The translations under genes and the position numbers were made by a program. DNA of 64,000 nucleotides, taken from Brevibacillus brevis. Its GTDB lineage: Bacteria; Bacillota; Bacilli; Brevibacillales; Brevibacillaceae. The DNA lies in assembly GCF_031583145.1 (NCBI RefSeq), contig NZ_CP134050.1:1698501-1762500 (forward strand), given 5' to 3'. Positions 1 through 64,000 of the stretch are shown piece after piece. The notes beneath the pieces were generated by a model, which worked only from the letters and a program-made list of their open reading frames with translations, had not been told where the DNA came from and searched no databases. Positions within the stretch are counted from its first letter, which is position 1. Each line of letters begins with the position of its first letter.

Positions 1-350
1 ACGAGACGCGGGTAGGGCAGGGCGGAATCAACTTCTCCGGGGGCCAAAAGCAGCGCCTCTCGATTGCTCGCGCGCTGGTGCGCAATCCGGAAATCCTCAT
101 CCTCGACGACAGCACGAGCGCGGTGGACGTGGCGACGGAGGCGAAGATCAAGGAAGCGCTGCGGGAGTACGCCCGGGGACTGACGTGCATTCTCATCGCT
201 CAGCGGATCACCTCGGTGATGGATGCCGACAAGATCGTCGTGCTTGACCGAGGAGAGCTGGTAGGCATCGGGACGCATGCGAGCCTTCTTGCGTCTTGCC
301 GCGTCTACCAGGAGATCTTCCAGTCTCAGCTCGGCAGGGAGGTGCAGTAA
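1..350 (+). CDS. ABC exporter half, degenerate-site subunit (C-terminal end only)
   Basis: The reading frame is open from the left edge (first full codon at base 3), so only the last 115 or so residues of the nucleotide-binding domain are present. Visible are the ABC signature NFSGGQKQRLSIARAL, a Walker B reading ILILDDSTSAVD, and a switch segment ILIAQRI. In ordinary ABC ATPases the residue after the Walker B Asp is Glu and the switch has His (IAHR). Here they are Asp and Gln, as in the degenerate subunit of heterodimeric exporters such as TM287/288 and LmrCD. The next gene begins 2 bases after the stop and carries canonical residues, so the two very likely form one heterodimeric multidrug- or lipid-type exporter. 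The substrate cannot be told. Confidence 0.9.
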   Translation, partial: ETRVGQGGINFSGGQKQRLSIARALVRNPEILILDDSTSAVDVATEAKIKEALREYARGLTCILIAQRITSVMDADKIVVLDRGELVGIGTHASLLASCRVYQEIFQSQLGREVQ

Positions 351-351
351 C

Positions 352-2214
352 ATGGCCCAGCAGCGGGAACAGCAACCGCAGCAGCCCCAGCAGCCGCCGA
401 TGTTTCCGGGCAGAACGGGACGCGGGCTCGGCCACGGCGCCAGAGGTCCCGTGGTCAAGCCGAAAAACTTCAAAGGCACGCTCCGGCGGCTGTGGGACGC
501 TTTCGGAAAAGAAAAAGGAATCCTGCCGGTACTCTTTGTCATCGTGCTCGTGGATGCGCTGCTGATGCTCTCGGCACCGTATCTGATCGGGAGGTCGATC
601 GATGCCATAGCGGGCGGCGAGGCGACCATCGGGCTGCTCGCCGCCACGATTCTGGCGCTGTTGATTTCGTATGTCGCCGACGGGGTCTTGACGTTTTTGC
701 AAGGCTGGCTGATGGCAGGCGTCTCCCAGCGGGTCGTGAAAAACCTGCGAAAGGCGTTGTTCGCCAAGCTGCAAAAGCTGCCGGTCGCCTTTTTCGACTC
801 CCGTCCGCACGGAGAGCTCATGAGCCGTCTGACGAACGATATCGACAACGTGAGCAGCTCCATTTCGCAGTCGACTGCCCAGCTCATGTCGGGAGCGATC
901 ATGATCCTCGGATCGCTGATCATGATGCTGGTGCAAAGCCCGATCTTGACGCTCGCTACCCTGATCACGGTGCCGCTCGTCTTCCTGCTGACGCGGACGA
1001 TCGCGAGGAAGACCAGCGTGCTCTTTAAAAACCAGCAGATCCAGCTGGGCAAACTGAACGGACATATCGAAGAGACTGTGTCGGGGATCCAAGTGGTCAA
1101 AGCGTTCAACCACGAGCAGAAGGCGACAGAGGAATTCGATGCGATCAACGCCGAGCTGACCCGAATCGGGATGAGGGCGCAGGTCCTGTCGGGCTTTCTC
1201 ATGCCGATCATGAACGTCATCAACAACCTGGGCTTCGCGATGGTGGCAGTCGTCGGCGGAGTGTTGGCCGTCAAAGGCATGATTACGGTCGGGATCATCG
1301 CGAGCTTTCTCAGCTATTCGCGCCAGTTCGTTCGTCCGCTAAACGACCTCGGCAATATTTTCAACGTCCTGCAATCCGGCGTGGCAGGGGCGGAGCGGGT
1401 GTTTGAAGTGCTGGATGAGCGGGAGGAACCGGACGATGCGCCGCATGCAGCAGTGCTGACTCAGCCCAAAGGTCACGTCGTCTTTGAAAACGTGAGCTTC
1501 GGCTACCGTCCGGACCAGCCCATCCTGAAACATGTGAGCTTCGAGACCGAGGCGGGCAGCACTACCGCTCTCGTCGGTCCTACGGGGGCGGGAAAGACGA
1601 CTATCGTCAACCTGCTGACCCGCTTTTACGACGTGACGAGCGGCCGCATTCTGCTCGACGGCAGGGACATCCGGGAGTACACGCGGGACAGCTTGCGGAA
1701 AAGCTTTGGCTTCGTGCTGCAGGATACGTACCTGTTTTCGGGTACGATCAAGGAAAATATCAAGTACGGCAAGCCGGATGCGACCGATGCCGAAGTGGAG
1801 CGGGCGGCTGCAATGGCCAACGCCGACGTGTTCATCAATCGGCTGCCCAAGCGCTACGACACGATGCTGACGGAAAACGGCGGAAATCTCAGCCAGGGGC
1901 AGCGGCAGCTTCTCGCCATCGCGCGGGTGATTCTCGCCAAGCCGTCGCTGCTCATCCTCGACGAGGCCACGAGCAGCATTGACACCCGCACGGAGCTGCA
2001 CATCCAGGACGCGCTGCTCGCAATCATGGAAGGGCGCACGAGCTTCGTCATTGCCCACCGGCTCAACACGATCCGGGATGCCGACACGATCATGGTCGTA
2101 GACCGCGGGGAAATCGTGGAAAAGGGAAGCCACGATTCGCTCATCCGGCAGCAGGGCGTGTACCATCAATTGTTTTTCAACCAGTTTAAAAATCTCGAGA
2201 TGCAAGCGGATTGA
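352..2214 (+). CDS. ABC exporter half, catalytically complete subunit (permease-ATPase fusion)
   Basis: This 620-residue protein has a Gln/Pro-rich N-terminus, a six-helix type IV exporter membrane domain (about residues 45-345), then an ATPase domain with Walker A GPTGAGKTT near residue 409, signature NLSQGQRQLLAIARV near 512, Walker B LLILDEATSSID near 533 and switch IAHR. The ATG at 352 is chosen because GGGAGGTG sits just upstream; an in-frame upstream extension reads into the preceding gene. The LSQGQ signature paired with a partner carrying degenerate Walker B and switch residues matches the TM288/LmrD side of heterodimeric exporters. It presumably exports a hydrophobic drug or lipid across the cell membrane in complex with the preceding gene product. 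Resemblance to the B. subtilis YfiB/YfiC type is family knowledge, not proof of substrate. Confidence 0.93.
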   Translation: MAQQREQQPQQPQQPPMFPGRTGRGLGHGARGPVVKPKNFKGTLRRLWDAFGKEKGILPVLFVIVLVDALLMLSAPYLIGRSIDAIAGGEATIGLLAATILALLISYVADGVLTFLQGWLMAGVSQRVVKNLRKALFAKLQKLPVAFFDSRPHGELMSRLTNDIDNVSSSISQSTAQLMSGAIMILGSLIMMLVQSPILTLATLITVPLVFLLTRTIARKTSVLFKNQQIQLGKLNGHIEETVSGIQVVKAFNHEQKATEEFDAINAELTRIGMRAQVLSGFLMPIMNVINNLGFAMVAVVGGVLAVKGMITVGIIASFLSYSRQFVRPLNDLGNIFNVLQSGVAGAERVFEVLDEREEPDDAPHAAVLTQPKGHVVFENVSFGYRPDQPILKHVSFETEAGSTTALVGPTGAGKTTIVNLLTRFYDVTSGRILLDGRDIREYTRDSLRKSFGFVLQDTYLFSGTIKENIKYGKPDATDAEVERAAAMANADVFINRLPKRYDTMLTENGGNLSQGQRQLLAIARVILAKPSLLILDEATSSIDTRTELHIQDALLAIMEGRTSFVIAHRLNTIRDADTIMVVDRGEIVEKGSHDSLIRQQGVYHQLFFNQFKNLEMQAD

Positions 2215-2231
2215 ATCCGACGGAAAAGAAA

Positions 2232-2277
2232 AGCAGGGATCCCTGACTCTACAAGAGTGGGGGGACCCCTGCTTTTT
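2232..2277. terminator. Bidirectional terminator between exporter genes and lysR
   Basis: The arms AGCAGGG and CCCTGCT, extended by further GC pairs, form a stem followed by TTTTT on the plus strand. On the minus strand the stem is followed by a T-rich run too. It overlaps the last codons of the convergent LysR gene. Confidence 0.7.
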
Positions 2278-3160
2278 CGCTTTGTCCGAACTGGGCCAGA
2301 ACAAATTCCTTGAAGCGCCGGGCGGCCGGGGACAGGTAGCTCCCTTCGACCACGGCCATGCCGATGACGCGCAGGCACTTCGGCTGGCGAATGGGGATAT
2401 GGACGATCTTGCTTTTTTCCAGTCCGCGCAGGTTGGGGAGGAGCGAGACGCCGAGGCCCGCCGCGACCAATCCCGCCACGGTGGCGGCCTCTTCCCCTTC
2501 AAACGTGATGTTGGGCTGGACGCCGATCTGCTCGAACAGTCTGTCTGTCGTCCGACGCAAGGCATAGCCTTTTTTCATGAAGATGAACGATTCGCCCGCG
2601 AGCTCTTGCAACAGGATGCTGTCGGCTTCAGCCAGACGATGACTGGTCGGCACGACGGCAAATAGCTCCTCGCTCCAAAGCGGGATCCATTGGATCGGCA
2701 GCTTGGTTTCCGTCGGCTCGGCCAGGAGGCAAAGGTCGAGCTCGCCGGCATCCATGTGCTCGAGGAGGTAGTAGCTGTGGTTTTGCATAAGCGAAAAGCT
2801 GACGTTCGGGGCTTGCTCGCGAAAAGCGCCGATCAGGTCGGGGATGATGGTAGTCCCGAGCGTGTGCAAAAAGCCAAGGGACACCTCGCCGTGCTCCGGG
2901 TTGACCAGGTCCCGCAGCTCCTGTTTCCCGTCTTCCCATTCTTTCAGGATGCGGTTCACCCGCTTGAGCAAAAGCTTGCCGTAGCGGTTCAGCACGATGG
3001 TGCGGCCTTGGCGGTCAAACAGCGGGACGCCGACTTCCTCCTCGAGTCTGGCGATGGAGCGGCTGAGGGCGGGCTGTGACAAGGCCAAGGCTTCTGCGGC
3101 GCGGGTCACGTGCTGGATCCGGGCGAGGGTTTGGAAATATTCGAGCTGTTGCCATTCCAT
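2249..3160 (-). CDS. LysR-family transcriptional regulator, YybE-like
   Basis: This 303-residue protein has a typical LysR layout. A winged helix-turn-helix lies in residues 1-60 (MEWQQLEYFQTLA..., with SQPALSRSIARLEEEVG as the recognition region), followed by a substrate-binding domain with the usual hydrophobic EEAATVAGLVAAGLGVSLLP segment. It is transcribed away from an MFS transporter gene across a 148-bp AT-rich gap. This arrangement matches the yybE-yybF pair of B. subtilis, so it probably controls that transporter in response to an unknown effector. LysR regulators commonly repress themselves and activate the divergent gene. Confidence 0.88.
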   Translation of the reverse strand: MEWQQLEYFQTLARIQHVTRAAEALALSQPALSRSIARLEEEVGVPLFDRQGRTIVLNRYGKLLLKRVNRILKEWEDGKQELRDLVNPEHGEVSLGFLHTLGTTIIPDLIGAFREQAPNVSFSLMQNHSYYLLEHMDAGELDLCLLAEPTETKLPIQWIPLWSEELFAVVPTSHRLAEADSILLQELAGESFIFMKKGYALRRTTDRLFEQIGVQPNITFEGEEAATVAGLVAAGLGVSLLPNLRGLEKSKIVHIPIRQPKCLRVIGMAVVEGSYLSPAARRFKEFVLAQFGQSEKAGVPPLL

Positions 3161-3213
3161 GATGCAGTCCTCCCGGGCATGAGTCTTGTTCGATTATCCA
3201 TTACTCAAACGCA

Positions 3214-3242
3214 TTGAAATTATAATTATAATAAATTATACA
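3214..3242 (+). promoter_or_regulatory. Sigma-A-type promoter for the MFS gene
   Basis: TTGAAA at 3214-3219 and TATACA at 3237-3242 are separated by 17 bp. They sit in a very AT-rich intergenic segment that probably also holds the LysR binding sites (T-N11-A-like elements can be read in several registers). Confidence 0.6.
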
Positions 3243-3308
3243 TTATGAGTTGTCGATGATAGGATAAAGAAGTAGATCGGAACGGACTTTTCGGGAGGTT
3301 TCATCACC

Positions 3309-4538
3309 ATGGCCTACATTCAGCAAGGGACAGCCGCATTTCGCAAGTCCAATCTCGCCTTTTTCGCGGCAGGCTTCAACACCTTCGCCATCTTGTACAG
3401 CACGCAGCCGCTGCTGCCGGAATACAGCAGGCAGTTTCACGTTTCGCCGACGATGGCGAGCCTGTCGCTCTCTGTCACGACGATCGCTCTGGCCGTCAGC
3501 ATGCTGTTCTTCGGGTCCATCTCCGAGGTGTGGGGACGCAAGCCCGTCATGTTCGGCTCCATGCTGGTGGCGTCGGTCTTGTCGATCCTGACGGCCTGCA
3601 GCACCAGCTTCGAGAGCTTGCTCGCGTTTCGGGTCATCCAAGGGATCGCGCTCGGGGGGCTGCCTTCCATCGCGATGGCGTATTTGGGCGAAGAGATCGA
3701 GCCCGCCAGCCTGGGCGTTGCGATGGGCCTGTACATCAGCGGAAACTCCGTGGGAGCGGTCAGCGGACGGATCATCTCCGGGATGCTGACGGACTTTTTC
3801 AACTGGCACGTGGCGATGGGGTCGATCAGCGTGATCAGCCTCGTCGCGACCCTGATCTTTTGGCTCAATTTGCCCAAGTCGCAAAACTTCCATCCGCGTT
3901 CACCCGAGTTCGGCAAGCTCGTCTCGTCGATGGTCAGCCACTTGAAAGATCCGGGGATGCTCTGCCTGTTCGGAATCGGATTTCTCATTTTAGGCAGCAA
4001 CGTCGCCTTGTACAATTACATCGGCTACGTGCTGACGGCTCCGCCGTATTCGCTGTCGCAGACGCTCGTCGGCTGGATCTTCATCGTCTTTCTGGTGGGA
4101 ACCTTCAGCTCGGTGTGGATGGCCAAACAGGCGGAGAAGCACGGGCGTCTGAAAATGATCATCGTCTCCCTGCTCATTACCCTGGCGGGAGCGTGCGTGA
4201 CGCTCGATGGCCACTTGTGGCTCAAGATTTTGGGACTGCCGATTCTGACCTTCGGCTTTTTCGGCAGCCACTCCATCGCGAGCAGCTGGGTAGGGCGCCG
4301 CGCTTTGCACGACAAAGCGCAGGCATCTTCGCTTTACCTGTTCTTCTACTACGCGGGGTCCAGCGTGGGCGGGACGGTCGGCGGCGTATTCTGGTCGTCG
4401 TTCGGCTGGTCCGGCGTCGTAGGGATGATTGCGGGCTTCATGCTGATCGGATTCTTCCTCGCTTCCCGCTTGGCAAAAGTGCCCACGGCAGCCGCGATGC
4501 AGGCCAAAGCTGCGGCGGATCTGTCCGTGGCCAAATAA
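3309..4538 (+). CDS. Major facilitator superfamily transporter, YybF-like
   Basis: This 409-residue protein is strongly hydrophobic with about 12 membrane helices. It carries the MFS motif A region after helix 2 (GSISEVWGRKPVM). The start ATG follows CGGGAGGTTTCATCACC, a good ribosome binding site. Its divergent partner is a LysR regulator, and the pair resembles yybE-yybF. It is likely a proton-driven exporter of a small molecule, but the substrate is unknown. A strong terminator follows immediately, so it is monocistronic. Confidence 0.9.
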   Translation: MAYIQQGTAAFRKSNLAFFAAGFNTFAILYSTQPLLPEYSRQFHVSPTMASLSLSVTTIALAVSMLFFGSISEVWGRKPVMFGSMLVASVLSILTACSTSFESLLAFRVIQGIALGGLPSIAMAYLGEEIEPASLGVAMGLYISGNSVGAVSGRIISGMLTDFFNWHVAMGSISVISLVATLIFWLNLPKSQNFHPRSPEFGKLVSSMVSHLKDPGMLCLFGIGFLILGSNVALYNYIGYVLTAPPYSLSQTLVGWIFIVFLVGTFSSVWMAKQAEKHGRLKMIIVSLLITLAGACVTLDGHLWLKILGLPILTFGFFGSHSIASSWVGRRALHDKAQASSLYLFFYYAGSSVGGTVGGVFWSSFGWSGVVGMIAGFMLIGFFLASRLAKVPTAAAMQAKAAADLSVAK

Positions 4539-4546
4539 TGGGAACG

Positions 4547-4583
4547 CAAAAAGAACCCCTGACAAAAAAGGGGTTCTTTTTTT
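4547..4583. terminator. Bidirectional terminator
   Basis: AGAACCCC pairs with GGGGTTCT across a 10-base loop, followed by seven T on the plus strand and preceded by AAAAA (a T-run on the minus strand). It serves the MFS gene and the convergent antiporter gene. Confidence 0.85.
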
Positions 4584-4605
4584 GCATGTGCCGGATGGTT
4601 CCGTG

Positions 4606-6600
4606 TCAATGCCCTTCCTGGGCTTCAAACAGGCTCGCCTCGCGGTAGTTGACATCCATCCGGAGCTTGCCCGCCAGGTGCCGGTCGATGTCTCCCTGTT
4701 CGTACATCATTTGAATCTCGTTTCGTTCCGACTGGATCGCCTTGAGCTCGAGCTCCTTGCGCTGCACGTTTATCTGCGCTTTGGTGCGGTTCCGGCGCTT
4801 GTTGCTTTGGTACTGCAGGGCCATGGTGCGGTAGTCTGCGATGACGGCGAGAACGGCCTCCCGATTGTCGGCCGTTTTCAGCTGTTTCAATTGGGAGATC
4901 GCACTGTGGATCGCTTCGAGCTTCAACTCCTTATACGCTTCCCAATCAGGATGACCCGGCGTGATGAGCTTCGGGAGCCGTTTTTTGCCCCTGAACAGCC
5001 GGCGGATAGCCGCCAAGGCCAGAAGCAGCAGCAGCTTGAGCTTGATCCGGTTGGTTAGGAGCAGCTCCACCCGATTCAAGGATGTCTGGAAATAGGAAGC
5101 GAGCTGCGGCGTGATTCGCTCTTCCGCCAGCCACTGCTCGGCCACTTTCCGCTCCGCTCGCAAAGCGGCCAGGCGGATGCCCACGACCGTCCGCCATGCT
5201 TCTCCGAATTCGGATTTTCCCTCCAGTCGCGCATGCTGCAATCGACGGGTATACGCCGAGACCAGCTCCATTCCCTCCTGCCTGTTTTCGTCGTTCGTCT
5301 CCTCGCGAATCGTCTGAAGTCCGGCTTCCAGGACACGGATCCGCGCCTCGCGCTCTTCTTCGGCGTGATCCCGGGAGTGAACCGCAGCCTCCTTTGGCTT
5401 GCGAGTCAGCAGGGGCAGAAAGATGCTGGCGGAAATGAGCGTCAGCAGGATGACGCCAGCGCAGATAAAGAGGATCAGGTCGCGCTCGGGGAACGGACTG
5501 CCGTCAGCCAGCGCGAGCGGAATCGAAAATGCGGCGGCAAGCGTCAAAGCGCCTCGCACCCCGGAGAGCGATGTGATCAGGGAGGAGTGCACTTCCCGGT
5601 CTTTCGCCCAGACGAGGAGGAAGCGAAGCAGCATCAGCACGGCGGTAATCAGGATGATGTACCCGATGACTTGCCCATTTTGATAGGCAGGGTCTTCCCA
5701 GATCTTCGCCACGACGCCAGGGATCTCCAGTCCGAGAAGGAGAAATACGAGACCGTTGAGCGAGAAGAGAATGACAGACCAGGTGCTGTCCGAGACGATA
5801 CGGAGACGGACGGAGGCGGATTCCACCCGGTCCCGCTCGATCGCGTGCACCACTCCGGCTGCAACGACGGCGAGAATCCCGGAGACGTGGCACTCTTCCG
5901 CCGCCAAATAAATCAGAAACGGCGTCAGGATGATGATGAGCATGTGCAGCGTGACGTCTTCCATCCCGAGGCGGCGAAGGAAAAAGCGCAGCCAGACGAC
6001 GGCAAAGCCGAGCAGGGCCCCGATGACCAGACCGCCGACCGCGATGGCGAAGAAGCTCCCGACTGCTTTCGGCAAGGAAAACTGCCCGGTGACCGTCGCG
6101 GCAATCGCAAAGTTGAAAGCAACCAGACCGGAGGCATCGTTCATCAGCGCTTCTCCTTCAAGCAGGCGCATGATTTTTCCTGGGAGCTTGACACGCCCGG
6201 ACAAAGACCCCACGGCTACCGCGTCGGTCGGTGAGAGGATGGCCGCGAGCGCGAAGGCAGCCGACAAGGGAATGGCAGGTATCAGCCAGTGAATAAACGG
6301 CCCAGCCACGAGCACCGTCACGAACACAAGCCCGAGAGCCAGCAGCAGGATGTACTTGCGCAGCTTCCACAGCTCGTCGCGCGGTGTGATTTTTCCGTCA
6401 TTGAAAAGCAGAGGGGCAATGAAGAGAACCATGAACAGCTCCGGGTTCAGGGGCACGTGATGCAGCCCGGGCAAAAACGCGGCGCAGGTCCCAAGCGCGA
6501 TCTGGATGAGGGGGACCGGGATAAAAGGAACGAAGCGCTGGATGACATTGGAGATTCCGATGAGAAGCAGCAGCGCGATAACCATCAGCAAAAGTTCCAT
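4606..6600 (-). CDS. nhaK: CPA1-family Na+/H+ antiporter, NhaK-like
   Basis: This 664-residue protein has an N-terminal membrane domain of about 12 helices (residues 1-410) and a long charged cytoplasmic tail (about 410-664). Diagnostic CPA1 segments are LSPTDAVAV and EGEALMNDASGLVAF, the latter carrying the acidic pair for cation binding. Size and tail match B. subtilis NhaK (YvgP), which exchanges Na+, K+, Li+ or Rb+ for H+. The ATG at 6600 is preferred over an upstream ATG at 6639 because AAGGAG lies just upstream of it and the upstream start lacks one. It should help sodium and pH homeostasis. The symbol is by similarity. Confidence 0.87.
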   Translation of the reverse strand: MELLLMVIALLLLIGISNVIQRFVPFIPVPLIQIALGTCAAFLPGLHHVPLNPELFMVLFIAPLLFNDGKITPRDELWKLRKYILLLALGLVFVTVLVAGPFIHWLIPAIPLSAAFALAAILSPTDAVAVGSLSGRVKLPGKIMRLLEGEALMNDASGLVAFNFAIAATVTGQFSLPKAVGSFFAIAVGGLVIGALLGFAVVWLRFFLRRLGMEDVTLHMLIIILTPFLIYLAAEECHVSGILAVVAAGVVHAIERDRVESASVRLRIVSDSTWSVILFSLNGLVFLLLGLEIPGVVAKIWEDPAYQNGQVIGYIILITAVLMLLRFLLVWAKDREVHSSLITSLSGVRGALTLAAAFSIPLALADGSPFPERDLILFICAGVILLTLISASIFLPLLTRKPKEAAVHSRDHAEEEREARIRVLEAGLQTIREETNDENRQEGMELVSAYTRRLQHARLEGKSEFGEAWRTVVGIRLAALRAERKVAEQWLAEERITPQLASYFQTSLNRVELLLTNRIKLKLLLLLALAAIRRLFRGKKRLPKLITPGHPDWEAYKELKLEAIHSAISQLKQLKTADNREAVLAVIADYRTMALQYQSNKRRNRTKAQINVQRKELELKAIQSERNEIQMMYEQGDIDRHLAGKLRMDVNYREASLFEAQEGH

Positions 6601-6792
6601 ATGACAATGTAGCTCCTTCATGAATGTGTCGGTCGTCACTACACATACTGAACCATATTCAGCGAGCTTATTCGATCAGACAGGCAAGGCATCGTGAAAT
6701 CTCGATGGCCTGCTTTGTCCGGGCGAAACCGGTCATCACCTCCGATAGGGGAAAGGAAAGGGGGAACGCATCGCCATTACGGATTCTGTTTG

Positions 6793-6811
6793 TTTATGAT
6801 TTTATCATAAA
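6793..6811. promoter_or_regulatory. Perfect inverted repeat upstream of nhaK; rest of the gap empty
   Basis: TTTATGAT-TTT-ATCATAAA is a perfect 8-bp inverted repeat with a 3-base centre, in an AT-rich stretch upstream of the minus-strand antiporter gene. It has no T-run and is more likely a protein-binding site than a terminator. A short palindrome GAAATATTTC lies about 30 bp further on. Apart from these and the terminator at 6906, nothing gene-like is seen in 6601-6922. Confidence 0.4.
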
Positions 6812-6905
6812 ATATTAAGATAAACTAAAGATTCATGTATTGAAATATTTCGCGTGAAAAAATGATTCCTTCCCCTTCAGTCCGGATTGAACCATGTGAG
6901 AACGT

Positions 6906-6934
6906 AAAAAACGCCTGCGTGGTTACAGGCGTTT
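6906..6934 (-). terminator. Terminator of the RpiR regulator gene
   Basis: AAACGCCTG pairs with CAGGCGTTT, and the minus-strand transcript then enters a run of T. The stop codon of the gene lies in the hairpin loop. Confidence 0.8.
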
Positions 6935-7792
6935 GAGCGAGATGGCCTCGCGGATGTGCTGGATGCTTCGGATCGTCTGGTCTTGGCGCCGCAGCGACAC
7001 AGCCACGTAGAGCAGGTCGATGAGGCTGAGCTGGGCGAGCCTGGACGAAAGCGCGTCCGCTCGAAATACCGTCTCCCGCGAAGTCGTGAACAGGCACATG
7101 TCCGCCAGCCGTACGAGAGGCGATTTGCCGTAGCTCGTGATGCCGATGGTTTTGGCGCCGGCTTCTTTGGCCACACGCAGCGCCTCCAGTATATCCTGGT
7201 TGGAGCCTGAATGGGAAATGCCGATAGCGACATCGCCCGTAGACAGGAGAGAGGCCGACATGACCTGGAAATGGGAATCGGAGTGGTGGATGCAGGGGAT
7301 CCCCGTCCGAATGAATTTGTGGTAGGCGTCCTGCGCGATGGCGGCCGAACCGCCAGAGCCGTAAAATTCAATGCGGCGCGCGTGCTCCAGACAGGAGACC
7401 ACATTCATCAACATCTCCCTGTCGATGATCTGCCGCGTCTCGCGCAGGGTCTCGATGTTGGCTGTGAAAATGTTATCCGCGATAGTGCCCAGATCGTCAT
7501 CCTCCAGATTGATTTCCTGGTAGATGGTTTGCTTTGGGTGGGTCACTTCGCTGGCAAGCGCGATTTTAAACGCCTGGTATCCGCGATAGCCAAGCCTGCG
7601 GCACAGCCTGAAAACAGTCGAGTCCGCGCATTGGCACAGGTCGGCCAGCTCGGTAATGGATTGGTGAATGACGTCACCTGCATGGTCCAGGATGTAGTCG
7701 GCAATCTGCTGTTCCTTGCCGCTCAGGCTGGAGTATAGGGCGTGCAGCTGTGTCAGCACGCTGGGTGGAACCCGGTTGGTTGTCTCGGCCAA
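6923..7792 (-). CDS. MurR/RpiR-family transcriptional regulator (HTH plus SIS domain)
   Basis: This 289-residue protein has an N-terminal HTH_6 domain (about residues 10-85, with ADSTVFRLCRRLGYRGYQAFK) and a C-terminal SIS sugar-phosphate-binding domain (about 120-260, with EFYGSGGSAAIAQDAYHKF and GISHSGSNQDI). The TTG at 7792 is preferred because GGGGAGGTG lies about 10 bases upstream; an ATG at 7831 would be beyond it. The gene is divergent from a 6-phosphogluconate dehydrogenase, which suggests it senses a phosphorylated sugar such as 6-phosphogluconate and controls that gene. Regulating the distant muropeptide operon is possible but unsupported by position. Confidence 0.88.
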   Translation of the reverse strand: MAETTNRVPPSVLTQLHALYSSLSGKEQQIADYILDHAGDVIHQSITELADLCQCADSTVFRLCRRLGYRGYQAFKIALASEVTHPKQTIYQEINLEDDDLGTIADNIFTANIETLRETRQIIDREMLMNVVSCLEHARRIEFYGSGGSAAIAQDAYHKFIRTGIPCIHHSDSHFQVMSASLLSTGDVAIGISHSGSNQDILEALRVAKEAGAKTIGITSYGKSPLVRLADMCLFTTSRETVFRADALSSRLAQLSLIDLLYVAVSLRRQDQTIRSIQHIREAISLKRL

Positions 7793-7871
7793 AAGCAAAG
7801 CACCTCCCCATTGATGGCGGCCTGTTCCCATTATAAAAAGGAAGGGCCGTGTTTCCTAGGTTTCGAAAAAA

Positions 7872-7915
7872 TTTTCTTCATGACTGATGAAAAGTGAAAA
7901 ATATTGCCATATAAT
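7872..7915 (+). promoter_or_regulatory. Promoter and candidate RpiR operator for the dehydrogenase gene
   Basis: A TATAAT -10 lies at 7910-7915 with only a poor -35 (TGAAAA, 16 bp upstream). Upstream is a dyad, TTCAT-gactg-ATGAA, flanked by TTTTC and GAAAA half-sites. A weak -35 with a dyad over it suggests regulation, plausibly by the adjacent RpiR protein. Confidence 0.45.
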
Positions 7916-7961
7916 ACGGAGTAAAAAGGGAAAGATCCTACAAAGGAGTGACGTACCTGAC

Positions 7962-8861
7962 ATGAGACTGGCAATATTGGGCTTGGGAAAGATGGGTTAC
8001 AACTTGACGCTGAATTTGCTCTCCCACGGGCACGAGGTGGTGGCCTACGATGTAGATCCGATGCGGGCGGAGCAGCTCGGACAGGAAGGGGCGATACCGG
8101 CGGGCTCCATCGAGGATGCGGTCGCCAAGCTGGAGGCGCCGCGAGTCGTCTGGCTGATGGTCCCGGCAGGAGACATCGTGGACGAATTGGTGGACAAGCT
8201 CTCCGGCTTGCTGTCAGGCGGGGACATTGTCGTGGACGGGGGCAACTCCCATTACAAGCAGTCGGTACAGCGCTATGCTCGGCTGAAGGAAAAGGGGATC
8301 CACTTCCTTGATGCAGGGACGAGCGGCGGGATGGAAGGGGCGCGCCACGGGGCTTGCATGATGATCGGCGGCGACCGGGAGGCGTTTGCTCACATCGAGC
8401 CGATGATCCGCGACATCAATGTGGCGAATGGCTACCTGTACGCAGGGGAGGCGGGCAGCGGTCACTTCCTGAAAATGGTGCACAACGGGATCGAGTACGG
8501 TATGATGCAAGCGATTGGCGAAGGCTTCGAGGTCCTGGAAAAAAGCCCGTACAACTACGATTTTGCCGAAGTGGCGCGCGTCTGGGCGAACGGCTCGGTC
8601 ATTCGCGGCTGGCTGATGGATCTCACGGAGCGGGCGTTTCGCAAAGATGCCAAGCTGGATGAAATCCGCGGCGTGATGCACTCTTCCGGCGAAGGCAAGT
8701 GGACGCTCGAGACAGCGCTGGATTTGCAGGCCGCCACGCCCGTGATTGCCATGTCGCTGCTGATGCGCTATCGCTCGCTGGAGCAGGATGCGTTTCACGG
8801 AAAGGTCGTGGCTGCGCTGCGCAACGAGTTTGGCGGGCACGCGGTGGAAAAGAAGGAATAG
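7962..8861 (+). CDS. 6-phosphogluconate dehydrogenase, short decarboxylating type (YqeC-like)
   Basis: This 299-residue protein starts with the NAD(P)-binding fold MRLAILGLGKMGYNL. It contains the 6PGDH segment DGGNSHYKQSVQRYARLKEKGIHF split by GTSGGMEGARHG, and the catalytic region with HFLKMVHNGIEYGMMQAIGEG. It is much shorter than the ~470-residue housekeeping Gnd and matches the ~300-residue type (B. subtilis YqeC). It oxidises and decarboxylates 6-phosphogluconate to ribulose 5-phosphate in the cytoplasm; short forms often prefer NAD+. The ATG at 7962 is used since it opens the Rossmann fold and follows AAAGGAG, though at a longish 13 bases. Confidence 0.9.
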   Translation: MRLAILGLGKMGYNLTLNLLSHGHEVVAYDVDPMRAEQLGQEGAIPAGSIEDAVAKLEAPRVVWLMVPAGDIVDELVDKLSGLLSGGDIVVDGGNSHYKQSVQRYARLKEKGIHFLDAGTSGGMEGARHGACMMIGGDREAFAHIEPMIRDINVANGYLYAGEAGSGHFLKMVHNGIEYGMMQAIGEGFEVLEKSPYNYDFAEVARVWANGSVIRGWLMDLTERAFRKDAKLDEIRGVMHSSGEGKWTLETALDLQAATPVIAMSLLMRYRSLEQDAFHGKVVAALRNEFGGHAVEKKE

Positions 8862-8910
8862 GTGGCGAAGCGGGCTACTTTTCGGAAGTGTACTCACAGC
8901 ACATTGTAAT

Positions 8911-8940
8911 TTGCCCGCCGAGGAAATTCGGCCTTATAAT
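8911..8940 (+). promoter_or_regulatory. Promoter of the FMN reductase gene
   Basis: TTGCCC at 8911-8916 and a perfect TATAAT at 8935-8940 are separated by 18 bp. They lie about 45 bp upstream of the start codon at 8986. Confidence 0.65.
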
Positions 8941-8985
8941 AAAACGGTGTGAATCGCAATTATTTCCTGAATGGAGGGTCTCGAA

Positions 8986-9531
8986 ATGAAGGTCGTAGCT
9001 ATTGTAGGAAGCATCCGCAAAGATTCGTACAACCGCAAGCTGGCGGAACATGTGAAAAACCGTTACCAGGATCGATTCGATCTGGAAATTTTGGATCTGA
9101 AGCCTCTTCCGTTCTACAACCAGGACCTGGAAAATGAGCCGAATGAAGCCGTGCAGGCCTTCAAAGACAAGGTCAAAGCAGCAGACGCTGTCCTCTGGGT
9201 AACGCCGGAGTACAACGGGACGATCCCGGGCGTACTCGCAAACGCGATCGACTGGCTGTCCCGCGTGGATCGCGTGATGGTCGGCAAGCCTTCGTGGATC
9301 ATGGGCGCTTCCATGGGCCAGCTCGGCACGGTGAAAGCACAGCTGCATCTGCGCGATATCCTGTTGGCGATGGGTCTCTCCTCGCATCTGCTTCCGGGCA
9401 ATGAAGTGTACGTCGGTGCGGCACACGAGAAATTCGACGCGGAAGGCAAGCTGATTCACGAGCCTACCATCCAGTTCCTGGACACAGTCGTCGACAACTT
9501 CATCAAGTGGATGAATCGCTACCATCAATAG
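8986..9531 (+). CDS. NADPH-dependent FMN reductase / azoreductase-like flavoprotein
   Basis: This 181-residue flavodoxin-fold protein has the FMN phosphate loop GSIRKDSYNRKLAEHV at residues 8-23, the family segment TPEYNGTIPGVLANAIDWLSR (shown in part) and GASMGQLGT. It matches YhdA-type NADPH:FMN reductases, which reduce flavins, quinones or azo compounds in the cytoplasm. The ATG at 8986 follows GGAGGG at 7 bases, so the upstream in-frame ATG at 8971 is less likely. It has its own promoter and terminator and is monocistronic. Confidence 0.92.
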   Translation: MKVVAIVGSIRKDSYNRKLAEHVKNRYQDRFDLEILDLKPLPFYNQDLENEPNEAVQAFKDKVKAADAVLWVTPEYNGTIPGVLANAIDWLSRVDRVMVGKPSWIMGASMGQLGTVKAQLHLRDILLAMGLSSHLLPGNEVYVGAAHEKFDAEGKLIHEPTIQFLDTVVDNFIKWMNRYHQ

Positions 9532-9554
9532 GGATACCACCAAGCAGAACGAAT

Positions 9555-9586
9555 GGCCGGAGACTCTCGAGTCCCGGCCTTTTTTT
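9555..9586 (+). terminator. Terminator of the FMN reductase gene
   Basis: GGCCGG...CCGGCC stem, extended inside by GACTC/GAGTC, followed by seven T. Confidence 0.88.
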
Positions 9587-9587
9587 A

Positions 9588-9724
9588 TACAGATAGGAAT
9601 TTATAAAATTCCTATCCAGTATAAGGGCAACATAGCGAGACTTCGAACACAGTGAGAGAGCGAGACTTGTGCCCTTTGGGTACCGCGGCTCCGCCAAAAG
9701 GCTTGGCGCAGCCAGGTTTTCTAA
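9588..9724. repeat. Multi-hairpin intergenic repeat, copy A
   Basis: This 137-bp segment shares its order and most of its sequence with the element at 36360-36615. It holds a first hairpin (GATAGGAAT at 9592-9600 with ATTCCTATC at 9608-9616), a shared AGTATAAG linker, a middle segment with GCGAGACTTCGA and GTGCCCTTTGGGTAC (itself able to fold), and a last hairpin GGCTCCGCC...GGCGCAGCC followed by a TTTTCTAA tail. The first stem differs from the other locus by paired, compensating changes. No transposase or terminal target duplication is seen. It resembles REP/BOX-type extragenic repeats. Confidence 0.8.
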
Positions 9725-9816
9725 CTTGTCTGATTTCTCCTTTCCCAAACTGCCAGATAAAGGGTATCATTATGTGGGCAGTGAGGGAACAAGAAAGAGA
9801 GGAGGAACATCGCTTC

Positions 9817-10254
9817 ATGATTCGAAAGATTCTGGTGGCGCTGGTGTCGTCGCTGCTGCTTTGCATGGCGCTCGCGCTGGTCAACCACACCCCCGTGTCG
9901 GAGCAGCAACCGGACACGTACTACTGGCCGTACCTCTCCTTGGTGGCGGTCTATCTGATCTATGCGACCCCTGTCTATGTGGTGGGAGGAGTCCCCGCTT
10001 CCATGTTGATAGAAGTTCTGAATGAAAAAATTGCGTGGGCCAATCCTGTCATCGTCTACCTGTTTCGGCTGATCCTTTACGCAATGGCGGGCGTGCTTCT
10101 CATGATACTCTTCCAGTTCGTCCTGGGAGTGTCCAGAGGGGACGGGTCGGAGCTGTCGACCGGGGGAGGACTGGGAATGATTGCCGCGCTCGTGTATTTG
10201 CACGTGTGGCTCGCGAGCTTTCTGGTCGTCAAACCGAAAAGGCGGGTGTGGTAG
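9817..10254 (+). CDS. Small four-helix membrane protein, unknown function
   Basis: This 145-residue hydrophobic protein has about four predicted helices (near residues 4-22, 34-58, 80-105 and 115-138). The start ATG at 9817 is chosen for the upstream AGGAGG; extending further would translate the repeat element. No family is recognised. It is followed after 1 base by a small ORF and then an SPFH-domain gene on the same strand, so the three may be cotranscribed. Confidence 0.7.
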   Translation: MIRKILVALVSSLLLCMALALVNHTPVSEQQPDTYYWPYLSLVAVYLIYATPVYVVGGVPASMLIEVLNEKIAWANPVIVYLFRLILYAMAGVLLMILFQFVLGVSRGDGSELSTGGGLGMIAALVYLHVWLASFLVVKPKRRVW

Positions 10255-10255
10255 C

Positions 10256-10501
10256 ATGTCCGTGGGCGGTTTTCAGAGCGGTTTTCACGCCCGAAAGGTG
10301 CCGCGCTCCGAGGTGAAGTGGGGACCGTTCCTCATCTGCAGCCATGGCTGTCAGGAAATCGTCCAGCTGATTTCCCACGTGTCCGGCGAGGTCGAATTCG
10401 AGCTTTGCCGGATCGAGGCCGAGCGCATGGGACGGGTGCTGCTGGAGGCGGCCCGGTCTTTCGGAGAAGAATTCCGAAACGAATCTTTGACCGATCCGTA
10501 A
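10256..10501 (+). CDS. Small hypothetical protein, 81 residues
   Basis: The ORF begins 2 bases after the membrane protein stop (ATG 10256) and ends 34 bases before the SPFH gene. It encodes a soluble, mixed-charge protein (MSVGGFQSGFHARKVP...) with two cysteines near the middle (LICSHGCQE). The ribosome binding site is weak (GGCGGGTGTGG), so it may be translationally coupled. No family is recognised. It is kept because it fills the gap exactly in a same-strand row of genes. Confidence 0.45.
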   Translation: MSVGGFQSGFHARKVPRSEVKWGPFLICSHGCQEIVQLISHVSGEVEFELCRIEAERMGRVLLEAARSFGEEFRNESLTDP

Positions 10502-10535
10502 ACAGAAGAGAGAAAAAGAGAAGGGGAGGCGGAAC

Positions 10536-11363
10536 ATGGCAGAGCCAAACGTAGTGAAAATGAATCCCTTTAAGATCGGCGGGAAGGTAGTTGCGGTCAT
10601 CCTGGTCATTCTCGTCGCCGTGCTGATCGGCACGCAATCGTTCACAATCATCTCGGCAGGTCACAGCGGGGTCGTCTTGCAGCTGGGAGCCGTACAGCCG
10701 ACGGTTTTGCAGGAGGGTCTTCATTTCAAAATTCCGTTTATTCAAACGGTGATTCCCATGGAAGTGCGGGTACAGAAGTCGGAGACGAGCCAAACGTCGG
10801 CTTCGCGCGACTTGCAGACGGTATCGACGACGATCGCGGTCAACCACCACCTGGATGCGGAGAACGTCAACAAGCTGTATCAGCAGGTCGGGCTCGAATA
10901 CGCCAGCCGGATCGTCGACCCCGCCATCGCAGAGGCACTCAAGGCAGTCACCGCGCAATATACGGCCGAAGAGCTGATCTCCAAGCGCTCCGAGGTGAGC
11001 GGCAAGGTCAAAGAAACGTTGAAGCAAAAGCTGTCCACCTACCACATTATCCTGGATGAAATCAACATCCGCGAGTTTACATTCAGCGACGAGTTCAACC
11101 GCGCCATCGAAGCCAAGCAGGTGGCCGAGCAGCAAGCGCTCAAATCCAAGCTGGATCTCGAGCGGATCAAGATCGAGAAGGAGCAGGAAATCACGAAAGC
11201 GCAAGCCCAGGCAGAAGCGCTGCGCCTGCAAAAGCAAGAGGTCACTCCCGAGCTGGTGCAGCTGAGACAAATCGAGGCTCAGCTGGAAGCGATCCGCAAG
11301 TGGGACGGCAAGCTGCCGAACGTCACCGGCGGAGCCACGCCTTTTATCCAGGTAGGGAAATAA
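10536..11363 (+). CDS. Prohibitin/HflC-type SPFH-domain membrane protein
   Basis: This 275-residue protein has one N-terminal membrane helix (about residues 14-34), an SPFH/Band 7 domain (about 40-200, with GHSGVVLQLGAVQPTVLQEG and HFKIPFIQTV), and a C-terminal coiled coil rich in Glu, Lys and Gln (SKLDLERIKIEKEQEITKA). The start follows AAGGGGAGGCGGAAC. Such proteins form ring-like membrane assemblies that regulate FtsH-type proteases or organise membrane domains. No protease gene is adjacent, so its partner is unknown. Confidence 0.9.
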   Translation: MAEPNVVKMNPFKIGGKVVAVILVILVAVLIGTQSFTIISAGHSGVVLQLGAVQPTVLQEGLHFKIPFIQTVIPMEVRVQKSETSQTSASRDLQTVSTTIAVNHHLDAENVNKLYQQVGLEYASRIVDPAIAEALKAVTAQYTAEELISKRSEVSGKVKETLKQKLSTYHIILDEINIREFTFSDEFNRAIEAKQVAEQQALKSKLDLERIKIEKEQEITKAQAQAEALRLQKQEVTPELVQLRQIEAQLEAIRKWDGKLPNVTGGATPFIQVGK

Positions 11364-11389
11364 TCACTGGAAAGTGGGAGGCCATTCAG

Positions 11390-11418
11390 GACCAACACGT
11401 CTGTGGATGGTCTTTTTT
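11390..11418 (+). terminator. Terminator of the SPFH gene
   Basis: GACCA and TGGTC, with inner CAC/GTG, form an imperfect stem followed by six T. Confidence 0.6.
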
Positions 11419-11523
11419 CTCATGAAAAACGATAGGAAATGCTGATCCCCGCCATCACATCCTTCCATTGGACGCAGCCGGGATATCCTGATACGGTAAA
11501 GAGCAAGAACGGGAGGGGATCTG

Positions 11524-11589
11524 ATGGAACATGCCATCGCTCGTTTGGAGCAGCATCTTCGCCAGATCTTTCCGACGTCAGGATCATGA
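11524..11589 (+). CDS. Micro-ORF with strong ribosome binding site, 21 residues
   Basis: The ATG at 11524 follows CGGGAGGGGATCTG, a near-ideal ribosome binding site, and encodes MEHAIARLEQHLRQIFPTSGS. A strong terminator begins 9 bases after its stop. A weak promoter-like pair (TTGGAC and TACGGT) lies upstream. It may be a small peptide gene, a leader peptide or the 5' remnant of a lost gene. Confidence 0.35.
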   Translation: MEHAIARLEQHLRQIFPTSGS

Positions 11590-11597
11590 ACGACAAA

Positions 11598-11637
11598 AGA
11601 ACGCGGCCCTGTGTACCTTGGTTCCGCGTTCTTTTTT
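11598..11637. terminator. Bidirectional terminator
   Basis: AGAACGCGG pairs with CCGCGTTCT, with TTTTTT on the plus side and TTTT on the minus side. It serves the micro-ORF transcript and the convergent metallo-hydrolase gene. Confidence 0.85.
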
Positions 11638-11642
11638 GCGTT

Positions 11643-12455
11643 TTAGCATAGCTCCTCCTGCCCACGCCCGGCAATGACCGACGTGACGATGTGCAGAGAG
11701 TCGAATTCCCCTTCGGATACTTCCACGAGGGGCGGATTCAACGGGAAGAGCGCGTGGTTGATCTCTTCGGCGGACATTCCTTTACCATGCAGCAGGAGAA
11801 TTTCGCCTGTGAGGTTTTCCAGGTAATCCAGCTTTTTCTGGAGCATGGCTTTGCCACCCGCGATATAGCCGGCATGCGCGCAATACAGCGCCTGGAAATC
11901 GTGGGAAAGCACCGAGCGGATGGAGTTCATGAGTGTCGGGATGGACTCTTCCCGCAGGATGACTTTGGTTTTGGTGCCCAAAAACAGATCGCCGGCAAAC
12001 ACCCGCCCGGTCTTTTCGTGGATCAAGACGACATGGTCAAAGGCGTGGCCAGGGGTCTCCAGCACCTTCCAGTCCAACGTCCGCGAATGGAACGACTTGC
12101 CGAGCGGATGGGCGCGAAACGGCTGGCGTATGCCCCACGTACGCTGGCGGTATATAGGGTAGTCTGCCTCTTGTGCACACACGTCCACCCCTCTTTCGTG
12201 GATGTAGAGGGGGACGCCCAGGTGGTTTTCGATCCAGGCGGCAGTCCCGGTGTGATCCTCATGACTATGGGTGAGGACGACAGAATCGAAGGAGGAGGAT
12301 TCGTAGAACGGGATCAGCGATTCTTGAATGATCTTCGGGCCCGTGTCGACCAGCATTCCGTCCGACAAAAAAACGTAGATGGACGAATCGCGTCCTCCCC
12401 GCTTGACGCTCGCTTCCACGCAGACTACCTCTTCATGATGGTGGATGTGTATCAT
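11643..12455 (-). CDS. Metallo-beta-lactamase-fold hydrolase
   Basis: This 270-residue protein has the metal motif THSHEDHTG (HxHxDH) near residue 62, a second ligand region ETPGHAFDHVV near 133 and the bridging-Asp segment VFAGDLFLG near 152. The start is preceded by GGGAGGGG. Proteins of this size and layout hydrolyse thioesters or other small esters, or act as glyoxalase II-like enzymes. The exact substrate cannot be read. It lies alone between its terminator and the divergent helicase gene. Confidence 0.88.
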   Translation of the reverse strand: MIHIHHHEEVVCVEASVKRGGRDSSIYVFLSDGMLVDTGPKIIQESLIPFYESSSFDSVVLTHSHEDHTGTAAWIENHLGVPLYIHERGVDVCAQEADYPIYRQRTWGIRQPFRAHPLGKSFHSRTLDWKVLETPGHAFDHVVLIHEKTGRVFAGDLFLGTKTKVILREESIPTLMNSIRSVLSHDFQALYCAHAGYIAGGKAMLQKKLDYLENLTGEILLLHGKGMSAEEINHALFPLNPPLVEVSEGEFDSLHIVTSVIAGRGQEELC

Positions 12456-12616
12456 AGGCTACCCCTCCCACTAGAAAATCCTCTGTACCCTGCAATAGGT
12501 GAGCTCTCCTGCCTATTATACAATTCATCGACTATTCTGTCATTTTTGGCAGGCTTTCTGCTCCCGGGAATCGCGTGTAAGATGGGAGAATGAGAAGCTT
12601 TGCTAGAGGTGAAAGA

Positions 12617-15139
12617 ATGACACAACTGCCGATCGATGAAATCATGCCGGAATTGGCGATGAAGCTGAGGAGCCATGCTGGTGCCGTTCTCGTCGCGGCG
12701 CCCGGAGCGGGAAAGACGACGCGGGTGCCGCTCGCTCTGCGGGAGGAGCTGTGGCTTGCGGGACGGCGCATCCTGATGCTGGAGCCGCGCCGACTGGCGG
12801 CGAGAGCCGCTGCCAGATACATGGCGGCCGCTTTGGGAGAAGCGGTCGGAGAGACTGTGGGATACCGGGTCAAATCGGACGCACGGGTGGGCCCGCGTAC
12901 CCAAATCGAGGTCATTACGGAAGGAGTACTCACGCGGATGCTCCAAACCGATCCGGGTCTGGACGGGGTCGGATTGATTATCTTTGACGAGTTTCACGAG
13001 CGCAGCCTGCATGCCGATCTGGGTCTCGCTCTCAGCTTGCAGGTCCAAAGCTTGTTTCGGGAAGATCTTCGGATCCTCGTCATGTCGGCGACGCTGGATG
13101 CCGCCCCGGTGGCCGCGCTGATGGGCGGTGCACCGGTAATCGTGAGCGAGGGCAGAGCGTTTCCCGTCGAGACGCGCTATATGCCGAAGCCTGTGGAGGG
13201 GCGGCTCGAGCCGAATGTGGTCTCGCTCATCCTGCGGGCGCTGGCGGAAGAGACAGGGGACGTGCTGGTTTTCCTACCCGGTGCCGGAGAGATTCACCGG
13301 GTAGAGTCTTTGCTGCGGGAGAGCGGCCTGCCGTCCGGTATGGCGGTTCGGCCGCTGCATGGCTCGCTTCCCCAGGAAGTCCAGGATGCGGCGATCCAGC
13401 CGGAACCGACGGGCTTGCGCAAGGTCGTCCTGGCGACGTCGATTGCCGAGACAAGCCTGACCGTACAAGGCGTGCGGGTCGTCATCGACAGCGGGCTCAT
13501 GCGAGTGCCCCGCTTTTCTCCGCGTACAGGCATGACGCGATTGGAGACGATAGCGGTGTCGAGAGCATCGGCGGACCAGCGGCGGGGAAGAGCGGGTCGG
13601 CTGGAGCCGGGCGTCTGCTACCGGATGTGGACGCAGCAGGAGGACAGCGGTCTTGCGGCTCACCATGCCCCGGAGATTCGGGAAGCGGACTTGACGTCGC
13701 TCGCACTGGAGCTGGCGGCTTGGGGGGTGGACGATCCGGCCGAGCTGTCGTGGCTGGATGCACCGCCGTCCTCTGCGCTCGAGCATGCCTGGGAGCTGTT
13801 GCAGCAGCTCGGCGCGCTTGATCGGGACCGTCGCATTACGGCGCACGGCCGGGAACTGGCAGCCATGGGTTTGCATCCGAGACTGGGACACATGATTCGC
13901 AAGGCACAGGAGCGAGGCCGGGCCGATTTGGCCTGCGAACTCGCTGTGCTGCTCGGGGAGCGGGATATTTTGCGGGGGGCCACACGAGATGCGGATTTGC
14001 GACTGCGCATCGAGATGCTTCGCAGTGTCGCAGCGAATGGAGAGGCACGGGTAACCGATTATCCCGAAGTGCAAGTCGATGTGGCGGCGTGCAGGCGAAT
14101 TTGGGCGGAGGCCCGGCTGCTCAAGCAGACCTGGGACACAGGAGCGGCGCAGCGGGAAGGAGAGCAGAGCGATCTAGGAGGGATCGGGGCGTTGCTCGCT
14201 GACGCTTTCCCGGATCGGATCGGCCAGCGCAGGGGCAGCGGGAAGTATTTGCTCCGAAATGGACGAGGGGCTGTTTTTGCTGCAGACCAGCCGCTTGCGT
14301 ACGCATCGTATGTCGTCGCTGCCGAGCTCGACGATCAGGGGACGGACAGCCGGATCATGCTGGCGGCAAGGATCGAAGAGAGCGAGCTGGAAGAAGCATG
14401 CGCGGATCAGTTCGTGGAAGAGTCGGCCGTCTGGTGGGATAAATCGTCCCGGTCGGTTCGCGCACGCAGGCGAACGCGGCTGGGCGCTTTGGTGATCAAG
14501 GAAACCGCGACCGGTGAAGCGGATCCGCAGCAGGTCACGGAAGCACTGCTGAACGGGATCGCGGAAGAAGGACTGGAAATGCTGCCGTGGACTCGCCATG
14601 CCAGGCAGCTCCAGGAGCGGATGATGTTCATGCGGGGTCTGGACGATTCCTGGCCGGATGTATCGGACGAAGCGCTCGGGCGAACCTTGGAAGATTGGCT
14701 CGCTCCGCACGTATATGGCTGCAAGAATGCAACTGACCTGTCGCGGCTGTCGCTGGCCAGCGTGCTGGAGCAGATGCTGAGCTGGGAACAACGGCGGGAG
14801 CTGGACGAATATGCGCCCACTCACATCGTCGTGCCCAGCGGCTCGCGTGTGCCGATCGATTACGGGAATCCCGAGTCTCCGGTGCTGGCTGTCCGCCTGC
14901 AGGAGCTGTTCGGCTGGAAGGAAACGCCGCGAATCGGTCGGGGACGGGTCCCCTTGACCTTGCACCTGCTTTCCCCGGCACAGCGTCCGGTGCAGGTCAC
15001 AAAAGATCTGGCCAGTTTCTGGAAACAGACCTATTTTGAAGTAAAGAAGGACTTGAAAGGCCGCTATCCCAAGCACTATTGGCCGGACGATCCGCTCCAG
15101 GCCATCCCGACCAACCGGACAAGACCACGTTCCCAGTGA
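12617..15139 (+). CDS. hrpB: ATP-dependent RNA helicase HrpB
   Basis: This 840-residue DExH helicase has Walker A APGAGKTTRVP near residue 33, motif II FDEFHERSLHADLGL near 121, motif III MSATLD, motif VI DQRRGRAGRLEPGVCYR near 320, and the helicase-associated and HrpB C-terminal domains (about 360-840). Length and domain order match HrpB (about 810-850 residues). The ATG at 12617 follows GAGGTG at 5 bases; an ATG at 12590 has no such site. HrpB is related to RNA helicases of RNA processing, but its role in bacteria is poorly defined. The gene stands alone. Confidence 0.92.
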   Translation: MTQLPIDEIMPELAMKLRSHAGAVLVAAPGAGKTTRVPLALREELWLAGRRILMLEPRRLAARAAARYMAAALGEAVGETVGYRVKSDARVGPRTQIEVITEGVLTRMLQTDPGLDGVGLIIFDEFHERSLHADLGLALSLQVQSLFREDLRILVMSATLDAAPVAALMGGAPVIVSEGRAFPVETRYMPKPVEGRLEPNVVSLILRALAEETGDVLVFLPGAGEIHRVESLLRESGLPSGMAVRPLHGSLPQEVQDAAIQPEPTGLRKVVLATSIAETSLTVQGVRVVIDSGLMRVPRFSPRTGMTRLETIAVSRASADQRRGRAGRLEPGVCYRMWTQQEDSGLAAHHAPEIREADLTSLALELAAWGVDDPAELSWLDAPPSSALEHAWELLQQLGALDRDRRITAHGRELAAMGLHPRLGHMIRKAQERGRADLACELAVLLGERDILRGATRDADLRLRIEMLRSVAANGEARVTDYPEVQVDVAACRRIWAEARLLKQTWDTGAAQREGEQSDLGGIGALLADAFPDRIGQRRGSGKYLLRNGRGAVFAADQPLAYASYVVAAELDDQGTDSRIMLAARIEESELEEACADQFVEESAVWWDKSSRSVRARRRTRLGALVIKETATGEADPQQVTEALLNGIAEEGLEMLPWTRHARQLQERMMFMRGLDDSWPDVSDEALGRTLEDWLAPHVYGCKNATDLSRLSLASVLEQMLSWEQRRELDEYAPTHIVVPSGSRVPIDYGNPESPVLAVRLQELFGWKETPRIGRGRVPLTLHLLSPAQRPVQVTKDLASFWKQTYFEVKKDLKGRYPKHYWPDDPLQAIPTNRTRPRSQ

Positions 15140-15208
15140 CGGCTGGATACGGATGGGAGTATCCACTTATTTTTCTAGTTCGTTGTTCGTGAGTCAGGAA
15201 TAATCTGA

Positions 15209-15307
15209 AACTTTCCGAAAGGGAGGTTGCGTCGAGTAGGTACCGTGATATTCGCGGACTACCCCTCCGTACCTCGGGGCTGCCGTCAACTGGCAGCCCC
15301 TCTTTTT
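15209..15307 (+). ncRNA. Candidate structured RNA ending in a strong terminator
   Basis: This convergent gap between hrpB and bluB holds more structure than a terminator needs. AACTTTCC-GAAA-GGGAGGTT (15209-15228) is an 8-bp hairpin with a GAAA tetraloop. Its 3' arm, GGGAGG (15221-15226), can instead pair perfectly with CCCTCC (15263-15268), enclosing GTAG/CTAC and a CCGTGA-TAT-TCGCGG hairpin. AGGTAC (15238-15243) can also pair with GTACCT (15269-15274). The RNA ends in GGGGCTGCC...GGCAGCCCC plus TCTTTTTT. The T-run is on the plus strand only. No known riboswitch class is recognised and no downstream gene is on this strand, so a trans-acting small RNA is the simplest reading. Confidence 0.5.
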
Positions 15308-15319
15308 TATCCCATGATG

Positions 15320-15982
15320 CTACTTTCCGTCTGAGCTCGCTCCCCAGCGGTTGAGAAAGATCAGCTTTTGCAGCTCCTGCCGTTTTTCCCAGTGGTGAAT
15401 TTCCAGCAGCGGACGGTCCGGGTAGTAGTCGGTGTACCCGATCGACAGCAATGCGACCGGATCGATGTGCAAAGGAATGTCCAGGATGCGGCGCACATCG
15501 GCTTTTTTGTAAAAGCTGACCCAGCCCATGGCCAAGCCTTCTGCGTAGGCGGCCAGCCACATGTTTTGAATCGCGCAGCTGACGGACATGATATCGGTCT
15601 CGGGAATGGAGTTGCGCCCGAGCACGTGGTCCCCGCCCCTGGTCGGATCGCAGGTCACGCAAATGGTGACGGGAGCTTCCCTGATCCCCTGGATTTTCAG
15701 CTCCAGAAATGCCGACTCCCGCCCCGTGCCTTCATAGTGAATGGCCAGCGCCCGTCTTTCCTTGTCGGCGCATTCGGCGAGCTGGGCTTTGAGCTCCTCG
15801 TCCTTCACCAAAATGAAATTCCACGGCTGCATGAACCCGACGGAAGGCGCGTGGTGAGCCGCGGACAGAATCATGGCCAGCTTTTCGGATTCGATGGGGT
15901 CGCTGCGAAACGAGCGAATATCCCGGCGGTTGCTGATAGCTTTGTAGAGTCCGTTTTTTTCTTCGACAGTCAAGCGTTCCAT
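15320..15982 (-). CDS. bluB: 5,6-dimethylbenzimidazole synthase BluB
   Basis: This 220-residue protein of the nitroreductase fold has family-diagnostic segments: SNRRDIRSFRSDPI near residue 17, VGFMQPWNFI near 48, and PTRGGDHVLGRNSIPETDI near 112. These match BluB rather than generic nitroreductases. BluB destroys reduced FMN with O2 to make DMB, the lower ligand of vitamin B12. GGGAGGG lies 10 bases before the ATG. No other cobalamin gene is nearby, so DMB may serve salvage of B12 precursors encoded elsewhere. Confidence 0.87.
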   Translation of the reverse strand: MERLTVEEKNGLYKAISNRRDIRSFRSDPIESEKLAMILSAAHHAPSVGFMQPWNFILVKDEELKAQLAECADKERRALAIHYEGTGRESAFLELKIQGIREAPVTICVTCDPTRGGDHVLGRNSIPETDIMSVSCAIQNMWLAAYAEGLAMGWVSFYKKADVRRILDIPLHIDPVALLSIGYTDYYPDRPLLEIHHWEKRQELQKLIFLNRWGASSDGK

Positions 15983-16119
15983 GGCAGTATGACCCTCCCC
16001 ATAGCGTGCATTCCCTTCATTTTACTGGCAAAAGCGGTTTCCTTCCAGACATGCGTTTGACATATTCCTCCGCTACTCTAAAGGAGGAGTCTGTGCGATC
16101 GGAGAGGAGTGAAGCGCGA

Positions 16120-16803
16120 ATGAAAAACATCCTGATTGTAGAAGACGAACTGCCGATCTCCCGTGTCCTGAAGGCGTATCTGGAAAAGAACCAGTTTCAC
16201 GTGGAGCAGGCGTTTACGGGCGATGAAGCCGAACGGAAATTCGATGCCACAAGTCCATCGCTTGTCTTGCTGGATGTCATGCTGCCCGGACGCAGCGGCT
16301 GGAGCATTCTGGAATACATACGCAAAAAAAGCGCCTGCCCGGTCATCATGCTGACGGCGCTGGGGCAGATCGACAATAAATTGATGGGATTGAACCAGGG
16401 AGCAGACGATTACATAACGAAGCCGTTTATCGCAGATGAAGTGGTGGCACGCGTCCAGGCTGTGCTGCGACGCTCCACAAACATCATAAACGGCGATCAG
16501 GTGAGGCAGTTCGGCAGCCTGAAAGTGGACTTCAAGGCGTATACCGTCACGCTGCACGGGATCGAGCTGGCGTTTACGCCGAAGGACCTGTCTCTGTTTT
16601 TGTTTCTCGCGCAGTACAAGAACCAGACGTTTACGAGAGAGCAGCTCATCGAGCAGGTGTGGGGCATGGATTACGAGGGCAGCGACCGCGCCGTAGACCT
16701 GGCGATCAAGCGGATTCGCCGATCGCTGGAGAACTGGCCGGCCACGGAAGGGGAAATCAAGACCTACCGCGGACTCGGCTATAAGCTGTGCGTCTATGAA
16801 TAG
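16120..16803 (+). CDS. OmpR/PhoB-family response regulator
   Basis: This 227-residue protein has a receiver domain (about 1-115: MKNILIVEDELPISRV, phosphoacceptor in LVLLDVMLPGRSGW, switch Thr in MLTALG, Lys in ITKPF) and a winged-helix output domain (about 130-227, ending VDLAIKRIRRSLE and TYRGLGYKL). GAGAGGAGTG precedes the ATG at 16120. The stop overlaps the histidine kinase start by 8 bases. The cognate pair lies just upstream of a MacA/MacB-type efflux operon, its likely target. Confidence 0.93.
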   Translation: MKNILIVEDELPISRVLKAYLEKNQFHVEQAFTGDEAERKFDATSPSLVLLDVMLPGRSGWSILEYIRKKSACPVIMLTALGQIDNKLMGLNQGADDYITKPFIADEVVARVQAVLRRSTNIINGDQVRQFGSLKVDFKAYTVTLHGIELAFTPKDLSLFLFLAQYKNQTFTREQLIEQVWGMDYEGSDRAVDLAIKRIRRSLENWPATEGEIKTYRGLGYKLCVYE

Positions 16804-18196
16804 GCATATCTCCCTGTTTCGCTTTTGGACGACGCGCTATTTGATTACGCTCTGTGTCGGCCTTCTGGTCGTGGGGATTGCCTCCAGCCTCTGGATCACG
16901 TACAACGAGACACAGAAGCGGCTCGACTTCATGAAATTGACGGCAGCGGAGATTTCCGATCGCATCCTGGATGCAAATGGCGCAATCAAGATTGCTCCGT
17001 TTTTGTTTCGCATCCTGGACAGCCGGCAAGAGTCCGTCCGCATGAATTACAAGCCGTTCATGCTGATTCTGGACGAAAACAAGCGACCCTTGTCCGATGC
17101 TCCGGGCCCTTTCGGAGGCGAGCTCGCCCGCCGCGCAGCCGAACTCGCGGAAGCAGGGGACGACGTCACGGAAATCAAGCTGGCTCGGGGCGAGGACATG
17201 CTCTTCGTCAAGCACGCCATTACCTCCCAGGAGCGGACTGTCGGCTGGGTCCTCCTGTTCACGCCGAAAAAGGAAATGATGCGGAGCACCACGGAATTTC
17301 AGCTCCTGGTCATCATGCTGGTCAGTCTGGGCTTGCTCGGGTGGCTGGTCATCTACCTGCTGACGAAAAAGCTGTCGCAGCCGATCAAAGACGTCGCGGA
17401 TGCAGCGAAGCAAATCGTCATCGGAAACTACGACATCCGCCTGGAAAAGAACAGCAAGGAGAAGGAAATTTACGAATTGGTCCATTCGTTCAGGGAGATG
17501 GCAGAGCGCTTGCGCCAGCTCGAGATGATGCGCACGGAGCTGCTTGCCGGGGTGACCCACGAGCTGAAGACGCCCGTCACCTCCATCAGCGGGCTGGTAC
17601 AGGCAGTCAAAGACGACATCGTCAGCGGGGCGGAAGCCAAGGAGTTCCTGGAGATTTGCTCCAAAGAAACGATCCGCCTGCAAAAAATGGTAGAGGATCT
17701 GCTCGACTTCAACTCGTTTGCGGTGGGAGACATCCGCATTCGCCGCGAGACGCAAAACGTGTACGAGCTGGTCCAGGAAATCACGCATCAGTGGCGCATC
17801 GGACAGGAAGACGAAACGCTCGAGCTGCGCGTCGAAAAGCCCGAAAAACCGATGCTGGTGTCCACTGATCCGCTTCGAATCCAGCAGGTGCTGTACAATT
17901 TGCTGAACAATGCGGCTCAGGCCTCCGGTACGGGCGCAAGGATCGAGGTGAGGATGTCGGAGACGATGCAGGAGATCCGCATCGAGGTGCAGGATCACTG
18001 CATGGGGATTCCGGAAGCCGAGCAGCCATTTATTTTCGACCGCTTCTACCGCGGGGAGGAAAAAAAGCATACCGTGCGGGGACTGGGCTTGGGCTTGTCC
18101 TTTAGCCGGATGATCGCGCAGGCGCTGGGAGGAAATCTCGAGCTGACCGAAAGCTCGGAAGCGGGTACGACATTTGCGCTTCTTCTGCGGAAGTGA
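16796..18196 (+). CDS. Sensor histidine kinase
   Basis: This 466-residue kinase has a membrane helix near residues 13-35, an extracellular sensor of about 140 residues, a second helix near 172-195, a HAMP domain (about 195-245), a dimerisation/phosphoacceptor domain with GVTHELKTPVTSISG (His near 259) and an ATPase domain ending in GLGLGLSFSRMIAQALGG. It partners the overlapping response regulator. The ligand is unknown; a downstream antimicrobial-type efflux system suggests it senses a membrane-active compound. Confidence 0.92.
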   Translation: MNRHISLFRFWTTRYLITLCVGLLVVGIASSLWITYNETQKRLDFMKLTAAEISDRILDANGAIKIAPFLFRILDSRQESVRMNYKPFMLILDENKRPLSDAPGPFGGELARRAAELAEAGDDVTEIKLARGEDMLFVKHAITSQERTVGWVLLFTPKKEMMRSTTEFQLLVIMLVSLGLLGWLVIYLLTKKLSQPIKDVADAAKQIVIGNYDIRLEKNSKEKEIYELVHSFREMAERLRQLEMMRTELLAGVTHELKTPVTSISGLVQAVKDDIVSGAEAKEFLEICSKETIRLQKMVEDLLDFNSFAVGDIRIRRETQNVYELVQEITHQWRIGQEDETLELRVEKPEKPMLVSTDPLRIQQVLYNLLNNAAQASGTGARIEVRMSETMQEIRIEVQDHCMGIPEAEQPFIFDRFYRGEEKKHTVRGLGLGLSFSRMIAQALGGNLELTESSEAGTTFALLLRK

Positions 18197-18216
18197 CGGG
18201 CCCAAAGGAAAAAGAG

Positions 18217-18249
18217 AGCGGCGTTGCCAGCAGGCAAGGCCGCTTTTTC
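18217..18249 (+). terminator. Terminator after the two-component system
   Basis: A 12-bp stem with one mismatch (AGCGGCGTTGCC with GGCAAGGCCGCT) around an AGCA loop, then TTTTT. Confidence 0.85.
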
Positions 18250-18406
18250 GTGGACCGGCTCCGCTGGCACCTCGCACTGCACCCGAGTTTTCCGGCGGAT
18301 GGGCTGGCAAGCCGTCCGATCTGACGTAATCCTGACGCATTTGTGCCCTATATTGATCGCAGAATGGTTCAAGCTGAATCAAGCAAACGACAGGAGGAGT
18401 CTCTAC

Positions 18407-19945
18407 GTGACGGATTCGGATAACAAGCGAACGTTTTTCTCCAAGGGGAGGGGCGGCAAAAAGCGGTGGATCATCCTGGGATTGGCCGTGGTGCTGATCG
18501 GAGGAGGAGCTTACGGGTATACCACGTTTCTGACGCCGCAAAGAGCGCAGGCGGCGTTTCAGGTGGTGAACGTCGGGAGGGGCGACGTGTCGGAAACGGT
18601 GCTGGCATCGGGGGCGGTACAGGCGTCGAAGCGAACGTCCCTGTCCTTCGCCGACGTGGAAGACGCCAAGGACGCGATTTCCTCCATTACGGTGAAAGTG
18701 GGCGACCACGTAAAGGCGGGCCAGGTGCTCGCTACCATGGACGATTCAGTCGCAAAAATCCAGGTGACGAATGCCCAGGCCAATCTGCTGTCCGCTATGG
18801 CCAAGCTGGAAGACGCGCAAAAGCGCAAGACGGCGGCGGAAATGAACACCTTGCAGGCAAACGTCAATCAGACGAAGGCGGAGCTGGAGCTCGCCAAGCA
18901 GACGATCGACACGCAAAAGGCGGTCAACGACGAGGCGAAGGCGAAAGCCAATCTGGAAAATGCGCAGAAGACATACGCGTCGCAAAAAGCGCTGTATGAA
19001 GCGGGCGCCGTTTCGAAGACGGACTTCGAATCCGCCCAGACGGCTTTGGACCAGGCACAGCGCGACTACGATACGGCCGTGCTTACTGCCAGCCAGACGA
19101 AGGGCCAGTCGAACAGCAAGGTGGAGCAGGCGCAGGCGGCTTACGACACGGCGGTTGAAGCCTTGAACGAAGCCAAGGAAGGTCCGGATGCAGCCACCGT
19201 CCTTTCCGCAAAGGCGGCGGTCGAGCAGGCGAAGGCGCAGCTGCAGCAGGCGCAAAAGTCGCTGAACGCAGTCACGCTGAAAGCGCCGATGGACGGCGTG
19301 ATCGTGCAGCTGAACGGAAGCGTGGGCGAAATTCCGGGAAGTGACTTCATCATCATGGACAACTCCAACTCGGGAGACCTGGAAGTGCTGGCCCAGATCA
19401 GCCAGAGCGACATCGGCAAAGTGAAGGAAGGACAAAGCGTCTCCTTTACCACGAGCTCCTATCCGGACGATACCTTCTCGGGAAAAGTGAAGCTGATCTA
19501 TCCGGAGGCAAAGACGGAATCGGGTGTGACGAGCTATGACGTCCTGCTCTCGGTCGCCAACAAGGACAGCAAGCTGAAAATCGGGATGACGATGAACGTC
19601 ACCATCGAAATCGGCACCCATCAAAATGTGCTGGTCGTACCCGCGCAAGCCTTGCAAACCATGAATGGAAAAGACGGCGTGTACCTGTACAACGAAGGAG
19701 CCGATAGCAGCTCGGGCAGGCCGTACCGCTTTCAGCAGGTCAAGATCGGCTACTTCGCGACGGATCGGGTCGAGATCACGGAAGGTCTGAAAGAAGGCGA
19801 CAAAGTCGTCATCATGGCGATGTCGCAAGGCTCCTCCAGCCAAAACTCCACGCGCATGGGCAACTCGACCCGCATGGGGGGAATGGGCGGAATGGGAGGC
19901 GGCTTCCCGGGCGGAGGAGGCAGCGTGAGGGTGATGACCCGATGA
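18407..19945 (+). CDS. MacA/YknX-type membrane fusion protein of an efflux ABC system
   Basis: This 512-residue protein has a short cytoplasmic N-terminus, one membrane helix (about residues 20-42), a biotinyl-lipoyl-like half ([21 protein letters not shown]), a long alpha-helical hairpin rich in Ala/Gln/Lys (about 115-285), the second lipoyl half ([18 protein letters not shown]), a beta-barrel region and a Gly/Met-rich tail. GTG at 18407 is the likely start, 8-9 bases after AGGAGGAG; a longer frame upstream has no such site. The stop overlaps the ATPase start (ATGA). Family members bridge MacB-like transporters and the cell envelope. Confidence 0.9.
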
Positions 19946-20664
19946 AACCCGTCATCCAAATTGAACAGCTGAAAAAGCTGTACCGCATCGGCGACCAGGA
20001 GATTCAGGCCTTGCGCGGCGTCAGCCTGACGATCGAGGAAGGCGATTTCGTGGCGATCATGGGACCGTCCGGGTCGGGGAAGTCCTCGATGATGAACGTG
20101 ATCGGCTGCCTGGATAAACCGACATCCGGGGAGTTTTACCTCGACGGCTACCCGGTGTCGCAGGCTCACGACGATGAGCTGGCGGAAATCCGCAATCGCA
20201 AAATCGGGTTTGTCTTTCAAAACTTCAACCTGCTTCCGCGCACAACCGCCGTCGAGAACGTCGAATTGCCGATGCTGTACGGAGGGATCTCCGCGAAGGA
20301 GCGGCGAGAGCGGGCCATTCGGGCGCTGATCGACGTCGGCCTGCAGGAGCGTCTGAACAACAAGCCGAACGAGCTGTCCGGCGGCCAGCAGCAGCGCGTG
20401 TCCATCGCCAGGGCGCTGGTCAACGATCCGGTCATTCTGCTGGCCGACGAGCCGACGGGCGCCTTGGATACGAGGACGAGCGAAGAAATTATGGGGATCT
20501 TTCAGCAGCTGAACGATGCGGGCAAAACCGTCATCCTCGTGACACACGAGCCGGATATCGCGGAGTACGCCAAACGGATTGTCCGCTTTCGGGACGGGCA
20601 GATCGTCGCCGATGAAACGGTGTCGATACGAAGAAGAGCGTCTTTGGAGGAAGTGAAGCGATGA
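19942..20664 (+). CDS. MacB/YknY-type ABC transporter ATPase
   Basis: This 240-residue ATPase shows Walker [10 protein letters not shown] near residue 41, Q-loop [10 protein letters not shown], signature [17 protein letters not shown] near 146 and Walker [13 protein letters not shown]. These are hallmarks of the LolD/MacB subfamily. It overlaps its neighbours by 4 bases on each side, so the three genes form a translationally coupled operon. It powers efflux by the following permease. Confidence 0.94.
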
Positions 20665-21878
20665 GTTTTGTAGAGTGCATACGCATATCCTTTCGCAGCA
20701 TACGGGCAAACGGGCTGCGATCGATCCTCACCATGCTGGGTATCATCATCGGCGTGGCGGCGGTCATCGCCATGGTCGCCATCGGGGAAGGGACTTCCAG
20801 CGCGGTGGCATCCCAGATCAACGGGCTGGGGAGCAACCTGTTGATCGTCTCTCCCGGCCAGGCTACCCAGGGCCGGATCAGTCTCGGGGCCGGTTCCCTC
20901 AACACATTGACGATGGCGGACGCCGAGGCGATCGCGCGGAAGGAGTCGGTGTCCGCAGTGGCTCCCAGCGTGAACGGCAGGGCTCAGATCGTCTGGGGAA
21001 ACAACAACTATTCCAGCTCGCTGGAAGGGACGACAGCCGATTTCCTCCAGGTCCGCAACGCCCAGGTGGAGCAAGGACGCTTTTTTACCAACTTCGAAGT
21101 CAAGCAGCAATTCAACGTAGCGGTGGTCGGGAGCGAGGTGGTGACCAACCTGTTCGACAAGGGGACGGCCAATCCGATCGGCCAGACCGTGCAAATCAAC
21201 AAGATTCCGTTTACCATCATCGGGGTGCTGAAAAGCCAGGGAAGCTCGGGGATGACCAACAATGACGACCGGATACTCATCCCGATCACGACAGCGATGA
21301 GCCGTTTGACAGGCGGAAAAAACGTGGGCACGATCTACGTATCGGCAGCGTCCGCCGACAAGATGGAGGCAGCGCAGTCGGATATCCAGACGACGCTGCG
21401 CGCCAATCACAATCTTCGCCCTCAGGCAGAGGATGATTTCCGCATCACGTCGCAGACCGACATTCTCAGTACGGCACAGGAGGTATCGAGCTCGATGACG
21501 GCTCTCCTGTCGGGGATCGCGGCGATTTCCCTGATCGTCGGGGGGATCGGGGTCATGAATATCATGCTCGTATCCGTAACGGAGCGCACGCGCGAGATCG
21601 GCATTCGCAAGGCGATCGGGGCGAAGCGCGGCGATATCCTCCGGCAGTTTTTGATCGAAGCGGTCACGCTCAGCCTGCTCGGCGGGATTGTAGGCATCGT
21701 CATCGGAGTCGGAGCTGCGCTCTTGATCGGCAAGTTCGGTACAATGACGACGAGCATCAGTCTTTCTCCGATCTTGTATGCGTTTTTGACTTCCTCGCTG
21801 GTTGGCGTCGTGTTCGGTGTGTATCCGGCAAGAAAGGCGGCCAGGCTCAAGCCGATCGATGCATTGCGTTACGAATAA
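20661..21878 (+). CDS. MacB/YknZ-type ABC transporter permease
   Basis: This 405-residue protein has the MacB layout: helix 1 near residues 20-42, a large extracellular domain (about 45-280), then three helices (about 285-395) with the FtsX-type segment [20 protein letters not shown]. Systems of this type in Firmicutes (YknWXYZ) export or detoxify peptides. Here the two-component system upstream probably provides inducible control. The gene ends the operon; no clear terminator follows. Confidence 0.93.
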
Positions 21879-21936
21879 ATCCGGGTGTTACATTTTTCCA
21901 TTGCGGGCATACTAGTGTGGGTGAGGTGTTTGTCCG

Positions 21937-22140
21937 ATGGAAAAAAACGTCCAGTTTTCCGTAACGTGGCGAGAAGCATCGCGGATCATGAAAAAGATCA
22001 AAACAAGCAATCTGCGGTATATCGTCAGGCAAATGGAAGGAAAGACGAGCGTCGCGTTTGTCTTTCCGAAAGTGAGTGTCAGCCAATACGTATACCTGTA
22101 CATTCTCTTCGGGCCGAGGGCGGCGGATGACAGGCATTGA
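21937..22140 (+). CDS. Small basic hypothetical protein, 67 residues
   Basis: ATG at 21937 follows GGTGAGGTG at 8 bases. The protein (MEKNVQFSVTWREASRIMKK...) is basic and of mixed alpha/beta character, with no membrane helix. A promoter-like TTACAT/TACTAG pair at 16-bp spacing lies about 25 bp upstream. It is more AT-rich than its neighbours. No family is recognised. An ORF also runs antisense across it, but without a ribosome binding site. Confidence 0.45.
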   Translation: MEKNVQFSVTWREASRIMKKIKTSNLRYIVRQMEGKTSVAFVFPKVSVSQYVYLYILFGPRAADDRH

Positions 22141-22253
22141 TTCGCCCCCTTGAACCAGGGAAGAGGGACAAAATACGCAACGATCCCTATTGATTTTTTC
22201 AATATTTCGATATAAAACAAAACCTGACACTTTTCGATAGCAAAGATTCATAG

Positions 22254-22337
22254 TACAATGCCTGTATGAACGAACTTGGGGAAGTTCGGGATGGCGGCAC
22301 CCAAAACTGTGCAGGCGGGCCGCCTCTTTTTTTCTAG
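22254..22337 (+). ncRNA. Candidate small RNA or leader-peptide transcript
   Basis: After a TACAAT -10 (22254-22259; weak -35) comes a hairpin CGAACTT-GGGG-AAGTTCG, then a GGCGGC...GCCGCC stem with inner GCAC/GTGC, then seven T ending near 22334. The same stretch encodes a 23-residue ORF from ATG 22266 (MNELGEVRDGGTQNCAGGPPLFF) whose codons lie inside both hairpins. It has no good ribosome binding site. It may be a short terminated RNA or an attenuator. Nothing else gene-like is seen in 22141-22559 except the terminator at 22450. Confidence 0.4.
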
Positions 22338-22449
22338 GACGAGTTCAACCAGGGTAAAATAGGTATATGTACCTAAAAATACAGCTAGATTTCATAGGGC
22401 TTTCGGATTAAACTTAAGTTGTTCACGTGAATACTTCCGTACTACTCTT

Positions 22450-22479
22450 CCCAGGTTTTGATAGCCTGGGCTTTTTTTT
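22450..22479 (+). terminator. Orphan plus-strand terminator
   Basis: CCCAGG...CCTGGG with eight following T. No annotated plus-strand gene ends just upstream, so it either backs up the upstream terminator or ends another short RNA. On the minus strand there is no T-run. Confidence 0.7.
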
Positions 22480-22559
22480 GTCGTCTGAAAGAGGCGAAGC
22501 GGCCACGCTTGGTTGGCCAGACAGCAAAATACCCGCCTGACAGACGGGCTTTTCCATGC

Positions 22560-22907
22560 TTATTCGCTAGTCGATCCGGTTTTGGTGAACAGTGGCGGAA
22601 AGCTGCCTTTGAGCAGGGCGTCGAGGAGCTGTTCCTGCGTGAGAGAGATCGTGATGCCGGGATCGGGGAGATCAGCGAGGAAGCGGTTTTCTTCATGCAG
22701 ATACCAAAGAGTGCCGGTAGGACGCATCGGATAGACGAGGACGTTCTCCTGGGCTTGCTGTCCGTGCCTGGTAATGTCCCGCAGCGCGGTAAACAATTCG
22801 CCCCAGACAGGCAGGTAGGGCTTCGTCCTGAGCTGGTGCAGCGCCCGGACGAGCTGATTTTTTGCGTGAAGCAGAGATTCGTTCATTGGGGTGTCTACTG
22901 AAAGCAT
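22560..22907 (-). CDS. Hypothetical protein, 115 residues
   Basis: The ATG at 22907 follows AAAGGAGCATGGGTC, a good ribosome binding site. The protein is soluble; the N-terminal half looks helical (ESLLHAKNQLVRALHQLRTK) and the C-terminal half more beta-like. No family is recognised. It is divergent from the nucleoside hydrolase operon across 250 bp. Confidence 0.65.
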   Translation of the reverse strand: MLSVDTPMNESLLHAKNQLVRALHQLRTKPYLPVWGELFTALRDITRHGQQAQENVLVYPMRPTGTLWYLHEENRFLADLPDPGITISLTQEQLLDALLKGSFPPLFTKTGSTSE

Positions 22908-23075
22908 GACCCATGCTCCTTTGCTGGTTCGTGACCAATCTTCATTGGCTTCGACAACCGACGAGGCGGGTCAGGAGGTTATGCGAAACGTGGCGGATTT
23001 TGTCGAAGTCATCGTTAAGTGTAAAATAGTTGCTATCTGCTGGCAATAGGCGGGAAGTAGCATGAAGCCCGCCAT

Positions 23076-23104
23076 TTGACGGTTGGGACGGAAATCGTTA
23101 GCAT
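23076..23104 (+). promoter_or_regulatory. Promoter of the nucleoside hydrolase operon
   Basis: TTGACG at 23076-23081 and TAGCAT at 23099-23104, 17 bp apart. The expected transcript has a leader of about 45 bases. Confidence 0.6.
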
Positions 23105-23157
23105 AGGGGCAGGAAACGTTGCGGGAAATAGAGAATGAACGGCCAGAGGTGAGGAAA

Positions 23158-24033
23158 TTGGCAGAAAAACGGAAGCTGTTTATGAACGGCTGCGGGGGTG
23201 TTGATCAGGCGATCGCGTTGTGGTACGCCCTGCAAGCACCCGATGTGGAAGTCGTCGGAATCGGGGTCGCCTCCTCTGAAGAGGGGAAGGGGATCCGGCT
23301 TGTGAAAAAGCTCGTTGCGCTGACCGGTCTGGAAGGCGTGGTCCCGGTGGCGACGGGAGAGTGCGGGCCCCTGTTTGGCGAAGGAGGCCAAGGTCAACCC
23401 GAGAGTGGACAGGCAGCGGCGCGCTTGCTCGTCGACAAAGCGAAGGAGCATGAAGGAGAGCTGACCGTTGTCACGCTGGGGCCCCTGACTGATCTGGCAA
23501 AAGCCGTGGCGATCGATCCGGGCCTGCCGAACAGGCTGAAGCAGGTGGTTGTACAAGGGGGTGCCATTCGGGTCCCGGGAAATGCGACTGCTGTCGCGGA
23601 AGCCAATCTGCACGCCGACCCGGAAGCCGCAGCGTTCGTCTTGGCGGCGGGATTGCCTCTCTTGTTGGTACCGCTTGACGCCTCGGAGCATATCCGCCTG
23701 TCACCGGAAGCAAGACAAGGGATCTTGAGCAAAGCGGCCGGCATGGGAATCGGACAGGCCAGCGACGAGATAGGGGCAAAGCTCTCAGGTGACGGCACGC
23801 GTCTGGTGGCCTGGGCGACGATGATTGCCGCCCTGCATTCGGAATACGTACATACGCAGAAAATGAAGCTGACCATCGAGTGCCACAGCGCCTTGTCCCG
23901 GGGAGCGGTTTTGGCCGACTTGCGGGCGAAGCCGAGCGTGGGTATAGACACCCAAGTCGCAGTAGATGTGGACGCAGAACCGTTTGCGGCTTGGCTGCGG
24001 AATCTTTCTGATGCGGACAAGGAGAGGGCGTGA
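23158..24033 (+). CDS. Nucleoside hydrolase-like protein lacking catalytic residues
   Basis: This 291-residue protein has the inosine/uridine-preferring nucleoside hydrolase fold, aligned with the next gene through VVTLGPLTDLAKA, VVVQGGAIRVPGNA and AEANLHADPEAA. The N-terminal calcium/catalytic motif, IDVDTGIDDA in the neighbour, reads MNGCGGVDQA here: the first two Asp are Asn and Cys and the last is Gln. The C-terminal HDPLAV metal site reads HSALSR. The TTG at 23158 is chosen because GAGGTG precedes it and its N-terminus then matches the paralogue; a TTG at 23119 lacks a site. It is probably an inactive subunit, a ligand sensor or a repurposed fold. Confidence 0.8.
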   Translation: MAEKRKLFMNGCGGVDQAIALWYALQAPDVEVVGIGVASSEEGKGIRLVKKLVALTGLEGVVPVATGECGPLFGEGGQGQPESGQAAARLLVDKAKEHEGELTVVTLGPLTDLAKAVAIDPGLPNRLKQVVVQGGAIRVPGNATAVAEANLHADPEAAAFVLAAGLPLLLVPLDASEHIRLSPEARQGILSKAAGMGIGQASDEIGAKLSGDGTRLVAWATMIAALHSEYVHTQKMKLTIECHSALSRGAVLADLRAKPSVGIDTQVAVDVDAEPFAAWLRNLSDADKERA

Positions 24034-24037
24034 AACA

Positions 24038-24964
24038 ATGAAGAAAGTCATTATCGACGTGGACACCGGAATCGATGACGCCATGGCCCTGTCCTATGCG
24101 GTTCACTCCCCTGACCTGGAGGTATGCGGCGTCACGACCACGTTTGGCAATATCAGTGTCGAAGAAGCGACGCGCAATACGCTGCAAGTGCTGGAGCTGG
24201 TCGGTGGCGGCGGCATTCCCGTCTATCCGGGCGCAGCCAAGCCGCTCATCCGCGAGCTGAAAGAAAAAGCAAAGCTGTTTCACGGCGAGAACGGCCTGGG
24301 GAATGTCGAGCTGCCGTTGCCAACAGCGGCACCGCAAGCGGTGAATGCGGTCGAGTACATGGTCTCCGCCATCAAGGCGGCTCCGCACGAGATCACGGTA
24401 ATCACGGTGGGGAGCATGACGAATCTGGCGCAAGCGATCATGGCGGCGCCGGAAATTGTCTCTCTCGTGGAACGGGTGGTCGTCATGGGCGGTGCGATCG
24501 CCGTGCCGGGCAATCGGACGCCTGTCGCGGAAGCCAACATCTGCGCCGATCCGGAAGCGGCGGCCTACGTCTTTCAATCGGGCATTCCGCTCACGCTCGT
24601 CGGGCTGGATGTGACCATGCAGACGCTGCTGACTCGTGAGCACCTGCAAGAGTGGCGGGCGAAGGATACGATGACGAGCCGCGTCTTCGCAAAGATGTGC
24701 CAGGTCTACATGGACGCTTACGCCAAGGTCGGAAACGTGCGCGGCTGCGGCCTCCACGATCCGCTTGCGGTAGGTGTCGTGATCGATCCGACGTTCGTGC
24801 GGACCGTACCGATGCACGTGGTGGTGGACACGTCGGGCAGCGCCAGCGACGCGCGTACGATCGGAGACAGGCGGAAGACGCCTGCATGCCCTCCGAATGT
24901 CGATGTGTGCGTCGAAGTGGACCACGAGCGATTCGTGCGCCATTTTCTGGAGTACGTACTGTAG
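24038..24964 (+). CDS. Inosine/uridine-preferring nucleoside hydrolase
   Basis: This 308-residue enzyme has an intact DxDxGxDD motif at residues 6-13 (IDVDTGIDDAMAL), substrate segment MGGAIAVPGNRTPVAEANI and C-terminal metal/catalytic HDPLAVG near residue 240. It hydrolyses the N-glycosidic bond of ribonucleosides to base and ribose in the cytoplasm. It starts 4 bases after the degenerate paralogue, with GGAGAGGG upstream, so the two are cotranscribed and may interact. Confidence 0.92.
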   Translation: MKKVIIDVDTGIDDAMALSYAVHSPDLEVCGVTTTFGNISVEEATRNTLQVLELVGGGGIPVYPGAAKPLIRELKEKAKLFHGENGLGNVELPLPTAAPQAVNAVEYMVSAIKAAPHEITVITVGSMTNLAQAIMAAPEIVSLVERVVVMGGAIAVPGNRTPVAEANICADPEAAAYVFQSGIPLTLVGLDVTMQTLLTREHLQEWRAKDTMTSRVFAKMCQVYMDAYAKVGNVRGCGLHDPLAVGVVIDPTFVRTVPMHVVVDTSGSASDARTIGDRRKTPACPPNVDVCVEVDHERFVRHFLEYVL

Positions 24965-25028
24965 CCAGCGGTGAAAGCCGCATTTTCATCCAAAGAGCAA
25001 AGCAATGGGACAAGAGGAGGAACTGATT

Positions 25029-25487
25029 TTGTGGAAAGAGTTTAAAGAATTCGCGTTGAAAGGCAACGTGATGGATCTGGCAGTCGGTGTCGTCATCGGC
25101 GGCGCCTTTGGAAAGATCGTCACGTCGCTGGTGAACGACATCATTACCCCGGTCATCGGGCTGCTTTTGGGCAAGGTGGACTTTTCCAATCTGTTTATTA
25201 ACTTGAGCGGCGTCCATTATGAGACGTTGGCTGCTGCCAAGGAAAAAGGGGCGGCGACCCTGAATTACGGGTTGTTCCTCAACTCCGTCATCGACTTTTT
25301 GATCATCGCCTTTTCCATTTTCATCGTGATCAAGCAGCTGAACCGGTTCAAGCGCAAGCAGGAAGTGGTGGCTGCCCCTGTGACGACGAAGGAGTGCCCG
25401 CACTGCATTTCCGCCATCCCGCTGAAGGCAACGCGCTGCCCGAACTGCACCTCCATCCTGGAAGGGCATGCGCTGGCAAACGAATAA
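25029..25487 (+). CDS. mscL: Large-conductance mechanosensitive channel MscL with C-terminal zinc ribbon
   Basis: The first 110 or so of 152 residues are standard Msc[21 protein letters not shown] at the start, helix 1 with [14 protein letters not shown], a periplasmic loop, and helix 2 with [18 protein letters not shown]. The C-terminus then carries [18 protein letters not shown], a two-CxxC zinc ribbon, instead of ending in the usual short helical bundle. TTG at 25029 is the likely start, 8 bases after AGGAGG. MscL opens under membrane tension to release solutes on osmotic downshock. The ribbon is an added cytoplasmic module known in some Firmicutes MscL proteins. Confidence 0.92.
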
Positions 25488-25490
25488 GCA

Positions 25491-25522
25491 AAAGGAGAGC
25501 GCCCTACGCTCTCCTTTTTTTC
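25491..25522. terminator. Bidirectional terminator
   Basis: GGAGAGCG with CGCTCTCC across a 5-base loop, then TTTTTTT on the plus strand and TTTT on the minus strand. It serves mscL and the convergent ATP-grasp gene. Confidence 0.88.
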
Positions 25523-26286
25523 TCGGCCTTTTTCCGATTGGCCCGGCTGCGGTATTGAAAATGGAGCCGCTTGATGGTCCGGTAGTAGGTTTTGTCCTTG
25601 AGCTTGGCGAATAGTCCATGGGAAGGAAAATCGTAATTGACCTCGATAACGAAGATCTTCCCGTGTTTGTCTACGGCGAAGTCGACTCCGATCTGCGCGG
25701 AGTGCCTGTATTTGTTGAAGTGGGCGCAAACCTGGTAACTGAGCCGGATCAGCTGCTGGGTGATCTTGCGAATATCGGCTTCCGGCAAGGACAGCGATTT
25801 TTTCAAAGCGTGGGGAACCGTGACGGCATATCCGCCTCCGCGCGCGACGTTGGTGATGACGCTGTCCGAGCCTGCGACTTTGGCCAGCATCCCTGCGTAC
25901 TGCCATTTTCCCAGGCCGTTGCGCATCATCATCACGCGGATGTCGTACGGACGTCCGTTCAGCTCCGCCAGATCGATCCCTTTTTGAATGATGTAGTTCT
26001 TTTCGCTGCACTGCTGAACCAGCTTTTTTTGCAATTCTTCGAGGGTCGGGACGTGGACAGGCTCTCCCCGCTCCTTGACGAACTCATAGCCGCCAGCGGT
26101 TTTCTGTACGCGCAAGATTCCTTTTCCCATATGGGTCTTCGTCGGTTTGACGTAGACGGTGCTGTATTTGTCCAGATAAGGGCCGAGCAAGTCGGGCTGG
26201 TATAGGGAAGTCGGCGGCAGAAACGGGCGGATCTGCGGGCTTTTGAAGAAGAACTTGTGAAGGCTCCATTTGGAAGAGGAGATCAT
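25504..26286 (-). CDS. YheC/YheD-family ATP-grasp protein (endospore coat-associated)
   Basis: This 260-residue protein matches the ATP-grasp part of YheC/YheD. Visible are VYVKPTKTHMGKGILRV near residue 45, NYIIQKGIDLAELNGRPYDIR near 95 (partial), the glycine-rich segment ITNVARGGGYAV near 142, and the metal site GVDFAVDKHGKIFVIEVNYDF split around 205. GCGAGGTG precedes the ATG. Relatives in Bacillus are endospore coat-associated, although the reaction is not established. It is shorter than typical 350-450-residue relatives. Confidence 0.85.
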   Translation of the reverse strand: MISSSKWSLHKFFFKSPQIRPFLPPTSLYQPDLLGPYLDKYSTVYVKPTKTHMGKGILRVQKTAGGYEFVKERGEPVHVPTLEELQKKLVQQCSEKNYIIQKGIDLAELNGRPYDIRVMMMRNGLGKWQYAGMLAKVAGSDSVITNVARGGGYAVTVPHALKKSLSLPEADIRKITQQLIRLSYQVCAHFNKYRHSAQIGVDFAVDKHGKIFVIEVNYDFPSHGLFAKLKDKTYYRTIKRLHFQYRSRANRKKAEKKRRA

Positions 26287-26349
26287 GAACCATGCACCTC
26301 GCTAGGAAAAAGTCCATTCTTGCTATGATATACCGAAAGGGGCCGGGGA

Positions 26350-27252
26350 GTGAGTCAACAGTCAACGACTCCCGGACGCCGCGGAAAGGATGTGTCACCA
26401 CTGAAGCCTCTGTTTCGGCCCTTGCAGCCGCCGGTCATCCAGCCTGGCCTGCTGCAGCCGCACTATCGCTACCGGGAGTATGCGCCAAACGAGCGACTGG
26501 CGCCGTATGTCGCTTGTTTCTGGACCGTTGAGTACGAACAGTTCCAGCAGCCCCAGCTGCACCGGATCATCCCGGACGGCTGCATCGATATTATTTTGGA
26601 CCGGAGAGCGGCCTATGCCTCCAAAGGGGCTTTCCTCTCCGAACTCATGGCGAGCTATGAAGCGCTCGAGCTTACGAGGACCCAAGCCATGTTCGGCATT
26701 CGCTTTTTTGCGGAGACGGTCCGGCTGTTTTTGGGTGCACCCGTATCCGCGTTTGCCGGATGTTCACCCACTCTCGCGGATCTGTGGGGCGGGGAGGCGG
26801 ATTTTCTCGTCGAAGAGATGCTTGGGGCTCCCGGGGACCAGGAACTGATCGGGATTGTGGAAAGGGAGCTGTTTCGCCGTTTGCACAGCTATGAAACCGG
26901 GGGGCGGGCGGATAATGGGGGACTTTTGACGGCGAGCTTGTCCTATCTGTACGCGTCGCAGGGATGCCTCTCCATCAAGGAGCTGGCGGAAGCGGTCTGT
27001 TACAGCGAGCGCAATCTGAGGAGACTGTTTCGCTGGGAGCTTGGCGCATCTCCCAAAGAACTGGCCCAAATCATCCGCTTTCAATTCTTGCTGCGTGCGC
27101 TTTGGAAGACACCGCATGCCCGTTTGACCGATGTGGCACAGACGTACGGCTACTTCGACCAGCCGCATCTGATCAAAGATTTCAAGCGCTATTACGGGCT
27201 CCAGCCTTCCCGGGTGTTTGCGGAGACGAGGGGCAGCAGGTCGGGGAGGTAA
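26350..27252 (+). CDS. AraC-family transcriptional regulator
   Basis: This 300-residue protein has an N-terminal domain of the DUF6597 type (YRYREYAPNERLAPYVACFW and RIIPDGCIDIIL) and a C-terminal AraC DNA-binding domain with two HTH motifs (about 195-290: LSIKELAEAVCYSERNLRRLF and ...DVAQTYGYFDQPHLIKDFKR, shown in part). GTG at 26350 is chosen because AAAGGGG lies 7 bases upstream, but GTG at 26392 is possible. The next gene, a VOC protein, is 107 bp downstream on the same strand and is a common partner of this AraC type. Confidence 0.87.
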   Translation: MSQQSTTPGRRGKDVSPLKPLFRPLQPPVIQPGLLQPHYRYREYAPNERLAPYVACFWTVEYEQFQQPQLHRIIPDGCIDIILDRRAAYASKGAFLSELMASYEALELTRTQAMFGIRFFAETVRLFLGAPVSAFAGCSPTLADLWGGEADFLVEEMLGAPGDQELIGIVERELFRRLHSYETGGRADNGGLLTASLSYLYASQGCLSIKELAEAVCYSERNLRRLFRWELGASPKELAQIIRFQFLLRALWKTPHARLTDVAQTYGYFDQPHLIKDFKRYYGLQPSRVFAETRGSRSGR

Positions 27253-27359
27253 GGTAAGGAAGGGGAAGGTTGTCCGTTTTTTACAAGTGGCCGTGGCGGC
27301 GCCAGAGCTATACTGGATTCGAAGAGCAAGGGCAACCATAAGGTCGGGAGGAATCACGG

Positions 27360-27737
27360 ATGGGCATTAAGCTGGATATGATCGGAATCGTCGTGCAGGA
27401 CATGAAGCGGGCGCTGGATTTTTACCGTCACCTCGGCTTGGACATTCCGGAGAGCGCAAACGGGGAAAGCCACGTGGAAGTCGCAGGAGAGGGAGTCCGC
27501 CTGGCCTTTGATACGGTAGAAGTGGCCAAGGGCGTGTACGGCGGCTGGGAAGAGCCGACGGGGCACCGGATCGAGCTGGCGTTTCAATGCGAGAGTGCAG
27601 ACGCGCTGAACGACTTGTACGAAAAGCTGGAGAAGAACGGCTACGAAGGCTGCCGCGAGCCGTGGGACGCCTTCTGGGGCCAGCGCTATGCCATCGTCAA
27701 GGACCCGGACGGCAACCTCATCAGCCTGTTCGCTTGA
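27360..27737 (+). CDS. VOC-superfamily (glyoxalase/bleomycin resistance-type) protein
   Basis: This 125-residue single-domain VOC protein has repeated beta-alpha-beta-beta-beta units: MIGIVVQDMKRALDFYRHLG at the start and RYAIVKDPDGNLISLF at the end. The C-terminal Asp-Pro-Asp-Gly is typical of the fold. GGGAGG precedes the ATG. Members are metal-dependent dioxygenases, lyases or drug-binding proteins; the substrate is unknown. It follows the AraC regulator. Confidence 0.9.
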   Translation: MGIKLDMIGIVVQDMKRALDFYRHLGLDIPESANGESHVEVAGEGVRLAFDTVEVAKGVYGGWEEPTGHRIELAFQCESADALNDLYEKLEKNGYEGCREPWDAFWGQRYAIVKDPDGNLISLFA

Positions 27738-27777
27738 CGATAGGTCGAAAAACGGCAAATCGCATCGATGATAGCCA

Positions 27778-27804
27778 GAAAGCCCGGTATCATACCGGGC
27801 TTTC
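27778..27804. terminator. Perfect hairpin between the convergent VOC and hxlR genes
   Basis: GAAAGCCCGGTAT and ATACCGGGCTTTC form a perfect 13-bp stem around one base. The T-runs are short on both strands, and it overlaps the hxlR stop. It is probably a shared, moderate terminator. Confidence 0.6.
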
Positions 27805-28185
27805 GCTATTCACAGGCCGCTTCTTCTGATTTAAAATACTGTCCTCCAAGACTTCCATGGGATCCCCGTACACGCGTGTAATGTGCTCTTCTCCCCAGGC
27901 GCAGAGGGTATCGAGAATTCCCTTCAGGCTCCATCCGTACTCGCTCAGCTCGTATACCACTTTTGGGGGGACCTGGTTGTAGACGATCCGTTTGATGATC
28001 CCGTCGTCCTCCAGCTCCCGCAGCTGCTGGGTCAGCATTTTTTGGGTAATGCCGGGCATCAGCCGCTTGAGCTCGCTCGTCCGTTTCTCCCCGTGCGTCA
28101 AGTGGCACAGGATCACGCATTTCCATTTCCCGCCGATGACCTCCAGAGTGGCTTCCACCCCAATGTTGTACTTGCGTTTCTTCAT
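27790..28185 (-). CDS. HxlR-family transcriptional regulator, YtcD-like
   Basis: This 131-residue winged-helix protein has the HxlR core: EVIGGKWKCVILCHLTHGE near residue 11, SELKRLMPGITQKMLTQQLR and VYELSEYGWSL. AAGAAGGAGTCCAC precedes the ATG. The gene is divergent from an MFS transporter-aldo/keto reductase operon, the same order as ytcD-ytbD-ytbE in B. subtilis. It probably represses that operon and responds to an electrophile or drug; one Cys (CVIL, residue 20) could be a redox sensor. Confidence 0.9.
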   Translation of the reverse strand: MKKRKYNIGVEATLEVIGGKWKCVILCHLTHGEKRTSELKRLMPGITQKMLTQQLRELEDDGIIKRIVYNQVPPKVVYELSEYGWSLKGILDTLCAWGEEHITRVYGDPMEVLEDSILNQKKRPVNSESPV

Positions 28186-28204
28186 GTGGACTCCTTCTTT
28201 CTGA

Positions 28205-28241
28205 TAGGTACTAAAAAGTGCCTATGATACTTTTGGGTATC
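28205..28241. promoter_or_regulatory. Candidate HxlR operator dyads
   Basis: TAGGTACTAAAAAGTGCCTA (28205-28224) is a near-perfect dyad with TACT/AGT half-sites, followed by GATAC-ttttgg-GTATC (28226-28241). Both lie just upstream of hxlR in the divergent gap. A 12-bp palindrome TGCCAGCTGGCA also lies at 28299-28310, nearer the transporter. Confidence 0.5.
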
Positions 28242-28382
28242 TATATTACAAAAAAGTGTGTACTTCTCATCCGGCCTTATATCCTCCATAATAGCATTTG
28301 CCAGCTGGCATTTCACCATCCAATGGATCACTCCCGTCCGCGGTGAACGGACGGATGATACGATAGACAAGGAGGAATACGC

Positions 28383-29606
28383 GTGACGGAAAGAAGAAAG
28401 AGAAGCACACTGGCTCTGCTCGCTTTGGCCATCAGTGCTTTTGCCATCGGTACGACGGAATTCATCAGCGTAGGCCTGCTTCCGCTGATCGCAAAAGACT
28501 TGCAGATCCCGGTCACAACTGCAGGGCTGACCGTAACGATATACGCGCTAGGCGTCACAATTGGGGCGCCCGTGCTCACGTCGCTCACATCCAGGGTACC
28601 GCGAAAAATGCTGTTGTTTTGGATCATGGCCTTTTTCATCGCAGGAAATACGATCGCCGCGAGTGCAACCACAATCACGATGCTGCTGATCGGTCGGGTG
28701 GTATCGGCATTCGCCCATGGCGTGTTCATGTCGATCGGTTCGACCATCGCTGCCGATCTTGTGGCGGAGGATCGCAGGGCGAGCGCTATTTCCCTCATGT
28801 TCACCGGGCTTACGGTAGCGACCATCACAGGCGTGCCGCTGGGGACGTATCTGGGGCAGCAATTGGGCTGGAGGATGGCGTTTGTCGGGATCGTGGCGAT
28901 CGGGGTCGTTGCGCTTATCGCCAATGTCATTCTCGTGCCGGGTAATCTGCGAAAAGGAGTCAAGACGACGTTTGGCGATCAGCTCAAGCTGGTTGCGAAC
29001 TCCCGGCTCCTGCTGATGTTCATCATCACGATGCTGGGCTACGGAGGTACGTTTGTCGTCTTTACGTATCTGTCGCCCTTGCTGACGGAAGTCACTGGCT
29101 TCTCGGCAGGCGAAGTGGCGATCATCCTGCTCGTTTACGGGATCGCTATTGCTATCGGCAACGTGATCGGCGGGAAGCTGGCGAACAAAAATCCGCTGGG
29201 AGCATTGCTTGTCATGTTCGTCATCCAAGCGATCGTCCTGTTCGTCCTGTTTGCGACGGTTCCCTTCAAGCTTGCCGCACTGATCACGATCTTTTTCATG
29301 GGCATCATGGGATTCATGAACGTCTCCGGGCTGCAGGTGTACGTCGTCATGCTGGCGGAGCGGTTCGTGCCGAGCGCCAAGGACGTAGCCTCGGCAGTCA
29401 ACATCGCCGCATTCAATGCCGGCATTGCGCTCGGCGCTTACCTGGGCGGCGTCATCACGGATTCGATTGGGCTCATCCACACGACTTGGGTTGGTGGGAT
29501 GATGGTGGTCGGCGCGGTCATTCTCGCCGGCTGGAGCCGAGTATTGGAAATGAAGGATGGAAATGATAGGGTAGGAAAACAAAATCGGGAGGTACCATGT
29601 CTATGA
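28383..29606 (+). CDS. MFS transporter, YtbD-like
   Basis: This 407-residue protein has 12 likely helices. It opens with LALLALAISAFAIGTTEFIS and carries the drug-antiporter segment LTSLTSRVPRKMLLFW and GVPLGTYLGQQLGWRMAF, typical of DHA1 exporters of the AraJ/YtbD branch. GTG at 28383 follows AAGGAGG. It overlaps the aldo/keto reductase by 10 bases. The pair, under the divergent HxlR regulator, probably handles toxic aldehydes or drugs: the reductase converts, the transporter expels. Confidence 0.9.
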   Translation: MTERRKRSTLALLALAISAFAIGTTEFISVGLLPLIAKDLQIPVTTAGLTVTIYALGVTIGAPVLTSLTSRVPRKMLLFWIMAFFIAGNTIAASATTITMLLIGRVVSAFAHGVFMSIGSTIAADLVAEDRRASAISLMFTGLTVATITGVPLGTYLGQQLGWRMAFVGIVAIGVVALIANVILVPGNLRKGVKTTFGDQLKLVANSRLLLMFIITMLGYGGTFVVFTYLSPLLTEVTGFSAGEVAIILLVYGIAIAIGNVIGGKLANKNPLGALLVMFVIQAIVLFVLFATVPFKLAALITIFFMGIMGFMNVSGLQVYVVMLAERFVPSAKDVASAVNIAAFNAGIALGAYLGGVITDSIGLIHTTWVGGMMVVGAVILAGWSRVLEMKDGNDRVGKQNREVPCL

Positions 29607-30445
29607 TGAACCATCTGCAAGATACGACAACGCTTCGCAACGGAGTAAAAATGCCTTGGCTGGGTCTCGGCGTCTTCAAAGTTCATGAAGGCCCTGAGGT
29701 GGTCGATGCCGTACGCACGGCCATCCGCCACGGCTACCGCAGTATCGATACGGCCGCTATTTACGAAAACGAGGAAGGGGTAGGAGAAGGCATCCGCCTG
29801 GGCATGCAAGACGCGGGGATCAGCCGGGAAGACTTGTTCGTCACGTCGAAGGTATGGAACTCCGACCTCGGCTACGAATCCACGCTGGCTGCCTATGAAA
29901 CCAGCCTGAAAAAGCTGGGCCTGGATTATCTCGACCTGTACCTGATTCACTGGCCGGTGGAAGGAAAGTACAAAGACGCCTGGCGTGCTCTGGAGACGAT
30001 TTATAAAGAAGGAAGAGTAAGAGCGATCGGCGTCTCCAACTTCCACGTCCATCATTTGCAGGAGCTGCTGAAGGATGCCGAGATCGTGCCGATGGTCGAC
30101 CAGGTGGAGTTCCACCCGCGCCTGGCGCAAAAGGAGCTCCGTGCGTTCTGCCAGGAACACAATATCCAGATGGAGGCATGGTCGCCGCTGATGCAAGGCC
30201 AATTGCTCGACAATCCCGTACTCAAGGAAATTGCGGATCGCCATCAAAAGTCCGTGGCGCAAGTCATCATTCGCTGGGATTTGCAAAGCGGAGTCGTCAC
30301 CATTCCGAAGTCCATCAAGGAGCACCGGATCGTGGAAAACGCGAATGTATTCGATTTCGAGCTGACTTTCTCCGACATGGAAAAAATCGATGCTCTGCAT
30401 GAAGGCGTCCGCGTAGGTCCGGACCCGGACAACTTTGATTTTTAA
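29597..30445 (+). CDS. Aldo/keto reductase, YtbE-like
   Basis: This 282-residue TIM-barrel oxidoreductase has the catalytic segments GYRSIDTAAIYENEEGVGEG (Asp, Tyr), VTSKVW (Lys) and LYLIHWPV (His), and NADPH-binding IPKSIKEHRIVENA near the C-terminus. The start ATG follows GGGAGGTACC; two more Met codons follow closely. It reduces aldehydes such as methylglyoxal with NADPH. It is cotranscribed with the transporter. Confidence 0.93.
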   Translation: MSMMNHLQDTTTLRNGVKMPWLGLGVFKVHEGPEVVDAVRTAIRHGYRSIDTAAIYENEEGVGEGIRLGMQDAGISREDLFVTSKVWNSDLGYESTLAAYETSLKKLGLDYLDLYLIHWPVEGKYKDAWRALETIYKEGRVRAIGVSNFHVHHLQELLKDAEIVPMVDQVEFHPRLAQKELRAFCQEHNIQMEAWSPLMQGQLLDNPVLKEIADRHQKSVAQVIIRWDLQSGVVTIPKSIKEHRIVENANVFDFELTFSDMEKIDALHEGVRVGPDPDNFDF

Positions 30446-30533
30446 CAGGATGGAAAACGACGAGCAACGAGTTGCCCGCGGCCCATCATGGCCGGGCGAA
30501 GCCGTAAATGGGATAACGATAGCGAAGCACACA

Positions 30534-30573
30534 AAGGGCAGGCTGCCGGTAGGAATACGGGCAGCCTGCCCTT
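30534..30573 (+). terminator. Long hairpin after the aldo/keto reductase gene
   Basis: AAGGGCAGGCTGCC pairs perfectly with GGCAGCCTGCCCTT (14 bp). The T-run after it is poor (TTATC), so it may act as a weaker terminator or an mRNA 3'-end stabiliser. Confidence 0.65.
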
Positions 30574-30654
30574 ATCATGTTGCATGGATCGATCTGTTCG
30601 GCTTGAGAATACGTGAACCAAAAACTACCCGAAAAAACAGGCGAATCAAAGTAC

Positions 30655-30693
30655 TTGATCCTTACTTCAACCATGATGTATATTATTTTACAT
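30655..30693 (+). promoter_or_regulatory. Promoter with overlapping dyad, tetR-map operon
   Basis: TTGATC at 30655-30660 and TATATT at 30679-30684 are 18 bp apart. An imperfect dyad (ATGTA...TACAT, 30676-30693) covers the -10. This is the usual position for autorepression by the TetR protein encoded next. Confidence 0.55.
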
Positions 30694-30726
30694 TGACATT
30701 ACCGCAGGTCTAAAAAAGGAGGGGCC

Positions 30727-31329
30727 ATGTCACCACGTACCAAAGAACAGAATGATGCGATCCGGGAGATGCGGATGAACCAAATTATGCGAGCGGCTGC
30801 GGAAGTATATTTGGAAAAGGGCATTCAATTGGAAATACGCGATGTTGCGGTCAAGGCAGAGCTTGGCTACGGAACCGTGTATCATTACTACAAAAATAAG
30901 CACATGCTTTTGGAAGATTTATTGTGGGATGCCCTGAATCGAACGGAGTCGGCAGTATTGCCCGCTTTGACGGAGGACAGTGGCAGTTTGCGTAAAGCGG
31001 AGTCGTTCTCCAGGCAGCTCTTGCGGACGTGTATCCAGGATCCTTCCGTATTTATTTTGCTTAAAACGGTTGCGGATAATTTTCATCACTTCCCGGGAAA
31101 CCGGTTCAACAAGCTGTATGCCGATTTTCAGGAGCGGATCTATTTGCCGTTTGTGGAAATGATTCGTGAAGGAATCGGTTCCAGATCACCGGAGAAAACA
31201 GCTAATCTGATATTTGGCTCGCTTGTTGGCTGCACAGCATTGAACATCCACCACCATAACCGGAACGAGATCGACGTGGAAGGGATCGTCGATATGATTT
31301 TTTCAGGCATACAGTCAAAGGAGAAATGA
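30727..31329 (+). CDS. TetR-family transcriptional regulator
   Basis: This 200-residue protein has an N-terminal TetR HTH (about residues 15-60: IMRAAAEVYLEKGIQLEIRD and LGYGTVYHYYKNKHMLLEDL) and an unclassified ligand-binding C-terminus. GGAGGGG precedes the ATG. Its last bases overlap the next gene, a methionine aminopeptidase, by 4 bases, so the two are translationally coupled. It probably represses this operon. Confidence 0.9.
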   Translation: MSPRTKEQNDAIREMRMNQIMRAAAEVYLEKGIQLEIRDVAVKAELGYGTVYHYYKNKHMLLEDLLWDALNRTESAVLPALTEDSGSLRKAESFSRQLLRTCIQDPSVFILLKTVADNFHHFPGNRFNKLYADFQERIYLPFVEMIREGIGSRSPEKTANLIFGSLVGCTALNIHHHNRNEIDVEGIVDMIFSGIQSKEK

Positions 31330-32081
31330 ATGAAATGGTCATCCTGAAATCGCGAGCAGAAATTGAAGAAATGAGAAAAGCCGGCAGCATTGTCGCTGCT
31401 TTTCATCGAGCAATCGCAGGTATGATCCGGCCGGGTGTCACGACGCTCGATATCGAATCGTTTGCAGTGCGGTTTCTGAAGGAGAATGGCGCCAAGGCTC
31501 ATACGATAGGCTACAACGGCTATCCGTTTGCGACATGTGCGTCTGTCAACGACGTCATTGCGCATGGTTTTCCGAGCCGAAAGCCGCTCAAGGAAGGCGA
31601 CATCGTCAAAATCGACATCGTCGCGGAAGCGGATGGCTGGATCGGCGATTCGGCTTGGTGCTATGCGGTCGGCGAGGTGTCGGAAGAAGCCCGTAATTTG
31701 ATGCGGGTAACGAAGGAATGCTTATATCTCGGTATCGAAAAAGCTGTCGTCGGAAACCGGATCGGCGATGTGATGCACGCGGTTCAAACCCATGCCGAGC
31801 GAAACGGATTCTCGGTGGTGCGCGATTTACTCGGTCATGGCGTAGGAAGGGAGATGCACGAGGAACCTACTTATCCCCACGTCGGGAAACCGGGAAAAGG
31901 CTTCCGCTTGAAGGAAGGGATGGTTTTTACGATCGAGCCGATGCTCAATGCCGGAAAACCGTCAATGACGATTGATGCCGACGGATGGACCGCCAGAACC
32001 GTTGACGGCTCGCTTTCCGCACAGTACGAGCATACAATCGCCATTACTGCGGATGGACCGATTATATTGACCGCACAATAG
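31326..32081 (+). CDS. Methionine aminopeptidase, type I (second-copy MapB-like)
   Basis: This 251-residue pita-bread peptidase keeps all metal ligands: Asp in VKIDIV, Asp in WIGDSAW, His in GHGVGREMHEEP, Glu in FTIEPM and Glu in QYEHTI, plus the substrate His in VIAHGFP. It removes N-terminal Met from new proteins. The housekeeping map normally sits in the ribosomal-protein region, so this is likely a second copy like B. subtilis YflG. Coupling to a TetR regulator implies conditional use. ATG 31326 overlaps tetR; ATG 31335 is better spaced from the AAGGAG and may be the real start. Confidence 0.88.
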   Translation: MNEMVILKSRAEIEEMRKAGSIVAAFHRAIAGMIRPGVTTLDIESFAVRFLKENGAKAHTIGYNGYPFATCASVNDVIAHGFPSRKPLKEGDIVKIDIVAEADGWIGDSAWCYAVGEVSEEARNLMRVTKECLYLGIEKAVVGNRIGDVMHAVQTHAERNGFSVVRDLLGHGVGREMHEEPTYPHVGKPGKGFRLKEGMVFTIEPMLNAGKPSMTIDADGWTARTVDGSLSAQYEHTIAITADGPIILTAQ

Positions 32082-32150
32082 AATCCACCCCTTTTATTGG
32101 CGGGAAGCTGAGGAAATCACATTTAACACAGCGTGTATGTTGAAACAAAC

Positions 32151-32181
32151 GAAAACGGTAACCCTATTCGTTACCGTTTTC
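32151..32181. terminator. Bidirectional terminator
   Basis: GAAAACGGTAAC pairs perfectly with GTTACCGTTTTC; TTTTC follows on both strands. It separates the methionine aminopeptidase from the convergent small ORF. Confidence 0.8.
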
Positions 32182-32193
32182 ATATGGAACCCT

Positions 32194-32412
32194 TTATCTT
32201 ACTCGGATAAACACCAAAACATTGTCTCTTGATAACACACGTTGGAACCCGTTATTCAAAAGACAGCGTGCAGCAGGGCCCACACGCCTACCGATCATTA
32301 AAAATGGGTTGCATGGTGCGGCCGTTCCAATGATGCTGACGTCGCGAATAATGCGTCTCCGTACGCCATTTACTCTGACACGTCTGAATAAAATCACAAC
32401 CACATCGGTCAT
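32194..32412 (-). CDS. Small very basic hypothetical protein, 72 residues
   Basis: ATG at 32412 follows GAGGTGATCAAG, with AAGGAGGAG further upstream. The protein is Arg- and Val-rich (MTDVVVILFRRVRVNGVRRR...), without acidic runs. A shared terminator follows 13 bases after the stop, which fits a real transcription unit. No family is recognised. Its translation could be an artefact of an RNA gene. Confidence 0.45.
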   Translation of the reverse strand: MTDVVVILFRRVRVNGVRRRIIRDVSIIGTAAPCNPFLMIGRRVGPAARCLLNNGFQRVLSRDNVLVFIRVR

Positions 32413-32649
32413 CTTGATCACCTCGCTCCTCCTTGCATGGTATAAAGAATGCAAATGAGGGAAGCTTGGCAACTGATACGAGCCTGTTGGAAATGAATAT
32501 GTGCGAATCGATACGGCAATGTACTGGAAAATGGCAGCCCGAAAGAACGAGCGGCATGGGACATTCAGAACGTGCGCCTCTCCCGGCTCACGTTGCGACG
32601 CTGCATGGCGGTGCACGACCACGTGCGCTGAAAGAAGGGGATGTAGCGG
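32413..32649. other. Intergenic stretch without a supported gene
   Basis: Together with the DinB terminator (32650-32692) this fills 305 bp between the small basic ORF and dinB. Both neighbouring minus-strand genes lie outside it. A TATACC-like -10 for the small ORF may lie near 32440. Open frames on the plus strand lack ribosome binding sites. Nothing else is seen. Confidence 0.4.
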
Positions 32650-32692
32650 AAAAAGAGGAATTCAAGAAAAAGCATGCTCTTGAATCCCTCTT
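32650..32692 (-). terminator. Terminator of the DinB-family gene
   Basis: AGAGGAATTCAAGA and TCTTGAATCCCTCT pair with one mismatch; the minus-strand product ends in TTTT. Confidence 0.75.
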
Positions 32693-32717
32693 CATGTTCC
32701 CGTTCGGTTTTCATTTT

Positions 32718-33191
32718 TTACCGATTCTTGGCCCCAGCCTGTTCAATCACCCGTACCATGGCTTTTATTTGCCCCATATGCTGCGCTTCCTCCAGCAACG
32801 CAAGACCGGCCAGTTCCCCAAAGGTTTCAAGCCCCAATATTGGTTTTTCCAGCGAATCATTGAACCGTTCTACAGGGATTTGTTTGACCCGATCCAACTG
32901 ATCCTTCAACTGCACAATGAGTTCGCCTACGGTAGGGACATCTGCTTTCCAATCGGCTGGCTTGGTTCCACTGCCGAATAATTCAAGATAACGAGCCGGA
33001 ATATTCGTTGTTTTGTGAGGGAATCCGAACATAATCTGTTCAGTAAGCGTTAAAACATGACCGATTTGCCATAAGATTGTGTTGTTAAAGCCGTCTGGCT
33101 GCACTTGTGCAACTTCCTCCGAGACAGCTTCAGCCTGCTTAATGAAATAACCCCTCGTCAGTTCGAAATGCCTCAACACCAATTTGCTCAT
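32718..33191 (-). CDS. DinB-family four-helix protein
   Basis: This 157-residue protein has the DinB/YfiT-like four-helix-bundle pattern with spaced His residues for a metal site: ILWQIGHVLTLTEQI near residue 41 and EEAQHMGQIKAMVRV near 137. GGAAGGAG precedes the ATG at 33191; the upstream in-frame Met (33227) is not needed. Family members include bacillithiol S-transferases (BstA) and metal-dependent hydrolases, so a thiol-transfer role is possible. It is monocistronic. Confidence 0.85.
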   Translation of the reverse strand: MSKLVLRHFELTRGYFIKQAEAVSEEVAQVQPDGFNNTILWQIGHVLTLTEQIMFGFPHKTTNIPARYLELFGSGTKPADWKADVPTVGELIVQLKDQLDRVKQIPVERFNDSLEKPILGLETFGELAGLALLEEAQHMGQIKAMVRVIEQAGAKNR

Positions 33192-33295
33192 GCTCTTCGC
33201 TCCTTCCAAATATTGCATCCCCCACACCTTACCAAACTTTATTTCACGTGTGAAGGACGGAAAAAAGTCAAAACCTGCAAAGCTACGTCAACAAG

Positions 33296-33319
33296 CAGGA
33301 AAAGCTTAAGCTTTTCCTG
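33296..33319. repeat. Perfect 24-bp palindrome
   Basis: A perfect palindrome centred on AAGCTTAAGCTT with outer CAGG/CCTG arms, lying between dinB and the muropeptide operon. It has no T-run and no spacer, so it is more like a protein-binding site or a remnant than a terminator. Apart from this and the promoter at 33436-33488, nothing is seen in 33192-33547. Confidence 0.5.
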
Positions 33320-33435
33320 GAGCGGGTCAGCAAAACAACGAAACCGCAACCCATGCACCCAATAAGGTTTGCCCTGACCGAAATCGGGTAGTGATAGTAC
33401 GGGGCCACTTTTTCGCAGATCAATCGAAATGAAAA

Positions 33436-33488
33436 GAAATAAAATTTACTGCTTGGTGATTGACTGGCGTAATTTTATTTCTTATAAT
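33436..33488 (+). promoter_or_regulatory. Muropeptide operon promoter flanked by inverted operator copies
   Basis: TTGACT (33460-33465) and TATAAT (33483-33488) are 17 bp apart, close to consensus. GAAATAAAATTTAC (33436-33449) lies upstream of the -35 and its inverse GTAATTTTATTTC (33469-33481) fills the spacer. Each copy is itself a rough dyad (GAAAT/GTAAA outer bases around AAAA/TTTT), a pattern seen at RpiR-family operators. A repressor bound to both could loop over or cover the promoter. The regulator is not encoded in the operon. Confidence 0.7.
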
Positions 33489-33547
33489 GAAAACGGAAAC
33501 AAGCGAATATTTTAACTATTCTCCATAGCGAAACGGAGGTTGCTTTC

Positions 33548-34768
33548 ATGGACCAACCTGCGAAATTGCTGGATTATCGCTCCAGAAGGGAGCATTTGCT
33601 CATCGGTCTCATGTCAGGTACTTCGCTTGACGGTGTCGATGCCGCATTGGTGGCGATTCGCACGAATGAACACGGGGAGATTGAAAACGCTTCACTCCGC
33701 GAGTTCTTTTACATGCCCTATTCCGATGAACTGCGCGAATGGGTCATGAGTCTGTGCAGTGTCGAGTCGGCTCGGGTGGACAGGCTCACAGCCGTTCACT
33801 TCGGACTGTCGGAATGGTACGCGTACGCGGTGCAACAGCTGATGGACAAGGCAGGCGTGAACGCGGAGGATGTGGACGCGGTCTGCATGCACGGCCAAAC
33901 GATCTGGCATATCGCCGGACGTGCGCCGTTCCCGGGTCCGACGGGCATGACAGAGGTCCGCGCCTCGCTGCAAATCGGCGAGCTTTCCACACTGGCCGAG
34001 CGCACCGGCATCCCGGTCGTGGGCAATTTCCGAGCGCGCGATCTTGCTGCAGACGGCGAAGGGGCGCCATTGGTTCCATACGCCGACTACATCCTGTTCC
34101 GCCATCCCGAAAAGGGCCGGCTGCTGCAAAATATCGGGGGAATTGCCAACGTCACGGTTCTGCCTGCAGGGGTCGGCATCGAGAACGTCATAGCGTTTGA
34201 CACCGGACCCGGCAACATGATCATGGACCAGATCGTCCAGATCGTGACGGATGGACGGCTTCGCTACGATGAGGGAGGCAGGATGGCTGCATCCGGGACT
34301 GTGTCGCAGCAGCTTCTGGAGCGTCTGCTGCAGGATCCGTACTACCGGGCCAAGCCGCCGAAGAGCACGGGACGGGAAGTGTACGGACTGTCCTTCGCGC
34401 AGGAGCTCGCGACAGAGGGAGGAAAGCTCGGGATCAGCGGAGCGGATCTCGTCGCGACGGCGACGGCACTCACAGCGACCTCCATCGCACAGGCCTACTT
34501 GCAATTCGTCATACCTACTACCAAAGTGGAGGAAGTGATCGTCTCCGGGGGAGGCGCTCACAACCAGACGCTGCTTCGCATGCTGCAAAGCCAGCTGCCC
34601 GCAGAGCTGACCGTCATGACCACGCAGCAGTTCGGCATGCCGGACGACGCGAAGGAAGCTGTCGCTTTTGCCATTTTGGGTCACGAGACACTAATGGGCC
34701 GACCGTCCAACGTACCTTCAGTGACAGGTGCCAAGAGGGCCGTACCGTTAGGAAATATATGCTTTTAA
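33548..34768 (+). CDS. anmK: Anhydro-N-acetylmuramic acid kinase
   Basis: This 406-residue ASKHA-fold kinase shows LMSGTSLDGVDAALV near residue 21, MHGQTIWH near 117, FDTGPGNMIMDQIV near 219 and VSGGGAHN near 335, all diagnostic of AnmK. It phosphorylates and hydrates 1,6-anhydro-MurNAc to MurNAc-6-phosphate. CGGAGG precedes the ATG. It opens the muropeptide operon; murQ, which uses its product, lies seven genes downstream. AnmK implies that the substrate is anhydro-muropeptide, the product of lytic transglycosylases. Confidence 0.95.
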   Translation: MDQPAKLLDYRSRREHLLIGLMSGTSLDGVDAALVAIRTNEHGEIENASLREFFYMPYSDELREWVMSLCSVESARVDRLTAVHFGLSEWYAYAVQQLMDKAGVNAEDVDAVCMHGQTIWHIAGRAPFPGPTGMTEVRASLQIGELSTLAERTGIPVVGNFRARDLAADGEGAPLVPYADYILFRHPEKGRLLQNIGGIANVTVLPAGVGIENVIAFDTGPGNMIMDQIVQIVTDGRLRYDEGGRMAASGTVSQQLLERLLQDPYYRAKPPKSTGREVYGLSFAQELATEGGKLGISGADLVATATALTATSIAQAYLQFVIPTTKVEEVIVSGGGAHNQTLLRMLQSQLPAELTVMTTQQFGMPDDAKEAVAFAILGHETLMGRPSNVPSVTGAKRAVPLGNICF

Positions 34769-34793
34769 CTGAAAAGACGTAGGGGGTACCATC

Positions 34794-36344
34794 GTGAAAA
34801 AACGAGTGTTGGCAGGCTTTTTCCTATCATTGTCCCTGATGCTCTCCGCATGTTCCGGCGGAGGGGGCACAGCAGCTCCCGGCGACCAGGCGAAGCCGCA
34901 GGAAGGACAGCAGGCGGCTGCGAAAACGGAGCTGGTCGTGGCAGCGGAGCAGGAGCCGGTAGGCTATGATCCTCACAAAGTACCGGCAGCATCCAGCGTG
35001 CGTGTCTACGCCCTCATTTACGACAGTCTGACCAAGCTGGACGAAAACATGAACATCGTCCCGAACCTGGCGGAGAAGTGGGAAATCACACCGGATGGCA
35101 AAACCATCACGATGTTCCTGCACAAAGGGGTCAAGTTCCACAACGGCAAAGACATGACGTCTGAAGATGTGAAATATTCCTTCGAGCGCATCTTGAACCC
35201 GGACACCGGTGCGATCGCCAAGTCGTACTTCTCCAGCGTCGAGTCTATCGAAGCCAAAGATCCGACGACGATCGTATTCCATCTGAAAAACGCCGACGCC
35301 GCCTTTATCGCAAACACCGCGAGCGCATACGCTTCCATCGTACCGAGCGGCTCGACTGATCTGACCAAAGAAGCCATTGGCACAGGGCCTTTCAAGCTGG
35401 AGAAAAGCGAGCCGGGCCAATACGTCCTGCTGAAGAAAAATCCGGATTACTTCAATAAAGACCTGCCGAAAGTGGAAGCGATCAAATTCCAGATCATGAA
35501 GGACGAGGCCGAGCGTCTGGCCGCGATCCGTTCCGGCAAAATCGACATCAGTGTCGTTTCCGCCGATTCCGCCAAGCTGCTGGAAGGCAAGCCAGGCGTG
35601 CAGGTGAAAAACTACCAGTCGCTCGAATACAGCTACCTGGGTATCAACGTAAACAAAAAGCCGTTTGACAATCCGAAAGTGCGCGAAGCGATCAGCTATG
35701 CCGTAGACCGCAACCAGATCGTACAGACCGTCTGGAAAGGCGAAGCGGCACTGACAGGCCCGATCGCGCCGGCTCTTACCAACTGGGCGGTAGATACTGC
35801 CAGCTACCCGACTTACAAGACCGATGTGGAAAAAGCGAAGAAGCTGCTCGCGGAAGCAGGCTTCCCGAACGGCTTTGACACGCAGATCGAGACTGCCGCT
35901 ACTTACCCGGACATGGTAGAAACCGCGCAAGTGATCCAGCAGCAGCTCAAGGCCATCGGCATCAACGCGAAGATCAACCAGCTCGAGTGGGGCAACTACA
36001 TCGAAACCTGGAAGTCCAAAGACATGAACCTGATGGTCGGACGCAACACGTCTGGCGTGGATGCCGACCGTTCCATGCGCTTCTTCTTCTCGTCGACCGG
36101 TTCCGCCAACGTCTGGAACTACTCCAACCCGGCGTATGACGAGCTGGTGAACAAAGCGCTCGCTACCGTCGACCAGGCCGAACGCAAAAAGCTGTACGAC
36201 CAGGCGCAAACCTTGCTCGTAGCAGATGCGCCAAACCTGTTCCTGGCTTCGCCGAAGAACTACTACGCCGTGCGCGACAACGTCGATTTCACCCCAAGCG
36301 CTGCGGGTGAAGTGTACTCCCTGATCAAGACTTCGATCAAGTAA
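34794..36344 (+). CDS. Peptide-type ABC transporter substrate-binding lipoprotein
   Basis: This 516-residue family 5 binding protein has a lipoprotein signal peptide (LSLMLSAC lipobox, Cys near residue 20), a Gly/Gln-rich linker, then the DppA/OppA fold with KLDENMNIVPNLAEKW near residue 80 and VKFHNGKDMTSEDVKYSFER near 112. GTG at 34794 starts it. Family members bind oligopeptides, nickel or murein peptides (MppA). The operon context argues for muropeptides. The next gene is separated by a repeat element, which may raise the level of this protein relative to the permeases. Confidence 0.92.
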   Translation: MKKRVLAGFFLSLSLMLSACSGGGGTAAPGDQAKPQEGQQAAAKTELVVAAEQEPVGYDPHKVPAASSVRVYALIYDSLTKLDENMNIVPNLAEKWEITPDGKTITMFLHKGVKFHNGKDMTSEDVKYSFERILNPDTGAIAKSYFSSVESIEAKDPTTIVFHLKNADAAFIANTASAYASIVPSGSTDLTKEAIGTGPFKLEKSEPGQYVLLKKNPDYFNKDLPKVEAIKFQIMKDEAERLAAIRSGKIDISVVSADSAKLLEGKPGVQVKNYQSLEYSYLGINVNKKPFDNPKVREAISYAVDRNQIVQTVWKGEAALTGPIAPALTNWAVDTASYPTYKTDVEKAKKLLAEAGFPNGFDTQIETAATYPDMVETAQVIQQQLKAIGINAKINQLEWGNYIETWKSKDMNLMVGRNTSGVDADRSMRFFFSSTGSANVWNYSNPAYDELVNKALATVDQAERKKLYDQAQTLLVADAPNLFLASPKNYYAVRDNVDFTPSAAGEVYSLIKTSIK

Positions 36345-36359
36345 CATCCGTACCAACAA

Positions 36360-36615
36360 GGCTCCGCCTGACCACTGGCGGAGCCAAGTTTTCTAATACA
36401 GATAAGAATTATAGGATTCTTATCCAGTATAAGTGCAACATAGCGAGACTTCGAGCGAAGTGAGATAGCAAGACTTGTGCCCTTTGGGTACTAAGGCTCC
36501 GCCAAAGGCTTGGCGAAGCCAAGTTTTCTAATACAGATAAGAATTATAGGATTCTTATCCAGTATAAGTGCAACTAAGGCTCCGCCAAAGGCTTGGCGAA
36601 GCCAAGTTTTCTAAT
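36360..36615. repeat. Multi-hairpin repeat, copy B (duplicated within itself)
   Basis: Order: GGCTCCGCC-hairpin (36360-36385), GATAAGAAT/ATTCTTATC hairpin (36401-36424), a 52-bp middle segment (36440-36491) with ACTTCGAGCGAAGT and GTGCCCTTTGGGTAC, second GGCTCCGCC-hairpin, second GATAAGAAT hairpin (36536-36559), third GGCTCCGCC-hairpin. A 57-bp stretch recurs exactly at 36383 and 36518, and a 41-bp stretch at 36492 and 36575. The second round lacks the middle segment. Each GC hairpin is followed by AAGTTTTCTAAT. The element lies between cotranscribed genes. It is related to 9588-9724. Confidence 0.88.
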
Positions 36616-36630
36616 ATGGAGGGAACCAAA

Positions 36631-37572
36631 GTGGGGTCTTATCTAATCAAACGCATCGCCAGCCTGATTCCCATCCTGTTTGGCATCTCCGTTTTGGTCT
36701 TTACCATCCTGCATCTGGTGCCGGGCGACCCAGCCTCTATCATGCTGGGAACCAACGCGACGCCGGAGGCCATCGCGGCTCTGCACAAGAGCATGGGACT
36801 GGATCAGCCGCTGGTTACGCAGTACTTTCACTGGATCGGCGGAATCTTGCGGGGAGATTTCGGGGTATCCGTACATTCAGGCGAAGAAATATTGCCGCAA
36901 ATTCTGAGCCGATTCCTGATCACGCTGCAGCTGACCGTGTTCGGCGTCCTGATCGGCTGGGTACTTGCGATCCCGTTCGGCATCCTCTCGGCGATCCGGG
37001 CTCATTCCAAGACGGACATTATCGTCCGCGTGGCTACCTTGCTCGGGATCTCGGTCCCCAACTTTGCCATCGGGACGCTTTTGCTGCTTGGCTTTTCACT
37101 CTATTTCAACTGGTTTCCTCCGATTGATGTCGTCAGCTTCTGGGAAAACCCGGCGGAAGCCTTCCAGGTGTTTATCCTGCCGGCCGTGACGATGGGCATC
37201 GTCGTAGCGGCAGGGGTGATGCGGATGACTCGATCCGCCTTCCTGGAAACCATGGACAAAGATTTCATTCGTACCGCGCGAGCCAAAGGAAACAGCCAGT
37301 GGACGGTTGTCATGGGCCATGCGTTCCGCAACTCCTCGATCCCGATCGTGACCATCGCCGGAATGCAGATCGGGTACCTGTTGGGCGGATCAGTCATCGT
37401 GGAGCAGCTGTTTTCGATACCGGGTCTGGGTCAGTACATTCTGGATGGCATCTATCAGCGGGATTATCCGGTAGTACAGGGAGGCGTGCTGTTCGTCGCT
37501 CTGGTATTTGTCCTGGTCAATCTGCTCATCGACCTGATCTATACCTGGATTGATCCGCGTATCAAGTATTGA
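36631..37572 (+). CDS. Peptide-type ABC transporter permease, DppB-like
   Basis: This 313-residue protein has six helices and the BPD_transp_1 fold: VFTILHLVPGDPASIMLG near residue 22, and the cytoplasmic EAA loop RTARAKGNSQWTVVMGHAFRN near 215 (partial). GTG at 36631 follows GGAGG at 8 bases; an ATG at 36616 and longer frames would translate the repeat. It pairs with the next permease to form the membrane channel for the predicted muropeptide importer. Confidence 0.92.
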   Translation: MGSYLIKRIASLIPILFGISVLVFTILHLVPGDPASIMLGTNATPEAIAALHKSMGLDQPLVTQYFHWIGGILRGDFGVSVHSGEEILPQILSRFLITLQLTVFGVLIGWVLAIPFGILSAIRAHSKTDIIVRVATLLGISVPNFAIGTLLLLGFSLYFNWFPPIDVVSFWENPAEAFQVFILPAVTMGIVVAAGVMRMTRSAFLETMDKDFIRTARAKGNSQWTVVMGHAFRNSSIPIVTIAGMQIGYLLGGSVIVEQLFSIPGLGQYILDGIYQRDYPVVQGGVLFVALVFVLVNLLIDLIYTWIDPRIKY

Positions 37573-37587
37573 CAAGGGGAATGCGAC

Positions 37588-38421
37588 ATGAGCACTTTTC
37601 GAAAGCGATTTTTGGCGAATAAAACGGCTGTCTTCTGCTCTGTGCTGCTGGCGCTCCTCTGCGTGACGGCGGCTTTGGCGCCGGTTCTTGCACCGCATGA
37701 CCCGACGCAGATGTTTCAGGAGCATCGGATGGAAGGCAGCTCTGGCGACTTTTTGCTCGGCACCGACCAGTTCGGGCGCGACCTTCTCAGCCGCATCATC
37801 TACGGGGCGCGCGTATCCTTGGTCGTAGGCGTCTCCGCCGTGCTGGTCAGCGTCGTGTTCGGCACGCTGTTTGGACTGATCGCCGGCTATTTCGGACGCA
37901 TGGTGGACGGCTTCATCATGCGATGCATGGATGTGTTGTTTGCTTTTCCGGAGATTTTGCTGGCGCTGGCGATTGTCGCTGCGCTAGGTCCGGGCACCTT
38001 TAACACGATCATGGCGATCGGGATTGTGAATATTCCCATCTTTACCCGTACAGTCAGGGGGGCCGTGCTCTCCATCAAAAACCTCGAGTACGTGGAAAGC
38101 GCCCGCGCCATCGGGGCGAGTACCAGCCGTATTTTGTTCCTGGAAATTTTCCCGAACGTGACCGCTCCTCTCCTCGTGCAATCCTCGCTCGCGATTTCCG
38201 GGGCGATTTTGACCGAATCCGCGCTCAGCTTTTTGGGCTTGGGCATCCAGCCGCCGGACCCATCTTGGGGCGGCATGATTTCCGAGGCTCGCCGGTACAT
38301 GGAGCTGGCTCCCGGCATGATCATCTGGCCGTGCCTGGCGATGACCGTGACGATTTTGGCCTGCAATATGTTCGGCGATGCCATTCGCGACATTCTCGAC
38401 CCGCGTCATCGCGGCAAGTAG
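37588..38421 (+). CDS. Peptide-type ABC transporter permease, DppC-like
   Basis: This 277-residue permease has an N-terminal OppC_N helix, the segment HDPTQMFQEHRMEG and LLGTDQFGRDLLSRIIYGAR near residue 52, both diagnostic of DppC/OppC, and the EAA loop ARAIGASTSRILFLEIFPN. It starts 15 bases after the DppB-like gene with AAGGGGAATG upstream. It forms the heterodimeric channel with that protein. Confidence 0.93.
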   Translation: MSTFRKRFLANKTAVFCSVLLALLCVTAALAPVLAPHDPTQMFQEHRMEGSSGDFLLGTDQFGRDLLSRIIYGARVSLVVGVSAVLVSVVFGTLFGLIAGYFGRMVDGFIMRCMDVLFAFPEILLALAIVAALGPGTFNTIMAIGIVNIPIFTRTVRGAVLSIKNLEYVESARAIGASTSRILFLEIFPNVTAPLLVQSSLAISGAILTESALSFLGLGIQPPDPSWGGMISEARRYMELAPGMIIWPCLAMTVTILACNMFGDAIRDILDPRHRGK

Positions 38422-38436
38422 GCGGGAGGCATCGAT

Positions 38437-39690
38437 ATGAACGGAAACGAGCTTATGCTGCGCATGGAAAAAAGCCTGGAGGACGGGATCGCCCGGGGGA
38501 TTTTTCCGGGCGGGGCTGTTAGCCTGATGCGAAAGGGAGAAAAGACGCTGACGGCGGTCAAAGGCAAGACCGGGAGCGGAGAGGGAGCGGTGGATGTGAA
38601 TGCAGACACCCTGTACGACATGGCTTCCCTGACCAAGGTCATGGTGACGCTGCCGCTCGTTTTGCTCAGCGTGCAGGCCGGCAAGCTGTCATTGGCAGAC
38701 GCGCTTGTCACCCATTTGCCCGAGCTGAAGCAAGGCAGAGACTGCGAACGGAAGGAACAGATCAAAATTGCCCATCTGCTGACTCACACATCCGGCTTTC
38801 CTGCCTGGCGTCCGTTTTTTCTCATCGGCCAGGGCAAAAAGGAGTACATCAGCCTGATCGCACAGGAGCAGCTCGTGAACACCCCCGGAAGCCAAGTCGT
38901 ATACAGTGATGTAGGATATATGCTGCTCGGATTCCTGCTGGAGCGCATCTGGGGGGAAGAGCTGGACTCGCTTGCCCAAAGGCTCGTCTTCCGGCCGAGC
39001 GGGATGGAAAACAGCTGCTATTTGCCCTTGCGGCACGCTTTGCCCAAGATCAGCGGCATCGCCTATACGGAACGCGGCAACGAGTTCGAGCGGAATATGG
39101 CGCAAAACTACTTGGCCGAGCTGGAGCCCTTCGACCATCCGAGCGTCGGCAAATGGCGGGGAAAACTGTCGAATTACCAGTGGCGGGAAGGATTCATCTG
39201 CGGGACCGTGCACGACTGCAACGCCCACTACGGCCTTGGGGGAGTGAGCGGACACGCCGGGCTGTTTTCAACGATCGGCGACGCGGAGCGGTATATGGAG
39301 ATCTGGACTTCCGATGACGCTCCTGTACGGATTGACCCGGTGCTGAGGGCCCTCTCGATCCGTTCTCATACCGATCACAGCACACAGCGCCGAGGTCTCG
39401 GCTGGATCATCTCGTCTACCGGCGGGTCGCTGGAACAGCTCGCGGCGGGCTGCACGGGCGGAGACCTGGCATCGGGGCGGGCGTTTGGCCATACAGGCTT
39501 CACCGGCACTTCCATCTGGTCGGACCCGCAGCGAGAGGCTACGATCATTACGCTGACGAATCGGGTGCATCCCGTCGCCAGCCCTTTGATCGGTCCGTGG
39601 CGCATCGCCCACCACAATCAACTATTTGGGAGCCTGTCGGCGCATCGTGAAAGGGGGAGTACCCATGACAGCCATGCTAACCATCGATAA
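38437..39690 (+). CDS. amiE: Serine hydrolase of the beta-lactamase (S12) family, AmiE-like
   Basis: This 417-residue protein carries the S12 active-site set: SLTK (MASLTKVMV near residue 64), YSD in VVYSDVGYMLLG near 150 and HTG in FGHTGFTGTSIW near 350. B. subtilis AmiE (YbbE), encoded with murQ-murR-murP, has this fold and removes L-Ala/peptide from MurNAc. No signal peptide is visible, so this copy should act in the cytoplasm, after import. It starts 15 bases after the DppC-like gene and overlaps the next gene by 26 bases. A D-peptidase or esterase remains possible. Confidence 0.82.
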   Translation: MNGNELMLRMEKSLEDGIARGIFPGGAVSLMRKGEKTLTAVKGKTGSGEGAVDVNADTLYDMASLTKVMVTLPLVLLSVQAGKLSLADALVTHLPELKQGRDCERKEQIKIAHLLTHTSGFPAWRPFFLIGQGKKEYISLIAQEQLVNTPGSQVVYSDVGYMLLGFLLERIWGEELDSLAQRLVFRPSGMENSCYLPLRHALPKISGIAYTERGNEFERNMAQNYLAELEPFDHPSVGKWRGKLSNYQWREGFICGTVHDCNAHYGLGGVSGHAGLFSTIGDAERYMEIWTSDDAPVRIDPVLRALSIRSHTDHSTQRRGLGWIISSTGGSLEQLAAGCTGGDLASGRAFGHTGFTGTSIWSDPQREATIITLTNRVHPVASPLIGPWRIAHHNQLFGSLSAHRERGSTHDSHANHR

Positions 39691-40639
39691 CTTGCGCACG
39701 TCCTTTCTCCAATCCGGCAAAAAGCTGACCGTGATCGAGGGAGTCAGCCTGACCGTAGAGCCTGGCGAAACCGTAGGGGTGGTCGGGGAATCCGGTTGTG
39801 GAAAAAGCGTCACCAGCATGTCGATCATGCAGCTGTTGGGACGAAATGTGGAGATGAGCGGCAGCATTCGTTTTGAAGACAAAGAGCTGCTCACTCTTTC
39901 CGATAAAGAGATGCAAAAAATTCGCGGCAACCAGATCGCGATGATCTTTCAGGAGCCGATGACGTCGCTCAATCCGCTGCATACGATCGGCAAGCAGATC
40001 GGCGAGCCTTTGCGCCGCCACCTCGGCTTGTCCAAGCAGGAGGCGAAAGAGCGGACGATCCACCTCCTCAAGCAGGTAGGGATTCCGCGTGCGGAGGAAA
40101 TTGTCTGGGACTATCCGCACCAGCTCTCCGGAGGGATGCGCCAGCGCGTCATGATCGCGATGGCGATGGCCTGCGAGCCAAAGCTGCTGATCGCCGACGA
40201 GCCGACGACGGCACTCGACGTGACGATCCAGGCGCAAATTCTCGAGCTGATGAAGAAAGTGCGAGACGAGCAAGGCACCTCCATCTTGCTGATCACCCAC
40301 GACCTGGGCGTGGTCGCGGAAATGTGCCATCGCGTCATCGTCATGTACGCCGGCCAGATCGTGGAAGAAGCGGACGTGAAAAAGCTGTTCGACGAGCCCA
40401 AGCATCCGTATACGCGCGGCCTGCTCAAGTCGATGCCGAGCGTAAACGTGAATCAGGACCGTCTGGAGGCCATTCCGGGAGCGGTGCCGCAGCTCAGTGA
40501 AATGCCTGAGGGGTGCCGCTTCGCTCCGCGCTGTTCCCACGTCATGGATATTTGCCGAAAGCAAAATCCGGAGCTCCTGCCTGTTTCCGATTCGCAAAAA
40601 TGCAGGTGCTGGCTGTATCGCGAGGGGGAAGCGCAATGA
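39665..40639 (+). CDS. Peptide-type ABC transporter ATPase, DppD-like
   Basis: This 324-residue ATPase has Walker [16 protein letters not shown] near residue 40, Q-loop [17 protein letters not shown], signature [17 protein letters not shown] and Walker [21 protein letters not shown], plus the C-terminal oligopeptide domain with the Cys pattern [22 protein letters not shown] at 39665 follows AAGGGGGAG and lies inside the end of the hydrolase gene. It overlaps the second ATPase by ATGA. Confidence 0.93.
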
Positions 40640-41625
40640 AGAAGCCACTTTTGGAAGTCAAATCGTTAACGAAGCATTTTACGAGCAAGCAAGGCTTTTT
40701 CAGCCAAGAAAAAGTCGTTCGGGCTGTCGATGGAGTCAATCTCACAGTCTACCCGGGCGAGACAGTCAGTATCGTCGGCGAATCCGGCTGCGGGAAGTCG
40801 ACGACAGGCCGCTGCATTTTACGGCTGATCGAACCGACCGACGGGGAAATCCTGTTCGAAGGAAACGACATCCGCAAGCTGAACCCTTCCGAGCTGCGTC
40901 AGGCCAGACGTGATATGCAGCTCGTCTTTCAGGATCCTTTCGCTTCGCTCAACCCGCGGAAAACGATCGGGCAGATCCTCGAAGACCCGTTGATCATTCA
41001 CGGCATCGGGACGGCAGCCGAACGCCGGCGCCAGGTCGAGGAAATGATCGGGATCGTCGGGCTGTCCAAAAAGCAGCTGGATCGGTTTCCCCATGAATTT
41101 TCCGGCGGGCAGCGGCAGCGGATCGGAATCGCCCGGGCGCTGATCCTGCGCCCCAAGCTGATCATCGCGGATGAGCCCGTATCCGCGCTGGACGTATCCA
41201 TCCAGGCGCAGATTCTCAATCTGATGCAAGATTTGCAGAAGGAATTCAATCTGACCTACCTGTTCATCTCCCACGACCTGAGCGTCGTGCGCCACATTTC
41301 CGACCGGGTCGCGGTCATGTATTTGGGAAAAGTGGTCGAGGTGGCAGACAAACATTCTCTGTATGAACGGCCGACCCATCCCTATACGCAGGCGCTATTG
41401 TCGGCAGTACCCGTTCCGAATCCGCATCTGACGACCCAGCGCATCATTCTGGAGGGTGATTTGCCCAGTCCGGCCAATCCGCCGTCCGGTTGCACCTTCC
41501 ACCCGCGTTGCCGGCATTGCATGGAAATCTGCAAGACAACTGCACCGCCCGTGCGCGAGCTGACGGCGGGCCACTGGGTTTCCTGCCACTTGGACGACGC
41601 CGGCGCCATCAGGCCGGAAGCATGA
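40636..41625 (+). CDS. Peptide-type ABC transporter ATPase, DppF-like
   Basis: This 329-residue ATPase has Walker [16 protein letters not shown] near residue 53, [19 protein letters not shown], signature [17 protein letters not shown], Walker [21 protein letters not shown], and the C-terminal Cys cluster [15 protein letters not shown], which in relatives can bind an Fe-S cluster. The ATG overlaps the previous stop (ATGA). The two ATPases would form the motor for the DppB/C-like channel. Confidence 0.94.
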
Positions 41626-41648
41626 AGAATAGAGGAGGTTCGGAGAGC

Positions 41649-42557
41649 TTGAAATTGGAAAACTTGGAGCAATTGACGACCGAAGGAAAAAACGAAAGCA
41701 CTCGGGACCTGGACCGGATGAGTGCCCGAGGAATCGTGCAATTGATGAACGACGAAGACAAAAAAGTGCCGTATGCAGTCGAACGCGTACTGGATGAGGT
41801 ATCGGAAGCGGTGGAGCTGATCGTCGCAGCCATGGAGCGGGGCGGCAGGCTGTTCTACTTCGGCGCCGGGACGAGCGGACGCCTGGGGATCCTCGATGCG
41901 TCCGAGTGCCCTCCCACCTTTGGCACCGATCCCGAGCTGGTGCAGGGCGTGATCGCAGGGGGGCAATCCGCCATGATCCGCGCAGTGGAGGGGGCGGAAG
42001 ACTCCGTCGAATTGGGACAGGAGGATGTCCGCAAGTACGGCGTGACGGATCGCGACGTGGTCGTCGGCATCGCGGCCAGCGGGCGTACGCCTTACGTCCT
42101 CGGTGTGCTGAAGGAAGCGCAGGAGATCGGCGCGCGGACGATTGCCTTGTCCTGCAACCAGCCGTCTTTCATCAACAAAGGGGTGGACGTCGCGATCAAC
42201 GTAGTCGTGGGGCCTGAAGTGCTGACCGGTTCGACCCGTCTCAAGGCGGGAACGGCCCAGAAGCTTGTCCTCAACATGCTGACCACCGCGACCATGATCC
42301 GGCTGGGCAAAGTGTACGGCAACCTGATGGTGAACGTCCAGGCGACGAACCAAAAGCTGAAGGAACGGGTAAAGCGGATCGTGATGGAAGTGACGGGCGT
42401 CAGCTACTCGGAGGCCGAGCGGTTGGCCGAGCAGGCGAAAGGGGACGCCAAGACGGCGATCTTGATGAAGCTGACCGGTACCAGCAGGGAAGAGGCGGTG
42501 CAAATGCTTCAGCTCGCCAACGGAAGGATTCGGGAGGCACTTTCCAAGTACAGTTGA
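41649..42557 (+). CDS. murQ: N-acetylmuramic acid 6-phosphate etherase
   Basis: This 302-residue SIS-domain enzyme shows LTTEGKNESTRDLDRMS at the start, FYFGAGTSGRLGILDASEC near residue 72 (catalytic Glu), VEGAEDSVELG (second Glu) near 110 and AASGRTPYVLG near 145. It splits MurNAc-6-P into GlcNAc-6-P and D-lactate. TTG at 41649 follows AGGAGG at 10 bases and gives the usual length; an ATG at 41622, overlapping the ATPase stop, is also possible. It consumes the AnmK product. Confidence 0.95.
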   Translation: MKLENLEQLTTEGKNESTRDLDRMSARGIVQLMNDEDKKVPYAVERVLDEVSEAVELIVAAMERGGRLFYFGAGTSGRLGILDASECPPTFGTDPELVQGVIAGGQSAMIRAVEGAEDSVELGQEDVRKYGVTDRDVVVGIAASGRTPYVLGVLKEAQEIGARTIALSCNQPSFINKGVDVAINVVVGPEVLTGSTRLKAGTAQKLVLNMLTTATMIRLGKVYGNLMVNVQATNQKLKERVKRIVMEVTGVSYSEAERLAEQAKGDAKTAILMKLTGTSREEAVQMLQLANGRIREALSKYS

Positions 42558-42609
42558 GCGCGGAAAGTGGAGAGTTGCTAGTTTTTCGATCACAGTGAGG
42601 AGGGATTCC

Positions 42610-44025
42610 ATGTTGCCAGAGCACATTCGCTCCGAGCTGCGCGCCATCGTCGGCGAGCAGCATTGTCTGGACAAACAGGAGGCGCTGGTCGCGTACTCCT
42701 ATGATGCGACGCCGATGCAGCAGTCGTTGCCTGACGTCGTCGTCATGCCGAACAGTACGGAGGAAGTAGCGCAGATCATGCGGGTGGCAGCCAAGCACCA
42801 GATTCCCGTCGTGACGCGCGGTGCCGGGTCCAATCTCTGCGCCGGAACGATTCCGGTCGGAGGCGGTATCGTACTTGTCTTGAACCGAATGAACCGCATC
42901 GTGGAAATCGATGAGCAAAACTTGACGATAACGGTCGAGCCCGGCGTGCGCACCTCCGACATCCATCAGGCGGTTGAAGCCCGTGGCCTGTTTTATCCAC
43001 CCGATCCGGGCAGCATGGTCATCTCGACGATCGGCGGAAACATCGCGCTCAATTCGGGAGGTCTTCGCGGTCTCAAGTACGGAACGACGAAAGATTACGT
43101 GCTGGGACTGGAAGCGGTCCTGCCGAACGGGGAAATCATCCGCACCGGCGGCAAGCTGATGAAGGACGTGGCAGGCTACGACCTGACCAAGCTTTTGGTC
43201 GGAAGCGAAGGCACGCTGGCGATCATCACCCAGGCGATCCTGAAGCTGATTCCGAAGCCGCAGACCCAGCGCGTGATGCTGGCGATGTACGCGGACATGT
43301 CGCAGGCAGCTCGCTCTGTATCGGACATCATCGCAAACCGGATCATCCCGGGGACGCTGGAGTTTTTGGACCAAGGGACGATCCGCGTGGTGGAGGACTT
43401 CAAGCAGATTGGCCTGCCGACAGACGTAGCCGCGATTCTGCTGATCGGCCAGGACGGCGAGCCGCAATCGGTAGACCGGGACGTAGAGCGGATCGCGGAG
43501 ATTTGCAGGAAAAACGATGCGGTGCAGATCAAGGTCGCGACGACGCCGGAAGAAGCGGAAGAGGTCATGACCGCGCGCCGCAGCGCTTTGGCGGCTTTGT
43601 CGCGGATGCGCCCGACCACGATACTCGAGGATGCGACAGTGCCTCGCGCGCAAATCGCGCCGATGGTGGCAGCCATCCAGGAAATCACGGAGCGGTACGG
43701 TTTGCACATTTGCACCTTTGGTCATGCAGGTGACGGCAATCTGCATCCCACCTGTATGACCGATGCGCGCAATCACGAAGAAATCGAGCGGGTGGAAGAA
43801 GCGTTCGCGGAAATTTTCGCCGCCGCCATCGATCTGGGCGGAACGATCACGGGCGAGCATGGCGTCGGAATCGTCAAAGCGCCTTATCTGGAGTGGAAGG
43901 TAGGTGCTGCGGGGATTGAAGTGATGAAGGGCATCAAGAAAGCCTTCGACCCGCAAGGCCTGCTCAATCCCGGTAAGATGTTCGCCAAAGAGTCCCGGAA
44001 CAGAGTGGTGATCCGTCGTGCTTAA
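42610..44025 (+). CDS. glcD: FAD-linked D-2-hydroxyacid dehydrogenase, GlcD/D-lactate type
   Basis: This 471-residue flavoprotein has an FAD_binding_4 domain (about 40-215: TRGAGSNLCAGTIPVGGGIV, PPDPGSMVISTIGGNIALNS) and an FAD-oxidase C domain with FGHAGDGNLHP and TGEHGVGIVK. GGAGGG precedes the ATG at 42610. It overlaps glcF by 8 bases. In E. coli GlcD is part of glycolate oxidase; relatives oxidise D-lactate. Directly behind murQ, which releases D-lactate, a D-lactate role fits better than glycolate. No GlcE is present. Confidence 0.9.
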   Translation: MLPEHIRSELRAIVGEQHCLDKQEALVAYSYDATPMQQSLPDVVVMPNSTEEVAQIMRVAAKHQIPVVTRGAGSNLCAGTIPVGGGIVLVLNRMNRIVEIDEQNLTITVEPGVRTSDIHQAVEARGLFYPPDPGSMVISTIGGNIALNSGGLRGLKYGTTKDYVLGLEAVLPNGEIIRTGGKLMKDVAGYDLTKLLVGSEGTLAIITQAILKLIPKPQTQRVMLAMYADMSQAARSVSDIIANRIIPGTLEFLDQGTIRVVEDFKQIGLPTDVAAILLIGQDGEPQSVDRDVERIAEICRKNDAVQIKVATTPEEAEEVMTARRSALAALSRMRPTTILEDATVPRAQIAPMVAAIQEITERYGLHICTFGHAGDGNLHPTCMTDARNHEEIERVEEAFAEIFAAAIDLGGTITGEHGVGIVKAPYLEWKVGAAGIEVMKGIKKAFDPQGLLNPGKMFAKESRNRVVIRRA

Positions 44026-45355
44026 AGAAGCGTTGATCGACAAACTGGATTATGAAGAGCTGGCCAACTGCATGCGCTGCGGCTTCTGCCAGCCGGCCTG
44101 TCCGACCTTCCGGGAGACGGGCTACGAGGCAGCATCTCCGCGGGGACGGATCGCCCTCATGAAAGCTGTGGCGGACGGCGTCATGGAGCCGGACCAAGAC
44201 TTCGTGGATCAGATGAATCTGTGCCTCGGCTGCCGCGCCTGCGAGCCTGTCTGTCCGGCGGGCGTCCCGTACGGCCAGCTGATCGAGCAGACGAGAGAAG
44301 CCATCGAGCAGGTGCAGGAGCATCCTCCGTGGGTCAAGGCCGTCCGCAAGATCGCCTTTACCCATCTGTTCCCTCGTCAGGACCGGTTGTACCGTCTGGG
44401 CAGCCTGCTGCATCTCTACCAGCGCTCCGGCTTGCAAAAAGTCGTGCAAAAGCTTGGTGTGCTGCGTGTCCTGCCGAAGCAGCTCCGCGAAATGGAAGCG
44501 ATCATGCCCGAGGCGACGGGAAAAGGAGTCAGCGAATACCTCGGTGCGAGGGTCATCCCGGCTGTCGGCGAACGAAAGCGGAGGGTCGGCATGTTCCATG
44601 GCTGCATCATGGATGTGCTTTTCAACGAGACCAATCTGAACACGGTGCGGCTCCTGGCCGAAGCAGGCTGCGAGGTCGTCATCGCCGAGGGCCAGGTGTG
44701 CTGCGGAGCCTTGCATGCGCATAGCGGAGAGAGGGAAGCCGCGAAAGACTTGGCGCGAAAAAACATTGCCGCCTTCCGCGAGGCGGATGTGGACGTGATC
44801 GTGTCCAATGCGGGCGGCTGCGGAGCGCTGCTCCAGGAGTACGACCATTTGCTCGCGCACGATCCGGACTGGGAGGAAGACGCGAAGTGGTTTTCGTCGA
44901 GGGTCAAGGATATCAGCGAGGTGCTGGCCGAGCTGGTCGAGCCGGACTCCTGGGGAGCTCTGCCCGGACCTGTGCGAGTCACGTACCAGTCTTCCTGCCA
45001 CCTGCGCAACGGCATGAAAGTCACCAAAGAGCCGGTCAGCCTGCTGCAGTCGATCCCCGGCGCTACCTATGTGCCGCTGCGCGAAGGGGACCGATGCTGC
45101 GGCTCGGCGGGCATCTACAACCTGGTGCAGCCCGAGATGGCAGGCAACCTGCTGGATGAAAAGATGGGCCATGTCGCCGCGACCCAGGCTGACATTTTGG
45201 TCACCTCCAATCCCGGCTGCCTGCTGCAGATGAAAGCGGGAATCAAGCGCGCAGGCCTGGAGGACCGGATGGAAGCCGTACACCTCGTAGATTTGCTTGC
45301 GAGAGTGCGGACGAAGACGGGGACGGCGTCTGTCGAACGAAGAGGATCGTCATAA
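44018..45355 (+). CDS. glcF: Iron-sulfur subunit of glycolate/D-lactate oxidase, GlcF type
   Basis: This 445-residue protein has two [4Fe-4S] motifs, CMRCGFCQPACP near residue 16 and CLGCRACEPVCPAG near 67, then two CCG domains with VCCGALHAHSG and CCGSAGIYN. It passes electrons from GlcD toward the respiratory chain at the membrane surface. GTG at 44018 overlaps glcD, so the two are coupled. A strong terminator ends the operon. Confidence 0.93.
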   Translation: MLKEALIDKLDYEELANCMRCGFCQPACPTFRETGYEAASPRGRIALMKAVADGVMEPDQDFVDQMNLCLGCRACEPVCPAGVPYGQLIEQTREAIEQVQEHPPWVKAVRKIAFTHLFPRQDRLYRLGSLLHLYQRSGLQKVVQKLGVLRVLPKQLREMEAIMPEATGKGVSEYLGARVIPAVGERKRRVGMFHGCIMDVLFNETNLNTVRLLAEAGCEVVIAEGQVCCGALHAHSGEREAAKDLARKNIAAFREADVDVIVSNAGGCGALLQEYDHLLAHDPDWEEDAKWFSSRVKDISEVLAELVEPDSWGALPGPVRVTYQSSCHLRNGMKVTKEPVSLLQSIPGATYVPLREGDRCCGSAGIYNLVQPEMAGNLLDEKMGHVAATQADILVTSNPGCLLQMKAGIKRAGLEDRMEAVHLVDLLARVRTKTGTASVERRGSS

Positions 45356-45362
45356 AAAAGAC

Positions 45363-45410
45363 AGCCAGTCGCAGGCACGAGGTAACCGTGCTTGTGGCTG
45401 GCTTCTTTTG
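45363..45410 (+). terminator. Terminator of the muropeptide operon
   Basis: AGCCAG/CTGGCT outer and GCACG/CGTGC inner stems, followed by TTCTTTTGTTTT. Confidence 0.8.
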
Positions 45411-45442
45411 TTTTCCTCATCCCTTCGCGACCCAGCCGCGCT

Positions 45443-46660
45443 TTACTTCACGTGATCCAGCACGCTTTTGATGTTCGCGGCGGAGTCCTGCCCGACGTTC
45501 AAATTGTAGTACCCGCGGACAGCCTGGTAGACGGCGTTTAGGTTTTTGCTGCTCTTGTTCTTGCGGTAGGCGGCGATCTCCTTTGCGAACCGAGGGTGGT
45601 GGATGAGATCGCGGCTCCAGTCCCACACGCGCGGCTTTCGCGCGTCCGCTCTTGCCTGGCTCAGCATTTGGGCGAAGCGGGGGATAGCGTATTGGGCGAT
45701 CTTCCTGCTCGCGTTTTGGTATTCGTTCGTTCGGGCGCCGGCGGAGTATACGGGATCGTAAAGGTCGCCGTACGCTTTGCCATTGACGTAAATGAGCTCC
45801 CGGGTCTGCAGCGGCACCATGCCCGGCAGCAGCTTGACCTGGAAATATTCCCAGCCTGACGCCGTCTTTTTCCCGGGAAGGACGAGCGTGACGAAGTGAG
45901 ACAGCCGGTCGTACGCATACTCTTCGGGGTATTCTACCGGTCCGGGATCCATGCTGAGCGCGGTTTGCGGATAAATATAGCCTTCCTTGTCGACCGCAAA
46001 GCCCGGCAGACCGACCTCGACAGCCCAGCGGACGGCCACGTCGTCCGAGTCCTTCAGGTCGATTCCTCCGTGATAGGGACGGACTTCTCCAAACATCCGG
46101 TAGAGAACGGTCGCCACGAATTGTCTGGTCGCTACACCGTCGTCGATCTCTTCCGGCTTGACGTATCCTGCGTCGATCAGCGGCTGCAGGCGGGCGTTCA
46201 TCTGGAGCTGCGCCCGCGTCTCCCTCAGCTTTCTGCCCTCCTCTGAATATTCTTCTGTGCCGGCTATCTGTCTATCCAAGTCGTCCAGATTGACATTGGC
46301 CGGAATGGATGGCGGCAAGATTCCGATGAGATGGTACAGATTCCAGAGAAACCCTTTTTTCGAGGAGACGAATTTGCGATTGTTTTCAAAGGGGAAGCGC
46401 CAATAAGAGCCTCCGCTGTCCACGTCAGCGAAATACGTATCTTTGGTATACGTCGTTTTCATGACAGGCACCTGCGGATTGGAGATCGAAACCATCTGCA
46501 CGTTCAAGAACAAATACTTTTCCGGATTGGGCGGCAGTTTGTACGTGATGCGATAGCTCGCGGCTGCTTCCGCAACGGTCGGAACAGGAGCGGTGGCAAA
46601 AACGGCGGAGAAGCACAGGCTGCCGGCAAGAACGCCGATCCAGATGCGTTTTCTGTTCAT
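45443..46660 (-). CDS. Secreted protein with a partial SLH-like region, unknown function
   Basis: This 405-residue protein has a signal peptide ending near VAEAAAS (about residue 36). A stretch near residues 155-235 (ATRQFVATVLYRMFG, then DSDDVAVRWAVEVGLPGF and EGYIYPQTALS) resembles S-layer homology repeats, which bind cell-wall polymers; about two repeat units are seen. The rest is Tyr-rich and unrecognised. ATG at 46660 follows AAAGGA. It lies 76 bp downstream of the SUFU-domain gene on the same strand without a clear terminator between them. Confidence 0.7.
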   Translation of the reverse strand: MNRKRIWIGVLAGSLCFSAVFATAPVPTVAEAAASYRITYKLPPNPEKYLFLNVQMVSISNPQVPVMKTTYTKDTYFADVDSGGSYWRFPFENNRKFVSSKKGFLWNLYHLIGILPPSIPANVNLDDLDRQIAGTEEYSEEGRKLRETRAQLQMNARLQPLIDAGYVKPEEIDDGVATRQFVATVLYRMFGEVRPYHGGIDLKDSDDVAVRWAVEVGLPGFAVDKEGYIYPQTALSMDPGPVEYPEEYAYDRLSHFVTLVLPGKKTASGWEYFQVKLLPGMVPLQTRELIYVNGKAYGDLYDPVYSAGARTNEYQNASRKIAQYAIPRFAQMLSQARADARKPRVWDWSRDLIHHPRFAKEIAAYRKNKSSKNLNAVYQAVRGYYNLNVGQDSAANIKSVLDHVK

Positions 46661-46736
46661 AACCAATCATCCTTTGGTTTGTGGTGTTTGTTAGACGGCG
46701 CTGTTTCCATTTGGTTTCCAGATTCGGATCTGCGGG

Positions 46737-47828
46737 TCAGCTGCCGAGAAATTTCGGCTTGCCATCAAAGACCCACATCTGGCTGCTGCCATCGACTCTC
46801 TCCAGCAAGGAAGCGGATCCATGCTCCTTTGCAAATCGCAGCTCCGCGTCCGTCAGCGGGATCATCCACAACAGTTGGACAGGGTCTCCGGATTTGTCGG
46901 GGAACGCGATGGCAGGGGCGTTCTCCGGCTTTGCGAGCAGGACGGAGGCGAACCGATCGTCGGCCTGGCCGATCTCCCGGCACGGAAGGGTGTGACCGTG
47001 GGCAAGGAAGGTCAAATAGGACCAGGGCAAGGAAGTTTGCCCGCTGATGTACGACAGGATCTCTTTTTCATGTGGGGCAAGCGAGCTGGTTTCAAAGGCG
47101 AAGGCCAGCTCGAACCGGCGCAGCAGCTCGGGCTTTTCGGTATACTGCTCGACTTTGGGCTGCGGCAAAATGGATACGCCGAGGGTCACGGCATAGGTGA
47201 CATCCCCTTTTTCGACGGTTACCAGTGCTTTGGGAGGCCATTGGCCGCCATCGATGCCGTAGTACGTTTTCACGGGGCCTAGGGAAGAAGTGATGGCGTC
47301 CAAATACCGCTGCTGCAGATCCGGCCAAGGATGAGCGTCCCAGCTCGACCAAAATTGCTGCGCCGATTCGATCCGGGCATACAGGGCGTTCGTCTCGGGC
47401 GTGCCAAGCGGAAAACAAAGGGAAGACTCGGCGACGCAATCTCGTGCATAGGCGGGATAGTGGGAGCCGTCTTCGGATGGCCCCGCCCAACCTGGGATGA
47501 CGGAAAGGACTTCGTTCTCATAGAGAAGGGCAGCGGCGTCCCCTTCTTCCAGCCATACAATGGAGAGCCGGTCAGGGTCGAGCCGCTCCGCGCCGTTCGG
47601 GTGAGCGCAACAATCGCGAGGCAGCATCGGGGCACTCCCGTCTTCCATGGCTGACAGATCCAGGTCTGCGGGAGCCGTCCCGTAGTTGCGGACACAGCAA
47701 GAGCGGATGCGGGCGTATTCCGTGCCAGGATGGTCCCACAAGTAGAAATAAACGCCATGCTCGTCTTCTTCGACAAACGCCTGAACTGGGCAAATGGGTG
47801 AAAATTCCTCCAACAGGATATTTTTCAA
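46737..47828 (-). CDS. Suppressor-of-fused (SUFU) domain protein
   Basis: This 363-residue soluble protein is started by TTG 47828, 9 bases after GGAGG; a much longer frame upstream would run antisense through the neighbouring gene. The C-terminal half (about 190-360) resembles the SUFU fold: GVSILPQPKVEQYTEKPELL, SGQTSLPWSYLTFLAHGHTL, and the ending VQLLWMIPLTDAELRFAKEH. The N-terminal half is unrecognised. In bacteria SUFU domains occur among immunity proteins of polymorphic toxins. No toxin is seen next to it here. It is divergent from a DUF4272 gene. Confidence 0.75.
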   Translation of the reverse strand: MKNILLEEFSPICPVQAFVEEDEHGVYFYLWDHPGTEYARIRSCCVRNYGTAPADLDLSAMEDGSAPMLPRDCCAHPNGAERLDPDRLSIVWLEEGDAAALLYENEVLSVIPGWAGPSEDGSHYPAYARDCVAESSLCFPLGTPETNALYARIESAQQFWSSWDAHPWPDLQQRYLDAITSSLGPVKTYYGIDGGQWPPKALVTVEKGDVTYAVTLGVSILPQPKVEQYTEKPELLRRFELAFAFETSSLAPHEKEILSYISGQTSLPWSYLTFLAHGHTLPCREIGQADDRFASVLLAKPENAPAIAFPDKSGDPVQLLWMIPLTDAELRFAKEHGSASLLERVDGSSQMWVFDGKPKFLGS

Positions 47829-47939
47829 CGGTTCAAACCTCCGATACAGTAAGGAATAGTTGGAAATGGCAGGCAACAGGGATAGAATACCACTATTGGT
47901 ACCTTGTAACAAACTTGTGTGCGAAAGCGGGGAAGCAGG

Positions 47940-49118
47940 ATGAAGCAATGCACGCTGTACGTATCGATTGGGGAGCATCAAAAGGTTTTGGATGCCATCG
48001 GGCAGGCTTTTCGCGAGCAAGCAGTCGAGACATCGGCAGACGGGCGTTCGGTAACAGCAGTGGATAGAAGATGGTTTGGCAAGCGCAGCATCACCTTCAA
48101 CATCATGCGCGAGGACGCGGATCCGGATGAGTTTCTCCAGATGAAGCGAGGGATGTACGGGTACGTGTACCAAATCGAGACCGGTCATGAGCAGGTCAAG
48201 CAGAAGCTGCTGCTCCAAATCACGGCGCTTAATGTAGCGGTAGGGATCGTCGCGAGCCATGAGCTGGACCCGAAGACAATCGAGTCCATCCTGGAGATGG
48301 CCGAGGCTGTGCACGGCATCGTCTTTCTTCCCAATGGAAACACCTTGGACAGCCAGGGAAGATTGATCCTGAGCCCGGATGGCGATTCGGAGCTGGAGGA
48401 TTTCCGGGTGACGGTGAGCTCAGACTTGATTGATGGCCACATCAAGCCGTCAAAGTCCGGTGAAGAGCGCAAAGAGCGGAGCCTCAAGCTGCTGGAAGAA
48501 CGGGGCATTCCTTCCATCCGGCATCTTCCTGTCATCGTGGGAGATGAAGACGCTGTGCTCCGGACCAAGGAGGAGGTTGTTCAGCGAGCGATCGCCCTTT
48601 GTCTGATCGCCGTGTATGCAGGCGGCGTCACAGAAGGCGGGGATGTGCAGGAAGAGCGGGAGTTCATCGAGGGAATCATCGAGCAGTACGGGGCAGCCTC
48701 TTTCTTTACGGAAAAGGAAAAAGCGTTTCTGCAGGACGCGCAGCCGGATCGCACGGCAGCCATCCAGATGGTATGGATGTACGAATGCTACTGGGTGCTC
48801 CTGTGGGCGCTCGGGTACAAGGAGGAGCTCGAATTCCCCGGCCAGATCTGCGACGTCAACGCGGCGATCGACGTCCTGAAGCAGGCAGGCGACTACGCGA
48901 CCTTCTTGGAAGGCGCTGTCCTTCGGAGCAAGGAAGAGATCCTGGATCAGGCGGACTTGATCTACCGGTACGATTGGGCATGCGTGGACGCGCGAATCCA
49001 CGACCGGACAGTGGCAGGCGGGCTGGACGGCGGAGTGGTAATGGAGAGGCATCGGGCGCTCAACTGGTTGATCTGTTACATGGAAGACGACTGGGATCAC
49101 GTGCAGATGGATACATAG
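47940..49118 (+). CDS. DUF4272-domain protein
   Basis: This 392-residue soluble protein has an N-terminal part (about 1-175) of unclear family and a C-terminal DUF4272-like domain (about 175-392): SLKLLEERGIPSIRHLPVI, ECYWVLLWALGYKEELEFP, ADLIYRYDWACVDARIHD and ERHRALNWLICYMEDDWDHV. ATG at 47940 follows GGGGAAGCAGG; a GTG at 47919 is less likely. The biochemical role of DUF4272 is unknown to me. It sits divergently from the SUFU gene. Confidence 0.75.
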   Translation: MKQCTLYVSIGEHQKVLDAIGQAFREQAVETSADGRSVTAVDRRWFGKRSITFNIMREDADPDEFLQMKRGMYGYVYQIETGHEQVKQKLLLQITALNVAVGIVASHELDPKTIESILEMAEAVHGIVFLPNGNTLDSQGRLILSPDGDSELEDFRVTVSSDLIDGHIKPSKSGEERKERSLKLLEERGIPSIRHLPVIVGDEDAVLRTKEEVVQRAIALCLIAVYAGGVTEGGDVQEEREFIEGIIEQYGAASFFTEKEKAFLQDAQPDRTAAIQMVWMYECYWVLLWALGYKEELEFPGQICDVNAAIDVLKQAGDYATFLEGAVLRSKEEILDQADLIYRYDWACVDARIHDRTVAGGLDGGVVMERHRALNWLICYMEDDWDHVQMDT

Positions 49119-49278
49119 GAGTGCTGGTAGCGGCAAAAAAGGCTCAAAGTCGTCGGGAGAGAGCCGCTATCTGGGAACGAGCTGAAGGAGGCCGCTGTTT
49201 ACCAGTGAGTGGATGCATGGGGAGTGCGGATGGTTCAGAGTGTCCATCAAAAACGAATAGAAAAGAGAGGGCTTATCG

Positions 49279-49704
49279 TTGAAAAGAGTCGACGTGGTAT
49301 CCGCCATCATCCGGAATGAAGAAGGGAAAATTTTGCTCGTACAGAATCGGAAAGGGGATTCCTTTTATTGGGGCCCGCCGGGTGGGGCCGTGGAGGAAGG
49401 AGAAACGCTGGAGCAAGCCCTGCATCGCGAGGTGAGGGAAGAGACCGGATACGCCATTCGCGTAACCGGATTGAGCTCTTTTGTAAAAGACAGAGGCCAT
49501 CATGTGCTGTTTTTCACTTTTTTTGCACAGGTCACCGGTGGATCCATCCAAATCAGCGACCCCGATGATGACATCGTGGAGGTGAGGTGGGCGGACGCCC
49601 GACAGGCCAATGAGCTGATGCCGGATCTGGCGGCAGCACTCCAGCTGGAAGTCGGGCAGGAACAGGCACGACCCTTTTACGCTTTTGAAGGAACACGGAA
49701 TTAG
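49279..49704 (+). CDS. NUDIX hydrolase
   Basis: This 141-residue protein has an intact NUDIX box, GGAVEEGETLEQALHREVRE followed by ETGY, near residues 35-58, in an otherwise standard fold opening DVVSAIIRNEEGKILLVQNR. It hydrolyses a nucleoside diphosphate linked to another moiety; the substrate is unknown. TTG at 49279 follows GAGAGGG at 7 bases. It stands alone. Confidence 0.88.
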   Translation: MKRVDVVSAIIRNEEGKILLVQNRKGDSFYWGPPGGAVEEGETLEQALHREVREETGYAIRVTGLSSFVKDRGHHVLFFTFFAQVTGGSIQISDPDDDIVEVRWADARQANELMPDLAAALQLEVGQEQARPFYAFEGTRN

Positions 49705-50036
49705 AAACCGCATGGCAATGCAGCATGCAGCGATGGTGGCCAGTGAAAAAGGCATCGGCAGTCACGTTCTTTCGAGGGAGGAGCGCGGACTGCTGATGCC
49801 TTTTTTCCTGCTGGAAACCAATCATGGCCCGTCCCGAGCTATCCTTTGTTATGGTACGGAGCTGGCCAGTTTCATCCGTTCTTCATGCGGCAGGCCGATG
49901 GTCAGTCTTCGTACCCGGTAAAGGGGCGAAAAGCATTCAGCCAAATAGAAAAAAATGGGCGGCAGAGAAACATTTGGGTCGTGACTCAGGTAGTACATAG
50001 TGAAGAAAGAACAGTGCATTTGCGCGGAGGTGTGTA
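49705..50036. other. Gap between NUDIX and sigma factor genes
   Basis: A 78-codon frame (start near 49685, stop 49921) overlaps the NUDIX end and a second frame runs 49846-50037, but neither has a ribosome binding site or a recognisable product. Near 49968 a GAAAC motif is followed about 18 bp on by GTAG, which loosely resembles an ECF-type promoter that could allow autoregulation of the downstream sigma gene. Nothing else is seen. Confidence 0.35.
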
Positions 50037-50603
50037 ATGAAGGACGACAACGAATGCGTACGGGAAGTATTGGCGGGAAACAAAGAAGCGTACGGGTTTC
50101 TCATCGAGAAATACAAGGACAGGATTTATACGTTGCTGATGCGGATGATCCATGATGCCCAGGATGCGCAAGATCTTACGCAGGAATGCTTTATCAAAGC
50201 GTATCAATATTTGCGCAGCTTTGATCCCGAGCGGAAATTTTCATCCTGGCTGTTCCGAATCGCCGTCAATCTTTGTTTGAATACGCTGCAAGCCCGGCAA
50301 AAGAATCAGCGCCATCCGGCGGAGTGGGATGATGAATGGCTGGTGGATGAAACCAGCCCCGAATCGATTTTGCTGCAAAAAGAGCATGTGGCGGAAATCA
50401 GGGATGTCATCGAGGAGCTGCCCGAGCATTACCGGATCGTACTGCTCTTGCGCTATCTGGAAGAGATGAGCTATCAGGAAATCAGCACGGTTTTGGATGT
50501 CTCGGTCAGTACCGTACAGATGAGGCTGCATCGGGCAAAACAAAAGCTGCGGGAACGATTTCAACCATCGTGGAAGGGAGGGAGAGTAAATGAAGTGTTC
50601 TGA
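50037..50603 (+). CDS. ECF-type RNA polymerase sigma factor
   Basis: This 188-residue sigma-70 factor has region 2 (about 15-90: DAQDAQDLTQECFIKAYQYL and FSSWLFRIAVNLCLN) and region 4 (about 120-175: ELPEHYRIVLLLRYLEEMSY and VSVSTVQMRLHRAKQKLRER). GGAGG lies 6 bases before the ATG. It overlaps the anti-sigma gene by 14 bases, the standard arrangement. It would direct RNA polymerase to an envelope-stress-type regulon. Confidence 0.94.
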   Translation: MKDDNECVREVLAGNKEAYGFLIEKYKDRIYTLLMRMIHDAQDAQDLTQECFIKAYQYLRSFDPERKFSSWLFRIAVNLCLNTLQARQKNQRHPAEWDDEWLVDETSPESILLQKEHVAEIRDVIEELPEHYRIVLLLRYLEEMSYQEISTVLDVSVSTVQMRLHRAKQKLRERFQPSWKGGRVNEVF

Positions 50604-52203
50604 TTGCAGGCACCGTTTGCTGCTTACCTTTGAAGACGAAAGCGCACTTTCGCAAGACAAAGGCATCCAGGAGCATCTCGCGTCTTGCGCTGCATGCCGA
50701 GCGATGCTCTCCCGCCTGCGTATGGAAGGAGAGGTTGTGACGGAAGCGATCGGACTGGAGCGGTTGCCCGATTCCTTTACCCGTTCGGTTCTGGATCAGC
50801 TGGAGCCGTATTCTCCCCAGCAAGTACCTGATGTCTCGGCAGCGCCTCTGTCTCCACGAAAGCGGAGAAAAGCGACGTGGAGACGGGCTGCCGTGGCCGT
50901 TTGCGCCGCCGTTTTTCTGGGGATGGCGGCGGGTTCCTACATCTCTCCCGCTTTTGCTGCGTATGTCTCTTCGTTTATGAGCCGCATAGGGGGAGAGCTG
51001 GGTCTGAAAAGGGCGGTGGAGCAAGGATTCGGCATCGCCGTCAACCAGGCTGTCACCGATCAGGGGATCACGCTGCGGATCAAGGACATCGTCGCCGATC
51101 CGACTCGGTTGGTCGTCTCTTATGTGCTGGAGGACGAAAATGGCAAGGAGCCGCCGAATCTGTTCGTACCTGCCTATGAAGGCAATCGGATTTACTTGAC
51201 AGACGAGGCCGGCAATATGATCAATGAATCTCCGGACGTATTCCAGCAGGGAAGAGGGTACGCGGATTACACGTTCATGCTGAAATCGCCGCCCAATGAC
51301 CTGGTCCTTCACTTCGATATCACGGACATGAAACCGGCCGCAAAAAAACAGGGAAGCTGGAAGCTCGAGGTGCCGGTCAATTTCGAGAAAAGCAGGGAAG
51401 CCTCTTCGTACACGCCGATCGGGGCAAGTTATTCCTCCCCCCATGGAATCGACTTCACCCTGGAGGGGGTCACGTACGGGCCGAGCGCCACCCGCTTCAC
51501 TTTGGGAACGCGAAGGACTCCCGAAGAAAAGGAACGTCTGAAAGAGTGGAGCAAACAGGGGAGGGACGGGGCATCCCTGGGTGAATACAGCCTCGAATAC
51601 CACATCGAGGACCAAGCAGGAAGGTTTGTCGCCGGCCTTTCGAGCGACCCGCCAGAGGACAACCGCCATATTTATTTTACACCGGGGTACAGCTCGCCCC
51701 CCGAACATACAGAGGACGACACCTGGCGCTGGTACGGAGCATTTGTGCCTTCCCAATCCCCTGAGGAGCTGTGGTTCGTCCTGGATGCCATCGTGAAGAC
51801 CGAGGCCGCCGACTTTTCCATCCAGTTCCGGCCATCTGAGCTGTCCGCCGCCCCGGTCACCAAGCGGTACGAGGAGTTTTCCAGTTCCTATACCGTCAAA
51901 AACATGAGGCAGGGAACGGACCCGGAGACGAACGAACCGGTCTGGCTGATCGAACTGGTCGGGATGATGCCGGAATCTGATTTTCCGGCGTGGAGACTGG
52001 CGGACGAGACCGGCCTGGAGTATGAGGTGAGAACGGACTATTCCACTTCCAGCGTCTCCGGAGATGCGAATGGGAACATGCTGGAGCAGACATTGATCGT
52101 CAAAGGAATGCCTGCGCTTCCAAAGAATCTGACTTTGTCACTGAAGACGGTGAAAAAACGGTATGACGATCTGAACTGGAAGGTGGCCTTGCCGTCGAAA
52201 TAG
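50590..52203 (+). CDS. Anti-sigma factor with DUF4179 domain
   Basis: This 537-residue protein has an N-terminal zinc-binding anti-sigma motif (CSDC at residues 3-6 and HLASCAACR near 29), one membrane helix (about 99-118: AVAVCAAVFLGMAAGSYI) and a large extracellular part starting with a DUF4179 domain (about 120-225) and a C-terminal beta-rich region. It likely holds the overlapping sigma factor at the membrane until an outside signal arrives. The start follows AAGGGAGGGAGAG. Confidence 0.9.
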   Translation: MKCSDCRHRLLLTFEDESALSQDKGIQEHLASCAACRAMLSRLRMEGEVVTEAIGLERLPDSFTRSVLDQLEPYSPQQVPDVSAAPLSPRKRRKATWRRAAVAVCAAVFLGMAAGSYISPAFAAYVSSFMSRIGGELGLKRAVEQGFGIAVNQAVTDQGITLRIKDIVADPTRLVVSYVLEDENGKEPPNLFVPAYEGNRIYLTDEAGNMINESPDVFQQGRGYADYTFMLKSPPNDLVLHFDITDMKPAAKKQGSWKLEVPVNFEKSREASSYTPIGASYSSPHGIDFTLEGVTYGPSATRFTLGTRRTPEEKERLKEWSKQGRDGASLGEYSLEYHIEDQAGRFVAGLSSDPPEDNRHIYFTPGYSSPPEHTEDDTWRWYGAFVPSQSPEELWFVLDAIVKTEAADFSIQFRPSELSAAPVTKRYEEFSSSYTVKNMRQGTDPETNEPVWLIELVGMMPESDFPAWRLADETGLEYEVRTDYSTSSVSGDANGNMLEQTLIVKGMPALPKNLTLSLKTVKKRYDDLNWKVALPSK

Positions 52204-52236
52204 GAGGATGCTTGCGACGCATTCAGGCTGCAAAAA

Positions 52237-52265
52237 AGCTGCTACGCTTATGTAGCAGCTTTTCT
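52237..52265. terminator. Bidirectional terminator
   Basis: AGCTGCTAC and GTAGCAGCT around a 6-base loop, with TTTTCTT on the plus strand and TTTTTT on the minus strand. It serves the anti-sigma gene and the convergent permease. Confidence 0.85.
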
Positions 52266-52346
52266 TGTGCCTACCCGTCAGGACGTGGATCGCCCGGGAG
52301 CGGGGCGGGTGCTCTTGCAAAGGAACCACCGCACATGCTTTTTTTG

Positions 52347-53378
52347 TCAGAAATCGATTCGGAACTTCAGGAACCCTGCCTTGCGCAACGCCTCGTAGAT
52401 GATGACGAGCGCCGGACCCAGGATGAGGCCGAACAATCCAAGGACCTTGAGTCCGAGAAAAAGGCTGACCAGTGCAGCGAGCGCGCTGATTCCGAGGTTT
52501 GAAGCCAGGATCTTTGGCTCAATGATACGGCGAATGACCGTGATGACCAAAAACAGAACGAGAAGCCCGATGGCGAGGTGCGTTTTGTCCGTAAAAAAGT
52601 TGTAGACCGCCCACGGTACGAGGAAGGACCCCGTCCCCAATATCGGGAGGATGTCCACCAGTACGATCAACAGCGCGATGACCGCCGAATACTTGACGTG
52701 CAGGATGACCAGGCCAAGCCACGCGAGCAGGAACGTGACGAAGCTGAGGATAATTTGCGCCCGCAAAAATCCGACGGTCGCACGGTTCAGCTGGGACAGC
52801 ACGACGTTTACCTTTTCCCTGGCGGAGGGAGTGAACAGCCGCATGAACCCGGCCCTCAGCCGCGGCAGGTCGAGGCTGATCAGGAACAGCGCCACCATGT
52901 AAATGATGGTCGTCAGCAAAAAGCCGGGAATCGTCGCCACTGCGCCGAGAATGCCTTTGGCGAGGCTGGAGGCGCCGTTCAGAGCCGACGTTTTCAGGCT
53001 TTCGAACAGCTGCTGGATCTGGAAGACAGTTTCCGCAGGCAGGGAGGCGTAGTACACTTCCCAACGCACGATCGTGGATTCCAGCAGCTCGAACAAATGC
53101 TGGGAATAGGCAGGCAGGCGCTGCGCCAAATCTACGCTTTGCACGACGATTTGAGTCCCCAGCCAGTAGGCGCCGACGCCAAACAAAAGCAGGAACAAAA
53201 GAAACGAGCCGATGACGGCGCTCAAGCGATTGAGGTGAAGTCTACGGATGAGAAACATCACCATCGGCTCCAACAGGATCGCGGTCAACAGCGCAAGCAA
53301 AAAAGGTACGGAATGCGGCAGCAGAAAGAACGCAATCGCTAGGAGGATTGCTAGCAGAAGAATCTTCCGAATCGTCAT
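52347..53378 (-). CDS. AI-2E/YtvI-type membrane protein
   Basis: This 343-residue protein has about eight helices and the AI-2E family layout: an N-terminal helical pair, a long amphipathic stretch (about 80-145), then a hydrophobic C-terminal half with LIVLVDILPILGTGSFLVPW and LFLGLKVLGLFGLILGPAL. YtvI of B. subtilis, a sporulation membrane protein, is in this group; other members export small solutes or exchange Na+/H+. ATG at 53378 follows GGAG at 6 bases; the ATG at 53390 lacks a good site. Confidence 0.85.
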   Translation of the reverse strand: MTIRKILLLAILLAIAFFLLPHSVPFLLALLTAILLEPMVMFLIRRLHLNRLSAVIGSFLLFLLLFGVGAYWLGTQIVVQSVDLAQRLPAYSQHLFELLESTIVRWEVYYASLPAETVFQIQQLFESLKTSALNGASSLAKGILGAVATIPGFLLTTIIYMVALFLISLDLPRLRAGFMRLFTPSAREKVNVVLSQLNRATVGFLRAQIILSFVTFLLAWLGLVILHVKYSAVIALLIVLVDILPILGTGSFLVPWAVYNFFTDKTHLAIGLLVLFLVITVIRRIIEPKILASNLGISALAALVSLFLGLKVLGLFGLILGPALVIIYEALRKAGFLKFRIDF

Positions 53379-53580
53379 GGACAGCTCCATTCTCTATCTT
53401 ATAAGTAACAGGTTATATCCAATCTTTCCTATTTTATCATTTTTGCCAGGGGAAACACAATGCAGTCGCCGCACAGTAGGTGTTTGAAGATGTATGCGAA
53501 AACAATTATATCCTCTCAAGTCATAATCATCGAAATAATAGGTGTATAAAGAAAAATAAAAATTATAAGGAGAGCGACAA

Positions 53581-53757
53581 TTGCATGATATGATGAAACT
53601 CTATATGATTCGCGGCCAAGAATCACTGAGATACATAGCAAGGGAAAGTAAGGGTGAGGAAAAGGAAGCTATTTACATTGAGTATAAAAACATCTGTCTG
53701 TTAAAATGTGAATATAAATCGACAATATTCGACATAAGTCGAAACTTGTGCAGATAA
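53581..53757 (+). CDS. Small AT-rich ORF, 58 residues
   Basis: TTG at 53581 follows AAGGAG at 9-10 bases; in-frame ATG codons at 53590 and 53593 are alternatives. The product (MHDMMKLYMIRGQESLRYIA...) is basic with two closely spaced Cys (CLLKCEY). The 411-bp gap 53379-53789 is much more AT-rich than neighbouring genes, which could mean acquired DNA or a regulatory zone. No family is recognised. Nothing else but the palindrome at 53728 is seen in the gap. Confidence 0.4.
   Translation: MHDMMKLYMIRGQESLRYIARESKGEEKEAIYIEYKNICLLKCEYKSTIFDISRNLCR
53728..53743. promoter_or_regulatory. Perfect inverted repeat upstream of the symporter gene
   Basis: TTCGAC-ATAA-GTCGAA, a perfect 6-bp dyad about 45 bp upstream of the symporter start. 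A TAAAAT at 53755-53760 could be the -10. It is placed as an operator would be, but also lies within the small ORF's 3' end. Confidence 0.45.
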
Positions 53758-53789
53758 AATCCTAATTTTTCTCTTAGTGAGGTGTCAGA

Positions 53790-55058
53790 ATGAAGCGGTT
53801 TGGATTAGCGATTCAGATTGTCATCGGTCTCATTCTGGGGATCCTGGTAGGGGCCATTTTCTTCGGCAACCCTGCTGTGGCTACCTATTTGCAGCCGATT
53901 GGTGATGTCTTCCTTCGTCTGATTAAAATGATTGTGATCCCGATCGTAATCGCGACGTTGATCGTCGGTGTTGCCGGTGTCGGCGACGTCAAGAAGCTGG
54001 GGAAAATTGGCGGGAAAACGATTTTGTATTTTGAAATCGTTACCACGATTGCGATTGTTGTCGGACTTCTGGCAGCGAACATCTTTCAACCCGGTGTCGG
54101 CGTAGACATGTCCCATTTGTCGAAAACCGACATTCACAGCTACGTGGAGACTGCTGAATCCACACAAAGCCACAGTATGATTGATACCTTCGTCAACATC
54201 GTGCCGAAAAACATTTTCGATGCGATTGTCCGCGGCGACATGCTGGCGATCATCTTCTTCTCCGTCCTGTTCGGACTGGGGGTAGCGGCAGCAGGCGAGC
54301 GCGGAAAACCGGTTCTGAACTTCTTCCAGGGTGTGGCGGACGCCATGTTCTGGGTCGTAAACGCCATCATGCGTTTCGCTCCATTCGGGGTATTTGCCCT
54401 GATCGGGGTTACCGTTTCCAAGTTTGGTCTTTCTTCTCTCGTTCCGTTGGGCAAATTGGTCATTTTGGTCCACGTGGCGATGCTGTTCTTCATCCTCGTC
54501 GTGTTGGGCACCATTGCCCGCATGAGCGGAATCAAGATTACGCAGATCATTCGAATTTTGAAGGACGAGCTGCTGCTGGCTTACTCGACATCCAGCTCCG
54601 AGACGGTTCTGCCGAAAATCATGGAGAAAATGGAACGTCTGGGCTGTCCGAAAGCGATCGCGTCCTTTGTCATCCCGACAGGCTATTCGTTCAACCTGGA
54701 TGGGTCGACGCTGTACCAGGCGCTCGCGGCGCTGTTCATCGCCCAAATGTACGGCATCCACATGCCGATCAGCGCACAGATCACGCTCATGCTGGTGCTG
54801 ATGGTCACTTCCAAAGGGATTGCAGGTGTGCCCGGGGTATCGTTCGTCGTTCTCTTGGCGACGCTGGGTTCCGTTGGTATTCCGCTCGAAGGTCTCGCAT
54901 TCATCGCGGGGGTCGACCGTCTGCTGGACATGGCGCGCACAGTCGTAAACGTAGTCGGGAACTCTCTGGCTGCCGTTGTGATCTCGCGTTGGGAAGGCCA
55001 GTTCGACAAGAAAAAAGCCGAGCAATATTTGAAAGAAGTAAGCAACAAAGCTGCTTAA
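53790..55058 (+). CDS. Glutamate/dicarboxylate:cation symporter, GltP/DctA family
   Basis: This 422-residue DAACS transporter shows the opening IGLILGILVGAIFFGNPAV, LIKMIVIPIVIATLIVGVAG near residue 45, the serine-rich hairpin STSSSETVLPKIM near 270 and the substrate segment GYSFNLDGSTLYQALAALFI near 300. It takes up glutamate, aspartate or C4-dicarboxylates with H+ or Na+. GTGAGGTG precedes the ATG. A terminator follows directly. Confidence 0.93.
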   Translation: MKRFGLAIQIVIGLILGILVGAIFFGNPAVATYLQPIGDVFLRLIKMIVIPIVIATLIVGVAGVGDVKKLGKIGGKTILYFEIVTTIAIVVGLLAANIFQPGVGVDMSHLSKTDIHSYVETAESTQSHSMIDTFVNIVPKNIFDAIVRGDMLAIIFFSVLFGLGVAAAGERGKPVLNFFQGVADAMFWVVNAIMRFAPFGVFALIGVTVSKFGLSSLVPLGKLVILVHVAMLFFILVVLGTIARMSGIKITQIIRILKDELLLAYSTSSSETVLPKIMEKMERLGCPKAIASFVIPTGYSFNLDGSTLYQALAALFIAQMYGIHMPISAQITLMLVLMVTSKGIAGVPGVSFVVLLATLGSVGIPLEGLAFIAGVDRLLDMARTVVNVVGNSLAAVVISRWEGQFDKKKAEQYLKEVSNKAA

Positions 55059-55072
55059 TCTCGATAAGCGAC

Positions 55073-55116
55073 AAAGCCTTCTGTCTGGAGCAATCCGGGC
55101 GGAAGGCTTTTTTTAT
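55073..55116 (+). terminator. Terminator of the symporter gene
   Basis: AAAGCCTTC and GAAGGCTTT with further internal pairing, followed by TTTTTTT. Confidence 0.85.
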
Positions 55117-55128
55117 TTCGCACACCTA

Positions 55129-55198
55129 TTGACAGGGAGAACCAGGAAAGATAAGATCTTGTTAACCAAGTGTTAATAACAAAATGTTAATAACAAAA
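55129..55198 (+). promoter_or_regulatory. Promoter with tandem operator repeats, NAD-salvage operon
   Basis: TTGACA (55129-55134) and TAAGAT (55152-55157) are 17 bp apart. Just downstream TGTTAATAACAAAA occurs twice in exact tandem (55171-55184 and 55185-55198), preceded by TGTTAACCAA (55160). The core GTTA-A-TAAC is palindromic. Sites just after the transcription start are typical of repression, probably by the NrtR-like protein encoded first. Confidence 0.7.
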
Positions 55199-55257
55199 CA
55201 TGAATAATAAAAAGGGGCGCACACCGAGCGAATGTGCCCGTGGAGGCGACGAAACGA

Positions 55258-56157
55258 GTGAATGACACACCGATCAAGAACAAGGCCGGGCTTACGGAAG
55301 AGCAATTTTTGCAGAGCTATGACGCGAGCCGGTACGAGCGGCCATCCGTTACGGTCGACATGCTGATCTTTACCGTCGCGGATGAACAGGAGCAGAACTA
55401 TCGCAAGCTATCGCCCAAGTCGCTGCAGCTTTTGCTCGTGAAGCGGGGGGATCATCCGTTCATGGGGCAGTGGGCGCTGCCGGGAGGATTTGTCTCGCCG
55501 GACGAAAGCCTGGAAGAAGCGGCTCTGCGTGAACTGCAGACGGAAACCAACATCGACGACATTTATCTGGAGCAATTGTACACATGGGGCGAAGTGGACA
55601 GAGACCCGCGGACACGCGTAATCAGCACGTCTTACATGGCGCTGGTGGACAGCGAAAAGCTGGAAGTAAAGGCGGGCGATGACGCCGACGACGCGAAGTG
55701 GTTTCGCATCGAGGACCGTTGGCTGCGAGAAAGCAAGACGGCGACAGCCACAGGCACGGTGACGGAGAAGTGGGTGGAGCTGCGCTTGTGGAACGAAGCG
55801 GAGGAGCTGTCCGCCACGCTGAAAATCACGCGGACGGTAAACGGCCGCACCGTGCGGGAGGATAGAGAAATCGTGGAGTCGAGGCAGATCGCCTTCGACC
55901 ATGCCAGGATCATCCAGTACGCCCTGGAGCGGCTGCGAGGCAAGATCGAGTACACCGACATCGCCTTTGCGCTGATGCCTGAGCTCTTCACACTGTCAGA
56001 GCTGCAGCAAGTGTACGAGGTCATTTTGGGCAAGGAGCTGCTGGCCGCCGCTTTCCGCCGAAAAGTCGCCGACAAAGTGATCGAGACGAATCAGTACCGC
56101 AAGCACGCCGGACATCGGCCATCGAAATATTACCGGTTCAATCCGGAATGGACGTAA
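55258..56157 (+). CDS. NUDIX/winged-helix regulator, NrtR-like
   Basis: This 299-residue protein joins a NUDIX-like domain (about 30-175, LPGGFVSPDESLEEAALREL followed by QTETNIDD) to a C-terminal winged helix (about 215-299, with FTLSELQQVYEVILGKELL and KHAGHRPSKYYRFNPE). The NUDIX box ends QTET instead of REET/REExGE, so the catalytic Glu pattern is degenerate, as in NrtR, which senses ADP-ribose or NAD metabolites. GTG at 55258 is 11 bases after GGAGG; GTG at 55234 or 55240 are alternatives. It heads an NAD-related operon. Confidence 0.87.
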   Translation: MNDTPIKNKAGLTEEQFLQSYDASRYERPSVTVDMLIFTVADEQEQNYRKLSPKSLQLLLVKRGDHPFMGQWALPGGFVSPDESLEEAALRELQTETNIDDIYLEQLYTWGEVDRDPRTRVISTSYMALVDSEKLEVKAGDDADDAKWFRIEDRWLRESKTATATGTVTEKWVELRLWNEAEELSATLKITRTVNGRTVREDREIVESRQIAFDHARIIQYALERLRGKIEYTDIAFALMPELFTLSELQQVYEVILGKELLAAAFRRKVADKVIETNQYRKHAGHRPSKYYRFNPEWT

Positions 56158-56192
56158 ACATACCAAAGCCCAAAAGAGGGAGAGGAAACGAT

Positions 56193-57041
56193 ATGAAGAC
56201 GGGAGCAGCCCGCACCAAGCGAGTGCAGACAGCCCAAGAGACGATGAAAATAGTGGAGGCGGGAGAATACGTCAACAGCAAAGACGAAGTCGTGGACATT
56301 CGAGAAGAGCTGGCCTACGCTATCCGGCATTCCATCTTGTTTCGCCCGGACGACCCTGTAGAACTGTCACCTGCCGGCATGGAGGGAAAAACCAATAGAG
56401 CGTCCATTGAAGTCACGGGGGAATCCAGTCTGGATGCAGCCAGGAGGCTGGTCCTCGACAAAGGACGATCCGACGTGATTTGCCTGAATTTCGCCTCCGC
56501 GAAAAACCCGGGAGGAGGATTCCTCAACGGGGCACAGGCTCAGGAAGAGAGCTTGGCCCGGGCGTCCGGCCTGTATCCGTGCATCGTGCAGATGGAGGAA
56601 ATGTACGCCTACAATCGGGGGCTGAAAACATGCCTGTACTCGGATTACATGATCCTGTCCCCGCGTGTGCCGGTGATCCGCGATGGGGAAGACCGCCTCC
56701 TGGATCAGCCGTATGTACTGTCCTTCCTTACTGCGCCTGCCGTAAACGCCGGAGTCGTGCGGGAGCGGGAGCCTCAGAACGAGCCACGTATCGGCAGCGT
56801 GATGCTGGAGCGAATTCGGAGGATCTTGCGGGCAGCGGCGAGAAGCGGACATGGCGCTGTGATCCTCGGGGCGTATGGCTGCGGCGTGTTCCGCAACCGG
56901 GCCGTCGACGTAGCCGAGTATTTTGCACAGGTCCTCATGGACGAAGGCTACGACAGGCTGTTTGACCACATCGTCTTTGCTGTGCTGGACCATTCTGCCC
57001 GGCAAGAAAATTTGCGGGCCTTTCAGGAGAGATTCGCATGA
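56193..57041 (+). CDS. PARG-like macrodomain protein (TIGR02452 family)
   Basis: This 282-residue protein has the bacterial poly(ADP-ribose) glycohydrolase-type signature NPGGGFLNGAQAQEESLARA near residue 105 (GGG and the QEE catalytic loop), and ILGAYGCGVFRN near 228. It should bind ADP-ribose and may remove it from proteins or other acceptors. ATG at 56193 follows AGAGGAAACG. It overlaps pnuC by ATGA. Its place between an NrtR-like regulator and NAD salvage genes ties ADP-ribose turnover to NAD resynthesis. Confidence 0.85.
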   Translation: MKTGAARTKRVQTAQETMKIVEAGEYVNSKDEVVDIREELAYAIRHSILFRPDDPVELSPAGMEGKTNRASIEVTGESSLDAARRLVLDKGRSDVICLNFASAKNPGGGFLNGAQAQEESLARASGLYPCIVQMEEMYAYNRGLKTCLYSDYMILSPRVPVIRDGEDRLLDQPYVLSFLTAPAVNAGVVREREPQNEPRIGSVMLERIRRILRAAARSGHGAVILGAYGCGVFRNRAVDVAEYFAQVLMDEGYDRLFDHIVFAVLDHSARQENLRAFQERFA

Positions 57042-57751
57042 TAGCCAAAAGGAAAGAGTTTTTCGCGGACTGGAGCTGGTTCGAGCGGCTGTGGCTGCTC
57101 GCCTTTACCTTGATCAACGTCTACCTGTTTTTCGCGTTGGACGACACGCTTATCGGGCTGTGCGCATCCTTGACCGGCATGCTCAGCGTCGTGCTCGTCG
57201 CCAAAGGAAAGACGTGGAATTATTATCCGGGCATCGTAAACGTGGTGCTCTACGCCTTTGTCGCCTATGGTCAAAAATACTACGGCGAAGTGATGCTGAA
57301 CCTTCCGTACTTTTTGCCGATGCAATTTATCGGGCTGTTCCTGTGGAGGAAGAACGGGGTGTCGGAGACGAAGCAAAACGATGTGCGGGTGGCCGAGATG
57401 ACCTGGCGTTCGCGCATCGTCTGGAGCGTGCTTTGCCTCGCAGCGACCGCAGCTTATGCGCTGGTGCTCAAGGCAATGGGCGGGGCGCTGCCCATCGTCG
57501 ATTCCTTGACCGCCGTTCTCTCCATCGTGGCGATGATCTTCATGGTAAAGCGCTATGTGGAGCAATGGATCGTCTGGATCGTTATCGACCTGCTGACGAT
57601 TTACATGTGGCTGGTCGCATTCCTGGCGGACGGCAACGATATCTCCATCCTCGTCATGTGGACGTCGTACCTGGTGAACGCCGTTTACGGCTGGCTAAAC
57701 TGGCGAGCCCAATACCGCGCGCAAAAGGAGGCGCCGGCATGGGAACAGTAG
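57038..57751 (+). CDS. pnuC: Nicotinamide riboside transporter PnuC
   Basis: This 237-residue protein has about seven helices and PnuC features: WNYYPGIVNVVLYAFVAYGQ near residue 60, YYGEVMLNLPYFLPMQFIGL near 81, and VEQWIVWIVIDLLTIYMWLV near 174. It takes up nicotinamide riboside by facilitated diffusion, trapped by phosphorylation by the kinase domain of the next gene. It overlaps both neighbours (4 and 13 bases). Confidence 0.93.
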   Translation: MIAKRKEFFADWSWFERLWLLAFTLINVYLFFALDDTLIGLCASLTGMLSVVLVAKGKTWNYYPGIVNVVLYAFVAYGQKYYGEVMLNLPYFLPMQFIGLFLWRKNGVSETKQNDVRVAEMTWRSRIVWSVLCLAATAAYALVLKAMGGALPIVDSLTAVLSIVAMIFMVKRYVEQWIVWIVIDLLTIYMWLVAFLADGNDISILVMWTSYLVNAVYGWLNWRAQYRAQKEAPAWEQ

Positions 57752-58782
57752 GCTTTATCGGGGGAAAATTTTTGCCGCTGCATCAAGGTCATGTGTACGC
57801 GATTACCCGTGCAGCGTGCTGCTGCGACGAGCTGTATGTCGTCCTCTCGCACAGCGAGGCGCGCGACCGCAAGCTGTGCGAAGACGCAGGGATGGCGCCG
57901 ATGCCCTACGAGGTGAGGCTGCGCTGGCTTTCCATGCTCACAAGCGACATGGAAAATGTGCATGCGGTCGCCGTAGAAGATGCGGCAGACAGCGACGAGC
58001 ACTACGACTGGGCTGCCGGGGCTGCTGATATCCGCGCCAAGATCGGCAAGCCCATCGATTTCGTCTTCAGCTCGGAAATCGACTACGACCCGATCTTCCG
58101 GCAGCTGTACCCGGAGGCGAAGCACATCGTCCTCGACCCCGGCCGCAGCCACGTGCCGATTTCGGCGACGCGGATCCGGGAAGAAGGTATATTCGCCCAT
58201 TGGGAACAGATCCCGTCCGTCGTTCGTCCGACTTTTGTGAAAAAAGTGGTGGTCGTGGGGACGGAGAGCTGCGGCAAGTCGACGCTCACCCGTCACCTGG
58301 CAAAGCTGTATAACACCGTGCATGTGGAGGAATTCGGACGCACTATCTGCGAGGAGGTGGGCGGCTGCGAGACGATTTTGACCGAGGAGTATTTTCCGTA
58401 CATCGCCTACGGCCACAAAATGAAAGAGTACGAAGCTCTCAAGCGGGCAAACAAGCTGCTTTTCATCGATACGGAAGCGATCGTCACGCAGTATTATTCG
58501 GAGCTGTACACGGGCCGCACCTTCCCTGTTCTGGATGAGGTGGCGAGAGAGCAGAAGTACGATCTGTGGCTCTTCCTCGAACCGGATGTGCCGTGGATCG
58601 ACGACGGGTTGCGTGTGCACGGAGACACGAGCGTCCGTCAGGAAAACAATCATAGACTGAAACAAATGCTGGACGAGCGAGGCATCGCGTATACGGCAAT
58701 CGGGGGGACGTACGAAGATCGTCTGCGGCAGGCGATGCACCATGTGGACGCCCTGCTCCGCAGTACTTCCCAGTCGCTGTAA
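57739..58782 (+). CDS. nadR: NadR-type NMN adenylyltransferase / ribosylnicotinamide kinase
   Basis: This 347-residue bifunctional enzyme has an N-terminal nucleotidyltransferase with GGKFLPLHQGHVYAI at residue 8 (GxFxPxHxGH) and ISATRIRE, then a kinase domain with P-loop GTESCGKSTLTRH near 175 and LFIDTEAIVT. Compared with enterobacterial NadR (about 410 residues) the N-terminal repressor HTH is absent, consistent with an NrtR-like regulator heading the operon. It phosphorylates imported nicotinamide riboside and adenylates NMN to NAD. AAGGAGGCGCCGGC precedes the ATG. Confidence 0.93.
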   Translation: MGTVGFIGGKFLPLHQGHVYAITRAACCCDELYVVLSHSEARDRKLCEDAGMAPMPYEVRLRWLSMLTSDMENVHAVAVEDAADSDEHYDWAAGAADIRAKIGKPIDFVFSSEIDYDPIFRQLYPEAKHIVLDPGRSHVPISATRIREEGIFAHWEQIPSVVRPTFVKKVVVVGTESCGKSTLTRHLAKLYNTVHVEEFGRTICEEVGGCETILTEEYFPYIAYGHKMKEYEALKRANKLLFIDTEAIVTQYYSELYTGRTFPVLDEVAREQKYDLWLFLEPDVPWIDDGLRVHGDTSVRQENNHRLKQMLDERGIAYTAIGGTYEDRLRQAMHHVDALLRSTSQSL

Positions 58783-58942
58783 ATTGGGCTAGACTAGAAC
58801 CACAACCATCACGCACACATACAAGGGCTGGTCGACGAGCCCGTGCTGTCCGGTGCAGACGATGCGCAGAAAAGTGAGCTAGTCCGGAACATTTTGAATC
58901 GTAGATCGGCGTGCCGACCTGCGGAAGAGTGGAGGAGTCCCT

Positions 58943-59923
58943 ATGATGAAAGCAGTCGCAGTCACCGCTTTTGGCGGACCTGAGCACATGCAGCTCGTAG
59001 ACGTGGAGATCCCGCAAGTGAAACCGAATCAAGTCCTGATCCGCGTGGAAATGACCAGTGTCAACTTTGCCGACATCAAATCGAGGTACGGAAAAAAGGG
59101 AGGGCAGCTGCCCTTTGTACCGGGACTGGACGCTGCTGGAACCGTGGAGCGGGTCGGCTCTGAAGTGACCCGCTTTCAGCCTGGACAGCGGGTAGTGGCC
59201 TTTCCGGCCGGCGGGTCTTACGCGGAGTACGTCGTCGCGAGCGAAGACCTGACGTTTGCCCTGCCGGACAACATGGACTTCGATACCGCTGCGGCTTGCC
59301 CCGTCGTCTCCTTTACTTCCTACAAGCTGCTGGCGGATGTGGCAAGGCTGGCACCGGGCGAGACTGTCCTCATCCACGCGGCTGCCGGAGGGATCGGGAC
59401 GACAGCGATCCAGCTCGCCAAGCTCCTGGGCGCCGGGAAGGTCATCGGTACGGTAGGTCGTGAGAACAAAGCTGCAATCGCCATGGAGGCGGGCGCCGAC
59501 CACGTCATTTGCAACGATACCGAGGACTTTGCGGCGAAAGTGAACGAGCTGACGGACGGAGCAGGGGCCGACGTCATTCTCGACTCCATTTCCGGCTCCG
59601 TGACCGAGCGTAGCATGGACTGCCTGGCATGGTACGGGCGGCTCGTCCATTTCGGCAACGCCAGCGGGGAAGTCGGCACCGTCAAGACCATCGATCTGCA
59701 CGCGAGCTGCCGTTCCGTCCTCGGCTTCAGCTTTGGCACCACCCGCAGCAAGCGCCCGCACCTCTTGCAAGACACGGCTGAAAAGGTGTTCGCGTACTTG
59801 GCCGACGGAAGCCTGCGCATCAAAATCGGCCGACGCTTCGACCTAGAAGAGGCAGCGAGCGCCCATGCGTGGGTGGAGAGCAGACAAAGCACCGGGAAAG
59901 TCCTGCTTGTTGTGAGGAAGTAG
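58943..59923 (+). CDS. Quinone oxidoreductase (zeta-crystallin/MDR family)
   Basis: This 326-residue MDR protein lacks zinc-ligand Cys and has the NADPH motif HAAAGGIGTTAIQLAKLLGA near residue 148, with the QOR N-terminal segment TSVNFADIKSRYG near 40. It reduces quinones or other alpha,beta-unsaturated ketones using NADPH. GGAGGAG precedes the ATG pair at 58943. A 160-bp gap with a GGGCT/AGCCC hairpin separates it from nadR, so it is probably independent. Confidence 0.9.
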   Translation: MMKAVAVTAFGGPEHMQLVDVEIPQVKPNQVLIRVEMTSVNFADIKSRYGKKGGQLPFVPGLDAAGTVERVGSEVTRFQPGQRVVAFPAGGSYAEYVVASEDLTFALPDNMDFDTAAACPVVSFTSYKLLADVARLAPGETVLIHAAAGGIGTTAIQLAKLLGAGKVIGTVGRENKAAIAMEAGADHVICNDTEDFAAKVNELTDGAGADVILDSISGSVTERSMDCLAWYGRLVHFGNASGEVGTVKTIDLHASCRSVLGFSFGTTRSKRPHLLQDTAEKVFAYLADGSLRIKIGRRFDLEEAASAHAWVESRQSTGKVLLVVRK

Positions 59924-59931
59924 GGGACAGC

Positions 59932-60117
59932 ATGCGATGGTCCGATCCCGACGGCAAGCCATTGCATGAGGCGAATGATCACAAATTCATTTTCAAAACA
60001 GAGAGGAAAGATCTGTTGGCGGCCTTGCTCCTGATGAACGGATCCACTGCACTAAGAAGAGTCTGCTTTTTCAGCAGACTCCTGAATTTGTTTTGTCAGT
60101 TTTGTTTGTTCTGCTGA
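59932..60117 (+). CDS. Doubtful small ORF after the quinone oxidoreductase
   Basis: ATG at 59932 lies 9 bases after the previous stop with a weak GGGG upstream. The first 45 codons look protein-like (MRWSDPDGKPLHEANDHKF...), but the frame then runs through a hairpin at 60059-60081 and ends in a Cys/Phe-rich tail. It may be a truncated gene remnant or a chance frame. Confidence 0.25.
   Translation: MRWSDPDGKPLHEANDHKFIFKTERKDLLAALLLMNGSTALRRVCFFSRLLNLFCQFCLFC
60059..60081. terminator. Hairpin between convergent units
   Basis: GAGTCTGCT and AGCAGACTC around a 5-base loop. The minus-strand side continues with TTCTT and fits as terminator for the minus-strand ORF at 60096-60374; the plus-strand T-run is diffuse. 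Confidence 0.6.
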
Positions 60118-60374
60118 TAGATAAAGGATCCTTTGGCTGCCCCACGGGTTTGTATGGAAATTCTTGTAGGGAATCCTGGGGAGGAAATGCCAATTCTCGC
60201 TATGCTAAAAGGTTTTACCGAAAACTCCTTTACACCATCCAAAATGAGAACAAAGGGTCTACGGCTGTTGTTTGAGATTGCGAATGTCCCGCTTACTCCT
60301 GTCGGAACCCGGAGTAAAAACTTTTTGCCAGCTTTCTGAAAGGCAAAGGACCCAGTGAATGAAAATCTACCCAT
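60096..60374 (-). CDS. Small hypothetical protein, 92 residues
   Basis: ATG at 60374 follows AAAGGTGGTG. The protein is basic, Ser/Phe-rich and probably beta-structured (LRVPTGVSGTFAISNNSR, FVLILDGVKEFSVKPFSI), with no membrane helix or signal peptide. The segment is more AT-rich than the neighbourhood. A terminator-like hairpin lies just downstream. No family is recognised. The opposite strand also has a 68-codon frame, but without a ribosome binding site. Confidence 0.45.
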   Translation of the reverse strand: MGRFSFTGSFAFQKAGKKFLLRVPTGVSGTFAISNNSRRPFVLILDGVKEFSVKPFSIARIGISSPGFPTRISIQTRGAAKGSFIYQQNKQN

Positions 60375-60686
60375 TCGGTCGGCGCACCACCTTTGCTATT
60401 TTGTACAGACTATGCCGAGCAGTCGTTGGTGATTGTACAGCAGTCGGGGAAAAAAACCCGTTTTTATCGTATGGGGTATTAGAAAGATGATCATGGTCTA
60501 ATCCGCAGGTCAATTGGCTGCGGGAATCGCTCATGAAGCGAATGGAACAAAGGAACAACCATTGAAATTCCCCTGCCGATTGCAAGGTCCTGCTAAGTTT
60601 TATCTAAATAATGCGGTCTGGCTCAATGGGCATCGCAACGCCCGGGTGTCGTTATGAGTATGAAACGAAAAGAGGGGAGAATGCAC
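60375..60686. other. Intergenic region upstream of ridA
   Basis: AT-rich, with no convincing gene. A 72-codon minus-strand frame (60367-60585) has no ribosome binding site. A stretch near 60612-60650 looks superficially like a tRNA arm but has no anticodon stem or T-loop GTTCRA. Promoters for ridA and the minus-strand ORF are probably here but are not clear. Confidence 0.35.
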
Positions 60687-61103
60687 ATGAACAGAAAAAT
60701 ATCCTTGATCCATTCATCGAATTTGCCGAGCGTCGATTATGCATACGCGAGCCTGGTGCCTGCCGAGATGGATTTGATTTTTTTGGCTGGGGCCTGCCCG
60801 TTGAATCAAGACACACAGGTGCCATATCCGGGTGATTATGCCCGTCAGGCTTCGATGTGTGTGGAGAATCTGAAAGAAGCCCTAAAAGCCAGCGGCGCCT
60901 CGCTGAAGGACGTGGTCTATACGAGAGTGCTGGTGGCCTCACAGAACCGGGATGACTTGGCGACTGCGTGGAGAATCATTCGAACGGAATTCGGCGAGCA
61001 CGATGTCCCGAGCACTTTGTCCGGGGTGACTGTATTGGGGTATTCAGACCAATTGGTGGAAATCGAGGCAGTGGCCGCAGTAGTTCCGTCATCGGAAAGG
61101 TAG
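60687..61103 (+). CDS. RidA/YjgF-family protein
   Basis: This 138-residue protein has the RidA trimer fold: LIFLAGACPLNQDTQVPYPG near residue 33, QASMCVENLKEALKASGASL near 58, and YTRVLVASQNR. RidA family members hydrolyse reactive enamine/imine intermediates. The classical substrate Arg near residue 105 cannot be placed with certainty, so it may be a non-canonical branch. ATG at 60687 follows GAGGGGAG at 7 bases; upstream Met codons are less well placed. Confidence 0.85.
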   Translation: MNRKISLIHSSNLPSVDYAYASLVPAEMDLIFLAGACPLNQDTQVPYPGDYARQASMCVENLKEALKASGASLKDVVYTRVLVASQNRDDLATAWRIIRTEFGEHDVPSTLSGVTVLGYSDQLVEIEAVAAVVPSSER

Positions 61104-61144
61104 TTCTTACGTTTGGGGGTACTTTAAAAAATAGATCGAAAAAA

Positions 61145-61175
61145 GGGCTGCCGATGAAGATGCTCGGCGGCCTTT
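61145..61175 (+). terminator. Terminator of the RidA gene; gap to the Rrf2 gene otherwise empty
   Basis: GCTGCCGA with TCGGCGGC (one G-U pair) plus flanking GG/CC, followed by TTT. In 61104-61465 only this hairpin and the promoter at 61404 are seen. Confidence 0.6.
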
Positions 61176-61403
61176 CCAACTTAAGAGGGGAACACGCTTG
61201 AGCGGCCACCATGAGAACCAACACTGAGACGGCTGCTTTGGCCGCCGTTCCCCTTTTGGAATGGAGCCGGCCAGAAACAGTGTCCCCGCAAGTGTCCCCA
61301 TGAACCTGGAGCGTTTTCGCCTTTTTCCGCCCCCGGCACAAGAGCGGGAACGAGCGCGAAAAAGACAGCGAAGCGACACCTGCACGCAAACTGTTTTTCC
61401 CTG

Positions 61404-61432
61404 TTGACTTCCCAAACTGTACGAATTATGAT
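61404..61432 (+). promoter_or_regulatory. Promoter of the Rrf2 gene
   Basis: TTGACT at 61404-61409 and TATGAT at 61427-61432, exactly 17 bp apart, near consensus. A short transcript leader leads to the GTG start at 61466. Confidence 0.7.
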
Positions 61433-61465
61433 TACAGTACTCTTCTGGAGGAGGACATCGCTGAA

Positions 61466-61882
61466 GTGAATAGTGAATTTACGATAGCCGTCCACAGCTT
61501 AGCCTTTTTGGCGAACCTCCCCGGCCATATGGCAAGCAGTGAACTGATTGCGAAAAATGTATGTACGAACCCGGCAAGAATCCGAAAGATCATGAGTATC
61601 CTGCGAAGGAATGGCTTTGTACGGACGAAGGAGGGGATCGGAGGAGGCTACATTCTGGAATGTGACCCGTATGAGGTGACCCTTGCGCGGGTGTACCGAG
61701 CCGTCTCCAGCGGAACGCTGAAGCCGCACTGGTGTACCGGGGACCCGCAAGAATCCTGTCTCATTTCTTCCAAGATGCACTGTGTGATGGATCGAATTTT
61801 CACCGAAGCGGAAGAACATTACGTCCAGTATCTGGGGCAAATCACGATCCAGTCGGTCCTGGAGCAAATCAAGAAGCCGTAG
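61466..61882 (+). CDS. Rrf2-family transcriptional regulator with three cysteines
   Basis: This 138-residue protein has the Rrf2 winged helix (FTIAVHSLAFLANLPGHMAS, NPARIRKIMSILRRNGFVRT, GIGGGYIL) and a C-terminal segment with Cys at three evenly spaced places, HWCTGDPQESCLISSKMHC (about residues 89-106), i.e. C-x7-C-x7-C. IscR and NsrR use three Cys for an Fe-S cluster with different spacing. It may sense redox, iron-sulfur status or NO. GTG at 61466 lies 11 bases after GGAGGAGG. Confidence 0.88.
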   Translation: MNSEFTIAVHSLAFLANLPGHMASSELIAKNVCTNPARIRKIMSILRRNGFVRTKEGIGGGYILECDPYEVTLARVYRAVSSGTLKPHWCTGDPQESCLISSKMHCVMDRIFTEAEEHYVQYLGQITIQSVLEQIKKP

Positions 61883-61952
61883 CGAAGAAAATTGGATACA
61901 TTGTCGTCCAAACTGTAACCTTTTTAAATACACACAGGGTGGTGTGAATAGA

Positions 61953-62342
61953 ATGAATCGTTCCAAACAATTGGCAGTAGGAGATTGGGTGCGAGGCAAA
62001 ACGCAAAACGGTGAGCTGATCATCGGGTTCGTGGAAGCGACTGATGCGGAGAAAGGCAGCATCCATGTGTACGTCGTTCACTGCGATCACGAAAAGGCTG
62101 TGGGCAAAGTCGCCGTCGTGCATGACAGCTGGGTCGAGCCTATGGGCGATTCCGAGGTGGCCAGCGAGGAGCAGGTACGCGACCTGATCGATCTCGCACT
62201 GGCTACCAGAGACCGGGCGTGGTTCATGGAACTGGTCGCCCAGGAAAAGTCGCTGCCAAAGAGCGCAAGGCGCAGCGACCAAAGAGGCGGAGAGTCCCGG
62301 CGCATCCGCAATCGCTTGGGAACATCTGCTATCTGGGAATGA
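61953..62342 (+). CDS. IDEAL-domain protein
   Basis: This 129-residue protein has a beta-rich N-terminal part (GDWVRGKTQNGELIIGFVEA) and, near residues 72-98, an IDEAL-type helix (QVRDLIDLALATRDRAWFME, then LVAQEKSL), then a basic tail. The IDEAL motif is a short Firmicutes module of protein-binding character; the partner is unknown. ATG at 61953 follows GGGTGGTG; a GTG at 61944 is possible. A TTGTCG/TTAAAT pair at 17-bp spacing may be its promoter. Confidence 0.7.
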   Translation: MNRSKQLAVGDWVRGKTQNGELIIGFVEATDAEKGSIHVYVVHCDHEKAVGKVAVVHDSWVEPMGDSEVASEEQVRDLIDLALATRDRAWFMELVAQEKSLPKSARRSDQRGGESRRIRNRLGTSAIWE

Positions 62343-62378
62343 TGGTTGGTACCGTATAATGCGTAGGAGGAAAAATGG

Positions 62379-62942
62379 ATGACTACCCTTGCACACAATC
62401 CGTGGTTTGAGAAAGGCATGACATACGACGAGTACACGAAGAGCATGAAAGTCAATCGTGAAGAGCTGACCCGTGTATACGAGCAGCTCACGTTCACCGA
62501 TGAGGACCTGGCGGTATGGAAAGACGTTGCGAAGCGCAACTGGAGGGGCATCGTGCTGACTGCCGACTGGTGCGGCGACGCAGCTCTGAATGTGCCCATC
62601 CTGCAAAGAATCGCCGAGCAGAGCAGCGTGGAGCTGAGATACCTGATCCGCGACGAAAATCTCGAGCTCATGGATCAATACTTGACCAACGGGACCTCCC
62701 GTGCGATTCCGATCTTCATCTTCATCGACGAGCAAGGGGAAAAGCAGGCAGTGTGGGGCCCGCGCTCGCCGGAAGTACAGGAGTTGATCACAGGACTTCG
62801 GAGCCAGCTGCCTGCAGCCGATGCGCCTGATTTCGCGGAAAAGCAAAACAACGTCTATCGCAGCTTCAAAGAAAAAATCACCTCCGATCCGGCCATTTGG
62901 CGCACGGTGATCGACAGCGTGAAGGCCGCGGTAAGAGGCTAA
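62379..62942 (+). CDS. Thioredoxin-like protein with a one-cysteine active site
   Basis: This 187-residue protein has a thioredoxin fold with VLTADWCGDAALNVPILQRI near residue 60 and a cis-Pro region AIPIFIFIDEQG. The CxxC motif is reduced to WCGDA, so only the first Cys remains; this occurs in a Bacillus thioredoxin-like subfamily. It probably acts as a monothiol or thiol-binding protein, not a disulfide reductase. AGGAGG precedes the ATG. It follows the IDEAL gene by 36 bp on the same strand. Confidence 0.85.
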   Translation: MTTLAHNPWFEKGMTYDEYTKSMKVNREELTRVYEQLTFTDEDLAVWKDVAKRNWRGIVLTADWCGDAALNVPILQRIAEQSSVELRYLIRDENLELMDQYLTNGTSRAIPIFIFIDEQGEKQAVWGPRSPEVQELITGLRSQLPAADAPDFAEKQNNVYRSFKEKITSDPAIWRTVIDSVKAAVRG

Positions 62943-63004
62943 AACGAAGCGCGCATGGCGTACAGATAGAAAAATTTATAATGGATAGGACTGGATAACG
63001 AGAA

Positions 63005-64000
63005 ATGAGAAATGCAGAGAATCACGGGCGACCGATTCTGTTCCTGATGGTGAACATGTTCATCGCCATGCTGGGGATCGGTTTGATCATTCCCATTCTT
63101 CCCGAATTTTTAAAGGAATTTGACGCAGGCGGAAAGACCGCCGGGTATTTGATCGCGGCGTTGGGACTGACCCAGTTTATTTTTTCGCCGATCGCAGGGG
63201 AGTGGTCGGATAAGTACGGACGGAAGATTATGATTGTCTCCGGCCTCGGGCTGTTTACCATCTCCAACCTGCTTTTTGCGACGGCGGAGCACATCTCGAT
63301 GCTGTACGTGTCGCGACTGATCGGGGGCATCGGGGCAGCCGCCATGATTCCTTCGATGCTGGCGTACGTGGCGGACATTACGACCGAAGAAAAGCGGGGC
63401 AAAGGCTTGGGCCTCCTCGGAGCAGCCATGTCTCTCGGCTTCGTCATCGGGCCGGGAATTGGGGGCTTCCTCGCCGAGCTGGGATTGCGGATGCCGCTTT
63501 ACGTCTCCGCAGCTGTCGGGGCGCTTGCCACAGTCGGTTCCTTGCTGTTCCTGCCTGAATCCCTCTCCAAAGAGGCGCAGCTTGCGGCACGCCAGTCCAA
63601 GGAGAAGAAGGAAAACGTGTTTGTCCAGCTGGGAAGATCCGTCAAGGCGCCGTATTTCGTCATGCTGATCCTCGTGTTTACAATGACCTTTGGCTTGGCA
63701 AACTTCGAGGCGATCTTCCCGCTGTTCGTGGACGCGAAATTCGCCTACACGGCTCGCGACATTTCCATCATCATCACGGTGGGGGCTCTGGCGGGGACCA
63801 TTGTTCAGGCGGCATTTATCGGCAAGCTGATCACGCGATTCGGTGAGAAGAATTTGATCAACTGGACGTTTTTGTTCTCGGCCGTTTCCATGTTTCTCAT
63901 GCTGCTGTCGGGCAACTTCTGGTATATGCTCGCATTGACCGTTGTGTTCTTTACGCTGACGTCCATCATGCGTCCGGCGATCAACACGCTCATTTCCAAG
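63005..64000 (+). CDS. Bmr/NorA-type multidrug efflux MFS transporter (3' end cut)
   Basis: The first 332 codons are present and the frame is open to the right edge. The sequence closely follows the Bmr/NorA pattern: MVNMFIAMLGIGLIIPILPE in helix 1, motif A GEWSDKYGRKIMIV, motif C LGFVIGPGIGGFLAELG, and the later FGLANFEAIFPLFVD. It expels cationic dyes, quinolones or similar drugs in exchange for H+. A TATAAT lies about 30 bp upstream of the ATG; the ribosome binding site is weak. Full-length relatives have about 390-400 residues, so some 60 are missing. Confidence 0.9.
   Translation, partial: MRNAENHGRPILFLMVNMFIAMLGIGLIIPILPEFLKEFDAGGKTAGYLIAALGLTQFIFSPIAGEWSDKYGRKIMIVSGLGLFTISNLLFATAEHISMLYVSRLIGGIGAAAMIPSMLAYVADITTEEKRGKGLGLLGAAMSLGFVIGPGIGGFLAELGLRMPLYVSAAVGALATVGSLLFLPESLSKEAQLAARQSKEKKENVFVQLGRSVKAPYFVMLILVFTMTFGLANFEAIFPLFVDAKFAYTARDISIIITVGALAGTIVQAAFIGKLITRFGEKNLINWTFLFSAVSMFLMLLSGNFWYMLALTVVFFTLTSIMRPAINTLISK

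Follow-up and report, generated by a model that had tools for sequence, protein, structure and literature searches.

As described in the consulted parts of the literature, the BOX elements of Streptococcus pneumoniae are composed of two end modules and variable middle modules, form stem-loops, are enriched behind genes and are thought to be parasitic, and 60.8% of them lie on the leading strand, mirroring the coding bias (PMC3049150). The same portion of that account presents SPRITE as a small, terminator-like repeat of S. pneumoniae, places 61–63% of SPRITE and RUP copies on the leading strand, and states that the terminal inverted repeats of RUP resemble IS630-Spn1 (PMC3049150). REP sequences are 20–40 bp palindromes tagged GTAG or CGTC in the section consulted (PMC3733652), and class C introns, in the passages available from two sources, insert behind terminators, with a preference for the lagging-strand template (PMC4424553, PMC8919778).

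Here, we analyzed a repeat family found in a 64,000-nucleotide stretch of Brevibacillus brevis DNA (the window); no description of this family was found in the open-access literature. BOX is the closest known organization: the present elements likewise follow the order A-(B)n-C with variable n, which is 0, 1 or 2 in the B. brevis genome. In contrast to BOX, all 69 copies with a recognizable left end are oriented with replication and 66 of them lie behind terminators; the consulted part of the BOX account (PMC3049150) describes no insertion directly behind a terminator, and the likeness is one of organization. The family shares small size with SPRITE and RUP, and its palindromic, extragenic and numerous copies with REP; however, it is longer and modular, its own genome contains no Y1 transposase, and its ends are TAC... 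and ...CTAA, the GTAG and CGTC tags not being seen by reading. Of the “REP/BOX/MITE-like” assignment in an earlier note on this DNA, the BOX-like organization is confirmed, while REP/RAYT and classical MITE are not supported. The EFAR repeats of Enterococcus faecalis are modular small repeats that target stem-loop sequences, and part of the target stem is lost upon insertion. Compared by this general description alone, the present elements differ from EFAR in that the terminator is intact.

Organization and distribution of the repeat

The element is gene-less, measures 83–137 nt in the window, and is built of an A hairpin, zero, one or two B copies, and a C hairpin with a TTTTCTAA tail. Two loci, at 9588–9724 and 36360–36614, share the three modules in the same order, and the first-stem arms are GATAGGAAT/ATTCCTATC at locus 1 and GATAAGAAT/ATTCTTATC at locus 2, as the earlier note stated. 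All parts of these two loci, and the terminator in front of locus 1, are on the forward strand. Locus 1 is a single unit, with module A at 9588–9631 (the GATAGGAAT/ATTCCTATC hairpin and then the core TAAGGGCAAC, assigned by reading and folding), the optional module B at 9632–9683, present in long forms and missing from short ones, and module C at 9684–9724, a terminator-like hairpin GGCTCCGCC...GGCGCAGCC with the tail AGGTTTTCTAA, assigned by the C-hairpin pattern and folding. The target of this element is the intrinsic terminator of an FMN-reductase gene at 9555–9587, which was read in the sequence and passes the hairpin and T-run test; it consists of a stem-loop at 9555–9579 and a T-run at 9580–9586, followed by A. 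A terminator scan tool reported no terminator at 9450–9850; the loop of this terminator exceeds the limit of the tool.

Locus 2 lies in the interval that separates an SBP_bac_5 gene from a BPD_transp_1 permease gene. It begins with a C-like terminator hairpin (36358–36396; hairpin 36360–36385, tail to 36396), which two relatives, G006 and G017, also have at this site. A full A-B-C element follows at 36397–36531, with module A at 36397–36439 (the GATAAGAAT/ATTCTTATC hairpin and the core TAAGTGCAAC, by reading and folding) and, by reading, module B at 36440–36491 and module C at 36492–36531 with the tail AAGTTTTCTAA. A short A-C element at 36532–36614 abuts its CTAA end, with module A at 36532–36574 (reading and folding) and module C at 36575–36614 (reading). 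Module C at this locus is terminator-like. The three window elements fold strongly as DNA, with z values of −4.1, −3.4 and −5.5; the fold of element 1 was run to 9723, one base before the end of module C.

A 149-nt query gave 53 matches in the B. brevis genome with E values up to 4.2e-4, and the C-type hairpin pattern gave five matches at four window places, one of which scored on both strands, and no match in each of 100 shuffles of the window; therefore, the loci are not due to chance. In total, the family occupies 87 places in this genome, and copies were also found in relatives of the same family, in agreement with the suggestion of a dispersed, lineage-specific family. The 87 places correspond to 89 search rows, minus four and plus two C-only rows (2502131 and 5742353). 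The four removed rows (555264, 3728829, 5863100 and 4229554) were weak, overlapping or C-only; no fixed threshold was applied, and some equally weak rows were retained. Eighteen of the 87 places have no recognizable left end and fall outside the 69 copies mentioned above, and three C-ends found later (1945525, 5339794 and 5481329) are counted nowhere. A doubled B module is located at C1:5678915–5679104, while the 56-nt B-like units repeated in tandem in the genome G299 belong to another family.

The left end of the element is TAC and the right end is about CTAA. When tails in the B. brevis genome were anchored on the C hairpin alone, as was possible for 66 of 69, conservation extended through position 11 (CTAA), and the sequence beyond was at background level. 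In the relative G016, 20 of the 21 copies anchored on the core end in TTTTCTAA and the remaining one in TATTCTAA. By reading, no terminal inverted repeats were found, the left end being TACAGATAG or TACTATCGG and the reverse-complemented right end TTAGAAAAC. The C-ends examined comprised all 19 in G017, 21 of the 41 in G006 and, from regions picked by the C-end pattern, 21 of the 42 in G016; a core was present within 170 nt in 16/19, 19/21 and 21/21, respectively. The C-ends without a nearby core have the appearance of deleted or diverged copies or of C-only units. In this examination, which was not a complete search, we noticed no copy that would be autonomous by virtue of cargo carried between modules A and C.

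Several known classes were rejected or found unsupported. REP/RAYT was dismissed on negative Y1 searches and Y1 flanks, and classical MITE is not supported, given the lack of terminal inverted repeats (by reading) and of target-site duplications of at least 4 nt (19 G016 copies). No Rfam family matched in the window at its gathering score; a lax search of locus 2 gave three matches, at 22, 19.7 and 15.6 bits, for which the gathering scores are 60, 36.8 and 89. Spread by phages or plasmids was also rejected, since element 1 had no match in either, and two exact element patterns had no match in viral contigs.

The earlier note took the base changed on both arms of the first stem as a sign of selection for folding. 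Further copies are numerous, as that reading anticipated; however, the paired positions of own-genome copies vary nearly independently, and selection on the folding of inserted copies is not borne out. No excess of pairing is seen in the C stem: eight double-change cells were counted versus a shuffle mean of 6.9 (reached by 367 of 1000 arm shuffles), and the paired fraction was 0.790 versus 0.784 (139/1000). The A stem shows a slight excess, with 10 double-change cells versus 4.4 (4/1000 arm shuffles) and a paired fraction of 0.869 versus 0.854 (16/1000). We read this excess as a probable mark of subfamilies. The compensating change itself distinguishes one subfamily from another, and from species to species the entire A hairpin is exchanged for other self-complementary sequences. 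These comparisons indicate that folding is kept in the mobile lineages and not in each resident copy.

Insertion site, strand and recent spread

The left end lies directly 3′ of a hairpin and T-run in 66 of the 69 copies, as judged by a folding test requiring a hairpin directly before the site and at least four T within the last 9 nt; three copies fail. The hairpins have a median energy of −20.75 kcal/mol. The test was passed by 248 of 4000 random positions (6%), 68 of 925 other TACAG sites and 5 of 87 downstream positions. A strict terminator pattern, limited to short loops and near-perfect stems, matched 55 of the 87 places; among 4000 random positions 59 matched, and among the 87 downstream positions one did. 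The pass rate was lower for C-ends in the relatives (15/19 in G017, 18/21 in G006 and 20/21 in G016). Comparison of homologous sites, which is between species with a nearest homologue of 77% identity, showed an element behind the FMN-reductase gene in B. brevis and in G006, where the terminator is followed by an A-C element, and the terminator alone in G007 and G024. The SBP–permease interval contains one C unit in G017, A-C in G006, and A-B-C plus A-C in B. brevis.

All 69 copies with a left end, and 84 of all 87 places, are oriented in the direction of replication, and three places are on the opposite strand. As a baseline, this orientation is found in 110 of 176 terminator-like sites (62%) located behind ORFs, and in 364 of 587 ORFs of at least 150 aa; the binomial P value of the bias is 8e-15. 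Elsewhere, 18 of 19 C-ends in G017 and 12 of 14 in G021 were on the expected strand.

In the genome G016, the element has undergone a recent burst. Among the 19 regular copies read there, 15 are identical to the letter, while the sequences upstream are on average 25% alike. Direct repeats of at least 4 nt do not flank any of the 19 copies; 2 nt are common in four and 3 nt in one. The 19 copies are those matching a pattern that leaves four positions variable, and it is this pattern that sets their shared length and ends; the core-anchored reading makes no demand on the tail. The target, the strand bias and the G016 burst therefore indicate a mobile element that inserts behind terminator hairpins. 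We consider it likely that the repeats are non-autonomous mobile elements whose new copies are placed immediately 3′ of the hairpin of an intrinsic terminator, the lagging-strand template being the most likely substrate.

These data bear on two further explanations. A structured RNA selected by the host, acting as a 3′-UTR regulator or back-up terminator, would agree with the sense orientation behind genes, the terminator-like C module at locus 2 and the SBP–permease hairpin kept in three genomes. However, the replication orientation far exceeds the gene bias, the C stems lack a compensation excess, and the identical G016 copies lie behind unrelated sequences; we regard this explanation as highly improbable. 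Spread by the host alone, with no dedicated enzyme, in which the lagging-strand polymerase would switch templates between the T-runs of terminator hairpins, would account for the target and the orientation, for the growth of tandem arrays and for the lack of a transposase. We find it improbable because T-run switching alone would not fix the right end, which is conserved four bases past the T-run both in the own-genome tails and in 20 of the 21 core-anchored G016 copies.

Candidate enzymes

One candidate is a Y1 HUH transposase that would recognize both end hairpins and move single-stranded DNA, the repeat being an IS200/IS605-like or REP-like non-autonomous element. The hairpin at either end, the missing terminal inverted repeats, the lack of target duplications of at least 4 nt and the strong lagging-template bias, given as a trait of IS608/ISDra2 in the part of the source consulted (PMC6006769), are consistent with this. 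In contrast, the search for a REP-associated transposase that the earlier note proposed gave no Y1_Tnp (PF01797) match in the B. brevis genome, with a positive E. coli control, and none in G006 and G016, although all three are rich in copies. Y1 was present in 9 of 12 element-rich and 13 of 27 element-poor genomes, which is not significant (Fisher p 0.17), and the flanks of 30 Y1 loci lacked the core and end motifs of the family except for two 11-nt hits with one mismatch. In addition, the target is a structure and not a fixed tetranucleotide. Movement by such an enzyme is, in our estimation, quite unlikely.

The IIC-type introns of the clade share the insertion site and strand. These local introns would belong to class C, judged from how their 5′ end reads, how large the RT is and where they insert, rather than from a tree. 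Like these introns, the element lies behind intrinsic terminators (66/69) in lagging-template orientation (69/69), and at L199 and L203 both use the same nucleotide position. At 8 of 10 intron loci examined, the T-run is followed by GTGCG, and at L199 and L203 (two of nine tails read), the intron end is directly followed by the left end of the element; that is, the intron lies between the T-run and the element. Unlike group IIC introns, which have a ribozyme, an RT gene and a GTGYG 5′ end, the element is too short for the former two, begins with TAC, and has no Rfam match at the gathering score in the window.

The repeat might be a SINE-like parasite of group IIC introns: a short structured RNA with a 5′ A hairpin and a 3′ C terminator, for whose insertion a group IIC RT would act in trans. 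Besides the shared site and the L199 and L203 junctions, this reading draws on the group II RT loci of G007, the sole genome tallied, 13 of 13 of which are on the replication strand. On the other hand, the 5′ part of IIC-type introns had no match in B. brevis and G017, and group II RT had none in G016, G017 and G002. Element-rich genomes, defined by at least five matches in a search that scored about ten candidates per genome and counted A and C pieces apart, were not significantly associated with group II RT (Fisher p 0.71) or with IIC-type intron DNA (p 0.27). G003, G005, G008, G010 and G011 are among the genomes with 7–19 intron matches but 0–1 element match, and element and local introns match over 10–16 nt only, with E 0.2 or worse. 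The argument against a group IIC RT is weakened by the burst genome G016, a draft, in which the 5′ part of a IIC-like intron behind a terminator is cut by the end of contig C74; the RT may sit in an assembly gap. Overall, we rate this explanation as unlikely.

Proposed mechanism and significance

For the non-autonomous mobile element that we favor, the target would most likely be a terminator sequence that folds where the lagging-strand template is single-stranded, at the replication fork. A putative enzyme, presumably acting in trans, would recognize the hairpin and T-run and attach the element behind the T-run, as a rule with one intervening G or A. The C hairpin and T-run of the element would then constitute a new target, giving rise to tandem arrays such as that at 36358–36614. 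Sites behind terminators may serve as a safe haven, in which inserted copies would decay afterwards. We tentatively prefer an RNA intermediate, reverse-transcribed at the gap, as the moving form, since this site and strand are also those of group IIC introns; it is a fair way short of probable. It is possible, but on the unlikely side, that the family corresponds in bacteria to the SINEs. It would then be a structured RNA, about 100 nt long and encoding no protein, that retro-inserts behind lagging-strand-template terminator hairpins via a trans-acting reverse transcriptase (group IIC or other), and the middle module of its lineage would extend into further families of the class.

The movement of small gene-less bacterial repeats is a long-open question; in the section consulted, a 2007 review noted that their assumed transposases were then without experimental support (PMC2229807). 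The present family provides defined ends, a structural target, a near-absolute replication-strand bias and a burst genome, which make the mechanism directly testable. Our analysis suggests that terminator hairpins of the lagging-strand template are a landing site common to unrelated mobile elements.

Organisation and distribution of the element

The earlier note had described two loci 27 kb apart with three modules in common and a first stem in which a base is changed on both arms, and both features were as described on reading. Element 1 (9588-9724) and the two elements of locus 2 (36360-36615) begin with module A, a hairpin whose stem starts no more than about four bases from the left end. 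This is followed by the core TAAG(G/T)GCAAC, an optional 52-nt module B, and module C, a hairpin GGCTNCGCC...GGCGNAGCC that is lengthened in folds by AAC(C/T)/(G/A)GTT and whose tail ends in TTCTAA. The forms found in the own genome were a short A-C, A-B-C and one A-B-B-C; locus 2 has a C-like terminator and, behind it, A-B-C and A-C arranged head to tail. As DNA, the three window elements folded far better than shuffled sequences (z = -4.1, -3.4 and -5.5; element 1 folded one base short), and a search of the window against Rfam at the gathering score gave no match.

The right end was measured in the 66/69 copies that could be anchored on the 3' C-hairpin arm alone. In these, tail positions 8-11 were C, T, A and A in 56, 48, 54 and 56 copies, position 12 was T in 39/66, and from position 13 onward the commonest base occurred in at most 25/66. 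Therefore, the conserved right end is at CTAA or one base beyond. The longest ORF of the permease gene (36568-37572) starts within the repeat; translation more probably begins at a GTG at 36631, and thus automatic annotation would append element-encoded residues.

The chromosome carrying the window is 6.15 Mb in length. A DNA query gave 53 matches in the own genome and a covariance model gave 89 places (E up to 1), of which 87 places were kept after row handling (four weak, overlapping or C-only rows removed and two C-only DNA-query rows added). All of the listed matches were on C1, one of three contigs. The earlier observation of a repeat family with common modules is confirmed. With the own genome included, family matches were found in 21 of 79 genomes and the core pattern in 25 of 39 genomes of the order. 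The B pattern was present in 5 of 398 genomes of the class, namely the own genome and four from other families, one of which (G299) carries it in tandem arrays; across named genomes it was found in Brevibacillus centrosporus only, the own genome possibly lying outside that scan, and the genus was accordingly taken as Brevibacillus. B-like modules in other families of the class (L186 and L192 in G299, L051 in G075, L180 in G045) partly form 56-nt tandem arrays with a different hairpin ahead; they perhaps belong to a wider BOX-like superfamily. Phages, plasmids and viral contigs were searched and gave no match, which fits spread mainly by vertical descent.

One own-genome copy lies behind tRNA genes (C1, 4581705-4581841), and a partial C unit lies 3' of a similar tRNA gene in another genome (L224, G009) at a different offset. 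Relic copies in two other genomes (L043 in G012, L174 in G001) adjoin another repeat block starting AGAAGAATATTTCCAG, whose inverted counterpart lies farther along.

Insertion behind terminators and replication strand

Read in their own orientation, most copies start at the end of the T-run of an intrinsic terminator, typically TTTTTTG|TACAG. Left ends were assigned solely from their resemblance to TACAGATAGGAAT (at least 9/13), for which 69 of the 87 places qualified; the base ahead of TAC was most often G (41 copies), then A (18), T (7) and C (3). The 50 nt before each left end were folded, and a terminator was scored when a hairpin of -7 kcal/mol or lower ended no more than 13 nt away and the last nine bases included four T or more. 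This test was passed by 66/69 left ends, and by 248/4000 random positions, 68/925 other TACAG sites and 5/87 sites 110-160 nt downstream as controls. A stricter pattern was found at 55/87 places versus 59/4000 random positions. Among relatives, the C-ends passed a terminator test in 15/19 (G017) and 18/21 (G006) cases.

The GC skew of C1 changes sign between approximately 3.05 and 3.10 Mb, and the origin side was taken, from GC skew alone, as the start of C1. On this skew-based map, 69/69 copies were co-directional with replication, while the baseline was 62% both for ORFs of at least 150 aa (364 leading versus 223 lagging) and for terminator-like sites behind ORFs (110 versus 66), each in 40 stretches of about 20 kb (binomial probability 8e-15). 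Of all places, 84/87 followed the replication direction, and since none of the 87 lay between 2.95 and 3.36 Mb, the exact position of the terminus is immaterial. C-ends were on the expected strand in 18/19 cases in G017, with the switch set at half the chromosome, and in 12/14 in G021, with the switch point placed by the data. In contrast, BOX, RUP and SPRITE are 61-63% leading-strand (PMC3049150). The sense strand of a fork-co-directional gene is the lagging-strand template; therefore, the favoured target is the hairpin and T-run of a terminator on the strand left single-stranded while replication proceeds.

Group IIC-type introns and candidate mobilising enzymes

Class C introns insert behind terminators with a preference for the lagging-strand template, according to PMC4424553 and PMC8919778. 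The IIC-type introns of this clade, read as class C from the 5' end, RT size and site, showed T-run|GTGCG in 8/10 loci, the same position as the element, and the element left end came directly next in two of the nine intron 3' tails read, those of L199 (G007) and L203 (G030). At these two loci, 3' of the group II RT gene, the intron lies exactly between the terminator T-run and the element left end. These results indicate that both choose the same nucleotide for insertion. In G007, the sole genome tallied, 13/13 group II RT loci follow replication.

Co-occurrence was analysed for the Y1 transposase, the group II RT and the 5' part of the IIC-type intron in 39 genomes, 12 element-rich (at least five matches in a scan scoring about ten candidates a genome, A and C pieces counted apart) and 27 poor. 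The differences were not significant for Y1 (9/12 rich versus 13/27 poor), the RT (9/12 versus 17/27) or intron DNA (10/12 versus 16/27). The own genome gave four group II RT matches and no match in the IIC-type intron search. The draft genome G016 gave no match in the Y1 and group II RT searches; the opening stretch of contig C74 (locus L306, C74:1-1873) carries, directly behind the T-run of a terminator, the 5' part of a IIC-like intron (71% over 280 nt) that runs off the contig end, so an RT within the assembly gap is possible. The small element may be moved by an RT borrowed from an intron, by an ssDNA transposase or by some other enzyme or process.

Recent burst, decay and classification

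In G016 (about 120 contigs, 99% completeness), the C-end pattern occurred at 42 places, and 20 regions picked by this pattern yielded 21 elements. A single 106-nt pattern fitted 19/21, and 15 of these 19 were letter-identical. The 30 nt upstream of the T-runs had a mean likeness of 25% (maximum 43%); four flank pairs had 2 nt in common, one had 3 nt and none had 4 nt or more. With the core as the sole anchor, the ends were TTTTCTAA in 20/21 copies and TATTCTAA in one. The hairpin-plus-T-run test was passed by 20/21 elements, one of which follows immediately, in tandem, on the CTAA of a neighbouring copy. The G016 copies are a recent burst.

The relatives are distant (nearest homologue 77%). 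Behind the best-match homologue of the FMN-reductase gene upstream of element 1 (8971-9531), G006 has a terminator and A-C, and G007 and G024 have, by reading, a terminator without an element. The SBP_bac_5/BPD_transp_1 interval has conserved flanks on both sides and the same terminator in G017, G006 and the own genome, followed by one C, one A-C, and A-B-C plus A-C, respectively. A copy in G017 has shrunk to T-run-GCACA-GCCAAGTTTTCTAA, which shows internal loss with both ends retained. Three genomes, the own, G006 (L352) and G017 (L319), retain a perfect C-like hairpin (36358-36396) between the genes for the solute-binding protein and the permease; it is perhaps an element relic adopted as an operon-internal terminator.

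The selection for folding proposed in the earlier note holds mainly between subfamilies. Across species, the A hairpin is swapped wholesale for other self-complementary sequences, with closing stems such as TAC/GTA, GTCGAT/ATCGAC, ACTATC/GATAGT and GCCGATAGG/CTGTCGGC; of ten A-type modules folded, eight had z of -1.75 or below, and two (z -0.5 and +0.2) were no better than shuffles. Within the own genome, pairing was at the whole-arm shuffle level in C stems (67, 52 distinct) and slightly above it in A stems (58, 40 distinct). The suggestion of a REP-like family was not supported. The element is BOX-like in organisation and group-IIC-like in targeting, and our literature searches returned no description of this combination without a mobilising enzyme in sight. 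We read the conservation of structure in the moving form and the decay of resident copies as characteristic of a mobile element rather than of a host function.
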